64,000 nt of DNA from NCBI RefSeq assembly GCF_032362555.1, contig NC_083529.1, positions 1 to 64,000 on the forward strand, written 5' to 3'. Below the pieces are notes generated by a model. That model was not told the origin of the DNA. It worked only from the letters and a program-made list of their open reading frames with translations, and did not search any database. How positions within the stretch are numbered: the first letter of the stretch is position 1; each line of letters starts with the position of its first letter. The DNA comes from Amyelois transitella (lineage: Eukaryota > Arthropoda > Insecta > Lepidoptera > Pyralidae). A program made the translations under genes and the position numbers. Shown piece by piece: positions 1-64,000 of the stretch.

Positions 1-1149
1 CTTCCCGGCTGATAGCTCGGTTGTCCGCTGCACAAACCAGCCGAAACTAACACGGAATAAGGACTGACTGGTGAGGAACAGAGTGGCATAATAACTGGAG
101 GCCCACTGAGTCGGAAGGCCCGGTAAAGGACGTCGAGAAGAGAAGGGAGTGAGGCGATAGACGAAATCTGGAGTCGGAGCGTGCTTTTCGGCGGTTTGGT
201 GGGTTTGGGCGAGGGGCTGAAGGTGCTGATCGGTGTAGGACCTGTCGAGGGCATCACCTCCCGAAAACCATCGGGATCGGGTCGCGGGTTTGGCTACCAG
301 AACGAAAACTGTGATCAACCAATCAGCGAATTTTCCAAAATTGCCGCTCAACCCACGGGAACTGTGAACCAGACGTACCGGGACTGGACCTGCCAACTGC
401 GAACGGGAATTTGTGGACTTGGATCACTATCCTGGGACACTCCGGAAGCCAGCAGCGGAGGTTTTTCTTCCCGGAATCGGCGAATGACGACTTCGCGGGG
501 ACAAAATAGGACCTAGGATAAGGAAATTTCATGCTGAAAATATACGATTCGAGGGATCGTTTACCCCCCCAGCACCCACAAAAATTTGGTTCAGATTGGA
601 TCGGTAATTTTCGAGTTATAAATTATTTTCTCCTTAGGCTCTTAAAGCAGTTAGCATTTATCGTAAATATAAACCCAAAATTGACTTTTTAAACAGACTC
701 TTTTTCAAAATTTAAACCCTACAACCCTGTAAAGGCGAGCAGAAAAATAGATTTTAAAGTGATACTAAAACCCAAAACCCCCCCTAACATCCCCTAATCG
801 ATAGGCAAAAATCGAAAACCAAGAGGTCACTAAAACAACCAATCCCGGTCCCCTAGGGTGGAGTCTTTTACTAATTCTCATCCCTGATCATCCCTAATCA
901 GTCTGGAGTGAACCATCCCTCGAATTTTACCCCTTTAATTAAGAAACCAACAGAGTTTGCAGTTGGCAAAATAGTAAATAAATAGAAAACCGCTTGTAAT
1001 TGCATTAAAAAATTAGTATTAGTATAAAATTCAACCAAATAAAGTAAGAACAATTAAATATCTGGACTATATCAAATTGTAAAAACAGGAAGGCCTATAG
1101 TTTTTAAGAAAATCTATAAACTGTGTAAAGTGGAAATAGGCCTAGACCG

Positions 1150-1302
1150 CAATTACAAAATTGTAACGGGTGAGCGACAGAAGGCATCGAACGAGCCTAT
1201 TGTTCTCGGCTCGCTAAGGAATGCCAAGGTCGTGCACTCGAGCCGTATTATTGTTGCTTTGCGCGGGTTCCTTCCTTACGGGGTAGACAGAGCCTAACAA
1301 AC
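1150..1302 (+). repeat. 5' UTR repeat unit, copy 1 of element 1
   Basis: Shares TATTGTTCTCGGCTCGCT, the following GGAATG and a terminal GTAGACAGAGCCTAAC with the unit at 1433-1612 and with two units in element 2. It lacks the GTGCGGCCGTCG start of the other copies. The function is unknown; in R1-clade elements the 5' UTR normally holds the promoter. Confidence 0.7.
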
Positions 1303-1432
1303 TTAATTCTAAATAATAACTTAAAGCAAAATTTTGTAGTTGTAGCTTGTAGTACAATATTGAACTAGTCAATTATTATAAAACCGCTAAATAGGTATGA
1401 ATTAAATATTAAATAGATACAAAATAGGTTGA

Positions 1433-1612
1433 GTGCGGCCGTCGACCGCTCCGCAGGTCACGCCTCCCAGTGACGTAGTAGACGGCATTCCGCCAGCCTA
1501 TTGTTCTCGGCTCGCTGTGGAATGCTATTGTCTCGGCGTTGCGTTTGTTGATATCGGAGTGCATGAAGTGTATGGGACCTTTGCGGGTTGGACAGAGCCT
1601 AACAAGAAAAAT
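1433..1612 (+). repeat. 5' UTR repeat unit, copy 2 of element 1
   Basis: Begins GTGCGGCCGTCGACCGCTCC and ends GACAGAGCCTAACAAG. It is closely similar to 9971-10143 and 9671-9842. Read on the minus strand, its end resembles the GGCTCTGTCTACCCCGCAAGG core of dispersed repeats in the unique half of the window. Confidence 0.75.
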
Positions 1613-2025
1613 TAAAATCTTAACTTTTAGAATATCATAGGGTGGAATATGGTTTAATATATGGTTTTTAATACTACAAAAATAGTAAATAAAATATAAA
1701 ACAAGAAATAGGCATAAAAAATTGACAATTAGCAAAATATAGGTCGGCATTATTAATTAAGTTGACTCGTATAAATTACGGCGGCACCTATTGGCTAAGT
1801 GATTTAAATTGTATTAGCTTAAGTGTTTTACTATTTATTTATTTATTTACACATCTACATATTGCAGCCCCCATATACAGGGCTGCAACTAGTATTGACG
1901 TTGATTGTTATTCATCAACTTTTAAACTTTATCTTTACTCTCTGCTTTTAACTTTACTTTTACTTAAATTTTACTTTTACAATATATATATACAACTTTT
2001 ACAAATTTACTTTTAACATATTAAA

Positions 2026-3414
2026 ATGATACGAACACCCAGGTCGGTGACTTTTAAAAAGCCACTGAATTACTGCGACAACAACACATCGCCCACTGAA
2101 TTGCCTAGCGACTCCTCAATAGATTCCTCCGCTAGATTACCACCAGAGGAAGAGTGGGCCACTCCCAACACAAGAAGAAGGGAAAGATACTTGCAATATC
2201 TTCCTAACACACCCTACCTTAAAGAGGGAGAACGCATGAAAATATTGACGGATGACGATAGGGATGAACTTTGTGGTCGCATCCGAGGCCTCCTTAACGA
2301 CATGAAGGACGAGGTTGAGCACGCGCTAAGGCTCAAGAGAGCTACAAAGGACTCCATCCAGAGCAAGATAAGAGAGGTGGATGACCTGACGTGCGACCTG
2401 GCAATATATCAAGAACTGAAAAATCTCACGCCGGGTCAACGTCCTAGTGTGCGAACACAGACCTCCCCTATCCCTCAGGAGGCGATAAGCAACATTGACC
2501 TGAAGGACTTCCTGAAGCCACTGATGGAGAGGCTCGAGGAGAACTCCAAGGACATACAGGAAATTAAAAAACTGATGGACCACCGGAGTCAAGACAACTT
2601 ACCCGCAACAAAAAATCCGCAAACATACGCACAGATTGCAGCCTCTTCTCAGGAAAAGCCCGTCACCCTTCATTCCGTTATTGTCGACGATAAGACAGGA
2701 ATGGACACGGGTGACGTGGTTATGGAACGGATAAGAGAAGTGGCAGGTGAGGGCGGAGATTGGGTGAAAATTGAAAGGGTGAGGAAAACGCGTGACAGAA
2801 AGATAATAATAAGTTGTGAAACAAAGGAAGGCAGACAGAAACTCAAAAATAGAATAGAGAAAATAAATAATTTGCAAGTAAAAATAGTAGAAAATAAGAA
2901 CCCATTACTCATCCTCAAAAATGTACTAAAACACACAAATGAGCAAATAATATCAAAATTAACGGGGCAAAATAGAAAAATATTTAATGATCTCAAGGAA
3001 GAGGACAAAACCATTGATATTAAGTTTAGGAAGAAGGCAAGAAACCCTCTACTGGAGCACACCGTAATCAGTGTCCCCCCAAAGCTGTGGCGCGCGCTGG
3101 TTGAGACCGGCTCAGTGCGCATCGACATGCAGCGGATCCAGGTGGAGGATTATTCTCCCCTGGTTCAGTGCTCGATGTGCCTGGGCTACGGTCACGGTAG
3201 GCGCCACTGCAAAGAGAAGGTGGAGAGGTGTTGCCATTGCGGCGGAGAGCATCAGAGGGCGGTGTGCCAGGGCTGGATGGCGGGAGCCGTCCCATCATGC
3301 CTGAACTGCCGCGCGGACGGGAATGCGGTGAGCAATCACAATGCGTTTAGTTCCGCGTGTCAGGTCAGGCAGAGGTGGGAGGCCCTCGCCAGGTCCAGAA
3401 TAGCATACGCGTGA
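2026..3414 (+). CDS. SART-type ORF1 (gag-like) protein, element 1, 462 aa
   Basis: RNA-binding gag-like protein that would package retrotransposon RNA and, by analogy with SART1 ORF1, carry it to telomeres. The N-terminus (1-60) is Ser/Thr/Pro-rich. A charged helical part (about 66-135) is followed by a TQT motif at 144-146 and a short coiled-coil-like stretch (about 160-190). A conserved central domain (about 215-375) aligns with the ORF1 of the complete SART element. Three zinc knuckles close the protein: C382/C385/H390/C395, C402/C405/H409/C414 and C425/C428/H438/C445. The start ATG follows AAA and matches the start of the sister copies. There is no ORF2 downstream. Only one frame is open across the whole 1.39 kb. 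Confidence 0.9.
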   Translation: MIRTPRSVTFKKPLNYCDNNTSPTELPSDSSIDSSARLPPEEEWATPNTRRRERYLQYLPNTPYLKEGERMKILTDDDRDELCGRIRGLLNDMKDEVEHALRLKRATKDSIQSKIREVDDLTCDLAIYQELKNLTPGQRPSVRTQTSPIPQEAISNIDLKDFLKPLMERLEENSKDIQEIKKLMDHRSQDNLPATKNPQTYAQIAASSQEKPVTLHSVIVDDKTGMDTGDVVMERIREVAGEGGDWVKIERVRKTRDRKIIISCETKEGRQKLKNRIEKINNLQVKIVENKNPLLILKNVLKHTNEQIISKLTGQNRKIFNDLKEEDKTIDIKFRKKARNPLLEHTVISVPPKLWRALVETGSVRIDMQRIQVEDYSPLVQCSMCLGYGHGRRHCKEKVERCCHCGGEHQRAVCQGWMAGAVPSCLNCRADGNAVSNHNAFSSACQVRQRWEALARSRIAYA

Positions 3415-3564
3415 GCGTTAATTTCGCGTATCTACCGGCGTGTCGTGGCTGTCCGGTATTGGTATTTTGATAAATCGCATTATTAAAAGTGGCAATAATC
3501 TGGGGCAAGTTGCGGCGCGTTGGTGGAAACCCACAGCGGAATTCCGTTCGCGACAAATACATAG

Positions 3565-3602
3565 GGGTGGCTCCGCCTCAGCGGATAATAAATTATTCTC
3601 TG
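3565..3602 (+). other. Conserved 3' UTR stem-loop, element 1
   Basis: About 150 nt after the ORF1 stop, CCTCAG and CTGAGG enclose an AT-rich inner stem. The same position holds a stem of different sequence in the sister elements, preceded by GTGG(C/T)T(C/T)CG. This suggests a selected RNA structure. Confidence 0.6.
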
Positions 3603-4392
3603 AGGTGAAGATTTACCCTTTGGTTTTTATGCTTATATAATACTGGTTTTATAATTTATACAATTTTATAGTAGTAATTAATTATAACATATTTGACAAT
3701 AATAATAGATATTCAATAGAAGGCTAAGAATAAAGATAAAGAAACCTGACCTGGCAGTGTGATATTAGTCAATAAGTTAATAAATAAGATGACGAAATTG
3801 TTTTACAAGAATACAAATATATTAACCAATACAAATATATATATGATATCAGTAAATAAGTTAGTAAATAAGATGACGAGAAAAATTTGTATACAATATA
3901 ATGTAAAATTTTTAAGAGAACCAATAATTAAATTTTAAGAATGTACCCTATAGAAAAACATTATGAAGTAGCAAATCATGCTCTTAGTAGGTGCAAAAAT
4001 GTAAATAATTAACATAGTGACCAATATCGACAAATAATAATAATTTAAAGTAAGTAACAAATGTTGACAATACTACTCTGCGCGATCCAACAAATATGTA
4101 ACTATTGGGTCGATAAGTAAGAATAAAATAGCAATAAGTATAGATTAGCTCCTGGAAATAGTATCACTATTTCTAGGAGCTAATTTATACTTACTTTACT
4201 AGCTAGTACTATAATAGAGAAACAACAATATGTAGCATAAAAAGTAATGTGTATATCCAAATATTATAAGTAGATGGAAGGAAGTATTATAAGAGTAGTG
4301 TTAAGATAAGTTTATGTTTTAATCATATATTATGTCAACAAAAATGTTTAAAAATGGCTCTGATAATGTTAGAGGGATATTGGCAATAAACT

Positions 4393-4420
4393 CCCCCTGG
4401 GTGCGGTGTAACACCTGGGG

Positions 4421-4421
<1 letters not shown>
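4393..4421 (+). other. 3'-terminal hairpin, element 1
   Basis: CCCCC and GGGGG arms enclose a G-rich/ACACC inner stem directly upstream of the poly(A). It is present in all six gag-only copies. It is probably the reverse-transcriptase recognition end, as the 3' UTR is known to be required in SART1. Confidence 0.7.
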
Positions 4422-4456
<35 letters not shown>

Positions 4457-4459
<3 letters not shown>

Positions 4460-4498
4460 AACCTAACCTAACCTAACCTAACCTAACCTAACCTAACC
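4457..4498 (+). repeat. Telomeric repeat (CCTAA)n, about 8 units
   Basis: A short array flanked on the left by poly(A) of element 1 and on the right by poly(T), which is the poly(A) of TRAS-A on the minus strand. Two opposite-strand elements therefore meet tail to tail on one short array. Confidence 0.97.
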
Positions 4499-4845
4499 TT
4501 TTTTTTTTTTTTTTTTTTTTTTAACGTGTGGAAAGACCTTCGTCTACCCGGCCGGCTACGGGAAGTCGGTCGGGTTATGTGGGGCTTGAACCCACTAAAA
4601 CCACACGGTGCCATCGCCTACCGCTTCGTTGCCAGGAGTGTGAGCTGCCCTCGCTCATACTCCTGACGCGGCGGCCGCTTCCACGGCGGCCTCGGCTCGG
4701 CCGCTCTCCACTGAGCGGCCAGCGGGGTGACCCGTCGGCCTTCAATTCTACCCGCTAGAGGAGGGCGCGCCTGGCACAAGCGCGCCTTCGACCCAGGGCC
4801 GTTTCGCCAGGCAGCGGAATCCCGTTTCCGCCGCCCGACCGGCCC

Positions 4846-7800
4846 TTATTGTGGGGGCAGCAGGTGCAGGGCGTATGCCCGCCTCCTGCGCCCAGTGCGC
4901 CGGCGGCGTATGGGGAGGTCGGACGTGTCCTCTCTCACCCTTTCCGCCGCCTCTTTGCGGAGCATGACGCTCTCCGCAAAGGTCTGCACTGCTGTCCACG
5001 ACCTCTCGCTGTCGACCATCTGTCTCACGACAGCCGGCAGAGAAAGGTCGTCCCCCACGACCGCGCGAAGCTCCGCACGGTCTTGGTCCCAGGCTGGGCA
5101 AACCTCCAAGGTGTGCTGGGCGTCCTCGTCAGCACATCCGTCACAGTGGTGGCAGACAGCAGACGGCTCCCGACCGATCAGACACAGATACCCTCCGAAA
5201 CAACCATGTCCGGAGAGCATCTGGGTCAGACGGTAAGTCAGGCTACCGTGCTGCCTCGCCAACCACTGTCCCAACACCGGACGGACCGCCTCGACGGTTC
5301 TACGCCCAGCAGTCGGCTGCTCCAGCCTTTGGGACCACTCTTCAATGGAGCGCTGACACAGCTCATTGCGGCGTCCTGCGATCTCCCTCGGTGCTAACCG
5401 GTGACCCTGGGCCACGGCCTCCTCGCGCCAGAAGAACAGCGACGCGAGGGTTTTCGCCTCTAGGTCCCAGGGAATGGAACCGGCCAGCACAGACGCTGCC
5501 TCAAAGGAGATCGTGCGATATCCCCTTGCGGCTCTCGTCGCCATCAGCCTCTGTGGCCTCCGCAGGGAGGCGAGGTTTTGGCGAGAGAGCGCATCCGCCC
5601 ATACGGGGGCCCCGTAAAGGGCTATTGATCGCACGACCCCCATGTACAAGCGCCTGCAGGACGCTTCTGGACCTCCCAGATTCGGCATGAGCCGAGTCAG
5701 CGCTCCGGCCGCCGTCGTCACGCGCGGCGCTAATTCCGCGAAGTGGGCGCCGAAGTTCCATCTGCCATCAAGAACGATGCCCAGGTAGCGCATCGATTGC
5801 TTGATGGCAATTGAAACACCTCCAACCGTCAGACTGGCGTCTGCAGGCGGCTTCCTCCGAGGGCCATGGAAGCACAGCGCCTCGGATTTGTGGAGAGCCA
5901 CCTCCAGACCCAGTCGACGGATCCGGCGCACCACTTCAGCGACTCCCGCAGTGGCGAGCAATGACGCCTCCCTATATGTGGCGCCGCGGGCGGTCACGAG
6001 TGTGTCGTCCGCGTAGCAGACGACCTCCACCCAGGGCAGAGTGACCGTCCGCAGCACCCAATCGTAACCGATGTTCCACAGGAGCGGTCCTAAGACAGAA
6101 CCCTGTGGAACACCGCGCGTCATTGAACTCTTCGTCCAACCGTTTCGGTCAGGGAAGATTATCCATCTCTCTGAGAGGTAGTCCTGGATGACCCGACGCA
6201 GGTAGGTCGGCACCCCATGGTATCGGAGTGCCTCCACAATGCAAGACCAGGGGAGGGAGTTAAAGGCGTTGGCGATGTCCAAAGACACCGCCACGACCAC
6301 CTCACCCTGGGCAACCGCATCCTGCGCCAAGGACTTCACCCTCAGCACGGCGTGAATCGTCGACCGCCTCCGGCGGAACCCGTATTGGCGATCCGCCAGG
6401 TCCGGTCCGACTCTCTCCAGGTGCTCGACGAGGCGGTCAGCAATGACCCTTTCCAGCAATTTGCCGGCCTCATCGAGCACGACGAGGGGACGGAACCCGG
6501 TCGGAGAATCCGCCGGACGTCCCTCCTTCTGCAGTAGGACTAGTCGGCCCACTTTCCACGCCGCGGGAAACCTTCCCTGCTCGAAACAGGCTGTGAACAG
6601 CCCCCTCAGCCGTTCCCCCAGAACGTCCAGAGCGAGGACGAGGGCACGACCCGGAACTCCATCAGGACCCGGGGCGACGTTCTTCGCACGCAGCCGTGTA
6701 ACGGCTGCAGCAAACTCATCCCGGGTCACCTCCGGGATCGCCTCCACGCCCTCGCTTCTTTCCGCCAGTGGCGGTGCCATACTGGGGGGCTGAAAGGCCG
6801 CTCCCTGCGGGAACAGAGCGGCCACCACCTCACCGAGGAACTGCGGATCCAAGGTCCGCGTCAGGGGGGCCGCATACGGCCGGAGCTTATTCCGGACCAG
6901 CCGATACGGGCGCCCCCAAGGATCGCGGTCCAAGGTACCCAGCAGCTCCTCGCGTGCTGCCTCCTTGGCAGACGCTATCGCGGTCCTCAGCGATCTCTTC
7001 GCCTCCACTAGTGTCGCGCACAAGGCGGCCTCTTCGGACTCGTCCCTGCGCCTTCTCCTCCGGTATCGGGCGTACTGGCGTCTAGCCCTGAAACAGGCTT
7101 CTCGCAGACGCGAGAGCTCGGGCGACCACCAGTACACCCACCTTCTGGGAGGACGAGTACTGGCCCGGGGCATCGAGGCGTCGCAGATTTCTGCTAACGC
7201 GCCCCGGAACCACTCGGTTTCGTCCTCTACCACCACATTCGCCGGCGCACGGGACCAACCTTTTACAATGGCCGCCTCGCGGAGAAACTCCTTGTCGAGG
7301 CGCTTCAGCTGCCACCTCGGGCCAGCCTCGTTCGGAGTTCGGCTTGGGCCGCTCGGAGCGACCGAGGACGCGGAGAGATCAAACCGTATGTAACGGTGAT
7401 CAGAGAGCGTCTCCACGTCCTCCAACACGCTCCAGCCCTCGACACGGCGCGCTAGGTCTGGGCTCGCGAACGTAACGTCCGGTCGCGAGCTACCGTTCCA
7501 TCGCACGCACGTGGGTGCCGTCCCCCGATTCACTACCGCTAGCCCGTTAGTGATGAGCCACTCCTCGATAAGTGCACCCCGCGCATCTGTTGCGGGGGAT
7601 CCCCATGCCGTTGATTTGGCATTGAGATCTCCAGCAACCAGCACGGGGAGAGGGTGACTCCTCAGGACCAGCGCCTCGACCTGGGTCAGGAATGACTCGA
7701 ACTCGTTGAGCGGACGGTTGGGCGAGAAATAAACTCCAACCACAACCAAGTCACCCAGACGAGCCGAGACCATTCCATGACCTCGCACGACACATGTAGG

Positions 7801-7992
7801 AGGCGAAGAGCTCGCCGAAGACACGATCGCCACCGCACTGTCTTCGTCCCGCACCCAGTTATCCCGGGGCGGGATGAAGTACGGCTCAGAGACCACCGCC
7901 ACGTCTATCAACCACTGCGCCATGCTCTGACACAACAGGTCCTGTGCACTGGTGCAGTGGTTTATATTCGCCTGGAGAACTTTGAGGGCCAT
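4846..7992 (-). CDS. TRAS-type ORF2 polyprotein (endonuclease + reverse transcriptase), TRAS-A, 1048 aa
   Basis: Makes the telomere-specific nick and copies the element RNA by target-primed reverse transcription. The APE-type endonuclease is at about 1-220, with N9 (LQANI), E36 (SEPY), GDLN at 121-124, D172 and SDH at 197-199. The reverse transcriptase is at about 440-720, with catalytic YADD at 660-663. A C-terminal CCHC-like motif follows (C947, C950, H960, C965). There is no RNase H domain. The ATG at 7992 lies just after the double stop of ORF1 (TAATAATTATG), so termination-reinitiation is likely. No internal stop or frameshift is seen. The sequence is GC-rich, unlike the AT-rich gag-only elements around it. 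The copy lacks most of ORF1 and so is probably not autonomous. Confidence 0.93.
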   Translation of the reverse strand: MALKVLQANINHCTSAQDLLCQSMAQWLIDVAVVSEPYFIPPRDNWVRDEDSAVAIVSSASSSPPTCVVRGHGMVSARLGDLVVVGVYFSPNRPLNEFESFLTQVEALVLRSHPLPVLVAGDLNAKSTAWGSPATDARGALIEEWLITNGLAVVNRGTAPTCVRWNGSSRPDVTFASPDLARRVEGWSVLEDVETLSDHRYIRFDLSASSVAPSGPSRTPNEAGPRWQLKRLDKEFLREAAIVKGWSRAPANVVVEDETEWFRGALAEICDASMPRASTRPPRRWVYWWSPELSRLREACFRARRQYARYRRRRRRDESEEAALCATLVEAKRSLRTAIASAKEAAREELLGTLDRDPWGRPYRLVRNKLRPYAAPLTRTLDPQFLGEVVAALFPQGAAFQPPSMAPPLAERSEGVEAIPEVTRDEFAAAVTRLRAKNVAPGPDGVPGRALVLALDVLGERLRGLFTACFEQGRFPAAWKVGRLVLLQKEGRPADSPTGFRPLVVLDEAGKLLERVIADRLVEHLERVGPDLADRQYGFRRRRSTIHAVLRVKSLAQDAVAQGEVVVAVSLDIANAFNSLPWSCIVEALRYHGVPTYLRRVIQDYLSERWIIFPDRNGWTKSSMTRGVPQGSVLGPLLWNIGYDWVLRTVTLPWVEVVCYADDTLVTARGATYREASLLATAGVAEVVRRIRRLGLEVALHKSEALCFHGPRRKPPADASLTVGGVSIAIKQSMRYLGIVLDGRWNFGAHFAELAPRVTTAAGALTRLMPNLGGPEASCRRLYMGVVRSIALYGAPVWADALSRQNLASLRRPQRLMATRAARGYRTISFEAASVLAGSIPWDLEAKTLASLFFWREEAVAQGHRLAPREIAGRRNELCQRSIEEWSQRLEQPTAGRRTVEAVRPVLGQWLARQHGSLTYRLTQMLSGHGCFGGYLCLIGREPSAVCHHCDGCADEDAQHTLEVCPAWDQDRAELRAVVGDDLSLPAVVRQMVDSERSWTAVQTFAESVMLRKEAAERVREDTSDLPIRRRRTGRRRRAYALHLLPPQ

Positions 7993-7997
7993 AATTA

Positions 7998-8219
7998 TTA
8001 AGAGGCCCCCGTTTCCATCGCCTCGGCGCTCTGAGCCGCACGAGCAGGCTGCGTCTGGGCCGTAGCCGCGGACGCACCCCGCTTCCCACCTCTCCTTTTT
8101 TTATTTTGGCGCGTGCTGGAGCACGCCTTGCTCCCCACGCGGTGCCCCGTCGGCTTGCCTGCCCCCGCGCACAAGATGCACTTGGGGGCGGCATTGCACG
8201 CCGCGGCCTTGTGACCCGA
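7998..8219 (-). CDS. TRAS-A ORF1 (gag), C-terminal 73 residues only
   Basis: An open frame enters from the telomeric junction and ends in TAA TAA directly before ORF2. It keeps the last part of a zinc-knuckle region (GHKAAAC, then a C-x2-C and a final H-x6-C) and a Lys/Arg-rich stretch followed by an Ala-rich tail. A run of seven A on the coding strand keeps the frame open. The N-terminal roughly 570 residues expected from TRAS-B are missing through 5' truncation. Confidence 0.75.
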   Translation of the reverse strand, partial: SGHKAAACNAAPKCILCAGAGKPTGHRVGSKACSSTRQNKKRRGGKRGASAATAQTQPARAAQSAEAMETGAS

Positions 8220-8220
8220 A

Positions 8221-8307
8221 CCTAACCTAACCTAACCTAACCTAACCTAACCTAACCTAACCTAACCTAACCTAACCTAACCTAACCTAACCTAACCTAA
8301 CCTAACC
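8221..8307 (+). repeat. Telomeric repeat (CCTAA)n, about 17 units
   Basis: A perfect array between the truncated 5' end of TRAS-A and the 5' end of element 2. Confidence 0.97.
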
Positions 8308-9670
8308 GAGTTGCGCTCTGTCCGCAGTACCGAGCGCCACGAAAGTAAACCGCTCCGCGCTCGAAAATAATTAAAAAATCATCTTTTGACGAATTTCCAC
8401 AAGTGCAATATATTGTTGGATCCGCGCTATTGTGTACAAACGAACAGTGAAAAAATACTACTACGGTAAACAAAATAGTTATAATAAAATAAAGTTGCGG
8501 GCTAGACGCCTCCTCGCGCTTCGCCGCCTAAAACTCGCGATTTATATCGAAAAGTTTGCGAACTGGAACTGTGGAAGTGTGGGCAGTGACGTCGACCTTC
8601 CCTGTGCGGAGTCCCAGATTCCTGCGACCGAAGACGTCGACACAGCGAGACCGTTTGTTGGAGCCCCCGAAACGCAAATCTTTTTCCCGTTAAGCAGCTC
8701 GGTTGCCCGTTGCGCTATAAAACTAAGATTAGGACTAAACAAGGGCCGATCGACAAACAGCTGAGTGGAGTATTCACCAGGGTCCGGCTGCAGTGGGAAA
8801 CCGGGCTACGGACGTCGGGAAGCGGAGGGAGCGAAGAGAACGGGCGTTGGAGGGCGTCCTTCGGCAGATCGGTTGATCAGGGTGAGGAGCTGCATACGCC
8901 AACCTGTGAGGGACCGGTTGAAGACCTTACGTTCCAAAAATTAGCAAGATCGGAGTAAGGGTTTGGCGTCTACAACGAAAAATACAACTGGAAAAAAAGA
9001 AAACAAAGAAGAAACCGTCGGTTATCTGCATTAAGAGCTAGTGATAGTTACAAACCTTATTGAAATTAGAAAGGACTATAAAACATCAAAATTATTCTTA
9101 ACTGTTAAAACTGAGACATCTATAGTTTTTAAGTAAATTGACAAATTGTAAACGGTCGAAATAGGCCTAGACCGCAAATAAAAGTTTGTAACAAGTTTGC
9201 AACGGGTGCGCGGAGTGGGGACAGCAGGTGGCTATCGACCCATTACGTATCGCGGTGCGCAATAGAGGCAATCGCGATAAGCTACACACGCATACGGTCC
9301 ACACATTATAACCGCCAAATCGACTGAGAACATTTAAATAGGTATTTCTCGGACCTTATTGACTTACAAAATAAACCTTAAGACCTATAAATCAGATAAA
9401 ACACGGAATTACATACACAAAACACATAGTTCAAAAAATTTTTAATTCAACATAACTACATCATCAAATAAAACTAAATCGACAAATTTAAAAGGCCCAT
9501 GAAATATATAAAAAATATAGACACACATTCTCTTTAACATACAAAATAAAAAATAGCCAATATTATCAAAATTATTAAAAATTGTATTAATAAAATAGTA
9601 AATAGACCAATAAAGCAATAGTAATAATAAGCCCATACAAACTCATTTTAGTGTATATTAAACCGATACG

Positions 9671-9842
9671 TAATGGGTCGAGTGCGGCCGTCGTCCGCTC
9701 GGTAAGTGGGTCACGCCTCCTTGTGACGTCACACGGCATTGAACGAGCGGATTGTTCTCTCGGCTCGCCGTGGAATGTCAAGGTCGTGATCCACAATTGT
9801 GTTGTTGCGGGAGCTTGCTGCGGGGTAGGCAGAGCCTAACGG
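9671..9842 (+). repeat. 5' UTR repeat unit, copy 1 of element 2
   Basis: GAGTGCGGCCGTCGTCCGCTC opens the unit, and a GGGTAGGCAGAGCCTAAC phrase closes it. It is a diverged version of the unit at 9971-10143. Confidence 0.75.
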
Positions 9843-9970
9843 GTGTAAATAATTGATTGAGTGCGGATTTGTTTGTATTGAATTGTATTGAGCTATTATA
9901 CCTACTACCATTATAACTATTAACTAGAATTAAATAATATATTATTTATCCGCTATTTTAAAAACTTTGT

Positions 9971-10143
9971 AGGTCGGGTGCGGCCGTCGTCCGCTCCGCA
10001 GGTCACGCCTCCTAGTGACGTAATAGACGGCATCCAGCGAGTCTATTGTTCTCGGCTCGCTGTGGAATGTTATTGTTTCTGTTGTTTTGATCGGAGTTTG
10101 TTGAACCGCGCGAGTTCCTAGCGGGGTAGACAGAGCCTAACAA
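9971..10143 (+). repeat. 5' UTR repeat unit, copy 2 of element 2
   Basis: Very close to 1433-1612 of element 1: the same opening GTGCGGCCGTCG, the same TCTATTGTTCTCGGCTCGCTG, and the same closing GTAGACAGAGCCTAAC. Confidence 0.78.
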
Positions 10144-10489
10144 GCTTAAATAAGAAACTCAACGTGAATTTTGCTTTGTCGTATTGTATTAGCTATTGTA
10201 CACTACTACACTGACTATAATTATATATTTATTATCTATTGCAGAAGTACTAGTTATTTAATTGCTATAACTCGAAAAATTTTATCATATTGAAAATCAT
10301 TTTACTTAGTATATATTTTACGTATCCACGCATTGCAGCCCCCCTATACAGGGCTGCAACCAGTAGTGACATTGGTTGATATTCATCAACTCTTAACTTA
10401 ACTTTTACTTTACTTTACTTATTTTTACTTCTACAATATATATATATATACAACTTTTACAAATTTACTTTTATAAATAAGATATTAAA

Positions 10490-11893
10490 ATGATTAGAAC
10501 ACCCAGGTCCGTGACCTTCAAAAAGACAATAACTTATTGCGACAATAATTCGTCGCCTACCCAATTTCCCGACGAGTCTCCCTCCCATTCAGACATAGAT
10601 TCCCCTAATAAAGTACCACCAGAGGATGAGCGGGTCACCCCCAATACAAAAAAGCGCAACAGATACTTACAGTACCTCCCTAACACGCCTTACCTTAAGG
10701 AGGACCAAAGAAGAAAGATCCTGACGGATGACGAAAGGGATGAATTCTGCCGTCGCATCCAGAGCCTCCTTACCGCTATAGACGAAGAGGTCGAGTCGGC
10801 GCTTAGACTCAAGAGAGAAACAAAGGAGTCAATAAAAAACAAAGTGAAAGAAGTGGATGAACTGGTGTGTGGATTGGCGGTCTACCAAGAGCTGATAAAC
10901 CAAACGCCAGGTCAGCATCCCTGTGTGCGGACGCAGACTTCTCCTATCCCTCAGGAGGAGACAAAAACAGGGGACCTCGAAAAGTTCCTGCAGCCGTTTA
11001 TGAACAGACTAGAGGAAAACTCCCGGAACATACGCGAAATAAAAAATTTAATAGACCGGCAAAACGAAACCAGGCAGAGTGCATTCACCCAGGCTCCGAC
11101 GTACTCACAGGTTGTAGCAGCTGCTTCTCAGGACAAGCCCCTCACCCTGCATTCCGTTATTGTTGACGACAAGACAGGAATGGAAACGGGTGAGGAGGTG
11201 ATGGAGCGGATCAGAGAAGTAGCTGGGGAGGGCGGCGACTGGGTGAAAATTGAGAGGGTCCGCAGAACGCGGGACAGAAAAGTTATAATAAGCTGCCGGA
11301 CAAAAGAGGGTAGACAGAAGCTGAAGGACAGAATAGGAAAAGTAAAACACCTACGAGTAAAAGAAGTCGAAAATAAGAACCCACTTCTTATTTTTAAAAA
11401 TGTGTTAAAAAACACCAATGAACAGATTATCTCAAAATTCACCGAGCAAAATACAAAATTATTAAAGGATATCAAGGAGGAGGAAAAATGTATGGAAATT
11501 AAATTTCGTAAAAAGGCGAGAAATCCGTTGCTGGAACACATCGTGATAAGTGTCCCCCCCAAGCTGTGGCGCGCAGTGGTCGAGGCCGGCTCAGTGCGCA
11601 TCGACATGCAGCGGATCCAGGCGGAGGATTATTCTCCGCTGGTCCAGTGTTCGATGTGCCTGGGCTACGGCCACGGCAGGCGCCACTGCAAAGAGAAGGT
11701 TGAGAGGTGCTGCCACTGTGGTGGCGAGCACCAGAGGGCGGTGTGCCAGGCCTGGATGGCGGGAGCCGTCCCATCATGCCTGAACTGCCGCGCGGACGGG
11801 AATGCGGTGAGCAATCACAATGCGTTTAGTTCCGAGTGTCAGGTCAGGCAGAGGTGGGAGGCTCTCGCCAGATCCAGAATAGCATATGCGTAG
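10490..11893 (+). CDS. SART-type ORF1 (gag-like) protein, element 2, 467 aa
   Basis: Same layout as the element 1 protein: MIRTPRSVTF start, TQT motif, central conserved domain, and three terminal zinc knuckles ending in ARSRIAYA. The frame is complete from ATG to TAG. The N-terminal third differs from element 1 at many residues, while the zinc-knuckle block is nearly unchanged at DNA level. The GC-rich last 350 bp contrast with the AT-rich rest. No ORF2 follows; the next 980 nt contain only short chance frames. Confidence 0.9.
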   Translation: MIRTPRSVTFKKTITYCDNNSSPTQFPDESPSHSDIDSPNKVPPEDERVTPNTKKRNRYLQYLPNTPYLKEDQRRKILTDDERDEFCRRIQSLLTAIDEEVESALRLKRETKESIKNKVKEVDELVCGLAVYQELINQTPGQHPCVRTQTSPIPQEETKTGDLEKFLQPFMNRLEENSRNIREIKNLIDRQNETRQSAFTQAPTYSQVVAAASQDKPLTLHSVIVDDKTGMETGEEVMERIREVAGEGGDWVKIERVRRTRDRKVIISCRTKEGRQKLKDRIGKVKHLRVKEVENKNPLLIFKNVLKNTNEQIISKFTEQNTKLLKDIKEEEKCMEIKFRKKARNPLLEHIVISVPPKLWRAVVEAGSVRIDMQRIQAEDYSPLVQCSMCLGYGHGRRHCKEKVERCCHCGGEHQRAVCQAWMAGAVPSCLNCRADGNAVSNHNAFSSECQVRQRWEALARSRIAYA

Positions 11894-12050
11894 GCATCAA
11901 TTTTGCGGATCTTACCGGCGTGTCGTGGCTATCCCACATTGTTATGTTGATGAATTATGTGTCATTAATCAGAGCAATACTTCAGGCATGCTACGGCACG
12001 TTGGGGACACATTGTTATGTTTGCGCAACAAACACATGGGTGGCTCCGCA

Positions 12051-12075
12051 CCAACGGATAATAATTATCCGTTGG
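12051..12075 (+). other. Conserved 3' UTR stem-loop, element 2
   Basis: A perfect 11-bp stem (CCAACGGATAA / TTATCCGTTGG) with a 3-nt loop, about 160 nt after the ORF1 stop. It is preceded by GGTGGCTCCGCA. Confidence 0.75.
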
Positions 12076-12844
12076 AGCGAAGACATACATGGTTTGTTTA
12101 CATGCTTTTGCTCTGGGTTTATCACACTACAAGAGGACAAAACCCTTTAACAAACTGACAAAAAGAAAATATATGTAAACATGTAAGGGATATGTTAGCG
12201 TTAGGAAGACAATTGACCTGGCTGTGTATATAATAGTTAAGAATAGGTAATAAAATATTATTTAAGTATACAAACATTTTAACATGCAATTTGACGGAAG
12301 CTTTAATAGTAGAAACATAGATTATTTTAACAATGACTCATATGCAATACAATATATAAATTAATTGAACAGAATGACAAAGCAAAATTTTAATTTTAAA
12401 ATTTAAGTACCTTCAGTAAGTTATGACTATGTAGCAAATCATGTATATCATGGATATAATAAGTTTATATTAATTCGAAATTGACCAGTATCGGCAACTA
12501 CAGCTGTAGTATAATTATGTAATAATAATAATGTTATACGATAGAAAATGTAAAAAACTAGGAAATAAACAGTAGATGTATGAATATTGACAAGGAACTT
12601 ACACAGCAATACTGCTCTGTGCAATGTAAAAAGATTATGACAAAACTAAAAAGCAATAAGAATAAATTAGACCAAATAGTTAGAATAAAACTAGCAGGGA
12701 ATTGACATGTTATATAAAAAATTAATAAGTGTAAAGGAGTTGACTCTAAGAATAGTAATAAGTTAAGTTAAGTTTTCACACATAATGTTGATAATAATGT
12801 TAAATAATGTCTCTGTTTATGATAGAGGATACTGGCAATAAACT

Positions 12845-12873
12845 CCCCCTGGGTGTGGTGTAACACCTGGGGG
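12845..12873 (+). other. 3'-terminal hairpin, element 2
   Basis: The same CCCCC/GGGGG hairpin as in the other gag-only elements. It ends 7 nt before the poly(A). Confidence 0.72.
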
Positions 12874-12937
<64 letters not shown>

Positions 12938-12940
<3 letters not shown>

Positions 12941-13059
12941 AACCTAACCTAACCTAACCTAACCTAACCTAACCTAACCTAACCTAACCTAACCTAACCT
13001 AACCTAACCTAACCTAACCTAACCTAACCTAACCTAACCTAACCTAACCTAACCTAACC
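12938..13059 (+). repeat. Telomeric repeat (CCTAA)n, about 24 units
   Basis: The longest uninterrupted CCTAA array in the window, between the poly(A) of element 2 and the 5' end of element 3. Confidence 0.97.
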
Positions 13060-13550
13060 AGGTTAGAGTCTGCTTCGAGCCGTCGTGGAGTGCAGACGTG
13101 CTCCGACGCGCTCCGCAAAATATTAGTGGAAAAATAGTGCTAAAAAAATAAAATAAAAATAAAATTAGTGAAAATCAAAAAAAAATAAGTGCTGCAAAGT
13201 GTTCAGTGTAGTGTCATAAATACCTGGACTCCAATAATCTTGGAAATCTTGAAGGGATCACACAGCTTTTTCCGGATTTGCCACGTGCCTGGCCATACAA
13301 ACCAGGACAAGCCCTGCAAAAGGTGAGGAATCACGTGAATCCCCTCACTGCGACAAAGCCTACTTCGGGCTTCGTTTCCAAATCGGAAATTGATAATTTG
13401 AATGTTTCACTTATTAAGTGTTTTAAATCTTGACCCCCTTTTATTTTACATATTTAATTTTCTCGACTGGCATTTTTGCCTCTCTTTTAAGTAGTCACCG
13501 TTTACTTTTACAACTTATACAAACTTACTTTTTAACCCTTGACATTGACA

Positions 13551-14954
13551 ATGATTCGTACTCCCAAGTCCGTTACCTTTAAAAGGACGCTAACGTATCA
13601 GGAAAAAACCCCATCGCCCCCACAACAACAGCAGAGTAACTCTTCCCCCCTATGTTCCCAAAACTCAATACCCTCAGCAGACGACGTATACTCCCCAAAT
13701 GCCAGAAGGAAGGACAGGTATGTGCAATACCTCCCCAAAACCCCTCTCTTGAAGGAAAAACACCGCATGAAGCTCCTAACTGATGACGATAGGGATGAGC
13801 TCTGCGGTCGTATCCGACAACTCCTAAATGAGGTGAATGAAGAGGTTGACGCAGCCCTAAGAATAAAAAAGGAAACTAAAGACTCCATCAAGACCAAAAT
13901 AAGGGAGGTGGACGACCTGGCGTGCGACCTGGCCATTTACCAAGAGTTAAAAAACCTCACGCCAGGACAACACCCCAGCGTGCGCACACAGACCTCCCCT
14001 ATCCCACAACAGGTGACACAAATTGGCGAGTTAAAGACTTACCTAAAACCACTGGTGGACAAACTGGAGGAAAACTCAAGAAACATACGAGAGATAAAAG
14101 AAATAATGGACCGCCAGAACCAACGTGACGCAAGAACATCCACAATAGCCTCACATACCCCGACATACGCACAGGCCGTGGCTACTTCTCAGGAAAAGCC
14201 CGTCACCCTCCATTCCGTTATTGTCGACGACAAGACAGGAATGGAAACGGGTGACGTGGTCATGGAGCGGATAAGGGAAGTGGCAGGAGAAGGCGGGGAT
14301 TGGGTGAGGATAGAAAGGGTGAGAAAGACGCGGGATAGGAAACTAATAATAAGTTGCGAATCAAAAGAGGGTAGACAGAAATTGAAAAATAGAATTGAAA
14401 AAATTAATAATTTGAGGGTAAAAGAAGTTGAAAACAAAAATCCTCTACTCATCCTCAAAAACATGCTAAAAAACACGAATGAACAGATCATATCAAAACT
14501 TGCGGGGCAAAACTCCAAATTATTCAAGGACTTCAAAGACGAGGACAAAATTATCGAAATTAAATTTAGAAAAAAGGCGAGGAACCCGTTGTTGGAGCAC
14601 ACCGTAATTAGTGTCCCCCCAAAGCTGTGGCGCGCAGTGGTCGAGGCCGGCTCAGTGCGCATCGACATGCAGCGGATCCAGGCGGAGGATTATTCTCCGC
14701 TGGTCCAGTGTTCGATGTGCCTGGGCTACGGCCACGGCAGGCGCCACTGCAAGGAAAAGGTGGAGAGGTGCTGCCACTGCGGCGGCGAGCACCAGAGGGC
14801 GGTGTGTCAGGCCTGGATGGCGGGAGCCGTCCCATCATGCCTGAACTGCCGCGCGGACGGAGATGCGGTGAGTAATCACAACGCTTTCAGTTCCGTGTGT
14901 CAGGTCAGGCAGAGGTGGGAGGCTCTCGCCAGATCCAGGGTAGCATATGCGTGA
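13551..14954 (+). CDS. SART-type ORF1 (gag-like) protein, element 3, 467 aa
   Basis: I chose the ATG at 13551 because the resulting MIRTPKSVTF N-terminus matches elements 1 and 2. The frame is open a few codons upstream without another ATG. Features in order: Ser/Gln-rich N-terminus, charged helical region, TQT motif in VRTQTSPIPQ, coiled-coil-like segment, conserved central domain, and three zinc knuckles with the family spacing (CX2CX4HX4C, CX2CX3HX4C, CX2CX9HX6C). The frame is complete and ends TGA. Confidence 0.9.
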   Translation: MIRTPKSVTFKRTLTYQEKTPSPPQQQQSNSSPLCSQNSIPSADDVYSPNARRKDRYVQYLPKTPLLKEKHRMKLLTDDDRDELCGRIRQLLNEVNEEVDAALRIKKETKDSIKTKIREVDDLACDLAIYQELKNLTPGQHPSVRTQTSPIPQQVTQIGELKTYLKPLVDKLEENSRNIREIKEIMDRQNQRDARTSTIASHTPTYAQAVATSQEKPVTLHSVIVDDKTGMETGDVVMERIREVAGEGGDWVRIERVRKTRDRKLIISCESKEGRQKLKNRIEKINNLRVKEVENKNPLLILKNMLKNTNEQIISKLAGQNSKLFKDFKDEDKIIEIKFRKKARNPLLEHTVISVPPKLWRAVVEAGSVRIDMQRIQAEDYSPLVQCSMCLGYGHGRRHCKEKVERCCHCGGEHQRAVCQAWMAGAVPSCLNCRADGDAVSNHNAFSSVCQVRQRWEALARSRVAYA

Positions 14955-15112
14955 GCGTTAAGTCGCGGACTTACCGGCGTGTCGTGGCTATCCAATATTG
15001 GTAGTAATAATATTGCATTATTAACATAGCAATAGTACAGGGCATGTTACGGCACGTTGGTGAAACCTGAGGCGGAAATCGCTCGCAACAAGCACACATG
15101 GGTGGCTCCGTA

Positions 15113-15137
15113 CCAACGGATGATAATTATCCGTTGG
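15113..15137 (+). other. Conserved 3' UTR stem-loop, element 3
   Basis: CCAACGGAT.ATAATTATCCGTTGG forms a stem like that of element 2, with one substitution in the inner part. It lies about 160 nt after the ORF1 stop. Confidence 0.7.
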
Positions 15138-15875
15138 AGCGAAGACACATGTAGCTTGTTTATATGCTGCTATTCTTGAAATGTGACACTATTATGTTAG
15201 CTATATAAGTAATTAAGTTTGAACAATTGACAGAAAACATTTGACGTAAATACAAATAGGTAGGTTAGGGTAACGACGAGTATAACCGACTTGGCTGTGA
15301 TAGTATCTAAAATTAAGTTGACCTGCCAAAGTTGTAATAATAAAAATTTTATTTTAATGAGATGACAATACGATAGAAAGCAATGTATACAATTTTAATA
15401 TAAAGACAAATCATAAATTGATGCACCCAACATAAGAAATTATATTTAGCAAATCATGCTTTTTGGTAAATTATATTTTCCAGTATCAGTAAATTATAAG
15501 TAGACAAATTGCAATATGTTATGATAATTGTTATGATAATGTATGAAACAAGTGAAAGAAACAGAAGGTTTTAAAAGCAAGGAACTTATACTGCTCTGCG
15601 CGATCAAATAATAATTATTACAATCGCTTAGTTAAAATAGGACAAAATGTTATCAGCAATAAAAATTAAATAAGTTAAAAAATGTTTTGACGTAAGCTAG
15701 TTAAACACTGTAGAAAAACTAATATGTATTATAAAAATATATTTATAATTATAAGAGTAAAGAAGCAGACTATAAGAGTAGTATTAAGTTTAGTTTAAGT
15801 TTTTCACACACAATGTAAACAAATGTGTTTAAAAATGGCTCTGTCTACGATAGAGGATATTGGAAATAAACTCCC

Positions 15876-15899
15876 CCTGGGTGTGGTGTAACACCCAGG
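15876..15899 (+). other. 3'-terminal hairpin, element 3 (short form)
   Basis: CCTGGGTGT and ACACCCAGG pair perfectly over 9 bp. The GGGGAAAAC tail of the other copies is missing, and poly(A) begins at once. Confidence 0.7.
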
Positions 15900-15939
<40 letters not shown>

Positions 15940-15942
<3 letters not shown>

Positions 15943-15946
15943 AACC
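15940..15946 (+). repeat. Minimal telomeric spacer CCTAACC
   Basis: Only seven bases of telomeric sequence separate the poly(A) of element 3 from the 5' end of the complete SART-like element. Confidence 0.9.
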
Positions 15947-18443
15947 AGGTTCGCTGTGACCGGCACCGAAAACAGCACGAAAATCGGGTCTCCGCACTTT
16001 AAAATTCATAACTTTGGCAAATTTTGTGCTACAAAGAAGTGTGATACGTCAAAGTGATCAGTTTGGAAGCGCGCACCCGTACATATATCGGGTTAAAGTG
16101 AAAGTGCAGTTTTTCATCAAACACGTGGTAAAAACGTGCTTTTCTATAAGTGAAAATCACAAAAGTGAAAACGCCGGCGCAACAAGATCGACGACCCCTA
16201 TTTTTTTTTTTATGTGATCATCACCTGGGCCACAGCGAGGCGCAACTTTTGACACCCTCTGGAGATCTCTACCCCCACCCCCTGGGGCAGGAGAATTTTT
16301 TGAAAGAAAAGTGAGGTTAGGTGTGCTCATCGAAGGAGGGCCGCGCGCGCAGATTTGAAGGCGCCCCATCGAGGACCCCATTGCACCCTACCAGGAACCG
16401 TCTTCAGAATATTTTTCCTGTCAACCAACAAATATAACACTACATGAGAAGACATTAACTTTGACCCCCTTCACCGCCTTTATTAATTAAGACGCGCGGA
16501 ATTTGAAGACGCCATCAGCACCGGGACGCAGCGCCAGACCTGGGGGAGAAAGAAAAAAATTTTTTAGAATAAGAATTTTACAAAATATTTTCAAAAAACC
16601 AAAATTTCAGATTATGTAAGTTTTTATACCTTTAATTTTTTAAATTGGTTATTTTAGCATATCTATAAGCTGTCCCCCTGTGTCCGGAGCCCGAATCTGA
16701 AAAAATTTTTGAAATCGGACAGTAAACGGCCGAGATACTGCGTTTTCAGGTTGGGTCCTGAAGACTCCTGAAAGGACCATTGGGAAAATACTGCAGTCGC
16801 GCGTGTACATCCGTCGAGGGACAATCTGCGCCTGGAAATTTTTCCCGGTTTGCTGGGACGTAGGACGGCTGAGATCCCCCGTACCCTGGCACCTCCGGAA
16901 ACCAGTCTGGTCCCCGGAGACTGTTTTCGTGTGGACGGTTCTCGGCTTGTGGGCGTCGCAGAGAGCTGGGATTTTCGGCGCCGTGAATCCCCCGACCAGA
17001 CGGTGCCCTTCCGGTAGCTTTCAGGAGTTTTCAGGACTTTCAGGAAATTTTCCTGAAAACCTGCGGAACGTGTTCCTGGGCCCGAGCTCTTCGAATTGAG
17101 CCCGGGAACGGCTGGGATCGGTTGGACGGTTCCGCTGCAATCTCATTTTTAAAATTGCGCGGCGGCCATCTTTGGAAACTTTACAATCCGACTGTGGCCG
17201 AACCCTTCCACCGAATCGGGCCGAGCTTGGGGTCGTTTTGAACAGCTCGTCGGGCACTATTGCGGAGTGGTGTTTTCGGGGGCAAAGTCTGTGGAAAGAT
17301 TCCTGAAAATTTCCGGGACTGGGATCGCCCTGAAAATATTTTCTTCGGGTAGAGCGGCCCCGGTTTCCCCGGAGGGGAGAAAGCCCCGTCTTCCTACGAC
17401 AACGGGGAGCCGAGCAATACAAATTCAAAAAACGACGGTGGCCATCTTGGACGCCATTTTGGAAATTTTAAATTAGGCACAGTTCGGCCCCTAATTGTCC
17501 GACGGAGACGTGGTTTCTTTTGTTAGAAAGGGCTCTTCAAGACCTTCAACCACACCCCCTCTTCAAGACAAAATTCCTGAAAAAATTTTCTTAAGTTTTC
17601 AGGAAAATTTTCGGGTTCCATATACTTTTCCCGGACGTAGACGCATCGATTCCATAGTGTGGGAAAACCCGAGCTACTAGGACGTCAAGAAGCTGTGTAA
17701 ATAATAAAAAAAAAAAAAAAAAAAAAATCAGAGGCGGCCTCTTGTCCGCCAAATTGTAAATACTTCACATAGCTATAAAATCGGCCCCGTTCGTCCTAGA
17801 AGATTGGGATTTTGACTGTAGTGACTGGCTCTCTGAGCACTATCGACTGGCTCTACATAGAGTCACAAAAAAAAAAAAAAAAAAAAAAAATAGAGTCGCT
17901 CTACAAAAATTGATTTCTATTATTTTTACATTTTTATTTTTTTATTTTAATTACTACTTATTGTGTTTGTATAACTTAAATTAAGCTTTTGAGATAAGAA
18001 ACTATTGTTTCCTAATAATATTGAGCGGCACTTATATAAAAAGTGACTTAGAAAATTTAGATTTAAGTATTGACATTGAGAATATTTACAACTTATACAA
18101 AATTTTATTGTTATAATTTAGATTAAGGATAAATATAAAAAAGGAAGAGAAAATAAAACATTAATAAAAAGAACAAAATATAACTGAAGGAAAAGAAAAA
18201 CCTTCTCAAAAAAGGAAAAAGAATATAAAAGTTAAAAGGAAAATAATAAAACATAAAACCGACAAGTACCTTATAACATTAACAAAGGACTGAGTAGTAA
18301 TTAAGTGACTGATATTTTATTATAATAATCTAGTTAAAATTATTAAAAATCATTCTTTGTTTATTATTTATTATTACAACTTTTGTGTTTACAACTTTTA
18401 CAAATTTATTTTAACATTTTAAAATTGACATACCCACTGTACA

Positions 18444-19895
18444 ATGTATTGCCCATACTCCCCCCCGAATGCGCCGAAGGTTCCAGTGAGGAAAAGTGTT
18501 GAAAACCTCGAGGCTGTTATCACAAGCGGTAGTCCACCAAATAGACCAAGCACTGCAAAACAACCAGCTGCGAAACCAAAAACTAAACCGGGGTTATCAC
18601 AAACCAAAACGGTAATAACACCGACACCGAAACCGGTACAGCAAGCCGTGCCCAAAACAAAATTAGGAAGAGCAAATGCTATAAAGGACATGGCAATAGG
18701 CTTGCTGAATGAAACCAGAAACACAAGATCAGACATAAAGGCAAATGTCAAAACAGCGCTGGAGGACTTATTCCAGATTATACTGGAATATGAGGAGGTC
18801 CTAGCAGAGGGAAGGGGAGAAGATAAAGGTGGGGAAAATAGAGTTGAAAAAGCGGCCTTCAGTGGTAATGACGACATATTGTTGCAGATAGCGGAAAATA
18901 AAGAAATTTTAAAGGATAATACAATAAAGTTGGAAAAAATTATGAAATTAGTAAATGAACAGAATAAAAACGAAAAAGTATTAGGAAATATAAAGGAACA
19001 AATAGAGAAGCAGGAAGTAAATTTAAATATAATTAAAGAAAATAGCAATAAAATTATGGAAAATAACGTCAAACCGACATATGCCACTGTAGCCGCAGCA
19101 GGAGGGAACCAAAAAGTGCCCGGAGTTCCGGTGCATCCCACGCTGCACTCGATAGTGGTTGCATCGACTGTGGAGGAGGAGACGGGGGATGAAGTCTTGG
19201 CAAAAGTAAGGAAGGCAGTAAACGCAAAGGAAGGTTGGATAACCATAGAAAAGGTCAGGAAGGCACGAGACCGGAAGGTTGTGCTGGGCTGCGAAACAGA
19301 GCAGGATAGGGCTAGGCTGAAAGAGAGGTTGCAGGCGGCCGGAACTCACCTCGTCGTCGAGGAGGTGAGAAACAAGGACCCGCTTCTGGTTCTGAGGGGC
19401 GTTCTCAGTGTAAACTCTGACGAGGACATATTGGGGGCGTTCCGGAACCAGAACCGGGGGGTCTTTCACGGCCTCGGCGAGGGGGAGGACCGGCTCACTA
19501 TACGCTATCGCAGGAAGGTGAGGAATCCTCACTGCAGCAACGTGGTGCTCAGCGCGGCGCCCGTGGTATGGCGGCGGGTCGTGGATGCGGGCCGCATACG
19601 CATTGACCTCCAGACGGTGCGGGCCGAAGATCAGTCTCCACTGGTTCAGTGCACGCGCTGTCTGGGGTATGGACATGGTCGGCGACTCTGTAAGGAGCCG
19701 GCCGACCTGTGCTGTCACTGCGGGGGTCCGCATCTGGGAGCCGACTGCCCCGCCAGGGTCGCAGGGGACATGCCAACATGCAGGAACTGTATGTTGGCCA
19801 AGGTCACTGGCGGGCGGCACGTTGCTTTCAGTGAGGTTTGCCCGGTTAGGAAAAGGTGGGACGAACTAGCGAGAGCCACTGTGGCGTATTGCTAA
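18444..19895 (+). CDS. SART-like ORF1 (gag-like) protein, 483 aa
   Basis: RNA-binding gag-like protein. The N-terminus is rich in Pro/Lys. A Lys/Glu/Asn-rich coiled coil (about 140-205) is followed by a conserved domain that aligns with the gag-only proteins (motifs LHSIVV, TGDEVL, VRKARDRKVV, NKDPLL). Three zinc knuckles follow: C403/C406/H411/C416, C423/C426/H430/C435 and C446/C449/H459/C466. It lacks the TQT motif of the gag-only proteins. The end (KRWDELARATVAYC) matches RWEALARSRIAYA of those proteins, proving common descent of the C-terminal half. The ORF2 frame overlaps its last 26 nt. Confidence 0.92.
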   Translation: MYCPYSPPNAPKVPVRKSVENLEAVITSGSPPNRPSTAKQPAAKPKTKPGLSQTKTVITPTPKPVQQAVPKTKLGRANAIKDMAIGLLNETRNTRSDIKANVKTALEDLFQIILEYEEVLAEGRGEDKGGENRVEKAAFSGNDDILLQIAENKEILKDNTIKLEKIMKLVNEQNKNEKVLGNIKEQIEKQEVNLNIIKENSNKIMENNVKPTYATVAAAGGNQKVPGVPVHPTLHSIVVASTVEEETGDEVLAKVRKAVNAKEGWITIEKVRKARDRKVVLGCETEQDRARLKERLQAAGTHLVVEEVRNKDPLLVLRGVLSVNSDEDILGAFRNQNRGVFHGLGEGEDRLTIRYRRKVRNPHCSNVVLSAAPVVWRRVVDAGRIRIDLQTVRAEDQSPLVQCTRCLGYGHGRRLCKEPADLCCHCGGPHLGADCPARVAGDMPTCRNCMLAKVTGGRHVAFSEVCPVRKRWDELARATVAYC

Positions 19896-22800
19896 GGGCA
19901 GCCCAGCACAACAGCTATACAAAAGCGTCCAGGCAAACCTCCAGCGGAGTAAACTAGCAACTAGCGAGCTCCTGCTGGAGGCAGACAAACAGAGGATGGC
20001 CTTCGCCATGGTCCAAGAGCCCTACACCGGGAATACGGGAAGAATGAAGGTTGAACCCGGTACTCGGGTGGTACAATGTGCTGCGGCCGGCCCACAGTCT
20101 GTGAACAAGGCCGCCATTGTACTGCTCGACGGGGGCATCGACATCACCCTTTTTCCGACCCTCACGACCCCAAACTTCGCTGTTGCGAGGCTGAGGACGA
20201 GTGCGTGGGAAATTGGGGTGGTGTCGATGTACTTCGACGGGGACGGCCCCATCGACCCGTGTATCCGGTGGATGGAGCGGATCATGGCGGAGATCGGGAC
20301 GGACATGGTCGTGATGGGGGGAGACGTCAACGCATGGAACCCGTGGTGGGGAAGTGTGCGAACGGATCACAGGGGGGAGGACTTGGCGGCGGCGCTAGGA
20401 GAGATGGACCTGCACATTCTCAACAGGGGGTCCGAGCCTACTTTCGACACGTACAGAGCTGGGAAACGCTTTCAGAGCTGCGTCGACATCACGGTGTGTA
20501 CGGAGGGTATGCTCGGCCACGTCGACGGCTGGCGAGTGGACACGGGCATAACCAGCTCTGACCACAACGCTCTTCTATTCGAGGTAAATCTGGTGAAGGC
20601 GAGGGGGACGGACATCAAGCGCACGACTCGCAAATATAACACAAAAAAAGCTAATTGGGACCAATTTCGTGAGAAACTGGCCCAATTATGGTTGGAAAAC
20701 AACATAAACCATTCGGAAATTGTCAAAATTAACAACACAACACATTTGGATTTAAAATTATCAAAATTGAACAGTACAATAGAGCGAGCGTGCGAGATGT
20801 CAATCCCCAAACTCGCCTCCACCGGAGGGCGACTGAAGATGCCTTGGTGGAATGATGAGCTGGCCGAAATGCGGAAAGCCGTGACCACTAAGAAGCATAG
20901 GGTGGCAAGCGCCGGGCCGACCCGCCGTGCATGGGTGGTCGAACAGTACCTGAAAGCCAAAGAAGAGTACCGCCTGGCGTCGGAGCAGGCTCGAACCGCC
21001 AGTTGGAAGCGGTTCTGTGAGAAACAGGACCGCGAGACGATGTGGGAGGGGATCTACAGGGTGATTGGCCGCACCGCAAGCAGGGAGGAGGACACACCTC
21101 TCGTGCAAAACGGGAGGGTCCTTAGCGGGGAGGAGTCGTCGGGACTGCTGGCTAGAACCTTTTTTCCAAAAGATGATCCGGGGGAAGACGACGCGGAGCA
21201 TAAACTCACGAGAGAGAGCTCCAAAATTGTGAACGAGGGGAAGCAGGGTGAGACTTGCGACCCACCATTCACAATGGAGGAGCTGGAGAGCGCCGCGTCG
21301 AGCTTCAACCCGAAAAAGGCGCCGGGTCCCGACGGCTTTACCGCCGATGTCTGTGGTGCGGCCATCGCGCTGGGCCCCGACATCTTCCTGGCGCTGTACA
21401 ACAAGTGCTTGAAACTCGGACACTTCCCCGCTGCGTGGAAGGAGGCGGTGGTCGCCGTCCTGCGAAAGCCGGGAAAGGATGACTACGCAAATCCAAAGTC
21501 TTACCGACCCATCGGATTATTACCGGTGCTCGGTAAGATTTTGGAGAAGATGCTGGTGGCGAGGATTCGCTGGCACGTCCTCCCCGGCATGAGCCGCCGT
21601 CAGTACGGCTTCATGCCGCAGCGCTGTACCGAGGACTCCCTCTATGTCCTGGTGGATCACATCAGGCAGAGGATTAAAGATAAAAAACTCGTCCTGATGG
21701 TATCCTTGGATATAGAGGGAGCCTTCGATAACGCGTGGTGGCCGGCCATTAAGTGCAGACTGGCGGAGACGCAGTGCCCTCCTAATCTACGCCGAATGGT
21801 TGATAGTTATTTGGGGAATAGGAGGGTTCGCGTTAGATATGCCGGAGCGGAGAGTGTCAGCGAAACCTCGAAGGGATGTGTCCAAGGGTCAATAGGGGGC
21901 CCGACCTTCTGGAATTTGCTTCTGGACCCGCTGCTCGTGGGGCTGGATGGCCGGGGCGACTACTGTCAAGCGTTCGCTGACGACGTGGTCCTCGTATTCT
22001 CCGGGGACACGGCCCAGGAAGTCCAGGGACGTGCCAATGGAGCCCTCGAATATGTTCGGAGGTGGGGAGTCGAAAATAAGTTGAGGTTTGCACCATTGAA
22101 AACAAAGGCAATGGTGCTGACCAATAAACTTAAATACGACACCCCAATTCTGAGCATGGGCGGGGTATCCATTGAAATGTCCCAGGAAATCAAAATCCTT
22201 GGCCTCACCTTGGACAGCAAGCTCACGTTTAACGCCCATGTGGCGAACATATGCCGAAAGGCGTTAAACTTATATAAGCAGCTGTCCAGGGCGGCCAGGA
22301 TTGGCTGGGGCTTGAACTCGGAGGTGGTAAGGACCATATACGTGGCGGTGGTCGAGCCGGTCATTATGTACGCATCTAGCGTGTGGGCAGCGGCCACGCA
22401 CAAGCTGGGGGTGCAGAAGCAACTAAACGTGGTGCAGCGAGGCTTCGCACAGAAGATCGTCAGAGCGTATCGCACCGTCTCTCTGAACGCGGCGCTGCTA
22501 CTCGCCGGACTGCTTCCCCTGGACATGAGGATCAGGGAGGCAGCCCTTCTTTACGAAGTGAAGAAGGGTATATCTCGGCGAGTGGTAGGAGACCGGGAGA
22601 TAGAGAGGCCCGTCGATTTTCTGGAAGCGCCTCACCCGGCCGGAAGATTGGGACTCAAATTTTCGTGCCTGGAAGACCGTGCGCAGGTTGACGAGCAGCA
22701 GCACGCGCAGCTCCACATCTACACGGATGGGAGCAAGCACGATGGGAAAGTCGGCGCGGCGCTGACCGTATGGGAAGGCGCTGCGGAGACCAGTACCAAG

Positions 22801-23574
22801 AAACTGAAGCTCGACAACATGTGCACGGTGTATCAGGCCGAACTGTTGGCCCTTTCTGTGGCGACCGAGCGGGCCCTTCGGAGCTCAGCGCTTAGCTGCA
22901 ATATATATTGTGACTCCAGGTCGGCTCTCGAAACTGTCTCTGACAGCAGTTCCCTGCACAACCTGGCGTTAACTGCGAGAGCCAACATAAAAGAGGTCAT
23001 GATGTTGGGCAAAATAATAAACTTATTTTGGATTAAGGCTCACGCCGGGCTGGAGGGGAACGAAAGGGCTGACGACCTGGCCAAGAGCGCTGCGCTCGGC
23101 AGGGTTCGACCCCACTACGACAGATGTCCGGTCTCGTTCGTCAAGCGGCAGATCCGGATGGATACGATTGACGAATGGAACCGACGCTACGTGGAGGGGG
23201 ATACGGCATCCACCACAAAGCTATTCTTTCCCGACGCAGGAGAGGCGTATCAAATATTAAGGAAGATTGCGTTGACCCCCGTGCTTGTGCAGGTGTTCAC
23301 GGGACACGGCGGGTTCTCGCAATATTTGAACAGGTTCAAATGCAAGGAGAGCCCTACCTGTGCCTGTGACCCTGCAAACGAGGAGAGTATCGACCATGTC
23401 CTTACCGAATGCGCTGTATATGATAAAGACAGGAATGACCTGGAGATTGAAATAGGAGAAAAAGTCTCAAAAGAAAATCTGGCAACAATAATAAGAGACA
23501 AAAAAATAAGAGATAAATTCTTAAACTACTGCACAAAATTGGCCTTAGGAATAATAAAAAGAAATAAAAATTAG
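19870..23574 (+). CDS. SART-like ORF2 polyprotein (endonuclease + reverse transcriptase + RNase H); start unusual
   Basis: Performs telomere nicking and target-primed reverse transcription. The frame is open from 19870, but its first ATG is at 19996 (1192 codons). The endonuclease Asn motif (QANLQ) lies upstream of that ATG, so the true protein begins earlier, in the +1 frame relative to ORF1. Counting from the 19996 Met: endonuclease E8 (VQEPY), a GGDVNAW motif near 110 and SSDHNA near 185; reverse transcriptase with FADD at 660-663; RNase H with D911 (TDGS), E949, D973 and D1026; then a C-terminal C-x-C-x9-H-x4-C motif. No internal stops. RNase H separates it from the TRAS ORF2s. The recoding mechanism at the ORF1 stop is inferred. 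Confidence 0.93.
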   Translation, partial: REPLWRIAKGSPAQQLYKSVQANLQRSKLATSELLLEADKQRMAFAMVQEPYTGNTGRMKVEPGTRVVQCAAAGPQSVNKAAIVLLDGGIDITLFPTLTTPNFAVARLRTSAWEIGVVSMYFDGDGPIDPCIRWMERIMAEIGTDMVVMGGDVNAWNPWWGSVRTDHRGEDLAAALGEMDLHILNRGSEPTFDTYRAGKRFQSCVDITVCTEGMLGHVDGWRVDTGITSSDHNALLFEVNLVKARGTDIKRTTRKYNTKKANWDQFREKLAQLWLENNINHSEIVKINNTTHLDLKLSKLNSTIERACEMSIPKLASTGGRLKMPWWNDELAEMRKAVTTKKHRVASAGPTRRAWVVEQYLKAKEEYRLASEQARTASWKRFCEKQDRETMWEGIYRVIGRTASREEDTPLVQNGRVLSGEESSGLLARTFFPKDDPGEDDAEHKLTRESSKIVNEGKQGETCDPPFTMEELESAASSFNPKKAPGPDGFTADVCGAAIALGPDIFLALYNKCLKLGHFPAAWKEAVVAVLRKPGKDDYANPKSYRPIGLLPVLGKILEKMLVARIRWHVLPGMSRRQYGFMPQRCTEDSLYVLVDHIRQRIKDKKLVLMVSLDIEGAFDNAWWPAIKCRLAETQCPPNLRRMVDSYLGNRRVRVRYAGAESVSETSKGCVQGSIGGPTFWNLLLDPLLVGLDGRGDYCQAFADDVVLVFSGDTAQEVQGRANGALEYVRRWGVENKLRFAPLKTKAMVLTNKLKYDTPILSMGGVSIEMSQEIKILGLTLDSKLTFNAHVANICRKALNLYKQLSRAARIGWGLNSEVVRTIYVAVVEPVIMYASSVWAAATHKLGVQKQLNVVQRGFAQKIVRAYRTVSLNAALLLAGLLPLDMRIREAALLYEVKKGISRRVVGDREIERPVDFLEAPHPAGRLGLKFSCLEDRAQVDEQQHAQLHIYTDGSKHDGKVGAALTVWEGAAETSTKKLKLDNMCTVYQAELLALSVATERALRSSALSCNIYCDSRSALETVSDSSSLHNLALTARANIKEVMMLGKIINLFWIKAHAGLEGNERADDLAKSAALGRVRPHYDRCPVSFVKRQIRMDTIDEWNRRYVEGDTASTTKLFFPDAGEAYQILRKIALTPVLVQVFTGHGGFSQYLNRFKCKESPTCACDPANEESIDHVLTECAVYDKDRNDLEIEIGEKVSKENLATIIRDKKIRDKFLNYCTKLALGIIKRNKN

Positions 23575-23728
23575 AAAGTTAAAGAAAAAAGAATAGAATA
23601 ATAATTGAATAATAATAATTTTAAATACAATCTAATACAATATTTAATAATTAGGAATAAAAACACAACAAGAATAGATAGAAAAGACCCCTGTCCACCC
23701 ACACAGGGTCCCTCCTGATGGAGTTTCC

Positions 23729-23820
23729 ATGAGCAGGTGGTGTTTTAGCACGGTAAGAGTCCGGCACTACCTGGGTCCTCCTTCCCAGGCTGTCCATGAT
23801 GGATTTCACCACCTGCTCAT
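23729..23820 (+). other. 3' UTR compound hairpin of the complete SART-like element
   Basis: ATGAGCAGGTGGTG (23729-23742) is exactly complementary to CACCACCTGCTCAT (23807-23820) and encloses a second hairpin, CCTGGG / CCCAGG (23770-23789). It ends 11 nt before the poly(A). It is probably the structure recognised by its own reverse transcriptase. Confidence 0.75.
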
Positions 23821-23857
23821 GTAAATAAAATAAAAAAAAAAAAAAAAAAAAAAAAAA

Positions 23858-23944
23858 CCTAACCTAACCTAACCTAACCTAACCTAACCTAACCTAACCT
23901 AACCTAACCTAACCTAACCTAACCTAACCTAACCTAACCTAACC
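23858..23944 (+). repeat. Telomeric repeat (CCTAA)n, about 17 units
   Basis: A perfect array between the complete SART-like element and the truncated start of element 4. Confidence 0.97.
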
Positions 23945-23945
23945 C

Positions 23946-25169
23946 CCAAAAACACCCCTCCTCAAAGAGGAAAGAAGAAGACCAAGACTGACGGATGATG
24001 AGAGAGACGAACTGGGCGGAAACATCCGTGATCTACTAGCAGCGGTTATGGAAGAGGTTTGCACGGCGCAGAGGATCAAAAGGACAACGAAAGACTCAGT
24101 CGTCAGTAAACTGAAAGAAGCGGATGGCCTGGTGTGTGATCTGGCTGTTTATCAAGAACTTCAGAATATCACGCCAGGTCAGCGGCCCTGCGTTCGTACA
24201 CAGACCTCCCCTATCCCACAGGAGTCGAAGACATCAGAGCTGGAGAACTTCCTTCAACCACTGGTGGACAGACTGGAGGAAAACTCCAGAAATATACAAG
24301 CAATAAAAGAAATGATGGACCGCCAAAGTGAAAATAAGGAAGAAAATAGACCAGCGCAACCCTCACAATCTCCGACATATTCAGAGGTCGTAGCCGCTTC
24401 TCTAGGAAAGCCCATCACGTTGCATTCCGTTATTGTAGATGACAAGCAGGGAATGGCAACCAGTGAGGAGGTCATCGAGAGGATAAGAGAAGTGGCAAAC
24501 GAAGGCGGAGAATGGATCAAGATTGAACGGGTGAGGAAAACAAGGGATCGAAAATTAATTATAAGTTGTAAAACAAAAGAGGGTAGGGAAAAATTAAAGG
24601 GTAGGATAGAAAAAATTGACAACCTGCGAATAAAGGAGGTAGACAACAAAAATCCTCTTCTGATTTTGAAAAACATTTTAAAAAGTAACAAGAATGAACA
24701 AATAATTTGCAAATTGACTGAACAAAATAGTAAACAACTTAAAGTGCTCAAGGAGGAAGAAAAAGAAATACAAGTAAAGTTCCGGAAAAAATCGAGGAAC
24801 CCGCTGCTGGAGCACGTGGTGCTAAGTGTTCCACCCAAGCTATGGAGGGCGGCTGTCGAGGCCGGCTCAGTGCGCATCGGTATGCAGCGGATCCAGGCGG
24901 AGGACTATTCTCCGCTGGTCCAATGCTCGATGTGCCTGGGCTACGGCCACGGCAGGCGCCATTGCAAGGAGACGGTGGAAAGGTGCTGCCATTGTGGTGG
25001 GCAGCATCAGAGGGCGGTGTGCCAGGCCTGGATGGCGGGAGCCGTCCCATCGTGCCTGAACTGCCGCTCGGACGGAAACGCGGTGAGTAATCACAACGCT
25101 TTTAGTTCCGAGTGTCAGGTCAGGCAAAGGTGGGAGGCTCTCGCCAGATCCAGGATTGCATACGCATAG
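23946..25169 (+). CDS. SART-type ORF1 (gag-like), element 4, N-terminally truncated (407 codons)
   Basis: The frame enters from the telomeric junction at the conserved PKTPLLKE segment, so about 60 N-terminal residues are missing. The first internal ATG is at 24048. The remainder is uninterrupted: the TQT motif in VRTQTSPIPQ, the central domain, and three zinc knuckles ending ARSRIAYA. Translation would need the internal ATG. It is probably a dead-on-arrival copy. Confidence 0.88.
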   Translation, partial: PKTPLLKEERRRPRLTDDERDELGGNIRDLLAAVMEEVCTAQRIKRTTKDSVVSKLKEADGLVCDLAVYQELQNITPGQRPCVRTQTSPIPQESKTSELENFLQPLVDRLEENSRNIQAIKEMMDRQSENKEENRPAQPSQSPTYSEVVAASLGKPITLHSVIVDDKQGMATSEEVIERIREVANEGGEWIKIERVRKTRDRKLIISCKTKEGREKLKGRIEKIDNLRIKEVDNKNPLLILKNILKSNKNEQIICKLTEQNSKQLKVLKEEEKEIQVKFRKKSRNPLLEHVVLSVPPKLWRAAVEAGSVRIGMQRIQAEDYSPLVQCSMCLGYGHGRRHCKETVERCCHCGGQHQRAVCQAWMAGAVPSCLNCRSDGNAVSNHNAFSSECQVRQRWEALARSRIAYA

Positions 25170-25321
25170 ACGATGATACGTGGTCTCTCGGCGTGTCGTG
25201 GCTGACCGGTATTGCAATATTAATGATTAGCATTACATAAGGCAATAAAACAAGGCGGGTCGCGGCATGTCCCTGGGGCCATGGTCAAGTGTCTGGTGCC
25301 AACGCTACACTAATGTGGTTC

Positions 25322-25353
25322 CGATCCAGGGAATAGTGCTATTCACTGGATCG
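25322..25353 (+). other. Conserved 3' UTR stem-loop, element 4
   Basis: CGATCCAG and CTGGATCG pair perfectly around GAATAG/CTATTC. The sequence is entirely different from the element 2 and 3 stems, but it occupies the same place and shape after GTGGTTC. Confidence 0.7.
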
Positions 25354-26013
25354 AAAACATGTGTAAATAATTTTATGCAATGATAACAAAAAATTTTAGA
25401 AGTGACACACATAGGTTATATTAACGTAGTAAATTAAGATTCGGCTGTTACAGTTTTTAGATAGTTTAAGTTTGACGATGAAAATATATATGTATACCAA
25501 TTTTAATAAATGACTAGAATAATAAGAATGACGGTAGTTTATATAAATGTGATATTAGCATACATAAGGTATACAAATTGAATAGAAAGTACAAACTTAT
25601 TAAGAAAGAGCAAATCATGCTCGTAAAATGTTTGTTTACGAAAATTATGTTAACATAAAAATAATTGAGTTATTGACCAGTAAAACAATACAAAGTGTAT
25701 AAATAAATAGTTGCAAGGAAATTTTATAAATGATATTAATTATAGCTTAATAGGCATTGTTTATTGAGTGTCTCCTAGAATAGTTTAAATTTATGACAAG
25801 AAGTGAAAGCAAGAGAGACGTAGAATAAGATATTATCAGCGACAAGAAAACTTGCGAAAATACTACTGTGTACAGACAATTATATATGATAAATTGTAAA
25901 AATAGAAGTAGGCTAAGTGTAGTATTAAGTCAAGTTGTAGTTTTCATATACTATGTAGATAAAAAATGTGTGACAATGGCCCTGATCATGTTAGGGAATA
26001 CTGGCAATAAACT

Positions 26014-26042
26014 CCCCCTGGGTGTGGTGTAACACCTGGGGG
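26014..26042 (+). other. 3'-terminal hairpin, element 4
   Basis: The same CCCCC/GGGGG hairpin, with GTGTAACACC in its centre, ahead of the poly(A). Confidence 0.72.
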
Positions 26043-26071
26043 AAAACTTAAAAAAAAAAAAAAAAAAAAAA

Positions 26072-26083
26072 CCTAACCTAACC
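26072..26083 (+). repeat. Telomeric spacer (CCTAA)2CC
   Basis: Twelve bases of telomeric repeat lie between the poly(A) of element 4 and the 5' end of element 5. Confidence 0.92.
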
Positions 26084-26482
26084 AGTCTGCTTCGAGCCGT
26101 CGTAGAGTGCAGACGTGCTCCGATGCGCTCCGCAAAATATTAGTGGAAAAATAGTGTAAATTAATAGTAAAAAAAAATTTAAAATTAAAAAATAAGTGTT
26201 TGTGCGTGTTGTGATCCAGCAAATAAGTACCTGGACTTGATCAGCTCCCTTGGCTGGACTGGATCAGGAAGATTTCCACGGATTTGTTCTAGTGTCCGTG
26301 AAGTGCCACGCCTAAAATCGTCAGGAGGACTATCCAAGTCTCATGACAACGCCTTTCCAGGCCCATGTAAATATTATTTTAAATTTTTGACCCTGACTTT
26401 ATAATTTTAACATTTTATCTTTACTCCCTTTCTTTCTTTCTTTTACAATTTTACAACTTTTACAAAATTCGATCTTAAAAAC

Positions 26483-27889
26483 ATGACGCAAACATCACCA
26501 AAGTCTGTGTCCTTCCAGACACATGTCCATAACATTGACAGCACCCCCTCACCCATACACGGGCACCTTCGGAGCGACTCGTCCTATGAAGGCTCCCCCG
26601 TCAATACCTCTGTGGAAGGGAAATGGGCTACTCCCATAACAAGGAGTAAGTTCATCCAGCACTACCCAAAGACGCCTCTATTAAGAGAGGAAAATAGAAG
26701 AAAACCTCTGACTGATGACGAGAGGGACGACTTGGGCAGCCGGATCCGTGCTCTATTGGAGGAGATCAGGGGAGAGATCGAGTCGGCGCCCAGGTTAAGA
26801 AAACTAATAAAGGACTCTGTCGCAAATAAAATAAAAGAAGCGGACGACCTGGTTTGTGACTTAGCGGTTTACCAGGAGCTACATAATATCACACCGGGTC
26901 AGAGACCGTGTGTGCGAACACAGACTTCCCCTGCTCCCCAGGAGGATGCAAAAATAGGAAAGCTGGAAGATGTCCTAAACACGCTGGTCAGCCGACTGGA
27001 GGAGAACTCCAGAAACATCACGGAGATCAAAGGGTTGATCGACCAGCGGAGCGGATCTGTAACAGCAGATACAACCACACGTGCTCCAACCTACGCACAG
27101 GCCGTGGCTAAGGCAAGGGAGGCGCCCGTCACCTTACACTCCGCGATTGTCCACGACAAGAAGGGAGTGGAGACAGGTGACGAGGTACTGGAGAGAATAA
27201 AGGGAATAGCTGGAGAAGGTGGCGACTGGATCCGAATAGAAAGGGTAAGAAAAACCAGAGATCGGAAGGTAATTTTAAGTTTTGATACAAGGGAGGGTAG
27301 GGAAAAATTAATAAATAGAGTTAATAATAAAAATGACACCCTACAAATCAAAGATATGGAAAACAAAAACCCTCTTCTCATTTTTAAAAATGTAATAAAA
27401 GTAAATACAAACAAGGAAATTTTAGAAAAGCTGGTTACCCAAAATTCTAGAATTATTAGAGATTTAAAAGAAGAGGACAAAAACGTAGAAATCAAATTTA
27501 GAAAACGGTCCAGAAACCCCTTGTTGGAGCACGTAGTGGCAAGCGTCCCCCCCAGGATGTGGCGAGCAGTGGTCGAGGCCGGCTCAGTGCGCATCGATAT
27601 GCAGCGGATCCATGCGGAGGACTATTCTCCGCTGGTCCAATGCTCGATGTGCCTGGGTTACGGCCACGGCAGGCGCCACTGCAAGGAGAAGACGGAGCGG
27701 TGCTGTCACTGCGGTGGCGAACACCAGCGAGCGGTGTGCCAGGGCTGGATGGCGGGAGCCGTCCCACCGTGCCTGAACTGCCGGGCAGACAGAAACGCGG
27801 TGAGTTATGATCACAATGCTTTCAGTTCTGCCTGTCAGGTCAGGCAAAGGTGGGAGGCTCTCGCCAGATCCAGGATAGCATATGCTTAG
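26483..27889 (+). CDS. SART-type ORF1 (gag-like) protein, element 5, 468 aa
   Basis: A complete frame from ATG (MTQTSPKSVSF) to TAG. The N-terminus is diverged, with ATPITRSKFIQHYPKTPLLRE in place of the NTPYLKE form of elements 1 and 2, and it is closest to element 6. The TQT motif, central domain and three zinc knuckles are kept; an extra residue in the third knuckle (SYDHNAF) is shared in position with element 6 (SDNHNAF). No ORF2 follows. Confidence 0.9.
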   Translation: MTQTSPKSVSFQTHVHNIDSTPSPIHGHLRSDSSYEGSPVNTSVEGKWATPITRSKFIQHYPKTPLLREENRRKPLTDDERDDLGSRIRALLEEIRGEIESAPRLRKLIKDSVANKIKEADDLVCDLAVYQELHNITPGQRPCVRTQTSPAPQEDAKIGKLEDVLNTLVSRLEENSRNITEIKGLIDQRSGSVTADTTTRAPTYAQAVAKAREAPVTLHSAIVHDKKGVETGDEVLERIKGIAGEGGDWIRIERVRKTRDRKVILSFDTREGREKLINRVNNKNDTLQIKDMENKNPLLIFKNVIKVNTNKEILEKLVTQNSRIIRDLKEEDKNVEIKFRKRSRNPLLEHVVASVPPRMWRAVVEAGSVRIDMQRIHAEDYSPLVQCSMCLGYGHGRRHCKEKTERCCHCGGEHQRAVCQGWMAGAVPPCLNCRADRNAVSYDHNAFSSACQVRQRWEALARSRIAYA

Positions 27890-28049
27890 GTATATTGTTT
27901 TGGATTTCGCGTACGCGTCGAGGCACTCCTATATTGTCAATTTGATGTAAGGACGTTCATTAAAGATGCAATAATCCGAGGCATGTCGCGGCGCGTGCGT
28001 GGGGGTCTGGGACAATATGCTTGCGCGTCAGCAAATGTGCGTATGTGGC

Positions 28050-28086
28050 TTCGCACTAACGAATAATAATTATCCGTTGGTGTGAA
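28050..28086 (+). other. Conserved 3' UTR stem-loop, element 5
   Basis: TTCGCAC pairs with GTGTGAA (one G-U), then TAACG with CGTTG, around an AT loop. It holds the equivalent position to the stems in the other copies. Confidence 0.65.
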
Positions 28087-28560
28087 GGCATGCGCAGTTG
28101 TGTATATGCAAACATAAATTGTATATAAAAGGACAATGCCATGTATTAATCTGTGATGTTTTAATAATTGATGTTGATGTATCTACATTAGTAGAAATAG
28201 GATTTTAATTGTTTTGTTTTTAAAGTATGACTAACGTAACGACGTTAATGTATACATAGGTTTTAAATATTGTTTTAATAAATGACTTATATTAAGCTGA
28301 CAAAGAACCCTATAGATATATAGGATAGCGAATCAAAGTTGCAAATCATGCAAAATAAAAAACAAAAGAAATATAGGGCGTCTTAAAATATAGTAAATGG
28401 TGATTAATATTAAGTTTTGACCAGCATCAACAAAGATGTAATTAATTTAAGGAAGTGAAATAATGAGGAATAAATAGATATTAAGTGGTATATTAGCATG
28501 AATAAACGCATCATAAAGTGAAAATGGAAAATAACGGTGTAAACAAACGAATAAGGGCAT

Positions 28561-28735
28561 GTGTCGGTGGTTGAATTACAATAAGTAATTCAACTACCGA
28601 CATTTGTCAGTGTTTGTTTTATATTGACATGTGTCGGTGGTTGAATTACAAAAAGTAATTCAACTACCGACATATGTCAGTATTTGTTTTATATTGACAG
28701 GTGTAGGTAGTTGAGTTATAATAAGTAAAAAAAAA
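28561..28735 (+). repeat. Tandem 70-bp repeat, each unit a hairpin, in the 3' UTR of element 5
   Basis: Two and a half units. In each full unit TGTCGGTGGTTGAATTA is followed after a few bases by TAATTCAACTACCGACA, giving a near-perfect 17-bp stem. The third unit (from 28701) is decayed and loses its 3' arm. I do not see it in the other five copies. Confidence 0.8.
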
Positions 28736-28967
28736 TAAAAAATATGACCATATTGAAATATGAAAAGAATTAATATTGAATAGTTAAGTAAATGACTGTA
28801 CAACATAGGAAATGACTGTATAACATAGAACTAAGATAAGATTTTAAAAATTGTAATAGAAGCAGACTCTATGTATAGTTTTATGTTAAGATAGTTTTCG
28901 TATACCATGTAAAAAACCATGTCAAACAATGTCTTTGTTTACGACAGAGAGATGCTGGAAATAAACT

Positions 28968-28996
28968 CCCCCCGGGTGTGGTGTAACACCCGGGGG
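28968..28996 (+). other. 3'-terminal hairpin, element 5
   Basis: CCCCCCGGGTGT pairs with ACACCCGGGGG. Compared with element 2 the inner pair is G-C where element 2 has G-U, which keeps the stem. Confidence 0.72.
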
Positions 28997-29027
28997 AAAA
29001 CTAAAAAAAAAAAAAAAAAAAAAAAAT

Positions 29028-29084
29028 AACCTAACCTAACCTAACCTAACCTAACCTAACCTAACCTAACCTAACCTAACCTAA

Positions 29085-29086
<2 letters not shown>
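29028..29086 (+). repeat. Telomeric repeat (CCTAA)n, about 12 units
   Basis: Lies between the poly(A) of element 5 and the poly(T) (poly(A) on the minus strand) of TRAS-B, a second tail-to-tail junction. Confidence 0.96.
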
Positions 29087-29135
<49 letters not shown>

Positions 29136-29333
29136 TTCTCGTAGGAGGAAACCCATTTACAGGCGACCCAGGGGAAGGGGATCTCCCCTGGAGTGTGGGA
29201 CTCCCGGGTCGCTAATCGGCCCAGACTACCCACTAAAACCTCCTACGGCGTTTCCGCACCAGCCGTTGTTGGGGGCGCCGTGGGATCGCAAGCATTCTAC
29301 CACGACGCCCCCCGGTTTCGCCTTACGGCGCGA

Positions 29334-32300
29334 TTAGGGTAAACGGCGGGCGTATTGCGCCCGCCGTCTGCCTCTTCGTCCTCGCCGGCATGGGAGCGCT
29401 TCAGCTCTCGCTTCACGCTCCCTCTCAGCGGTCTCCTTCTGCGACATTACCGTCTCGCAGAAGCAGGACATCGCGTCCCAGCATCTCTCGCTGCCCAGCA
29501 TCTTACTGACGATGCAGTGCAGCGAGAGATCGCGGTCGCCCAGGGCCACTGCTAGGGCCACCCTTTCTGTGGCCCACCTCTCACATTCTGCCAGGGTGTG
29601 TTGAGCCGTGTCGTCCGGCTCCCCACACTCGTGGCAGACCGGGCTTGGCTCTCTGCCTATTGTATGCAGGTAATGACCGAAGCACCCGTGTCCGGTCATC
29701 ACCTGCGTCATTCTGTACGTCAGTTGGCCGTACTTTCTATCCATCCAATCTTCGAGCGATGGGAGGAGCGCCCCGATGGTACGTATACCATACTGGGAGT
29801 TTTCTAGCTCATCTCGCCACCGCTCTTTCAACCTGTCTACGGCCAACTGACGGGCCCCTCTCACTTCTCTTGGGGCGGGCCTTTCCCCGAGAGCTCGTCT
29901 TCTCGCCCGCTCCCAATAAACCTCCGCCTGAATTTTTGCGTCCATGTCCCATGGTGGGGTGCCGGCCAATACGCATGCCGCCGCCCAAGCCACCGTTACG
30001 TAGGCCCGAGCTATGCGGTTGGCCACTACTCTTTGTGGCCTTCGCAGCTGGGCCACGTTGGCTCTGGAGAGCTTATCTGCCCAGATTGGCGCCCCATATA
30101 GTGCCATGCTCCGGGCTACGCCCGCATATAGTTTCCGGCACCGGGCGCTAGGCCCTCCGACATTGGGCAGCAGCCGGCCCATGGCCGATGCTGCGCCGAC
30201 TATCCGGGGTGCTAGTTGTTTAAAGTGCTCCCGGAAGTCCCAGCGTGGGTCCATGGTTATGCCCAAGTACTTAATGTACGGCTTCACCTGGACCCTTTCC
30301 CCACCTATTGGAATGGACGCTCCCTCAGGCGGTTTCCAGCCCCTTTTGCCAAAGACGATGACCTCGCACTTGCTGAGGGCCACCCTGAGCCCCAGCAGCC
30401 TGACGCGGGTGACCATCAGGTCTGCTGCGACTGCAGCTGTCCTGAGGGTGCTCTCCAGCTTCTCACCCCAGATGGCCACCATCGTGTCATCCGCATAGCA
30501 GATGACGGTCATCCGGGGGAGTAGGCTCCCGCGGATGGCCCAGTCAAAGCCGATGTTCCAAAGCAGGGGTCCTAGCACTGACCCCTGAGGAACACCGCAG
30601 GTCATCGCCCTGGCTTTCCTCCCTTCTCTGTCCTCGTAGAGCACCACCCTCTCAGAGAGGTAGTGCCCTACGAGGTTTCTCAGATAGAGAGGCACTCCGT
30701 GGTATCGGAGTGCCTCCTTTATTACCTCATATGGGAGGGAGCCGAAGGCGTTTGCGATGTCTAACGAGACACCCACGGCTCCTCCCTTCCTTTTTATTGC
30801 GTCCTCCGAGAATTCGCGGAGGGCCCCTATCGCATCAACGGTCGACCGCCCTTTTCTAAAACCAAATTGGCGGTCCGACACGTTTGGTCCGACATTTTCC
30901 AGATGCTGGATAATTCTGGAGGCGACAATTCGTTCCAGCAGCTTACCAGTCTCATCCAGCATCAGTAGGGGCCTCCATCCCGAAGGGGAGTCCTCGGGTC
31001 GGCTCTCCTTTCTGAGCAAGCAGAGTCTTCCCTCTTTCCACGGCCTGGGAAACCGCCCAGACGACAGACAGTCGTCGAATAATTGTCTGAGGCGGCTCCC
31101 GAGGTGTTTTGCGACCACCGGTAGAATCAGACCGGGGACGCCGTCCGGGCCTGGTGCCTTTTTGCAGGCTGTCAGACGCGTCATACCCCGGTCGAACTCA
31201 TCATCCGTCACCGGTGGCACTGGGGCCGTGGTGGACTCCCGCTCGGGGACCTGCATACTCGGAGGAGCAAATTCTTGGGCCGAAGGGAAAAGGCCTTCAA
31301 CAATTTTATTGAGGAGGTCCGGTTCCAAGGAGGCCGTGGGGGGGGCGTGGCGCATTTTGTTGCGAACTATCCTATATGGCCTCCCCCATGGGTCCCTGTC
31401 TAGCGTGGCCAGAAACGCTTCATGGGCGTCGTCTTTCGCTTTGGCAATTGCTACCGACAGGGCCTTTTTGGCCTCCTGGAGGGCAGAATAGAGTCGGGCC
31501 TCCTCCCCGTATTCGCGGTTGCGCCGCCGCCTGCATCTGGTGTATTCCCTGCGGGCACGGTTGCTGATAGATCTGAGTACAGCGATGTCCTCAGACCACC
31601 AGTGTACCTGCCTTTTAGCAGGCGGCGGACCAGACCTCCTCATGGATGCGTCGCACACCTCAGTGAGCGACGCGCGAAAGCCACGTGCCCTTTCCTCCAC
31701 ACCAAGGGAGCGGCTTGGTATGGGTTCTCTCCACTCTATTATCATGGCAGCCTCTTCAGCCAGGTCCCTGTTGAGGCTAGCCATATTCCACCTGGGGAAC
31801 CCCTGACGTCTCCCTCTGCCTCGAGTGGGCTGTTGGGAATGGGGCGTATTGGAGACCGACATCCGTATGTAGCGGTGGTCGGAGAGGGTCTCCACGTCCT
31901 CCAGGACGCGCCAGTCCTCAATGCGTGCAGCAATACTCGAGGTCGCGAGCGTCACGTCCACTATCGAGGCACCATTTCGCCGCACGCATGTGGAAGTGTT
32001 GCCCCGGTTTAGGACTTCAAGCCCCATTCCCACCGCCCAATCATAGAGTGTTACCCCTTTTGGGCTGGTTATGGGAGAACCCCACGCAGAGTGTTTGGCG
32101 TTAAGGTCTCCCATTAGCATGATCGGTGTCGGCGCCGCACCCTCGACCACTTGCCCCACTCTCTCGAGGAGGCGCTCAAAGGCACGCAGCGGTTCATTGG
32201 GGGAGAAATATGCTGCGACAATTACAATATTTCCCCATTTCACCGCTACGTACCCCCTGCCGTTCTCAATCTTCGAGAGAGGTGGGCGATTGCCAGTTTG

Positions 32301-32495
32301 TGGGATGGTCACCGACACCAGCCCTTCTGTGTCTCCAGCCCAATTAGGGAGGGAGGGGACGCAATAGGGTTCCGATATGACGGCAGCGTCAATGCCCCAC
32401 TCCGCCAAGTGCTGGACCAAGAGGTCTTGAGCACGAGCGCAGTGGTTGGCATTGGCCTGCAGCACCTCAAGGCGGGGAGCAGGCCGTACCGGCAT
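29334..32495 (-). CDS. TRAS-type ORF2 polyprotein (endonuclease + reverse transcriptase), TRAS-B, 1053 aa
   Basis: Endonuclease at about 1-225, with N15 (LQANAN), E42 (SEPY), GDLNAKHSAWG, and SDHRYI near 205. Reverse transcriptase has catalytic YADD at 667-670 and the GVPQGSVLGP motif before it. The C-terminal cysteine motif is C954, C957, H966, C971, followed by an Arg-rich tail. There is no RNase H. The start ATG shares its A with the ORF1 stop (TGATG), the stop-start overlap used for translational coupling in related elements; SART1 is known to use TAATG. No frameshift is seen. Confidence 0.94.
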   Translation of the reverse strand: MPVRPAPRLEVLQANANHCARAQDLLVQHLAEWGIDAAVISEPYCVPSLPNWAGDTEGLVSVTIPQTGNRPPLSKIENGRGYVAVKWGNIVIVAAYFSPNEPLRAFERLLERVGQVVEGAAPTPIMLMGDLNAKHSAWGSPITSPKGVTLYDWAVGMGLEVLNRGNTSTCVRRNGASIVDVTLATSSIAARIEDWRVLEDVETLSDHRYIRMSVSNTPHSQQPTRGRGRRQGFPRWNMASLNRDLAEEAAMIIEWREPIPSRSLGVEERARGFRASLTEVCDASMRRSGPPPAKRQVHWWSEDIAVLRSISNRARREYTRCRRRRNREYGEEARLYSALQEAKKALSVAIAKAKDDAHEAFLATLDRDPWGRPYRIVRNKMRHAPPTASLEPDLLNKIVEGLFPSAQEFAPPSMQVPERESTTAPVPPVTDDEFDRGMTRLTACKKAPGPDGVPGLILPVVAKHLGSRLRQLFDDCLSSGRFPRPWKEGRLCLLRKESRPEDSPSGWRPLLMLDETGKLLERIVASRIIQHLENVGPNVSDRQFGFRKGRSTVDAIGALREFSEDAIKRKGGAVGVSLDIANAFGSLPYEVIKEALRYHGVPLYLRNLVGHYLSERVVLYEDREGRKARAMTCGVPQGSVLGPLLWNIGFDWAIRGSLLPRMTVICYADDTMVAIWGEKLESTLRTAAVAADLMVTRVRLLGLRVALSKCEVIVFGKRGWKPPEGASIPIGGERVQVKPYIKYLGITMDPRWDFREHFKQLAPRIVGAASAMGRLLPNVGGPSARCRKLYAGVARSMALYGAPIWADKLSRANVAQLRRPQRVVANRIARAYVTVAWAAACVLAGTPPWDMDAKIQAEVYWERARRRALGERPAPREVRGARQLAVDRLKERWRDELENSQYGIRTIGALLPSLEDWMDRKYGQLTYRMTQVMTGHGCFGHYLHTIGREPSPVCHECGEPDDTAQHTLAECERWATERVALAVALGDRDLSLHCIVSKMLGSERCWDAMSCFCETVMSQKETAEREREARAEALPCRRGRRGRRRAQYARRLP

Positions 32496-34426
32496 CAGTG
32501 CTCCATGGCGCGGCCCTCCGAGGCCTCGGTCGTTGCCAGGGCCGATTTGCCTCTTATGCGAGGGGGGTTGCAGGCTTTCCCCCCCATGACATGTCCTGGC
32601 GGCAGTTTAGCGGCATGGCACACTGCACACCATGGCTCTTTGACCTGGCATTCACCAGTGGTGTGGCCCGTTTTGCCGCAGCGGTGGCACATCGATGATC
32701 TGTCCACCGGGGATGGACAGAGGGCCCTAGTGTGGCCCATGCCCATGCAGCGGAAGCATCGCATGGGCAGGGCTTCAAGCCCTTTGACTTTGGCGGCCGA
32801 CCATCCGACCAGGAGGCGTCCGATCTCTATGAGAGAGTTGGCAGCCGCCACAGGGCAGGTTAAAATGGCTGCCCCAGTCTGGTCTGGCGCCATACGGATA
32901 GCGCCAACCTTAATTTGCCCCGGTGGGCATTTCCCAGCTGCAGCTGCAGCTTCTCTGAGGGCCTCCAGGGTCACTGCCTCATCGAAGCCGGAGACCTTGA
33001 CTTGTGCCGTTTTATACGGCCGAGATATCTCCGCTTCGTTGCCTATCAATTCCCGGACCTTCTCAGCAAGAGCGTCCGCTGCGGCCCCGCTGTCTGCTCC
33101 AGGAACCTCTATTATCCGAGCCCCCGTAGCACTCCTGCGCACCGAAACATGGTCCACCCCAATGGACGGCAGTTTGATGGTGGTGACCTTGGCCATTATC
33201 GATTTATAGTCCATATCGGACTCCGGCTTCAGGGTCACCACCACCGCTGCTGACTTCGGTGGGGTGAATGCCTTCCTTGGTGGCGGTTTTGCTGCCGCTT
33301 TGGGGGCTTGGGTTGGTTTCCCCTTCCCTTTTCTTTTCCCTTTTTTCTTTTTGGCTACTGTTGTCCACACCTCCGTGCCTCCGGGGTTCGGAGACGCCTC
33401 AGTGGGAGGTATTCGGGAGGGGCCTGGCGTTGGCTCACGTGGCCGAGCTTTGGTTTTGGCCTTGGCCTTGGCCCTGGTTTGCGGCACCGGTCCGGGTCTT
33501 GCAGGTGGCATGAGGGTTGACCCTGTGTTGCCCTCCCTGCCATCTAGATCCCCAGCTTTTTGTTTTTTTCTGTCAGCCGCCAGTGGTGGGCGCAGAATTG
33601 GTTCTGGGGCGAGTATGCCCCTCTTTTCGGCTTCATTCAACCGGGTCGTCACCATTTCTCCTATTTTGAGGAACAGGTTCCTCTCAATGGACACCTCAAG
33701 CTCTTTAAGGACGTCCTTGATTTCCGCCATTGTGACTGGTCCTGAGGTGGACGGCCCGGTAGATTTTTCGGCATAGGCCTTCCGAAGAGCCCTCGTCTCC
33801 TGTTCCAGCTGCGCCAATTGCTCCCGCATCCTTCTGTTGTCAGCAGTCAGAATTCTGACTGCTGCCGACTCCTCCTGGTGCATTTCTATTTTATCAGCTG
33901 CATCTAAGATGTGCTGACAGGCATCCTTCATGGATCGCCACACTGTGCCTTTGAGGTTGCCGGATTTACCGGCTTCCTCCAGTACATTCCCAACAGACGT
34001 CCGTACAACGTCAAGTTGTTCGTCAACGATGCTGCTGGCGGGCTTGGGTGGCGATGTCTGTGTGCGCCGACCAGCGTGACGGCCCCTCGTAGCTGTGTTA
34101 ATTTTGGGGCCTCGCGATCTTAGTGCAGACCCCTCCAGTGCCTTCCGTTTACGGGGAACACTGCCCCCGTCGTTCTTGTCATCCTCCGTCATGATGACCT
34201 CCGGAAGGCTATCATTGTCCTCGTCGGATGTCGGTGCGAGGATCAGTGACCCTCGGCTTGTCGACCGTGTCGACAGTTGGGAGGGACTTGCGTCCCTCTG
34301 GCGGTAAGTGCCCCCCCCAGATACGGTGGGGCAGCCCACGCCCGAAGGCGTGGGGAGGGATTCTCCGACTCCTTGGGAGTCGGTACCCTCCTGGGGTATG
34401 ATCGTTTTCTTAGACGCCATATTCAT
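32495..34426 (-). CDS. TRAS-type ORF1 (gag-like) protein, TRAS-B, 643 aa
   Basis: Gag-like RNA-binding protein. The N-terminal 200 residues are disordered-looking, with a basic PRKRK cluster (91-95, possible nuclear signal) and a RRTQTSP motif (TQT at 122-124). A coiled-coil-like segment (about 185-225) is followed by a long Pro/Lys-rich linker containing KKKKGKRKGKGK and a conserved domain at about 390-550. Three zinc knuckles follow: C557/C560/H565/C570, C580/C583/H588/C593 and C600/C603/H612/C619. The stop overlaps the ORF2 start by one base. A second in-frame ATG two codons in is an equally possible start. Confidence 0.92.
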   Translation of the reverse strand: MNMASKKTIIPQEGTDSQGVGESLPTPSGVGCPTVSGGGTYRQRDASPSQLSTRSTSRGSLILAPTSDEDNDSLPEVIMTEDDKNDGGSVPRKRKALEGSALRSRGPKINTATRGRHAGRRTQTSPPKPASSIVDEQLDVVRTSVGNVLEEAGKSGNLKGTVWRSMKDACQHILDAADKIEMHQEESAAVRILTADNRRMREQLAQLEQETRALRKAYAEKSTGPSTSGPVTMAEIKDVLKELEVSIERNLFLKIGEMVTTRLNEAEKRGILAPEPILRPPLAADRKKQKAGDLDGREGNTGSTLMPPARPGPVPQTRAKAKAKTKARPREPTPGPSRIPPTEASPNPGGTEVWTTVAKKKKGKRKGKGKPTQAPKAAAKPPPRKAFTPPKSAAVVVTLKPESDMDYKSIMAKVTTIKLPSIGVDHVSVRRSATGARIIEVPGADSGAAADALAEKVRELIGNEAEISRPYKTAQVKVSGFDEAVTLEALREAAAAAGKCPPGQIKVGAIRMAPDQTGAAILTCPVAAANSLIEIGRLLVGWSAAKVKGLEALPMRCFRCMGMGHTRALCPSPVDRSSMCHRCGKTGHTTGECQVKEPWCAVCHAAKLPPGHVMGGKACNPPRIRGKSALATTEASEGRAMEH

Positions 34427-34943
34427 GTGTTTCCTTTTTTTTTAACAGGGTGAGGTCCCTGAACTCCTCCACCTCTTCAGTGGGCGCTTGGGACGGGGCT
34501 CCCCCCCCGCCATTCATCCCATCGGCACGCCCGACCTTGGGATTAGGGTTATTTTTTATTGAGGTTTTCTTCCTCGCGACAAACGTCCTCGGCCCCATCA
34601 ATTTGGGGTAACGAGTTGCCCGGCGCCGAGCCGAAACCTGACGCCGCGCGAGCCACATCCACTCACTGTCTGAGGGCAGACAAGAGGGAGCAACTGGTAG
34701 ACGGACCTGGACGCAAAAGCGTCTGCCCAGAAGCCGGTTAGGCTATTCAGCCCGTCCATGTGTCAGGACATTTGCCGATGGATAACAAGACCCCTAATAG
34801 CGGGGAGTTATTAACCATCGCCCAGGGTGCACCAGCCCAGTGTCTTGTCAGCCCGCCGCTATCACCGGATCAAAGATCAAGCAACAGAAGCAAAGCTTTC
34901 AAGGTACTGAGCCAACGTGGAGGTTTCCTGACCGTAGCACCCC

Positions 34944-34967
34944 AACCTAACCTAACCTAACCTAACC
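34944..34967 (+). repeat. Telomeric repeat (CCTAA)n, about 5 units, between two divergent 5' ends
   Basis: The 5' end of TRAS-B (minus) and the 5' end of gag-only element 6 (plus) face away from each other across only 24 bp of telomeric repeat. Confidence 0.93.
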
Positions 34968-35386
34968 AGTCTGCTTCGAGCGCTCGTCGAGTACAGACGT
35001 GCTCCGGTGCGCTCTGCAAAATAAATTTGCAAAAAATAAAAAATTATTGTGAAAATCAAATAAATTTGTGTAGCAAAGTGTTCTGTGTTGTGGCAAGTGT
35101 ACCAAGATACCGGGAACCCTCAAAATCTGGACAGGATCGAGCGGATTTTCCGGATTTGCGACGAACCAGACCAAAATTCAGGACAGACCCTTGCGCAAGG
35201 TGAGCGCGTGGATTTCCTTAACGCCTAAGTCAGGCCCTCGTATCATTATAAGAACCCATCGGTTTAAGGAATTTTAATTATACACTGTTTTAAATTTTTG
35301 ACTCCTACCTCCATCTTTCTAACTTTATACAATATATTGTATATTCTCAATATCTTTACAACTTTTACAAATTTACGTTTTAAATC

Positions 35387-36790
35387 ATGACAAACCCAAG
35401 ACCAAAGACCGTCACCTTTAATAAAACCCTCAATTACAATGAGGATGACACCCCCTCACCCACTCAGATTCAGAGTGACTCGTCCTTGTCGGATTCCCCC
35501 TCAAGGGAACCTGCCGTGGAATGGGCCACCCCCATAACAAGAAGTAAATATATTCAGCATTATCCCAGAACGCCGCTTTTAAGAGAGGAGAATCGACGGA
35601 AGATACTGACTGACGATGATAGGGACAGGTTGGGTCGCAACATCCGAGATCTCCTGGAGGCAGCTATCAACGAGGTGGAAACTGCGCTGAGACTGAAGCG
35701 TACGACGAAGGATTCAGTCATACTAAAATTAAGAGAGGCGGATGACCTGGTGTGTGACTTAGCAGTCTATCAGGATTTGCAGAATCTCACGCCGGGCCAA
35801 AACCCAAGCGTACGCACACAAACTTCCCCTGCTCCTCAGGAAGAGGAAAAACAAGAAAAACAGGAGGACATGACGAAGTTCCTAAACATGTTGGTCGATC
35901 GACTCGACGAAAACTCCAGGAGCATAAAGGAGCTTAAGGAGTCGATCGACAACCGGAACGAAGCAGGAACAGGCGCAGCCACACATGCTCCAACCTACGC
36001 ACAGATTGCAGCTACAACGAAGGAATTGCCCGTCACCCTACACTCCGTGATTGTCACCGACAAGAAAGGAGTGGAGACGGGTGACGAGGTGTTGGATAGA
36101 ATACGGGACATAGCGGGAGAAGGCGGGGAATGGATACGAATTGAGAAAGTTAGGAAAACCCGAGACAGAAAATTAATAGTTAGTTGTAAAACAAAAGAGG
36201 GTAAGGAAAAATTAAAGGCAAGAATAAAAAACATCGATAAATTAGAAGTCAAGGACGTTGATAACAAGAACCCCCTCCTTATTTTTAAACATATAATAAA
36301 GTGCAACACAAATAAAGAGATTATTGAAAAAATAGTAGAACAAAATAGTAAAATTATTCGAGAATTGGAGGTGGACGAGAAAAACATAATAATCAAATTT
36401 CGCAAAAAGTCCAGGAACCCGCTGTTGGAGCATGTTGTGGCAAGCGTCCCCCCCAGGATGTGGCGTGCCGTGGTCGATGCCGGCTCAGTGCGCATCGATA
36501 TGCAGCGGATCCATGTGGAGGACTATTCTCCACTGGTCCAATGCTCGATGTGCCTGGGCTACGGCCACGGCAGGCGCCATTGCAGGGAGACGGTCGAGAG
36601 GTGCAGCCACTGCGGTGGGGAGCACCAGAGGGCGGCGTGTCAAAGCTGGATGGCGGGAGCCGTCCCATCGTGCCTGAACTGCCGGGCAGACCGGAGCGCG
36701 GTAAGTGATAATCACAACGCCTTCAGCTCTGCGTGTCAGGTCAGGCAAAGGTGGGAGGCTCTCGCCAGGTCCAGAATTGCATACGCGTGA
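35387..36790 (+). CDS. SART-type ORF1 (gag-like) protein, element 6, 467 aa
   Basis: A complete frame. It has the same order of features as the sister copies: N-terminal MTNPRPKTVTF, the ATPITRSKYIQHYPRTPLL segment shared with element 5, VRTQTSPAPQ with the TQT motif, a coiled-coil-like part, the central domain, and zinc knuckles beginning at C386. In the second knuckle CCHC is replaced by CSHC, which still fits C-x2-C. The third knuckle carries one extra residue, as in element 5. Confidence 0.9.
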   Translation: MTNPRPKTVTFNKTLNYNEDDTPSPTQIQSDSSLSDSPSREPAVEWATPITRSKYIQHYPRTPLLREENRRKILTDDDRDRLGRNIRDLLEAAINEVETALRLKRTTKDSVILKLREADDLVCDLAVYQDLQNLTPGQNPSVRTQTSPAPQEEEKQEKQEDMTKFLNMLVDRLDENSRSIKELKESIDNRNEAGTGAATHAPTYAQIAATTKELPVTLHSVIVTDKKGVETGDEVLDRIRDIAGEGGEWIRIEKVRKTRDRKLIVSCKTKEGKEKLKARIKNIDKLEVKDVDNKNPLLIFKHIIKCNTNKEIIEKIVEQNSKIIRELEVDEKNIIIKFRKKSRNPLLEHVVASVPPRMWRAVVDAGSVRIDMQRIHVEDYSPLVQCSMCLGYGHGRRHCRETVERCSHCGGEHQRAACQSWMAGAVPSCLNCRADRSAVSDNHNAFSSACQVRQRWEALARSRIAYA

Positions 36791-36949
36791 GTCTGGTTTT
36801 GTGGTATCTCGGGCGTGCCGCGGCACACCGATTGCAAAGTTGATGAAATATAGGTCATTAAATGATGCAATAATGACAGGCATGCTGCGACACGTGCGAG
36901 AAAACCGGAAAACAAGACTCGGCTCACATGATAATGCACAGGTGGCTCC

Positions 36950-36979
36950 GCATCAGAAAATAATTTATATTTGCTGACG
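36950..36979 (+). other. Conserved 3' UTR stem-loop, element 6 (weaker)
   Basis: GCATCAG and CTGACGC bracket an AT-rich loop after GTGGCTCC. One mismatch is present, so this is the least perfect of the six. Confidence 0.5.
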
Positions 36980-37604
36980 CGTAAACACATAAAGTGCAAT
37001 AGTATGTTAGAATAGTATAATTATATATAAGGGATTTTAATTGGGTGATTTAGTATCTAAGTAGTTATAAGTATACATATACCTGTTTTAAAAGTTTTTG
37101 ACTCGATAATTTTTTATCCAAATAATGATAATCAATGACGGTAGAATTTTAATAAAAGACGGCTGTAAGATAAATATTTGACAAGTACCCTGTATATATT
37201 AAGCCGATGACTAAGAAATTGCAAATCATGCTCATTAATAATAAAAGAGTATAAACGAAGTTGATTAACGAATATTTAGCAGTAACCACAAAATTAGGTA
37301 AAATAAAATAACAAAGACGTGACAGAATGTGAATACATAGAAATAATTGTTATAAATAGATAAAAATGACTCAAGTAAGAAAATAATGTTTGTAAATGTT
37401 GCAAATAGGAACTAAGATAATTGATAAAAAATATGTTATGTATAAAGTTATGTTTTATAAGTAAATGACTAATAAATCACTATTGTATTACAAAGAAGCA
37501 GACTAAGTGATGTATTAAGTTAAGTTTTAGTTTATCGCATATTCTGTAAATAATAGCGTCTTACAATGTCTCTGTACCCTTATAGAGTGTTACTGCAATA
37601 AACT

Positions 37605-37633
37605 CCCCCTGGGTGTGGTGTAACACCCGGGGG
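37605..37633 (+). other. 3'-terminal hairpin, element 6
   Basis: CCCCC[T]GGGTGT pairs with ACACCCGGGGG, the family end structure, directly before the poly(A). Confidence 0.72.
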
Positions 37634-37666
37634 AAAACTAAAAAAAAAAAAAAAAAAAAAAAAAAA

Positions 37667-37698
37667 CCTAACCTAACCTAACCTAACCTAACCTAACC
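37667..37698 (+). repeat. Telomeric repeat (CCTAA)n, about 6 units
   Basis: Between the poly(A) of element 6 and the truncated 5' end of the ORF2-only SART-like element. Confidence 0.96.
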
Positions 37699-37700
37699 AG

Positions 37701-40700
37701 CGCTCATACGTTTCACAGCAGGAGTTCTTTAGGCACTTCCACCTAAACTCCTATGACGTTGCTCTTCTCTCTGAACCGTATGTTGGTGCTTCCTTGGAGG
37801 TAAAACCCCCTCCGGGCATCACAATCCATCAGTTCCCGAAAGGATCACGTGTCAAAGCGTGTATCGCCACCACATCAAAAGTGGCCGCGCTGGGACTTAC
37901 GCAGCTATCCACCGCAAACTTGGTCGTCATTAGAGTCAGTCTGGGACTCAACAATTTGGAAATTGCATCTTTCTACGTCGAACCTAACGTGGATAACGAT
38001 GACACCTTAGGTAAATTGGACCGGTTCCTTAGTACAGCAGGCTCCGCCTGGAGACTGGTCGGCGGCGATGCCAATGGCAGTCACCAGGAGTGGGGCGAAA
38101 GATCAGCGAACTCTCGCGGGGAGGATCTCGTTGCGGTAATGGCATCGTACAACATGTCCGTTTGCAACGTGGGTCACGACCCTACTTTTGAGGCCATCCG
38201 GCACGGCGCTCACTGCTCCTCGATAGTCGACGTTACCTACGCGTCTCAAAGCCTGGCAGACGCGGTACACAATTGGGGAGTCAATCGAGACGCTTGCCCG
38301 TCCTCGGACCACAATGCAGTTGACTATGAACTGTTCACTCTGTCCAGACCTGATAAGCCGAAAAGTAGCACCACCTTCAGATTCTCTACATATCGAGCCG
38401 ACTGGAGCAGGTTCCACGAAAAACTCAATGAGAGATTGGAGCCGCTGGTCGATTCGACTGATTTCGGCTCCCTCACTGACACCGGCCTGGATCGTGTGGT
38501 AGACCGTCTTACCGCAATTGTTCAGGATGTCTGCTACAGCGTGCTTCCCCGCAAACCGGGCCCCAAGTTTTATAACCCGTGGTGGTCCGACGCATTAGAA
38601 CAGCAAAAGAAAGAGTGCATACGACTCCACCACCGTCTCCATGACCTCAAGAAAGCAAAGAAACCTCTAGATGATGCTATTAAAGTATACCGGGAAGCAA
38701 AGCAGGAATATGCACGGACTTTGTCCAAAACATCTACGGAGCATTTCCGAAAGTTTTGTGAGTCTCAGGGCAAGGAAGACGTTTGGGCCGTCACGAACAG
38801 AATTATCAAGGAGTCCCCGTTGAGAAGACCTCCACAAACTCTTAAATGCGACGGGAGTTTCACTGATAGCGGCCTTAACACAGCCGCCGCACTCCTACGA
38901 CACTTCTATCCCGACGACACCTTGGATAGGTCGGATCAACATAAAGAAATGCGCGCTACTATGAACAAACTACCTAGCGCAGAGGACGACTTACCATTCT
39001 CTGTAGCGGAAATCAGGGAGTGCTTCTCTCACATCAGTCCGAAAAAGGCTCCTGGAGCCGATCACTTGACGGCGGACATTTGCTGCGCAGCATTTGAAGC
39101 ACAACCTGAGTTCGTTACAGCTCTCTACAATAGGTGTTTGCAGACTGGTCACTTCCCGAAGTCCTGGAAGAGAGCCGTGGTCAAAATTCTGCCTAAACCC
39201 GGTAAAACAGACATGGATTCGCTAAGTTCTTATAGACCCATTGGTTTGATTTGTGTGTTTGGAAAAATATTGGAGAAGCTAATCGTGAAAAGGATAATAT
39301 ATAAGGCTGAATGTGAAAACTCTCTAAGCGACAGACAGTACGGCTTCAGAGAGCAGGTCTCTACGACGGACGCTCTTGATAAGGCCTTAGAAGTCGTAAA
39401 GAGAGCAAAATCGAAGGGTCTACAAGTAGTCGCCGTCTCGCTCGACATAAAAGCAGCTTTCGATAACGCTTGGTGGCCGGCTCTATTCGCTCGCCTCAAA
39501 CATATAAAATGTCCCGACAATATTTACCGCCTCGTGCTGGACTACGTTTCAGACAGGATCGTCACGCTGGACTACGCCAACAGTACAGCATCTAAAAAGA
39601 TGACTAAAGGTTGCGTCCAAGGCTCTGCTTGCGGCCCGGTGTTCTGGAACCTAATCCTGGACGAGTTGCTCACCATGCCACTGCCACAGGGCACCCACAT
39701 ACAGGCCTTCGCAGATGACGTGTTGCTGATAGTGGAGGGCGCGACGCGGGAATACGTGGAAGCGGCCGCCTCCACCAGCCTCGACCTCATCAGCTCTTGG
39801 GGGGAACGGGTCAAACTCAAGTTCGGTCCGGACAAAACCCAATGCATTTCGTTTTCATTAAAAACCAATTCGGCTACCATTAAAATGCGCAATAGTGTAA
39901 TACCTTTAACTGATCACATAAAAATCCTGGGCGTAATTATAGATTCTAAGCTAAACTTTATCCAACATGTTAACTACGCTATTAATAAAGCCAGTAAAAT
40001 ATTCAAAAACCTATGTAAGTTTGTCCGACCAACTTGGGGCGTTCACCCCGAGAATGTCGAGTGCATATATCGGCAAGTCATCGTCCCTATCATCACATAT
40101 GCTGCAGGTATCTGGGGTACGGCCACTAGATTTTACTCTGTGCGCCGAGCCCTCAGATCTTTCCAACGGAGCTTTGCCATCAGAGCAATTCGCGGCTTTC
40201 ATACTATCTCGGCAGTTGCGGCACTTGCGTTAGCTCAATTTGCTCCCCTCCACCTAATAATAAACGAAACATTCCACATCCACAACATCAAACGGACCGG
40301 AACATGCAAAGAACTGCCTGACGATATAATACTATATCCAAAATCCAAAGTCAGAGAACTCTTACATCCGGCTAACCGGGTCACCATAAATTACGATGAA
40401 GCTACCACGCAGGAAGAAACCACTGCTCTAATAAATCCTGATGCTCCAAATATTTTCACGGACGGTAGCAAGAAAGAAGACGGAAAAGCGGGGGCTTCGT
40501 TCGTGGTGATGCGGGAAGGACAGCAACCTGTAATCAAGAAATTCAAATTGTGCCGCACTGCCACAGTTTTTATGTGCGAGCTATTCGCCATTGCCGAAGC
40601 TCTCAAGTGGCTCACAAATGTAAACGCTAACTTTACTGAAGCTCTCATCTTCTCGGACTCCCAATCATCCCTCAAGGCCATTCAAGACCGTAGCAACACC

Positions 40701-41321
40701 GACCCATTAGTGAACCAAATTCACCACCTCATCTCTTTCCTCTCCTCCATCCGTATAATAGTCAAATTCGTCTGGTCTAAGGCTCATGTTGGCATAGTGG
40801 GGAACGAGATAGCAGACGCTGCGGCTAAGGAGGCCGCCGAGAAGAAAACCGCAACTCTGCTAAATCATTTCCCACTCTCACACGCCAAGCGTCTTCTGCG
40901 CCAGCACACTTTAGACGCCTGGCAGTGCGAATATGAGTCGGCCCCGCAAGGGTCCGTAACAAGGTCCTTCTTTCCATCTATCTTTGCAATAGCCCAATTC
41001 CGACAGTACATTAAACCTTCGTTCTCCGTCACTCAAATCTTATCAGGTCATGGATATCATAAGACATACCTACACAAGTATAAAATCACTGAGGACGATC
41101 GTTGTCCTTGTGACGACGTGACTCCTCAGGACGTCCACCACCTGCTTAAATCCTGCCCAATATTCCGAAAGCACCGAGAAACATATATAATGACATGCCT
41201 CAATAAGAACTTAGAACCATTTAACATGAACACTGTACATAAATCTGAAGACGCCGTAAAATATTTAGTAGAACACATAAACCAAATAGTAAACCATTTA
41301 AAACGGATCAACGGCACCTAG
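37701..41321 (+). CDS. SART-like ORF2 polyprotein, N-terminally truncated (endonuclease fragment + RT + RNase H)
   Basis: An open frame of about 1206 codons entering from the telomeric junction. No usable ATG is seen near the start. The endonuclease lacks its first strand and the Asn motif but keeps LLSEPYVG, GGDANGSHQEWG and SSDHNAV. Reverse transcriptase shows FADD (39708-39719) after the KGCVQGSACGP motif. RNase H shows TDGS near 40459, the CELFAI Glu, FSDSQSS and a GNEIADAA Asp. The C-terminal motif RCPCDDVTPQDVHHLLKSC is a C-x-C...H-x4-C variant. No stop or frameshift has accumulated, suggesting recent insertion. Confidence 0.9.
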   Translation, partial: RSYVSQQEFFRHFHLNSYDVALLSEPYVGASLEVKPPPGITIHQFPKGSRVKACIATTSKVAALGLTQLSTANLVVIRVSLGLNNLEIASFYVEPNVDNDDTLGKLDRFLSTAGSAWRLVGGDANGSHQEWGERSANSRGEDLVAVMASYNMSVCNVGHDPTFEAIRHGAHCSSIVDVTYASQSLADAVHNWGVNRDACPSSDHNAVDYELFTLSRPDKPKSSTTFRFSTYRADWSRFHEKLNERLEPLVDSTDFGSLTDTGLDRVVDRLTAIVQDVCYSVLPRKPGPKFYNPWWSDALEQQKKECIRLHHRLHDLKKAKKPLDDAIKVYREAKQEYARTLSKTSTEHFRKFCESQGKEDVWAVTNRIIKESPLRRPPQTLKCDGSFTDSGLNTAAALLRHFYPDDTLDRSDQHKEMRATMNKLPSAEDDLPFSVAEIRECFSHISPKKAPGADHLTADICCAAFEAQPEFVTALYNRCLQTGHFPKSWKRAVVKILPKPGKTDMDSLSSYRPIGLICVFGKILEKLIVKRIIYKAECENSLSDRQYGFREQVSTTDALDKALEVVKRAKSKGLQVVAVSLDIKAAFDNAWWPALFARLKHIKCPDNIYRLVLDYVSDRIVTLDYANSTASKKMTKGCVQGSACGPVFWNLILDELLTMPLPQGTHIQAFADDVLLIVEGATREYVEAAASTSLDLISSWGERVKLKFGPDKTQCISFSLKTNSATIKMRNSVIPLTDHIKILGVIIDSKLNFIQHVNYAINKASKIFKNLCKFVRPTWGVHPENVECIYRQVIVPIITYAAGIWGTATRFYSVRRALRSFQRSFAIRAIRGFHTISAVAALALAQFAPLHLIINETFHIHNIKRTGTCKELPDDIILYPKSKVRELLHPANRVTINYDEATTQEETTALINPDAPNIFTDGSKKEDGKAGASFVVMREGQQPVIKKFKLCRTATVFMCELFAIAEALKWLTNVNANFTEALIFSDSQSSLKAIQDRSNTDPLVNQIHHLISFLSSIRIIVKFVWSKAHVGIVGNEIADAAAKEAAEKKTATLLNHFPLSHAKRLLRQHTLDAWQCEYESAPQGSVTRSFFPSIFAIAQFRQYIKPSFSVTQILSGHGYHKTYLHKYKITEDDRCPCDDVTPQDVHHLLKSCPIFRKHRETYIMTCLNKNLEPFNMNTVHKSEDAVKYLVEHINQIVNHLKRINGT

Positions 41322-41353
41322 AAATACAAACAACATAGCTCAAAATTGTTTAT

Positions 41354-41400
41354 AGCGACGATGTGGCATCTGTATCAAATAGCAGATGCCCATCAACGCT
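41354..41400 (+). other. 3' UTR hairpin of the ORF2-only SART-like element
   Basis: GATG-T-GGCATCTG pairs with CAGATGCCCATC (one bulge), extended by AGCG/CGCT. Position and size resemble the 3' structures of the other elements here, but the sequence is unrelated. Confidence 0.7.
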
Positions 41401-41469
41401 ACTCTCTCGATACAAACATATAGTATACCCAATCTTACAAATTTGTTCTTAACAGATAAAATTTTAGTG

Positions 41470-41525
<56 letters not shown>

Positions 41526-41528
<3 letters not shown>

Positions 41529-41550
41529 AACCTAACCTAACCTAACCTAA
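41526..41550 (+). repeat. Telomeric repeat (CCTAA)5, innermost array
   Basis: The last pure CCTAA units before the 16-bp satellite. Confidence 0.95.
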
Positions 41551-42457
41551 CCTAACCCGCCGGTAACCTAACCCGCCGGTAACCTAACCCGCCGGTAACC
41601 TAACCCGCCGGTAACCTAACCCGCCGGTAACCTAACCCGCCGGTAACCTAACCCGCCGGTAACCTAACCCGCCGGTAACCTAACCCGCCGGTAACCTAAC
41701 CCGCCGGTAACCTAACCCGCCGGTAACCTAACCCGCCGGTAACCTAACCCGCCGGTAACCTAACCCGCCGGTAACCTAACCCGCCGGTAACCTAACCCGC
41801 CGGTAACCTAACCCGCCGGTAACCTAACCCGCCGGTAACCTAACCCGCCGGTAACCTAACCCGCCGGTAACCTAACCCGCCGGTAACCTAACCCGCCGGT
41901 AACCTAACCCGCCGGTAACCTAACCCGCCGGTAACCTAACCCGCCGGTAACCTAACCCGCCGGTAACCTAACCCGCCGGTAACCTAACCCGCCGGTAACC
42001 TAACCCGCCGGTAACCTAACCCGCCGGTAACCTAACCCGCCGGTAACCTAACCCGCCGGTAACCTAACCCGCCGGTAACCTAACCCGCCGGTAACCTAAC
42101 CCGCCGGTAACCTAACCCGCCGGTAACCTAACCCGCCGGTAACCTAACCCGCCGGTAACCTAACCCGCCGGTAACCTAACCCGCCGGTAACCTAACCCGC
42201 CGGTAACCTAACCCGCCGGTAACCTAACCCGCCGGTAACCTAACCCGCCGGTAACCTAACCCGCCGGTAACCTAACCCGCCGGTAACCTAACCCGCCGGT
42301 AACCTAACCCGCCGGTAACCTAACCCGCCGGTAACCTAACCCGCCGGTAACCTAACCCGCCGGTAACCTAACCCGCCGGTAACCTAACCCGCCGGTAACC
42401 TAACCCGCCGGTAACCTAACCCGCCGGTAACCTAACCCGCCGGTAACCTAACCCGCC
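41551..42457 (+). repeat. Subtelomeric minisatellite, 16-bp unit CCTAACCCGCCGGTAA x 56 plus a partial
   Basis: 56 complete units (41551-42446) and 11 bases of a 57th. I see no unit that differs. Each unit contains one telomeric CCTAA plus CCCGCCGGTAA, so the array looks derived from telomeric repeat. It marks the switch from telomeric/retrotransposon DNA to unique DNA. Confidence 0.97.
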
Positions 42458-45390
42458 CTCCCGGGAAAATTCATTGCTTTAGATCCTTTTCAACGTGAAA
42501 CCACACCGTGTGCTACTTTGGTTACAATGCCATCTAGCAACTAATTGTCGTAAACTTTTTCACAGAATATTTCAATTCATATGAATCAACAACACAACAC
42601 TTTGACAAGGCTAGCGATGATATATGTCAACACGTTTAAATCAAATCAAATTAATTTATCAATATCATCATTCAATACATATAATAAAACAGTAAAAATA
42701 TTTTGAACTACTTACACTTGTAAGTATATTAAAAAAAATATTAGGATTAAGAAATAGTAACAGAGCAGGAATTAGAAAAAAAAACTGTCTGTTTGTACAC
42801 GCAAGCTCCGAAATACTGAACGGATTTGCCGTTGAATCTGATAATGTGCCTAAAATGCTGGCTACATTGCCATTTTGAATTGCAACACTGTTTTGGGCAA
42901 AGTACAGGCCAGCATTTTGGTCACGTGTAGACTCTTTTAGTGTCTGCGAACTGATGATACAAAAAAAGAAAATGACACAGCTCACCAACAAGCAGGAACA
43001 AAAGAAACCAAGATGCAGGTGTAAAGCTGAGGTGTAGCTGTGCTTGCAGTGCGTTCTTTGACCTTAAGGCTAATTGACAAAGATCTGTGTCCAGCAGTCC
43101 CAAAGCCATAACTTTTCACCAACAACGTTAAGCGTCACGTTGCAACTTGTCCGGTTATGTAGTTAAAAGTATTTTTTTAACAAACAAAAAGTAAAGTTAT
43201 AAGAAACAACACCAAGACAGTTTTAAAACGATAAATCACACAGAAAGCATCCATACGTGGAGTAACAAGCATAAAATTATGACTTTTCACCTTCGATCAA
43301 CTATAAGTACGTCAATGCTTTTCACCGAAGAAAGTAGGTACGTAAGCTTCACACTTTTGAGTTATGTTTAAAACACCAAACCACCAAAACATGCGAGTTA
43401 TCGTCTGTGATCGTGAATTATAATCTCACTTCTGAAATGTGAGTGGAAAATTATTATTTAAAACCATTTTAATCGTCAACAAACAATATAAAGTCCACTC
43501 CACTTGAAAAATAGCGCCCAAGCGCGCTCACAATCCAACGTTAAAGTGAAAAATAGTGACGTGACGCTGAGTCGATAAAAGTAGTGGTGTTCTGAACCAG
43601 TCGGTTGATTTCTTGTGGATGACTTATCCATGCCCATCGTTTGCCCAACTCGAATCAAAACAAGTCTGACTAATCCTACAAACATCTCGTGTTGTTTACC
43701 TGCAAGCAGTAGCAGAAACAAACAAACAACTAGGTACTACTTACTGGACTAATAAAAATTATACCTACCACTATCTATATCTAGCCAAAATTTAGCTTTC
43801 AACATAACACGTCGTAATTTTTGCAAAGTACGTAATTTGTTAGTCAATATTTTGTTGTTTAGGTATGTTTGTAATGTACCTATGTTTTTCTACTTCATGC
43901 TGTGGTCTACTCAAATCTTAGTATGTACCTACCTATGTTTATCTACTGACCGAGGCCTTTCAGTCTTTTCAAGACTGTTGGCTCTGTCTACCCCGCAAGG
44001 GATATAGACGTGATTACATATATGTATGTATTTATGCATGTAATTCATATAGATATAACGGGATAAGTTTTCACCAGCCTTTACATACAACGCGTGCCTA
44101 AATGCAGTTTGTCCTTAAAAAGATTCTGGGTACCTATGTATAGTTTAGGTAAGTTGGTAAAAATTTTAAGTGGGTGGAGTGAAAGAAAATGTGATGACCT
44201 ACATTGAAAAGGATATGTTGAGATGGTATAAGGTCAGATTGAAGAAAAAATGTAAGAAATAAAGCAGCACTGACTGAAGAGTGGGACAGGGCCGGCTTTG
44301 TCGAATTTTAAAGAACCAACATTTTTATGATTTTAAAAAAAGGGAGATAGAATGTCTTTAAGAAAAGGGATAAGGGTACCTTTAATCGTCATAAGCTGAA
44401 TGTCTTCAAAAGACTGATAGGCCACATTCAGTTTTTGACTGGCTGCCACTCACAATCAGCTTTTTGGCTTCATGATAGAAATTGAGATTTAAAGAGTGAC
44501 AGGTTATTAGCCCATTGCCTAAAAGAAGAATCCCATGTTTTACGACAACCATGGGAATTAAGAAGGAGTGGTCCTATTCTTTTTTGAACCACGCATAAAG
44601 TCTGAATCTGTATGTATGTGTTTTTGTGCATGTACGAGGTTAGTCACCTCAACCTCACTACGATCTATTAAAATTGGAAGTGTTTCAAAACAAAATCATA
44701 CGATGTTTGTTTACAATTGTAACGCGTTCTCATTGAGCGACGCGAAAGGTGTGGCGCCCCGCGGCCACGTCACCTGGCCTCGACTCACGTTCACGTATCG
44801 TCAGATTATTTTGTACGCGCCATCGCCATAATGCTTCGACGCAAAAATTATTACCGCAAACATGTTTTGTTAGTCGTATAAAGCTCTTGGAGCGTGAGTT
44901 AGGAGTTTAGTCTTCAAGAATCGGTCAACCTAGGACTTACAGCCATTGTAAGTGTTAAACGTGACAAGTTGTAAGTTTGTGAAGGTGAAATTACTTTGAG
45001 TTGTGTTTACAAACGGACGACAGTGAGTGAAGTTATCGCTTTTAATTTTTAGTTGGTAGCCCCGCCAATCATCCGATTTGACGTCAGAGTCAGAGAACTG
45101 TCATCGATCGATTTATTTTGGTTGGTGCGATTTGCCAAAACAAAGTTGAGGAAACGTAATTTCAAAGTATTATTTTAAGCTGTAGTTGGGTGCGATAGTG
45201 AAACATCTTGTTCGTGCCGCCGTTGCTGCGCCGTGATTAGTGGTAGAGTTTTCTCGAAAGATAATTGACTTTCCTGTGCTAATAAAGACAATTTTGACTT
45301 GGTGCTTCGTATTATTGAATTACGAAATAGGCCAGAACTTATAGGCCTCATTACGTACCTAGTGTGAGTGAACATAGTGCCCTCGTCAAG
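42458..45390. other. Unique intergenic region and presumed upstream region of the phospholipase gene
   Basis: No convincing coding region is seen on either strand. A dispersed repeat lies at 43951-44035. A GC-rich patch with GCGCCCCGCGGCCACGTCAC (about 44750-44820) followed by GTCGTATAAAGC (near 44873) could be the promoter of the gene that begins translation at 45391, with spliced or unspliced 5' UTR between. This is suggested only by position and composition. Confidence 0.4.
43951..44035 (+). repeat. Dispersed repeat with GGCTCTGTCTACCCCGCAAGG core, copy 1
   Basis: Contains AGTCTTTTCAAGACTGTTGG then the core, GATATAGACGTGATTA, and a TATGTATGTATT tail. Diverged copies lie at 46413-46495 and 48538-48605. 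It looks like a short interspersed or miniature element common in moths; its class is not certain. Confidence 0.6.
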
Positions 45391-48300
45391 ATGTCCTCTC
45401 TGGGCAGTCAGTGGCGCATTCTCCGGCACTACCTTTCCATGACAAACCTCAATGCTGAAGTGGAGAAAATCATCCAGAAAGTAAAGCCCGCCACCCCGGA
45501 GCAATGGGAGAGTATGTGCATTTTTGTGGTCCACTTAAAGTTAATCATAAATATACGCCAGCTAACAGTCTAAACATACCTTATTAAATTAAATTGACCT
45601 GGATGCTTGTATCAAATGATAACACAGTTCAGCTATCACCTCGCAACAATTGTTTTATAACTAGTAAGCAGCTGTGTGTTCCTTCGAGGCATCAAAGACA
45701 TGATTTATTGATGGTGTTGAAGCCATTTACTTACTATCCCTCAACATTCTGACATCAGTGCTAAAATTATTCCTCATTTATTTTTATTACATTTTGGTTA
45801 CAATGGTAAGCAAGTGGGTAGGTTTTTACCTTGTACATGTGTTCTCCATGTTCCAGATTTTATAAACAAATTGGAAAAGGCTCTTGCTGCCAGACCGGTC
45901 AGCAAGGTAGCTGCGATAGAGCAGACAGAAACAGACAAACAACAAAATGTTGTGCATGCATCAACTGTTGAGGAAACAGCAGAGAAGGCAATTACAAAAG
46001 AAGAGAGAAAACCAGAAGAAAAGTTAAAACGGGAGGAGAAGATGAGCGATGACGGGCTGGTGGTGGGGTCAGAAGCCAAGGACATCACGCTGGAGTCGCT
46101 GTGGCAGGGGCTCAAGCTGAAGAAAGACTTGCACTTTGGCAACATCTCGCAGCCAAGCTGGAAGTCCAGCAGACCTGTCGTCACTAAGGTTTTGACCCCT
46201 TATCATTTTAAATTAAATTTCTCATTAACAAAAAATAGAAATTATTTTATTTCATTTGTTTTATTTGAAAAAACAATTTATAAAACATTTTTATTGAAAA
46301 AAACATTTAATAACAGGGATACACTTATAAACTTGGGATTCTTCTTTTAGAGGATGGGCTAGTGACCTGAGATTTATTTCTCAATTCTATCATTAACCCA
46401 ACTGGCTGAACATGGCCAAAGTCTTCAAGACTGTTGGCTCTGTCTACCACGCAAGGGATATAGAGATGATTATATGTATGTATGTTATAATAGTCAAAAT
46501 AAACTTTGATTAATAATATTTCTAACTTATGGGGAATCATATTGTACTTTTTATTATTTTACTCTTAATCTTCAAGCAAGTTTATTTATTTAATTAGGTA
46601 CAAGCAAAGACTACAGAATACAGCATTTACTGTTCTTATGAGTGTTGAGGGTGATAGTGTTACTTTAATTTGTTCTTCAAGAAATATTGTAACATTTACA
46701 CAAAGAGCCAAGAAATTTTTAGATAACATTCTGATATCTTCTTTGAACCCAGAAAAAATGAGGTAGACACAATTTGCATAGTTAGATAAAGATGTTTTTT
46801 GTGTTATCTACTGAACTATCAGTTCTGATAGTGCGCCGTGCGTGGAGGGAGAGTGCTATGACAGTTCACGGTCGTGTTATGCAGACTAGTGTTGACATAA
46901 GAGTGAATTTTATTTGATGTTATCTCAATAAATTTTTGCAAAGAAAGATAGGGCGTCAGCAGAGCATCTCTCGAGAGAGAGTAGGAGATATTAATTTTGT
47001 TATTCTTTTATTTCATTGGAAAAATGAATAAAACCCAACTTATATTATAAATAGGATAGTAAGTTTTTTTGTTTGTTTATGACCTCTTCTAAATTCGTCG
47101 CTCTTGGTAGGTGGGGTTTAATTTGTTGCTTTTTCAAGTGCTGATAATGCCGTTTTTTTGTAGATGACGTTAAATTCGTCGCTTCTTGTAGATAGCACTA
47201 AATTCACGCGGGCAAAGTTGCGGGTAATGCTAGTTGGGTTATGAAAGAGAGAGTTCGAAAAAATGCAAGGGCATAAATTTGTTTTTTTATATTTTTATTT
47301 ATTTGTCTTATACAATGATGCATAAATCAATAAAGTTTAACCAATTTTACATTAAAGACATAATAAAAAGATTAGGAACAGTAACACTAAATTAACTGTT
47401 GGTTAGGAATTATGATTTTTCACGTTCAATGCATTGTATCACAAAGTATCTGATCTGTTTGTGAAAATGATGTACCAATGTGCACCACATGGCCCCCACT
47501 GCGCCTCAGTATGTGGCCATGCCATCTGAGTCGTCCTTCTCGGGCCTTTTCTGCAATTGGTGCGACATTAAAGCTTCCGCGGATTTATTCGTTGCGAATC
47601 CTATCTAATCTGAGTTTTCTTCTTCCTCCTGGCTATAGTCCCGGTTACATCTTCACCTCTCTCGAGAGTAGCCCGTGATACGCCTCTGACCATGGATCCT
47701 CGATTGGGTGGGTCAGGTTTTTACACGAAGTGAATCCCATCTGACCTCCGGAACCCTTGCAGGTAAATCTAACCCGTATTGGATCAATAGTTACACATCC
47801 AGTTGCCTGAATGTGCTGGTTTCCTAAAGATGTTTTTCCTCACCAAGAGCATCGGTTAGTATTCAAACTTATGTACATAACTTTGAAGAGTCATTCGTTC
47901 GTGGGCGCGGTGAGGATTGGATTGTGCCTTTCTGCGCATCACGCATTTTAACGGGCACTCTACCGATTCGACCACCGGCGCTCTAAATCCTATATAGCCC
48001 TATCTACTGCAGGAAATAAGTTGACTAAATACCTTTGTTATTTACTAGCTATTACTCGTATGTACATAGAAGTTACCGCTTTCAGACGTCGATCCACTCC
48101 CGCACGGCGTACGTGATCTCCGCGCTGGTGGCGGCGCGCGACGCCGACGCCGCGCTGCGCCGCGCCGACCACTTCATAGCGCACCTCAAACAGTTCCCCG
48201 AGGCCAGGGACCACGCCATCAAGGTAATCTGATGGCTGTATTCAGGTCAGGAGTGATGATAAGGCGATCCCCAATTCTTGGGCTATTCTAATAACGCATT

Positions 48301-49464
48301 GTCGTCGTCACGTAACGTTAATTGCACGAAACATATGTTCCTTATATCATTGTTTCCATGGAAGTTTGGTACCATGGATAGATAAACCGATAGTAGATGC
48401 CGTGTGGTACCCAAGTTTCGAACGTACTTCGAGGCTTCGAACTCAATCTGTGTAATTTGTCCCGTACCTATATATACCTATAGGTAAATATTATTGATTT
48501 GTTTTTTTTTCTTTATTTCTTTGTTAATTTATTTATTTTGAAGAGACTGTTGGCTCTGTTTACCCCGCAAAGCATTAAGACGTGATTATGTATGTGTATT
48601 TGTATTTAGGAGGGCGCGGTGCGCGCGCTGCTGCGAGTCGAGCACCGGCTGGCGGACGAGTGCGCGGAGCTGGGCGGCGCGGTCAACGAGGTCAGTCTAC
48701 TGTTATACATACATATAATATTGTTTGTATTTTATTTATTGTAATTAAATTAGTTTTTTAGAAAGCTTTAAAACTGAAGAAGAGTGAAGAACTTTAAAAA
48801 TTATATGATTTTTCTGTATTTGGTCTGTTGATGGGAAATAGACGCGTAATTTCCATAGGCGCTGTCTCTGCTGGGCCACTGCCCCCCGCCGCCAGCGCCC
48901 GGGCCGCGCGTGCTGTCGCTGGACGGCGGCGGCGTCCGCGGGCTGATCGCGCTGGACGTGCTGCGCGCGCTCGAGCTGCTGAGCGGCCGCCGCGTGCACC
49001 AGCTGTTCGACTTCATCACCGGCGTCAGCACCGGCGCCATCATCGCCGCCGTCATCGGTCAGTCGCTGCGTTACTGTGTCGCGCCATGGCAGTCACTGCG
49101 TTACTGTGTCGCGCCATGGCAGTCACTGCGTTACTGTGTCGCGCCATGGCAGTCACTGTATTACAGTGTCACGCCGCGCTCAAGGCGCTGAGCGCCGCGT
49201 GCATCAGCTGTTTAACACACGTATAATATAATAATTTTTTAAATGATAAAATGATCTTTGTCCAAGGACACTTTTCTCTTTATTTTTACTCTGTTCTTGC
49301 CAGTTCGGCCACACATCTCATCAATATAGGTTAAAAATAATAATAATGTTCCAGGCAGCGGCATCGGCAACCTGGACACGGCTCGCGAGATGTACCGCAC
49401 GCTCTCCAAGCAGATGTTCGGCAACACCTCGCTCATCGGAGGTAATGTTGATAAACCTCACATA

Positions 49465-49522
<58 letters not shown>

Positions 49523-52500
49523 CAAGATACAGTACAGACAGAAAATTTAGAAAAATCATCAAAAAACATAAATAAAATTTGCATGATTAGTAGTAATAAT
49601 AGCAATAAGATGTTATCAATTGCAGAGAGCACTTTCGGCAATTGTAAAATTTGTCACTACATAAAACCTAATTGTGGAATTCAAAAGTTATTAGAAAACT
49701 TACATTTAAAACTTGAAGAGTACTCTCTAAGGGACTTTTGTATTATTTTTATTGGTCAAGATGATTTCAAGAAAACTGACAATTACTTTGACTTAGTATT
49801 AAATATAAGAGAGATACTGCAATCAATTACTCACACAAATATTGTTTTATGCTTGCCGACATTTTTATGTAACAATTTTTCAACAATTTTTAATTGGAGA
49901 TTAGAATTATTTAATAATTTACTATACTTGGACAATCATACACATAAATATGCTTATTTATTGGATTCAAATTTAAATTTATCCTATGACAATAAAATGT
50001 TTTCTTTTCATTTAGGTTCTATTAATAATGTAGGCATGAGACAAATATTTTTGGATTTAGAACAATTATTTATAGATATTTTAAGTTATGACAATAGTGA
50101 TGTAACAGGCGAGATAAATATTGGTACGCATTCAGATTTTTTTCGACTTTACTAACAATGATGACATCTTAACTATCTTACACCAAAACATTGCAGGGCT
50201 TTTAAATAAGTCAAACTTGTTAGCTGTTCATTTAGAAGAATTAATTGATAAAAAAATCGATGTAGATATTGTTTGTGTGACTGAACATTTTATGGAGTCA
50301 GGCTTTGAAGATATTTTGAACATCTCAAACTTTCGTCTTGCGGCACACTATTGTAGGAATGGTATAAAACGTGGTGGTTCATGTATTTTGGTAAAAAATT
50401 GTATTCATTTTAAAGAGTTAAAATGGGTATCAGAACATTCGGTAATTGGTGTTGTTGAATATTGCGCAATAGAATTAACTCAGTATCGATTAATTCTATT
50501 ATGTGTTTATAGACCAGCAACTTCAAAAGATTATAATACTTTTTACGCTCAATTAGATCTAATATTAAAGACATTAAGTATGAATTCGAATAAACAAATA
50601 GTAATGTGTGGGGATTTTAACATTAACATTTTAATAAAATCCGACTTATCTCAAGATTTTGAAAATTTCCTTAGTTGTTACAATCTTAAGTTACAAATAC
50701 GTGAAATCACTAGACCAATGACAAAAACCTGTCTGGATAATTATGCACACAATTTAAATTTGTCATGTAGAACTAAAGTAATTGAGCTAGCATTATCTGA
50801 TCATACAGCTCAAATTATTCATATCCCGGTTAGTAAAATTAATAAATTAAGTTATTGGTACGTTAAAAAACGAGTTTTATCTCTGGAACACTTATGTATT
50901 TTTAAAAAATACATTAATGACTTCCCATTTTCAGGCATTTATAACACCGATGATCCAAATATTGCTTTTGATTTTTTTCTAGAAAATTTCCAAATGTTGT
51001 ATAATCTCTGTTTTCCTTTTAAACGTATTACTTTAGGAAATAAAAAGAAATTAAAGTGGATCTCTAAAGGTATAAAAACTTGTTGTAGGAAAAAAAGACT
51101 ACTTTTGTGGAAATATAGAAAATCGCCATCAGTAGAAACTAAACAGACACTATCAAATTATTCTAAAAAATTGAATAAAATTATAAATTTAACTCAAAAA
51201 TCTCAAAATTCACATTATATCACCAAATCACAAAATAAATCAAAAGCAGCTTGGCAAATTATAAACGATAGAAATAAAAATAATGAATATATTACAAAAA
51301 TTGAAAAAAATGGAGAAGTAATTTCAGACCCAAAAACAATTGCAAATGCTTTTAATACACATTTTATTGATAAAATAGAAAAATCATCAAACATGTTATG
51401 TGACAGAGTGGATTTACCGTTACAGCCACAAACTATGTTTCTGATGCCTATACTGACTGAGGATGTTGTTAAAATTATACAATCACTTAAAAATAAAACT
51501 AGCACAGGTTATGATAATATTTCTACAAAAGTTATAAAATTTGTTTCTGATGATATATCGGGCCATTTATGTCATTTAATAAATTTGTGCATCACTGCTG
51601 GAATCTACCCAAATAGCTTGAAAACTACGGTTATAAAACCACTACATAAAAAAGGAGACAAAAAAGACATGTCTAATTTTAGACCAATAGCTTTGGGTTC
51701 AATTTTCACAAAAATTTTTGAAAAGTATTTATTTGAATGTATTTTTAATTACTTGACAAAATATAACATTTTATGTGACGAACAACAGGGATTTAGGAAA
51801 AATAGAACAATTAATATGGCAATTTATGATTTATTTGACATTGTTATGAGAAACGTAGATAATAAGACACCCGTGTGTGCACTATATACAGATATGACAC
51901 AAGCATTTGATTATGTCAATCACAAAAGATTATTGAATAAAATGAGTATTTATGGTATTAGAGGAAATGTTTTAAATTTAATTGAATCATACCTTCTAAA
52001 TAGGAGTCAATATGTAGAAGTAAAAAGTTTATGTTTAAAATCAAAGAATGAAGAGGTTCACAGATCTGAATCAAGAATAAATAGATTCGGAGTACCTCAA
52101 GGAAGCGTACTGGGGCCACTGCTGTTTCTAATTTATATCAATGATCTTCCAAAATATATACGACATAAAATGGTTTTATTTGCTGACGACAGTACGGCCA
52201 TAATCAAATGTGACGATACGAATGAATACGAATGTGACATAAATACAGTTTTAAATGATATTATAATGTGGTTAGACTCAAACAATCTGAAAATTAATTT
52301 GCAAAAAACTAAATTAATGCAGTTTCATCAAAGAAAATTACCACCTAATCTGAATATAAATTATAATGGCTACAGGCTGGAGGAGGTACAATCAACAAAA
52401 TTTCTAGGACTTTCGATTGACAGCAAATTAACATGGTCCTCTCACACTGAGCAAGTATGCAAAAAACTTTATAAAGCAGTATATGCTTTGTTCAAATTGT

Positions 52501-55500
52501 CAAAAAAAGTTAACATTGAAGTGGTATTAACTGCTTACCATGGTTTAGTTACACCTCATTTACGATACGGCGTTATTTTTTGGGGTAACTCGAGTGGTAA
52601 TGACAAAGTTTTTAAGGCACAAAAAAGGTGTTTAAGATCGATGTACAATTTGCAAAGTACAGTCAGTTGTGTACCGATATTTAAATCACTGAAATTATTG
52701 ACACTTCCATGTATTTTTATATTAGAATTATGTATATTTGTGAAATTGAATTCGAATTTATTCAAAAAACTTTCCGACATTAGGATGAGGGTAGATCACA
52801 TCAGACCCCAACACAAATATAAGTTGGTAACTGGTGGATTTAAAACTGCCATGATGAATAAAAATGTTATCGGAATGGCTCCCATAATTTTTAATAAAAT
52901 ACCCGACAACATTAAAATTCTCGATTTTGTGACATTTAAAAATAAATTGAAATCATTTTTGACAGACAGATGCTATTATAATATAAATGACTTTCTAAAT
53001 GACGATTTAAAGGACTGGAATTAGCCACTTTGACGTATTGCTTTGGGATATATTTGTATGTGTTTTTTTTTTCTTTCTTTTTTAATGGTTTGGAAGCAAT
53101 TGGTATTTTTTTGTTCTTTTTTTAATTTTGCGACTAAGTACCTTAATTATTGTACGTCTATTATAGACAGGCCACAGTGACACCTTACATGTTTATCATT
53201 TTTATATCTTTTATACCTGTGTACCACAATAAATATTTTTGAATTTGAATTTGAATACTATGTACATACTTTAATTACACATTTTTCCCCTTTTTTTTCA
53301 GATTTTTCTGTTTGCGTATTTCAGTTTACAAAATAAAAACTTGAAATATCGCGTTATTTACGAGTACGAGTTCCGCCGCGGCACATATACTCGTAGCATA
53401 GTGAGTGAACTATTTAATAAAAGCAGTGCGGTTGCAGGCACGTCGCGGCTGGTGTGGTCGCAGTCGTACTACGACACGGAGGCGTGGGAGCGGCTGCTGC
53501 GAGACAGCCTGCGCGAGCTGCAGCTGTCCGAGTGCGCGCGCCGCAACACGCCCAAGGTTTCTATCTATTTCTTCTCGTATAATAATACGAGTGTTCTAAT
53601 TCAACATTTTATTCATTATTATGGGACTTTTCAACATCACTTAATAATTTTATTGTAATATCGATTGACTTAGATATACTGCCCCCTCCAAAGTGTCAGT
53701 GCAGAAGAAGCGGTAACAAACTGCACTGCAGTATTCTGTACACTGTTTAATTTACCGACCGTGTTTTTTAAATGTATGTTACCGCAGAACTCCGGATGTA
53801 TATTCCAATTTGAAAAATTGGTATGTTAGGTACCAACTCGCTAATTGCTTGGGAAAAACTAATGTTTATTATATTTTCAATTATTTTTAGCTTTTAAATG
53901 TTCATTTTATGTAATTTTTGTATAACTTATATTTATTCAACGTACATTGCATAGAATAAATTAGACAGACAGTGTCTGGCAACAGACGTAATTTGTGAGA
54001 CATCGTGATGATTCACACTTCATCGGCGTGACAGTCGGCCATGAAGACTGCGTGCCAATTTTATGAAACGTAGAGCTATTGATTAATGTGTAACAAGAAT
54101 ACGGTGGATAGTGGTGTTGCACTGGTGATGTAATGTTAGGCATAACCTGCTATGTGTGAGGTTGAGTTGATGGTGAGGAAAGAATGTGTGTAATTTAGTT
54201 TTATTTTATTGGAACCAATTAGTATTGAATATTATAATCATAGATGAAGAAAAGTAAGTAAACGGAGTTTATACCTATACACGAGTATGCGCGTGAGCAC
54301 ACACTCACCAATAGCGTGACAGTCGGCCGTCATGACGTGGCGTGCGTTGCAGATGGCGCTGGTGTCGTGCGTGGTGAACGCGGGCGCGCGCCTGTCGCCG
54401 TTCGTGTTCCGCACGTACGAGTGCGGGTTCCGCACGCGCTCCGCCTTCCCCGGCACCAGCCGCGCGCGCGTGTGGCACGCCGTGCGCGCGTCCGCCGCCG
54501 CGCCCACCTACTTCAACGAGTTCAGGTTCGTCTATATCTCGCAGGGCACCTCGCTCGGACGAGTGGAGTTAGTTGGTTGTACTGATAGTGTTTGTTTAGT
54601 TAGCGCACTGGCAGCTTATAAAAAAAGTTAATTTTTAAGAGATGAGTGTCAATTGTTTTTTTTTTTTTCACATTACCCACACAAAAGTTAGACAAGATAG
54701 AAGTCACGTTTTATTTTATGTTTATTTCAATGTTTTAAGTTTTATTTTACAATATATTACCTTTACAAATAATAGTGAGTTTTTAATTAACCATTTGGTC
54801 CTTCGAGCCGGATGAACTGTGAGTAAAAGTGCAAAGTGTTAGTTACAGACTTAGCGGAATTCGTGAGTAAAAACACTTATTTTCTAGTTGAAAGACTGCA
54901 AATATTGTTTCAATCTTACAATTAACAAGGACCTTTTCAGTAAAATCAATTATAAAAATCAAAGTGAGAAAGAACTTAGTACAATATTGAACTGTTTTAA
55001 CTTAATTTCTAGAAGTGATATTGGACTTGTATTTTGTTTATTCCCGAACTTTGACGCCGTGTAGTGAACATTTTTGCTGTCTTCTTTTCATACCTGCCTA
55101 CTTAATTTGTGAAATCTATACAACATGGCTAATAAGAACATTAAACAATATGTTACACAGATTATTCAAAATTCAATTAAGATTGAAAAGTTACTTACGA
55201 ATTCGAAAAAATGTGCTATAGACAAACGAACGAGAGGGTTTTTAGATTCACGTATGGAGGCGTTACAGGATTATTGGACTAATTATACAAGGATTTATGA
55301 TACTCTTTCTGGACTTGTAGACGTTGAAATTTTAGAATCGGAACATGGCTTAGACTTGGAGAAAAACTTCGAGCAAACTGAAGAATGTTATTTGGAGTTA
55401 TTATCTTGGCTTAAGGATAAGTCATATGAATTTAAACTTGATCAATGTGAAACCTCGAATTCTCACACTCACTCTGAAAGTCCTAAGATGAGGCCAAAGC

Positions 55501-58500
55501 TCCCACCGATTTCAATACCTCTATTTTCAGGCGATTATAACCAGTGGATGAGTTTTAGAGACTTATTTCGCTCACTGATTCATGATAACAATCGTTTGAC
55601 TAAAATCGAAAAACATCATTATCTTAAGTCTAGTCTATCCGGAGAAGCCGAACAACTGCTGAAAAACTACTCGCTTACTGAAGCTAACTACGATGATGCT
55701 TGGAAAAAATTGAATGATCGATATGAAAACAAAAGAATGATTGTCAACAATATCCTCACTCGATTTTTGAGTCAAAGGACATTGACCTCAGAGTCCGCAA
55801 AGGGTATAAAAGATCTTTTGGATACCTCAAGTCAATGTCTCACGTCCCTCACAAACTTGAATGTCGATTCCTGGAATGCAATAATCGTGCACATATTAGT
55901 CTCAAAGTTAGACCTTGAATCTCACAAGCTTTGGGAACAATCTTTAGAAAATTCCACAAGCATTCCAACATATGAGGATTTAATCAGTTTTCTCGAAAAA
56001 CGATTCCGAGCTATGGAAATGGTGAATATAGCACAACCTCCACTAAGAAGCACTCCAAAACCCGTTCAACATAAAGTAACTAACGTCAAAAGCTTTGCCA
56101 CTGAAATTGATACTACTTGTACTTACTGCTCACAGAACCATTATATTTGCCACTGTAAAGATTTTGCCTCTCTTTCTGTTACTGAACGTCAAGATTTTAT
56201 AAAGAAAAACAACTTATGTTTTAACTGCCTAGTAAAAGGACATTCAGTATTTAACTGCAGACAGAGTACAGTTTGCAAAAGGTGCAGACGACGTCATCAT
56301 ACCTTACTTCATCTCACCGCACCTAAGGATGAGAATTCAGCTGAACCTGATAAAGAGAAAGATACCCCAAGCTGCACCTCAGAAAACAGCACTACGCAGA
56401 AAACCTCCTGCAATATAAGTGTGAACCTGAAAGCTGAAGCAAACGATTCCCCGGTTATTCTACCTACAGCTATAATAAATGTTGAGTCACAGAACAGCGG
56501 TACTTACCCGTTAAGAGCTATGATTGATCAGGGGTCTCAAGGTTCATTTATCTCCGAAGCAGCTGTGAAGTTGTTGAAACTTAACCGTACTCCAACTACA
56601 GGCAAAATCTCAGGAATCTCTAATACATCAGTGGTAACTTCAAAGTCTATGGTCTCACTTACAGTCCATTCAACAAAAGATCACACATCAACCTTTAAGG
56701 TTAATGCCTATGTTTTAAAGAAACTCACTTCATTGTTGCCTTCACGGGAATTGCCACAAGATACTTGGCCTTCATCTATGCAGTTGGATCTCGCTGATCC
56801 AAACTTTCACAAGCCAGGGTCTATAGATGTTCTTCTCGGTGCCGACGTGCATGCACACATTCTCCTAGAAGGCTTACACAAGTGTAATTCTCTTATTGCA
56901 CTCAACTCTCGCCTTGGTTGGTTAATATCAGGCAGAGTTTCACAAACTGATTCAACAGCATACGAACATATAGTCGCTATGCATACTAAAGTTGAGAAGG
57001 ATCAGTTACTCAAAAGATCCTGGGAGATAGAAGAGAAATTACCTCACAAAAACCCGACGACTAAATTAGAAAAACAATGTGAAGAACCCTTCAAATATAC
57101 TCACACTCGACATGATGTCGAGCGACACGTCGTGCGGTTACCACCAATCCAAATGGAGAATGATCCACCCACAAGCCTTGGTGTTATCAAACCTCTTGCT
57201 TTCAGTCGCTTACAACAGAAGTATAAACGTTTTACACATAAACCTGATTTCAAGAAAGAATACAACAAATTCTTCAAACAGTTTGAATCACAAGGTCATA
57301 TGATGATGGTTCCTGAAAAGGAATTAGATGCACATAAGGTATACAACTTACCTCACCATACTGTCTTTAGGCCGACGAGTCTAAGTACCAAGCTATAGCA
57401 AGTCTTAATATCTATTCCAAGTAGTATTAGACGGAAATGCTGTAACTGAAAAAGGAAAATCACTAAACGATGAAGTTACTTTTGGATGTTCTCTTCAAAA
57501 AGACACTTTTGGCTCGTGGTGGATTTCCATTAGAAAATGGTCATCGAACACTAAAGTGGTGTTATATCAAATCCCAAAATATCACAAAAGTGACTTCCAA
57601 AGTGCCGTTAATATTAAGGTTTAATACACTATCAAAACTCTGGGCATCACCTGGAAATTATCTTCTCGAGCTATTAATTAGAGCGCATTGAAAACATACA
57701 GTTCCCACGATGGTTCCAAGTTTCAGATGACACATGTAGACGGGAGCTGCATGGTTTCAGTGATGCATCTTGTGCTGCAGTGTTGTATCTCAGAGTCTTG
57801 GCAGATGATTGTCAAGTAAGAGTCCGCCTTGTGACTACAAAATCTTAAGTTTGCCCCGGTAAAACAAATTTCTTTTCCACGCCTAAAACTCTGTGGTGCA
57901 TTACTCTTAGCTGAACTTGCCAACATGTATAAACCTGTCATACAGACACATACACCATAGGCTGCCACCATAGTTTTGTAATGGTTGCGTAAAACTCTAA
58001 ACCAGTGGACTATGTTCGTTGTAAACCGCATATCTAAAGTTTTGTCACTCACTCACTATAATATCGCTCATATCACATCACATGGACTATATTCCAGTGA
58101 ATTTCAACAGTCAAGATTATGGTGGAATGGCCCGCAAATTTAATACGATGAAAATGAAATTAAATATATTTTTGTCGACATTCCTTTATTAGATTTAGAA
58201 GTATAACACTAAAATCTTATCCAATGTTAATTGTATAGAAAATAATGTAACTTATTATTTAAATAGATTCTCAACCTACTCTTAACGTTTACAAGTTACT
58301 GCATATTGTTGTCGATTTTTTTATATTAATATATAGGATTATATAAATGTATAATTAATAAATTAAACATTTGCTGAACCTGTTTATTTGACTACGAATG
58401 AACTTTATGATGGTTTTAATCGTTGTATCAAAATGTCACAATCCATTTTCTTTGGAAATGAGATCTTTAAGTTGTTATCAGCTAACAGGTTGAAAAACTT

Positions 58501-61460
58501 AGTATTAATATTTACGCTTAATCAATTTATTGTCGAAAGTATTGTTCGTATAGAAGTTCATCTCCTTTATGTATTATATTCTAAAGCATATGAAAATCCG
58601 TATACCCTTAAGTAATTATTGCACTTGTTTTTGAACTTATTGTTACAAATGCTTATTTGAAATGTCTGCAAATGGGACATCAACGAACTTTCAATTATAC
58701 GATAGTACACGACTGCCACTAGGAAAATTGCTTTTGGGACATCTTTCAAAAGCACTCAGGGTTAGATGGCATAACAAATGTTGTAACATTAAAGTACAAA
58801 GATAGTTTTCACGAGACCAATCGTAAAATTATGCCCTTTGCCCTAAGATGAGCCTAAAAGTCAGTAGTTTTATATTTTCTTTGTTAATTTCACGTTAGAT
58901 TTTTATTTTCTTTGTTTACACAATTTTAAGGACTTAAGTCGTCCTTGGCCGCCGGAATGTTTGTTTAGTTAGCGCACTGGCAGCTTATAAAAAAAGTTAA
59001 TTTTTAAGAGATGAGTGTCAATTGTTTTTTTTTTTTTCACATTACCCACACAAAAGTTAGACAAGATAGAAGTCACGTTTTATTTTATGTTTATTTCAAT
59101 GTTTTAAGTTTTATTTTACAATATATTACCTTTACAAATAATAGTGAGTTTTTAATTAACCAGATAGTGATCCGCCCGCAGGCTGGACGGGCTGCTGCAC
59201 CAGGACGGCGGCATCATGGTCAACAACCCGGCCGCCGTGGCGCTGCACGAGGCGCGCCTGCTGTACGGGCCGCGCAGCATGGCGCGGGGCACCATCATCT
59301 CCGTCGGTATGGGACAAACAATATATGCTACCTCCGACAAAATAACGCTTGTCGCGCTACAATTATTCTATTTATCCTACTAACTGAATTGAAATAAAAA
59401 TAGAAAAATATTGTCATTTCTCTTAACATGATTAGTCGGTGACAGGCATGGTGTAATAGGAAAGATGCAAGTATGATATTAACGAAAGTTATATGTTTAA
59501 AATGTTAAAAAAATATAAAAGGACTACTTCAACATTTTTATTTTAAATTATGTTGATTTTTAACAATAATAACGAATTAAAATTACGTAAAACGAAACTC
59601 ATTTCAAAACACCAATCAGCGTTCAGTGGCGTCACTCCCGCCATGTCAACTTTTGAGGTTAACTTTGCGTGTGAAATTTATTATTAGCAGTGTTTGTTAT
59701 TTACATTTTTAATAAAAATGGAAGTTGGATTTATTAAAGCAAACTCCAGGAATTCACCAAAAGTTAGTGTCGACATGGTAGTAACTTTTTTGTCGTGAGT
59801 CCGTTTTCAAGTGTAGAAATTAAAGGGACTAGATTACTACGATAGGCATAAATCATAGTTTTTAAACGTTGTTTGCATTTTATTCAGCAATTTCGTCATA
59901 TGCTATTGGAAGAAGTCTAAATTATCTACATGTGCTTCTGGAAAATCTTTTATAAAAGCCAAAACAATGGGTCAAGTTTCAGTCATTAACAGTTTCTCTC
60001 AAGTAAGCAGTTTTTTAATTTAAAGAGATTGAAAAGAAGTTAAATGTGTGTCACAATAATAACTGCATATTTTTAGGTGGATATTTTAAAAGAATATGTA
60101 GATTCTCTGTCAATAAAAAAAACTGTCGGGCAAGTATTCTTCGCTACTTTCAAAATACAACTGCAAATGTTTTTCAGCAAAAGGAAAATAGCACTTTTCT
60201 GTATAGCACACTCAAATTTTGAAATATCAGAAGAAGTAGATACCTATGTACCATGTGCCATATGATAACAGCATTGTATCTGTTATGAATATTGCAAAGA
60301 AATTCCGGATAGATGCTGTATTTTCGAAATTAAAAGATATACAATAATATTTAAGCACATTTTTTTGTCCAAAACTTGCATAAATTTATTGAATAAAACT
60401 ATGCTTCGAAAATACTTATACTTCGTATAAGTATTTTCGAAGCAGTAATTAATACTTATACATAAACGAAGGCAAGCACGACCAGCGACTGACTGGAGTG
60501 ACGTCATCGGAAGTGTAGGTCCGTTTTGGCGCGAAAATTTAAACATTCCGTTTAAAGCCGCATTTTTTTACGATAAATTAGATTGTTTTAATTTTTTTAT
60601 TATGTTAAGACCTATTTTACATGGAATTCTTTTAAATGAAATCAGAACTAAAATTATTGCATGTTCCCTATTGTTTTTGATGAAATCTATCCAAATTAGC
60701 GGGCGCTATAAAATGTCATAAAATTTTGATCATGACTCGCTAACGAGCTAATGCTCTTAATGATGAGTAACAAATAAAAGGGTCAAATTTATTAGGAATT
60801 TAAATGCATCGGCCTGATGGTGGTGCACGCAAACGAAGCTCCCATAAAAACCATTGTTTCGGTTTCAAGTGATTTTGATAAAATTTTGTATGATCTAATC
60901 AAATATATGTAGGTTGCTTGCCCTTGCAATAGTTACGTAAGTCAGTAATCACTTCGTGGATAAACTAGACACACCAGATCCAGAATAATTGTAAGCGCAG
61001 GCGGCCCCCGGGCTCCTCACCACGCCGTGATAATGATCGTAAAGTAATATGCAGTTGTTTAAATATTATACCTGTTGTAGGTACCGGCAAGCCTTTGCAA
61101 GCCCAACACGACTACAGCCGCCTCGCCGCCGCCGAGCCAGCCTCCACGTCGTGGAGAGAAAAATTCAACAAAATTCTGGACTCCGCCACAGACACGGAAG
61201 GCGTCCACCAAACATTAAACGATCTGCTGCCGGGGGACAGCTACTTCAGATTCAACCCGCCCCTGATGGCGCCGTGCGCCATGGACGAGATCGACGACGC
61301 GAAGCTAGCTTCCCTCAGGGCGGACACGGAGGCGTATATCAGGAGAAACCAACACAAGTTCGAACGCGCGGCCGCCAGATTGATGCGGCCGCGCCCGTTG
61401 CACATGAAGATCGCGGATTCTATCAAACACAGGGCGGTCCTGCTCGGCATGACTGACTGA
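45391..61460 (+). CDS. PNPLA8: Patatin-like calcium-independent phospholipase A2 (PNPLA8 / iPLA2-gamma type), 10 exons, 584 aa
   Basis: Hydrolyses fatty-acyl chains of phospholipids; vertebrate PNPLA8 acts at mitochondria, peroxisomes and ER. Coding exons by GT/AG joins that keep frame: 45391-45511, 45857-46188, 48086-48223, 48610-48690, 48859-49057, 49355-49441, 53438-53556, 54353-54525, 59182-59306, 61081-61460 (1755 nt with TGA). The N-terminal 150 residues are Lys/Glu-rich and poorly conserved. The patatin domain begins in exon 5 with the SLDGGGVRG loop and the GVSTG lipase motif (catalytic Ser); exon 9 has the HQDGG catalytic Asp. The C-terminal exon matches PNPLA8 closely (SATDTEGVHQTLNDLLP, YFRFNPP). 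It ends LLGMTD, with no peroxisomal SKL-type signal. Exon 3-9 coding is very GC-rich. The weakest join is the exon 2 donor (AAG/GTTTTG). The gene identity is firm; the symbol is by homology. Confidence 0.9.
46413..46495 (+). repeat. Dispersed repeat with GGCTCTGTCTACC core, copy 2 (intron 2)
   Basis: GGCTGAACATGGCCAAAGTC then the AAGACTGTTGGCTCTGTCTACC core and a TATATGTATGTATG tail. It is a diverged copy of 43951-44035. Confidence 0.6.
47472..47612 (-). pseudogene. LINE ORF2 C-terminal fragment (RTE-like), in intron 2
   Basis: On the minus strand a frame reads IRNE-stop-IRGSFN, then VAPIAEKAREGRLRWHGHIL, then RRSGGH. This is the typical C-terminal end of RTE-type and related reverse-transcriptase proteins (RLRWxGHxxRR). 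One in-frame stop and no upstream domains mean a dead fragment. Confidence 0.6.
47690..47990 (-). repeat. SINE-like repeat, minus orientation, in intron 2
   Basis: Minus-strand reading begins GAGCGCCGGTGGTCGAATCG, then GTAGAGTGCCCG, and includes GGAGGTCAGATGGGATTCAC and AAAAACCTGACCCACCCAAT. These phrases I recognise from dispersed moth repeats. The start has a weak tRNA box-A-like look. It adjoins the LINE fragment on its 3' side and may form one composite insertion with it. Confidence 0.5.
48538..48605 (+). repeat. Dispersed repeat, copy 3 (intron 3)
   Basis: GAGACTGTTGGCTCTGTTTA, then CCCCGCAA and AGACGTGATTATG. It is shorter and more diverged, and ends at the polypyrimidine region before exon 4. 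Confidence 0.55.
49061..49176 (+). repeat. 30-bp minisatellite at the exon 5 splice donor
   Basis: About four units of AGTC(A/G)CTGCGTTACTGTGTC + GCGCCATGGC. The first unit starts within the exon 5 donor sequence (G/GTCAGT), and the last is diverged. Confidence 0.85.
49583..50155 (+). CDS. LINE ORF1 fragment, 190 aa, possible esterase-like C-terminal domain
   Basis: An AT-rich open frame upstream of ORF2. The pattern of a hydrophobic strand ending in IFIGQDDF followed by helices and a GSINNVGMRQIFLDL segment resembles the SGNH-esterase-like domain found in CR1-type ORF1 proteins, though the Asn/Asp motif is not the standard one. The N-terminal part (PHD-type finger in full-length relatives) is absent, so it is probably 5'-truncated. 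Assignment is mostly by position. Confidence 0.5.
   Translation: MISSNNSNKMLSIAESTFGNCKICHYIKPNCGIQKLLENLHLKLEEYSLRDFCIIFIGQDDFKKTDNYFDLVLNIREILQSITHTNIVLCLPTFLCNNFSTIFNWRLELFNNLLYLDNHTHKYAYLLDSNLNLSYDNKMFSFHLGSINNVGMRQIFLDLEQLFIDILSYDNSDVTGEINIGTHSDFFRLY
50121..53024 (+). CDS. LINE ORF2 (APE endonuclease + reverse transcriptase), about 967 aa
   Basis: Endonuclease motifs in order: LHQNIAGL (Asn), CVTEHF (Glu), CGDFNIN, and LSDHTAQ (Asp-His). Reverse transcriptase has FRPIALGS, TDMTQAFDYV, GVPQGSVLGPLLF and catalytic FADD (52179-52190). No stops interrupt it. The frame overlaps the end of ORF1 (+1 relative) near GATTTTTTTCGAC and has no ATG before the endonuclease. The start given is only where the frame overlaps ORF1, and recoding or a non-AUG start is implied. 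Sense orientation within the host gene. Confidence 0.85.
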   Translation: MVRIQIFFDFTNNDDILTILHQNIAGLLNKSNLLAVHLEELIDKKIDVDIVCVTEHFMESGFEDILNISNFRLAAHYCRNGIKRGGSCILVKNCIHFKELKWVSEHSVIGVVEYCAIELTQYRLILLCVYRPATSKDYNTFYAQLDLILKTLSMNSNKQIVMCGDFNINILIKSDLSQDFENFLSCYNLKLQIREITRPMTKTCLDNYAHNLNLSCRTKVIELALSDHTAQIIHIPVSKINKLSYWYVKKRVLSLEHLCIFKKYINDFPFSGIYNTDDPNIAFDFFLENFQMLYNLCFPFKRITLGNKKKLKWISKGIKTCCRKKRLLLWKYRKSPSVETKQTLSNYSKKLNKIINLTQKSQNSHYITKSQNKSKAAWQIINDRNKNNEYITKIEKNGEVISDPKTIANAFNTHFIDKIEKSSNMLCDRVDLPLQPQTMFLMPILTEDVVKIIQSLKNKTSTGYDNISTKVIKFVSDDISGHLCHLINLCITAGIYPNSLKTTVIKPLHKKGDKKDMSNFRPIALGSIFTKIFEKYLFECIFNYLTKYNILCDEQQGFRKNRTINMAIYDLFDIVMRNVDNKTPVCALYTDMTQAFDYVNHKRLLNKMSIYGIRGNVLNLIESYLLNRSQYVEVKSLCLKSKNEEVHRSESRINRFGVPQGSVLGPLLFLIYINDLPKYIRHKMVLFADDSTAIIKCDDTNEYECDINTVLNDIIMWLDSNNLKINLQKTKLMQFHQRKLPPNLNINYNGYRLEEVQSTKFLGLSIDSKLTWSSHTEQVCKKLYKAVYALFKLSKKVNIEVVLTAYHGLVTPHLRYGVIFWGNSSGNDKVFKAQKRCLRSMYNLQSTVSCVPIFKSLKLLTLPCIFILELCIFVKLNSNLFKKLSDIRMRVDHIRPQHKYKLVTGGFKTAMMNKNVIGMAPIIFNKIPDNIKILDFVTFKNKLKSFLTDRCYYNINDFLNDDLKDWN
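54584..54588 (+). repeat. Target-site duplication GATAG, left copy, of the BEL/Pao insertion
   Basis: GATAG immediately precedes the left LTR and is repeated at 59163-59167 immediately after the right LTR. Five bases is the usual length for BEL/Pao. Confidence 0.9.
54589..54793 (+). repeat. Left LTR (205 bp) of the BEL/Pao element
   Basis: Starts TGTTTGTTTAGTTAGCGCAC and ends TTAATTAACCA. Identical on reading to 58958-59162, including the A7 and T13 runs. Confidence 0.92.
54794..55124 (+). promoter_or_regulatory. Primer-binding site and leader of the BEL/Pao element
   Basis: TTTGGTCCTTCGAGCCGGAT directly after the left LTR is the expected tRNA primer-binding stretch. The remaining roughly 300 nt form an untranslated leader with no convincing ORF. 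Confidence 0.7.
55125..57398 (+). CDS. BEL/Pao gag and aspartic protease polyprotein, 757 aa, ends before reverse transcriptase
   Basis: Gag forms the particle and the protease processes it. The Pao-type gag domain (about 120-300, with LPPISIPLFSGDYNQWMSF) is followed by cysteine/histidine knuckles (CFNCLVKGHSVFNC and neighbours, about 330-395). A retropepsin-like A17 protease follows (MIDQGSQGSFIS near 470, LLGADVHAHIL near 575). The C-terminus reaches the start of the reverse transcriptase region and ends at TAG. In intact relatives gag and pol form one long frame, so this stop together with the deletions after it removes pol. Confidence 0.88.
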   Translation: MANKNIKQYVTQIIQNSIKIEKLLTNSKKCAIDKRTRGFLDSRMEALQDYWTNYTRIYDTLSGLVDVEILESEHGLDLEKNFEQTEECYLELLSWLKDKSYEFKLDQCETSNSHTHSESPKMRPKLPPISIPLFSGDYNQWMSFRDLFRSLIHDNNRLTKIEKHHYLKSSLSGEAEQLLKNYSLTEANYDDAWKKLNDRYENKRMIVNNILTRFLSQRTLTSESAKGIKDLLDTSSQCLTSLTNLNVDSWNAIIVHILVSKLDLESHKLWEQSLENSTSIPTYEDLISFLEKRFRAMEMVNIAQPPLRSTPKPVQHKVTNVKSFATEIDTTCTYCSQNHYICHCKDFASLSVTERQDFIKKNNLCFNCLVKGHSVFNCRQSTVCKRCRRRHHTLLHLTAPKDENSAEPDKEKDTPSCTSENSTTQKTSCNISVNLKAEANDSPVILPTAIINVESQNSGTYPLRAMIDQGSQGSFISEAAVKLLKLNRTPTTGKISGISNTSVVTSKSMVSLTVHSTKDHTSTFKVNAYVLKKLTSLLPSRELPQDTWPSSMQLDLADPNFHKPGSIDVLLGADVHAHILLEGLHKCNSLIALNSRLGWLISGRVSQTDSTAYEHIVAMHTKVEKDQLLKRSWEIEEKLPHKNPTTKLEKQCEEPFKYTHTRHDVERHVVRLPPIQMENDPPTSLGVIKPLAFSRLQQKYKRFTHKPDFKKEYNKFFKQFESQGHMMMVPEKELDAHKVYNLPHHTVFRPTSLSTKL
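57400..58140 (+). pseudogene. Decayed and deleted BEL/Pao pol remnants
   Basis: Short pieces in changing frames can be recognised: GKSLND of the early reverse transcriptase, a KTLG(I)TW stretch from after the polymerase core, a pre-integrase part (LHGFSDAS, FPRLKLCGALLLAELA), and LWWNGPQI. The polymerase core and the integrase catalytic region are absent. Several stops and frame changes are present. Confidence 0.7.
58141..58957 (+). other. Non-coding 3' internal part of the BEL/Pao element
   Basis: AT-rich sequence with only short chance frames. It ends with TTGGCCGCCGGAA directly before the right LTR. The integrase and any env-like frame are missing. Confidence 0.6.
58958..59162 (+). repeat. 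Right LTR (205 bp) of the BEL/Pao element
   Basis: Same sequence as 54589-54793. It is followed by GATAG (59163-59167) and then the last 14 bp of the host intron. Confidence 0.92.
59618..60520 (+). pseudogene. Decayed transposon-borne gene fragment flanked by inverted repeats (intron 9)
   Basis: Pieces of a coding region with retained intron signals: MEVGFIKANSRNSP... from 59718, SSVEIKGTRLL, then CYWKKSKLS...SGKSFIKAKTMGQ (59901-60001), a GTAAGC...TTTAG intron (60003-60076) and a further 60-codon piece. A stop and missing parts show decay. The CYWKKSKL block reminds me of a repeated lepidopteran gene with a SWIM/YqaJ-like domain, but this is from memory and tentative. CAGTGGCGTCACTCC (59624-59638) and GGAGTGACGTCATCG (60495-60509) are inverted with 12 of 15 matches. 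Confidence 0.4.
60402..60444. repeat. Perfect 19-bp inverted repeat with 5-nt loop
   Basis: TGCTTCGAAAATACTTATA, loop CTTCG, then its exact complement. It lies near the 3' end of the inverted-repeat-flanked fragment in intron 9. Confidence 0.85.
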
Positions 61461-61943
61461 CGAAGACTTCCCCGCCGGCCGCCGTCTGGTGACTCTGATG
61501 TCGAAACGTGTTAAAGACTTTGATAGAAAATTATGTGTTTACGAACCTACTATACCGTAAAGTTAGTGGTAACTTTTAACTATAGAAAATGTTCCTTTGA
61601 AGGATAAAAAATACAGTGTTTGAACTCTAGCAATATAATTGCAATAGTGACTAGTGATTAGTGTAGTGACATACAGGTATAGCTAGCTTTTACAAGATTT
61701 ATACGAAGTTTATGTTATTTCTGTTTATCTCGAATGTAGGTCATATCGTTCTAGTCAGATTTTAGGTCTTACTCAAAATAGTATGTCAAACATATAGCTT
61801 CGAGTGACACACATTATATAAAAATCGTTGCTAGTAAATGTTATATTTTTATAGTTTTTTTTTCTTTAAATGTTATAAAATTCACGTTTTATAAAAAGTA
61901 AGTTATGCAATTGTGATATGTAAATAAGTTAGATTATAATGAC
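61461..61943 (+). other. 3' UTR of the phospholipase gene
   Basis: AT-rich sequence between the TGA of the last exon and the AATAAA at 61944. No ORF or repeat is seen. Confidence 0.6.
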
Positions 61944-61949
61944 AATAAA
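61944..61949 (+). terminator. Poly(A) signal AATAAA of the phospholipase gene
   Basis: AATAAA about 480 nt after the stop, followed by a T/G-rich stretch (GATTGTTGTATTTTC) suited to 3' end formation. Confidence 0.6.
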
Positions 61950-62206
61950 AATTTTAAAATCAAAGATTGTTGTATTTTCATACTAGCGAAAATAATCTTT
62001 TTTGTGATTGCCACGAATATATTCAAAACCTACTGAACCGATTTCAACGAAATTCAGGACAATTGTTTTACTAGGAGAGAGTAAAACAAAAAGCAAATCA
62101 CAGATTATGAAAATGCGATTATGAATATAGGTAGGTGTAACCGACGCAGATTCCAATTCAATGGGGCAAGATAAAAAATCGAATATCAAAAACTAATAAT
62201 AAATAA

Positions 62207-62212
62207 TTTATT
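62207..62212 (-). terminator. Possible poly(A) signal (AATAAA, minus strand) of the convergent gene
   Basis: Lies about 275 nt downstream of the minus-strand terminal exon stop. Other AT-rich options exist nearby. Confidence 0.35.
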
Positions 62213-62487
62213 GATCATTCTACATAACGAATCTCTTTTTTCGGTTAACCTCAACAGAGAAAGAAATCCAAGAAGGGATCTTCGCCTTGCCATTACCTAT
62301 TTATGAACAGCGATTTACCTCATTATACTTTGTAGATAGCCCTGCGCTTCGGTCTTTCACTTCGAGGCTAACCGAAGTGATAAATAGTTGTAACATTATT
62401 CCTTAGCAACATGTTCGTCAAAATCAAAAATAATAAAATTAACTAAGTATTTAACATTAAATGCATCTTATTGACTAACTTCTTAGT

Positions 62488-62662
62488 TCACTTATCACCC
62501 AGCACCCTCCGACAGTACTCCCCTATATGTAGCAGTCCGAACCGCGAGGCGACCCTAGTGTTGCGCGCACATACATTAGTGTTGATGCTAGCGGAGTGGA
62601 GCTCGGCAACTTGCGTGCTGCACGCCGCGGCCGGGTCGCCCGATGTGGCGAGCTTGCCTAAC
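62488..62662 (-). CDS. Putative terminal coding exon of an unidentified gene
   Basis: On the minus strand a CTTTTTTAAAG acceptor is followed by a 58-codon open frame, GC-rich in an AT-rich setting, beginning LGKLATSGDPAAAC and ending RVASRFGLLHIGEYCRRVLG-DK-stop (TGA). The amphipathic, non-repetitive composition looks like real protein. I do not recognise the family. No preceding exon could be found before the window end. It is convergent with the phospholipase gene, their 3' ends a few hundred bases apart. Confidence 0.45.
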
Positions 62663-64000
62663 CTTTAAAAAAGCATACATATTTTTAGAGGGTAGACAGC
62701 GAACATATTATACAGGTGACTTTTAATTCAACTGCATTAATTTAACCGTTAAGTGTACTCATCTAAAGGATATTTAAAAACATTAAAAGAAAAATACCGG
62801 TTCATATTTCAGAAAGTACGAAAAAAAATAAAAGTATCAAAATCCACGATCCTAAATATCTACCTACGTCATCACCCCGGCAGGCGGAAAAGCGACGCGT
62901 TAGATTCAGAGGTCAACGACACAATTCATTCAGCTGAGCGATCTCGACAACTCTGTACTTTAGTTAGTAACTTCGTACAATTACCATGTTGGTAGATAGG
63001 ACACCTTACACTTACATACAATTTGGGATATCGTCAAATAATACTCGCAATACCTTTTAAATTATTGTTTCAAACTTTTCCTTGATACTTCGCCGGCTTA
63101 GGTCGGTCAAAACTACTTACGGCTAATGTAAATTGTCATTTCTACAACAAGAAAAGAAAGGTTTTTATTGTTTTATTGAAGTAAACATTTGTTTTTTAAC
63201 TTCAAGACATTAATGGTTAGTAGTTTTAGCCTATTTAAAAAGTTGGAATCACATTATTTACATTAATTGTTTTAAAATCAAATTATTTACAAATTAATTA
63301 CTCACGACTTTAGTTCTTGCACATACACTACATATACTTCAACAATTGTTCAAAATTCAGATCTAGGTATTGCCGATTCGTGTATCGGCCTCGTGGGTTA
63401 CTCGGTCGCGGCATGTTTACTAACACACACTAGACAAGAGTATATCGAGCCAAGGCAGCTTGAATGAAACTCAGACTCCCGGAACGAAGACATATATTCA
63501 GATATCACCTTTCTATTTATGTTTGTATCAAAACAAAACCATATCGCGTTTCAAAACGGGATAACGCCATCTATTATTATAAAATTAAACTAAACTTATA
63601 CATATATTAAAACCAAAATTAGACATATCGCCCACCAAGGACCTTTAGTCCTTCACAAACTGAAAAACATAAATCAAACTTAACTTGCACAACACGTGTT
63701 CCCTTTAACAAACTAAAGGTATGTGCATCTATCATCAGATAATATAAAGTATGTTAATAGCAAACAAATAAACCATCAAAAAGTATCATTTAACTAGTGG
63801 ACTGTAAACACTATGTACCTAGCACTTGGCAAAAAAGTAATAATCATGTTAACGTACTTGAGAAAGGAAACAAAACAATATACTTCATAAAATGTGAAAA
63901 TACAAATTTCTAAAAACTAGATTTACAAATCATGTTCATCATTAACTGGTAAGGGGCAAAGTTTTGAAATTGGACGTTGAATAAGAGAATTTTTATAACG
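62663..64000. other. AT-rich sequence with no supported gene
   Basis: It may be the intron of the minus-strand gene. A block around 63360-63660 (minus-strand phrase GTTTGTGAAGGACTAAAGGTC and beyond) is less AT-rich and may be part of a dispersed element, but I cannot name it. Confidence 0.4.

Follow-up and report, generated by a model that had tools for sequence, protein, structure and literature searches.

HAL1 (half-L1) of mammals is a LINE derivative with ORF1 only, which belongs to the L1 group and is not telomeric, and MoTeR2, among the telomere-targeted fungal elements of the MoTeR2/FoTeR type, depends on a partner. At Drosophila telomeres, HeT-A and the remaining half elements with gag alone (HTR) have a sense promoter in the 3′ UTR. 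They belong to the Jockey group, attach to chromosome ends in a genome without telomerase and form head-to-tail arrays without telomerase repeats. Their reverse transcriptase (RT) is thought to come from another element, according to the available text of the sources (PMC4700185, PMC10088271, PMC5537684). TRAS elements lie on the CCTAA strand and SART elements on the TTAGG strand, and SART1Bm proteins supplied in trans mobilise RNA bearing the SART1Bm 3′ UTR (available sections of PMC7265360); TRAS elements as described in the accessible part of PMC5563155 carry ORF2.

The window analyzed here (64 kb, the start of contig C25 in a searched genome of 327 Mb and 33 contigs) contains six elements, E1 to E6, that are like HeT-A and HTR in being gag-only and telomere-specific, with a long 3′ UTR and with poly(A) toward the centromere (PMC4700185, PMC10088271, PMC5537684, as far as their available text describes the Drosophila elements). 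Unlike these, they have a TRAS-like ORF1 and an endonuclease-type site inside TTAGG repeats, and they lie within (AACCT)n with fixed junctions; the genome encodes a telomerase RNA-binding domain. With TRAS of Bombyx and other insects they share site, strand and junctions (PMC7265360, available sections) as well as an ORF1 relationship, but they lack an ORF2 of their own with endonuclease (EN) and RT. SART, also telomere-specific and of the R1 clade, differs in strand (TTAGG) and site (between T and A). The likeness to HAL1 lies in an ORF1 kept alone, and that to MoTeR2/FoTeR-type elements in telomere targeting, with a different RT group and coding content. We consider it very probable that E1 to E6 belong to a long-lived and recently mobile family of non-LTR retrotransposons, gag-only and telomere-specific, whose origin lies in the TRAS group of the R1 clade or next to it, that a TRAS-type ORF2 protein mobilises them in trans and that they came to a HeT-A-like design by separate evolution. 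This reading is supported at the level of sequence: the copies tested are gag-only in anatomy, their ORF1 is under selection, RNA structure is conserved, the insertions bear a TRAS footprint and near-identical copies lie at separate places.

Table. Positions of elements, reading frames and RNA structures in the window.
Feature	Position	Strand	Remarks
E1, gag-only element	1..4456	+	long 5′ UTR type; 3′ UTR, hairpin, poly(A), then (AACCT)n
E1 ORF1	2026..3414	+	462 aa
M1, SART-oriented element (ORF2)	4500..8218	-	GGTT, element, poly(A), AGGTTAGG; EN and RT
E2, gag-only element, complete	8308..12937	+	long 5′ UTR type; flanked by telomeric repeats left and right
E2 ORF1	10490..11893	+	467 aa
Post-stop RNA hairpin (E2 copy)	12033..12097	+	homologues at 3560, 15095, 25308, 28038, 36935
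Terminal hairpin (E2 copy)	12836..12880	+	directly after AATAAA; consensus fold
E3, gag-only element	13060..15939	+	short 5′ UTR type; terminal hairpin without 3′ arm
E3 ORF1	13551..14954	+	467 aa
FL, TRAS-type autonomous element	15947..23857	+	ORF1 18444-19895; ORF2 frame 19870-23574 (EN, RT, RNase H)
E4, gag-only element	23945..26071	+	5′-truncated inside ORF1; 408 aa open
E5, gag-only element, complete	26084..29026	+	short 5′ UTR type; ORF1 26483-27889, 468 aa
5′-terminal AGTCTGCTTC of E5	26084..26093	+	complementary to GAAGCAGACT, 141 nt from hairpin end
M2, SART-oriented element	29088..34943	-	ORF1 and ORF2
E6, gag-only element, complete	34968..37666	+	short 5′ UTR type; ORF1 35387-36790, 467 aa
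R7, second TRAS-like ORF2-bearing element	37699..41525	+	5′-truncated; candidate helper family

All six plus-strand elements proposed in the first-pass annotation are present with the right-hand ends it gave. Each consists of an open ORF1, a non-coding 3′ UTR of about 1 kb, a hairpin (complete in five of six; the copy in E3 is cut in its 3′ arm, so that a terminal hairpin common to all holds for the other five) and poly(A) passing directly into (AACCT)n, without ORF2. The five complete ORF1s, read from Met, span 462, 467, 467, 468 and 467 codons, within the range previously given, and the truncated E4 frame is likewise open, as had been claimed. The absence of ORF2 was borne out when four ORF2s from the window were compared with 11 UTR pieces (tblastn), which gave no coding match (best E = 0.13). 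ORF1 homology continues past the stop into the 3′ UTR, so that the ORF1-stop/UTR junction is common to the copies. The two kinds of 5′ end recognized earlier are a long type (E1 and E2) and a short type (E3, E5 and E6), the 5′ end of E4 being lost; E1 starts at the first base of the contig, and its 5′ end is therefore missing. None of the six ORF1s gave a Pfam match, and the AlphaFold model of E3 ORF1 (mean pLDDT 56.1, pTM 0.32) was too weak for a fold search. ORF1 has three conserved zinc-knuckle motifs, whose C/H positions are invariant in seven proteins including that of FL; its designation as a putative gag is based on its position and these motifs. The TRAS type of ORF1 carries zinc knuckles.

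The 32-nt core of the terminal hairpin has 59 exact copies genome-wide (reversed control: 0), at least 46 of them near contig ends, and all but 7 of the 59 sites were read or linked to a scored ORF1. In a genome search with E3 ORF1 the best 91 of 531 candidates were scored: these lie on at least 26 of 33 contigs, the matched frame is without a stop at 87 of the 91 places, and a scored ORF1 ends 799-2113 nt upstream of the hairpin at no fewer than 35 of the 59 sites. Where a nearby contig end could be judged, all 69 scored ORF1s have the 5′ side toward the telomere and the poly(A) end toward the centromere (of the others among the 91, 15 could not be judged and 7 lay away from contig ends). Whether copies with the same 3′ end carry ORF2 had been set as a check on the gag-only reading: in 37 telomere-flanked family segments (one with unread letters) no own ORF2 was seen, and the sole RT match (L042) lies within a 1.2-kb insert in the UTR. 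Likewise, none of the scored ORF2s (best 38 of 4782 plus best 38 of 4639) ended nearer than 2434 nt to any of the 59 hairpins, and the eight scored within 6 kb are parts of neighboring elements. ORF1 is under purifying selection: among 31 distinct ORF1s, 458 of 465 pairs were informative, none had dN/dS ≥1 and bin medians were 0.055-0.156, far below 1, as the earlier suggestion of selection on gag would have it. As far as they were run, the ORF2 search and dN/dS uphold the gag-only, HeT-A-like reading.

Insertion follows one pattern on the CCTAA strand, AACC/element/poly(A)/AACCTAACC, which is the site (TT^AGG nick) and orientation of TRAS: of 35 right junctions, 31 show poly(A) followed by AACCTAACC, one has TAACC and three were not parsed, and 27 of 28 left flanks end in AACC. 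M1 and M2, on the minus strand, are both located at the SART site. FL, the autonomous element on the plus strand, has an EN domain that matches that of silkworm TRAS1 (PDB 1wdu, 1.4e-68), and in a tree, to be read with a long-branch warning and without Jockey or HeT-A proteins, gag-only ORF1s cluster with those of two plus-strand TRAS-type elements (support 96/100). E3 ORF1 found no match at 1e-3 to the ORF1 of SART-oriented M2, the reverse search giving a 74-aa match (no named SART protein was compared), and M2 ORF1 matches FL ORF1 across 93 aa only. We assign the gag-only elements to the TRAS type on these sequence characters, as they agree with TRAS in where and on which strand they insert and in the relationship of their ORF1; SART membership was rejected on site and strand, with ORF1 similarity toward TRAS-type elements. 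The SART label previously given to the family was wrong, the TRAS and SART names having been swapped, and a SART type of ORF1 is not supported by these comparisons. The accompanying remark was that a comparable gag-only lineage derived from SART is not known to be described; the literature searched listed no gag-only TRAS or SART.

In the post-stop hairpin, compared over 27 distinct copies, 10 pairs changed on both sides, with 52 such cells versus a shuffled mean of 18.8, and 0 of 500 shuffles reached its covariation score. Covariation in the terminal hairpin is weak because most pairs are unvarying. Pairing between 5′ and 3′ sites over 9-10 nt is found in 27 of 28 short-type elements; alternatively, this complementarity could reflect some DNA signal, such as an antisense initiator. 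Under the mechanism we propose, gag-only RNA would be transcribed and polyadenylated past AATAAA and the terminal hairpin, and the ORF1 protein (three zinc knuckles) translated from it would bind and package that same RNA. A TRAS-type ORF2 protein of another element, the presumed helper, would nick the G strand at TT^AGG and copy the gag-only RNA in trans by reverse transcription, so that poly(A) comes to face the centromere; the elements might also have some part in telomere maintenance. The terminal hairpin was not seen in five TRAS-type 3′ ends (FL, L038, L044, L045 and L046), a point that speaks against this mechanism as regards helper recognition of gag-only RNA. Two chimeras are suggestive of the helper RT. 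At L013 on contig C4, 2002 nt of gag-only sequence (87% to E1) are fused to 2312 nt identical to FL, with the FL 3′ end and without the gag-only hairpin; in an adjoining 310-nt element (one full copy), positions 1-120 are identical to E-type 5′ ends and 119-310 are 98% identical to R7-type 3′ ends. The two are next to each other and may have resulted from deletion or from joins made in assembly; they were rejected as proof of a helper.

The family might be driven by a rare TAHRE-like sibling in which this ORF1 and 3′ end are combined with an ORF2, the gag-only form being its abundant derivative. We regard this as unlikely, if worth keeping in view: such a pairing exists for a second gag-only family (fam2) with R7-like elements, and since only the best candidates were scored, with 7 of 59 hairpin sites outside coverage, a rare sibling could be missed. 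Nevertheless, none of the 76 scored ORF2 places stands in a hairpin-bearing element, and the loci read contained no such sibling except the L013 chimera, with its FL 3′ end. Selection might instead maintain ORF1 because it serves the host at its telomeres. This would agree with the low dN/dS and the wide spread over contigs, but poly(A), TRAS-type junctions and conserved UTR RNA structure fit a transposing element, and we think such a host role improbable as the reason for keeping ORF1.

Less probable still is that the copies multiplied without reverse transcription, through unequal exchange or gene conversion among telomeres. Repeats are common to the arrays, and E1 is identical to a copy on contig C31 along 3471 nt; however, the near-identical copies compared, which lie on different contigs, can be told apart by extra letters at the 5′ end, by the length of poly(A), by the spacer or by their neighbors, and the junction register is fixed. 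Chance deletion of an autonomous element has next to no probability as the source of the six: the gag-only/FL chimera on C4 means that joins do happen, yet divergent copies have one common ORF1-stop/UTR junction, the UTR hairpin covaries and low dN/dS persists among close gag-only copies. Independent deletions were rejected on that junction together with the UTR structure.

Trans-mobilised gag-only elements, our preferred reading for E1 to E6, are apparently not the only ones here. None of 82 scored fam2 ORF1s (best 82 of 695) lies within 500 nt of a scored start of an R7-type ORF2, and fam2 shares with ORF2-bearing R7 both its ORF1 and a covarying 3′ hairpin; a 3′ end in common with a TRAS-type helper is seen for fam2 and R7 and not for the E family (five 3′ ends). 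The best explanation of these sequences is that fam2 became gag-only from R7-like autonomous elements, so that this genome appears to have seen the route followed on at least two occasions. We lean toward the view that at least two TRAS-group lineages, in one insect genome with a telomerase-like protein, independently lost ORF2 and gave rise to abundant, selected gag-only telomere elements, one sharing its 3′ RNA hairpin with an autonomous partner and the other, without a visible partner, recruited through Gag, its RNA perhaps forming a closed loop in which its very first nucleotides pair with a stretch close to the 3′ end. In Drosophila, which has lost telomerase, the gag-only design is a known feature of telomeres; here it occurs in another LINE clade, in TTAGG repeats and alongside a telomerase domain, which would uncouple the gag-only state from telomerase loss. 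If this is true, loss of pol with retention of gag is a recurrent outcome of telomere life rather than a Drosophila oddity, and the reason for keeping gag alone becomes directly testable; a trans-mobilisation assay exists for SART1Bm (PMC7265360, available sections), making the helper testable too. Apart from both families, L020:2237-3916 is a possible third gag-only ORF1.

The six plus-strand elements of the window (E1-E6) carry the anatomy that the first-pass annotation had given them, with minor corrections only: an ORF1 that is open in every one, and a 3′ UTR of 852-1115 nt closing with AATAAA, a terminal hairpin and a poly(A) that passes straight into (AACCT)n. Because E1 begins at base 1, where contig C25 itself starts, the 5′ end of this element is not seen; the 5′ truncation of E4 falls inside ORF1, and in E3 the poly(A) starts within the terminal hairpin. 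None of the six ORF1s matched a Pfam family, and three zinc-knuckle motifs were invariant across them and FL, the window's plus-strand TRAS-type autonomous element. The annotated lack of an ORF2 held when the four ORF2s of the window were compared with 11 UTR pieces by tblastn (best E 0.13).

Further copies were sought in the whole genome (327,366,114 bases, 33 contigs). Contig number and size, like the TRAS/SART content, suggest a moth or butterfly host. The 32-nt core of the hairpin returned 59 exact copies versus 0 for the reversed control; 46 lay ≤150 kb from the start of a contig or from its end where the length is known, and 45 of these have their 5′ side facing the telomere; for 9 the position relative to contig ends could not be judged, and 4 were elsewhere. 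A search with the ORF1 of E3 yielded 531 candidates, the best 91 of which were scored; these were spread over 26 contigs, and 87 had no stop in the matched frame. After 35 loci were read and overlaps merged, 44 family places remained (window included), 37 of them flanked by telomeric repeats on both sides and 35 of these with the hairpin. No ORF2 of their own was found in the 37 telomere-flanked segments, of which one was incompletely readable and another, L035, comprises two copies head to head. In locus L042, an RT fragment ∼25% identical to the window's ORF2s lay inside a 1.2-kb insert in the 3′ UTR. The hairpin sites L016, L021 and L043, read outside the 37, gave no ORF1 match, and L043 had a distant RT match on the opposite strand. 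By coordinates, a scored ORF1 ended 799-2113 nt upstream of the hairpin at 35 of the 59 sites. Eight of the 59 had a scored ORF2 ≤6 kb upstream (nearest at 2434 nt) among the 76 best-scoring places (best 38 of 4782 plus best 38 of 4639 candidates), and in all eight pairs the sequence, when read, held telomeric repeats between the two. Coverage of the hairpin sites comprised 40 read (L047 included), 12 more with a scored ORF1 and 7 with neither.

Selection on gag, likewise proposed in the annotation, was borne out. Each of the 15 pairs formed by the six window ORF1s had a dN/dS of 0.10-0.25, computed by NG86 and ML throughout and also by YN00 for 11 of them. A wider set of 31 distinct complete ORF1s (NG86; L040_4903 and L015, with no open ORF1, dropped) gave 465 pairs, mutually non-independent and with dS frequently saturated; 2 were undefined, 5 had dS ≤0.02, and dN/dS reached 1 in none of the 458 usable pairs. 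Median dN/dS was 0.055 at dS 0.02-0.1 (3 pairs), 0.116 at dS 0.1-0.3 (14 pairs) and 0.08-0.16 in higher dS bins. Because close pairs also have low ratios, these values show that selection on ORF1 acted when the elements were already gag-only.

Eight near-identical pairs of copies (96.2-100% identity) were compared, and no pair agreed in all four of telomeric spacer, neighbors, poly(A) length and extra letters at the 5′ end. L009 and L014, on different contigs, are 99.85% identical over 2656 nt; their poly(A), left spacer and extra 5′ letters are not the same. Over 3471 nt, E1 shows no difference from a copy on contig C31, which has another right-hand neighbor. Locus L013, which is not among the 37 segments, is a chimera in which a 2002-nt gag-only part (87% to E1) is fused to 2312 nt identical to FL, possibly through a short microhomology at the join, a spot where the nearest relative differs. 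A second, smaller chimera on contig C4 adjoins this fusion (see table). Both chimeras could have come about by template switching or by deletion.

The annotation had labeled ORF1 as SART-type. The poly(A) was followed by AACCTAACC in 31 of 35 elements when ambiguous A's were assigned to the flank (of the rest, one had TAACC and three were unparsed), and the left flank ended in AACC in 27 of 28. In a published account (PMC7265360), the TRAS1 endonuclease (EN) nick is TT^AGG with the TRAS element on the CCTAA strand, which the gag-only junctions fit. The gag-only ORF1 clustered with two TRAS-type ORF1s with support of 96/100, in a tree carrying a long-branch warning. Junctions and strand are those of TRAS and speak against SART membership, and the ORF1 grouping points to TRAS-type elements. 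The match to TRAS1 EN was strong for FL (1.4e-68) and for R7, a second, 5′-truncated TRAS-like element with an ORF2 (1.5e-25), and weaker for the two minus-strand elements (3.8e-17 and 6.7e-12), which occupy the SART site. Since, by the same account (PMC7265360), exchanging EN domains redirects insertion from the SART site to that of TRAS, the footprint points to a TRAS-type helper, and it does not discriminate an FL-type from an R7-type one. The terminal hairpin of the family was absent from all five TRAS-type 3′ ends examined. On contigs C14, C30, C31, C20 and C2 lies a group of TRAS-type ORF2s that share 46% identity with FL; their long open frames (2026-3404 aa) perhaps include an extra C-terminal domain, e.g., a helicase; a helicase domain is known from moth TRAS elements.

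A second gag-only family comprises five telomere-flanked segments of 2.0-2.9 kb, none of which has an ORF2. Their ORF1 is not that of the E family: four were measured at 504-512 aa, and the one in L010 has a broken frame. R7-like elements, which carry ORF2, have an ORF1 81-88% identical to it, and dN/dS was 0.06-0.14 among the five ORF1s of the second family that were compared (that of L009 included). No scored R7-type ORF2 started ≤500 nt from any of the best 82 of 695 candidate ORF1s of this family; all 54 that were judged, with 28 of the 82 not judged, have their 5′ side facing the telomere. The family and R7-like elements have in common a 3′ hairpin, located around ATCAAATAGC. Across 16 sequences, tiny inserts and two further types among them, both sides change in 10 of its 18 pairs; the covariation score was reached by 0 of 500 shuffles and the number of pair types by 156. 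The relation between the two resembles that of HeT-A and TAHRE. For the E family, a comparable ORF2-bearing partner was not in sight among the scored places and loci read. The L020 element may possibly represent another gag-only family, and the tiny inserts (274-310 nt) in L031 and L009 may be truncated copies.

Coordinates of individual features in the window and elsewhere in the genome
Location	Feature	Remarks
Window 1406-1606 and 9655-10209	Unit of ∼150-240 nt	Twice in long-type 5′ UTR of E2; common to E1
Window 41548-42457	∼57 perfect copies of 16-bp satellite TAACCTAACCCGCCGG	Inner edge of telomeric zone
C4:13174236-13174545	310-nt element, E-type 5′ end and R7-type 3′ end	Adjoins L013 fusion
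L020:1-4489	Third ORF1 type, frame 560 aa	516-nt tandem repeats in 5′ region; no ORF2 before telomere
L031:5241-5514	Tiny telomere-flanked insert	R7-like 3′ hairpin at end
L009:4004-4313	Tiny telomere-flanked insert	R7-like 3′ hairpin at end

In the E family, a hairpin ∼150 nt past the ORF1 stop covaries across 27 distinct copies, with 10 pairs altered on both sides and 52 cells with two-sided changes versus a shuffled mean of 18.8. Its covariation score was reached by 0 of 500 shuffles, its count of two-sided pairs by 23 and its further pair types by 9. In 27 of 28 short-type elements, the opening 9-10 nt are the complement of a site lying 141-158 nt from the end of the hairpin, and in 21 the match takes in all of the length available; L040, the one element that departs from this, is also without an open ORF1. 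With G-U allowed, no competing site within the 3′ UTR of the same element did better than 7-9 of 10, and the observed unbroken Watson-Crick run was met in 0-4 of 300 shuffled UTRs (E3, E5 and E6). The long-type E2 had no such match. This complementarity, which includes a compensating T-A to C-G change in L026 and its near-identical counterpart L030 and a G-U pair in L018, suggests that the 5′ and 3′ parts of the short-type RNA would pair with each other; alternatively, it may reflect a signal in the DNA, for example an antisense initiator.

Taken from sequence, the anatomy and evolution of these gag-only telomeric elements are well supported, and their mechanism is a proposal. Consistent with the annotation, no account of a gag-only TRAS or SART was found in the literature, as judged by titles and abstract openings, with subscription papers mostly outside the search. 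Gag-only half elements of Drosophila have been described (PMC10088271). A telomerase search, covering the Telomerase_RBD domain alone, gave one match above the cut-off, on contig C22 (54 bits, frame 712 aa), and none in 14 control genomes. Units similar to the TAACCTAACCCGCCGG satellite come after telomeric repeats in some of the other loci read.
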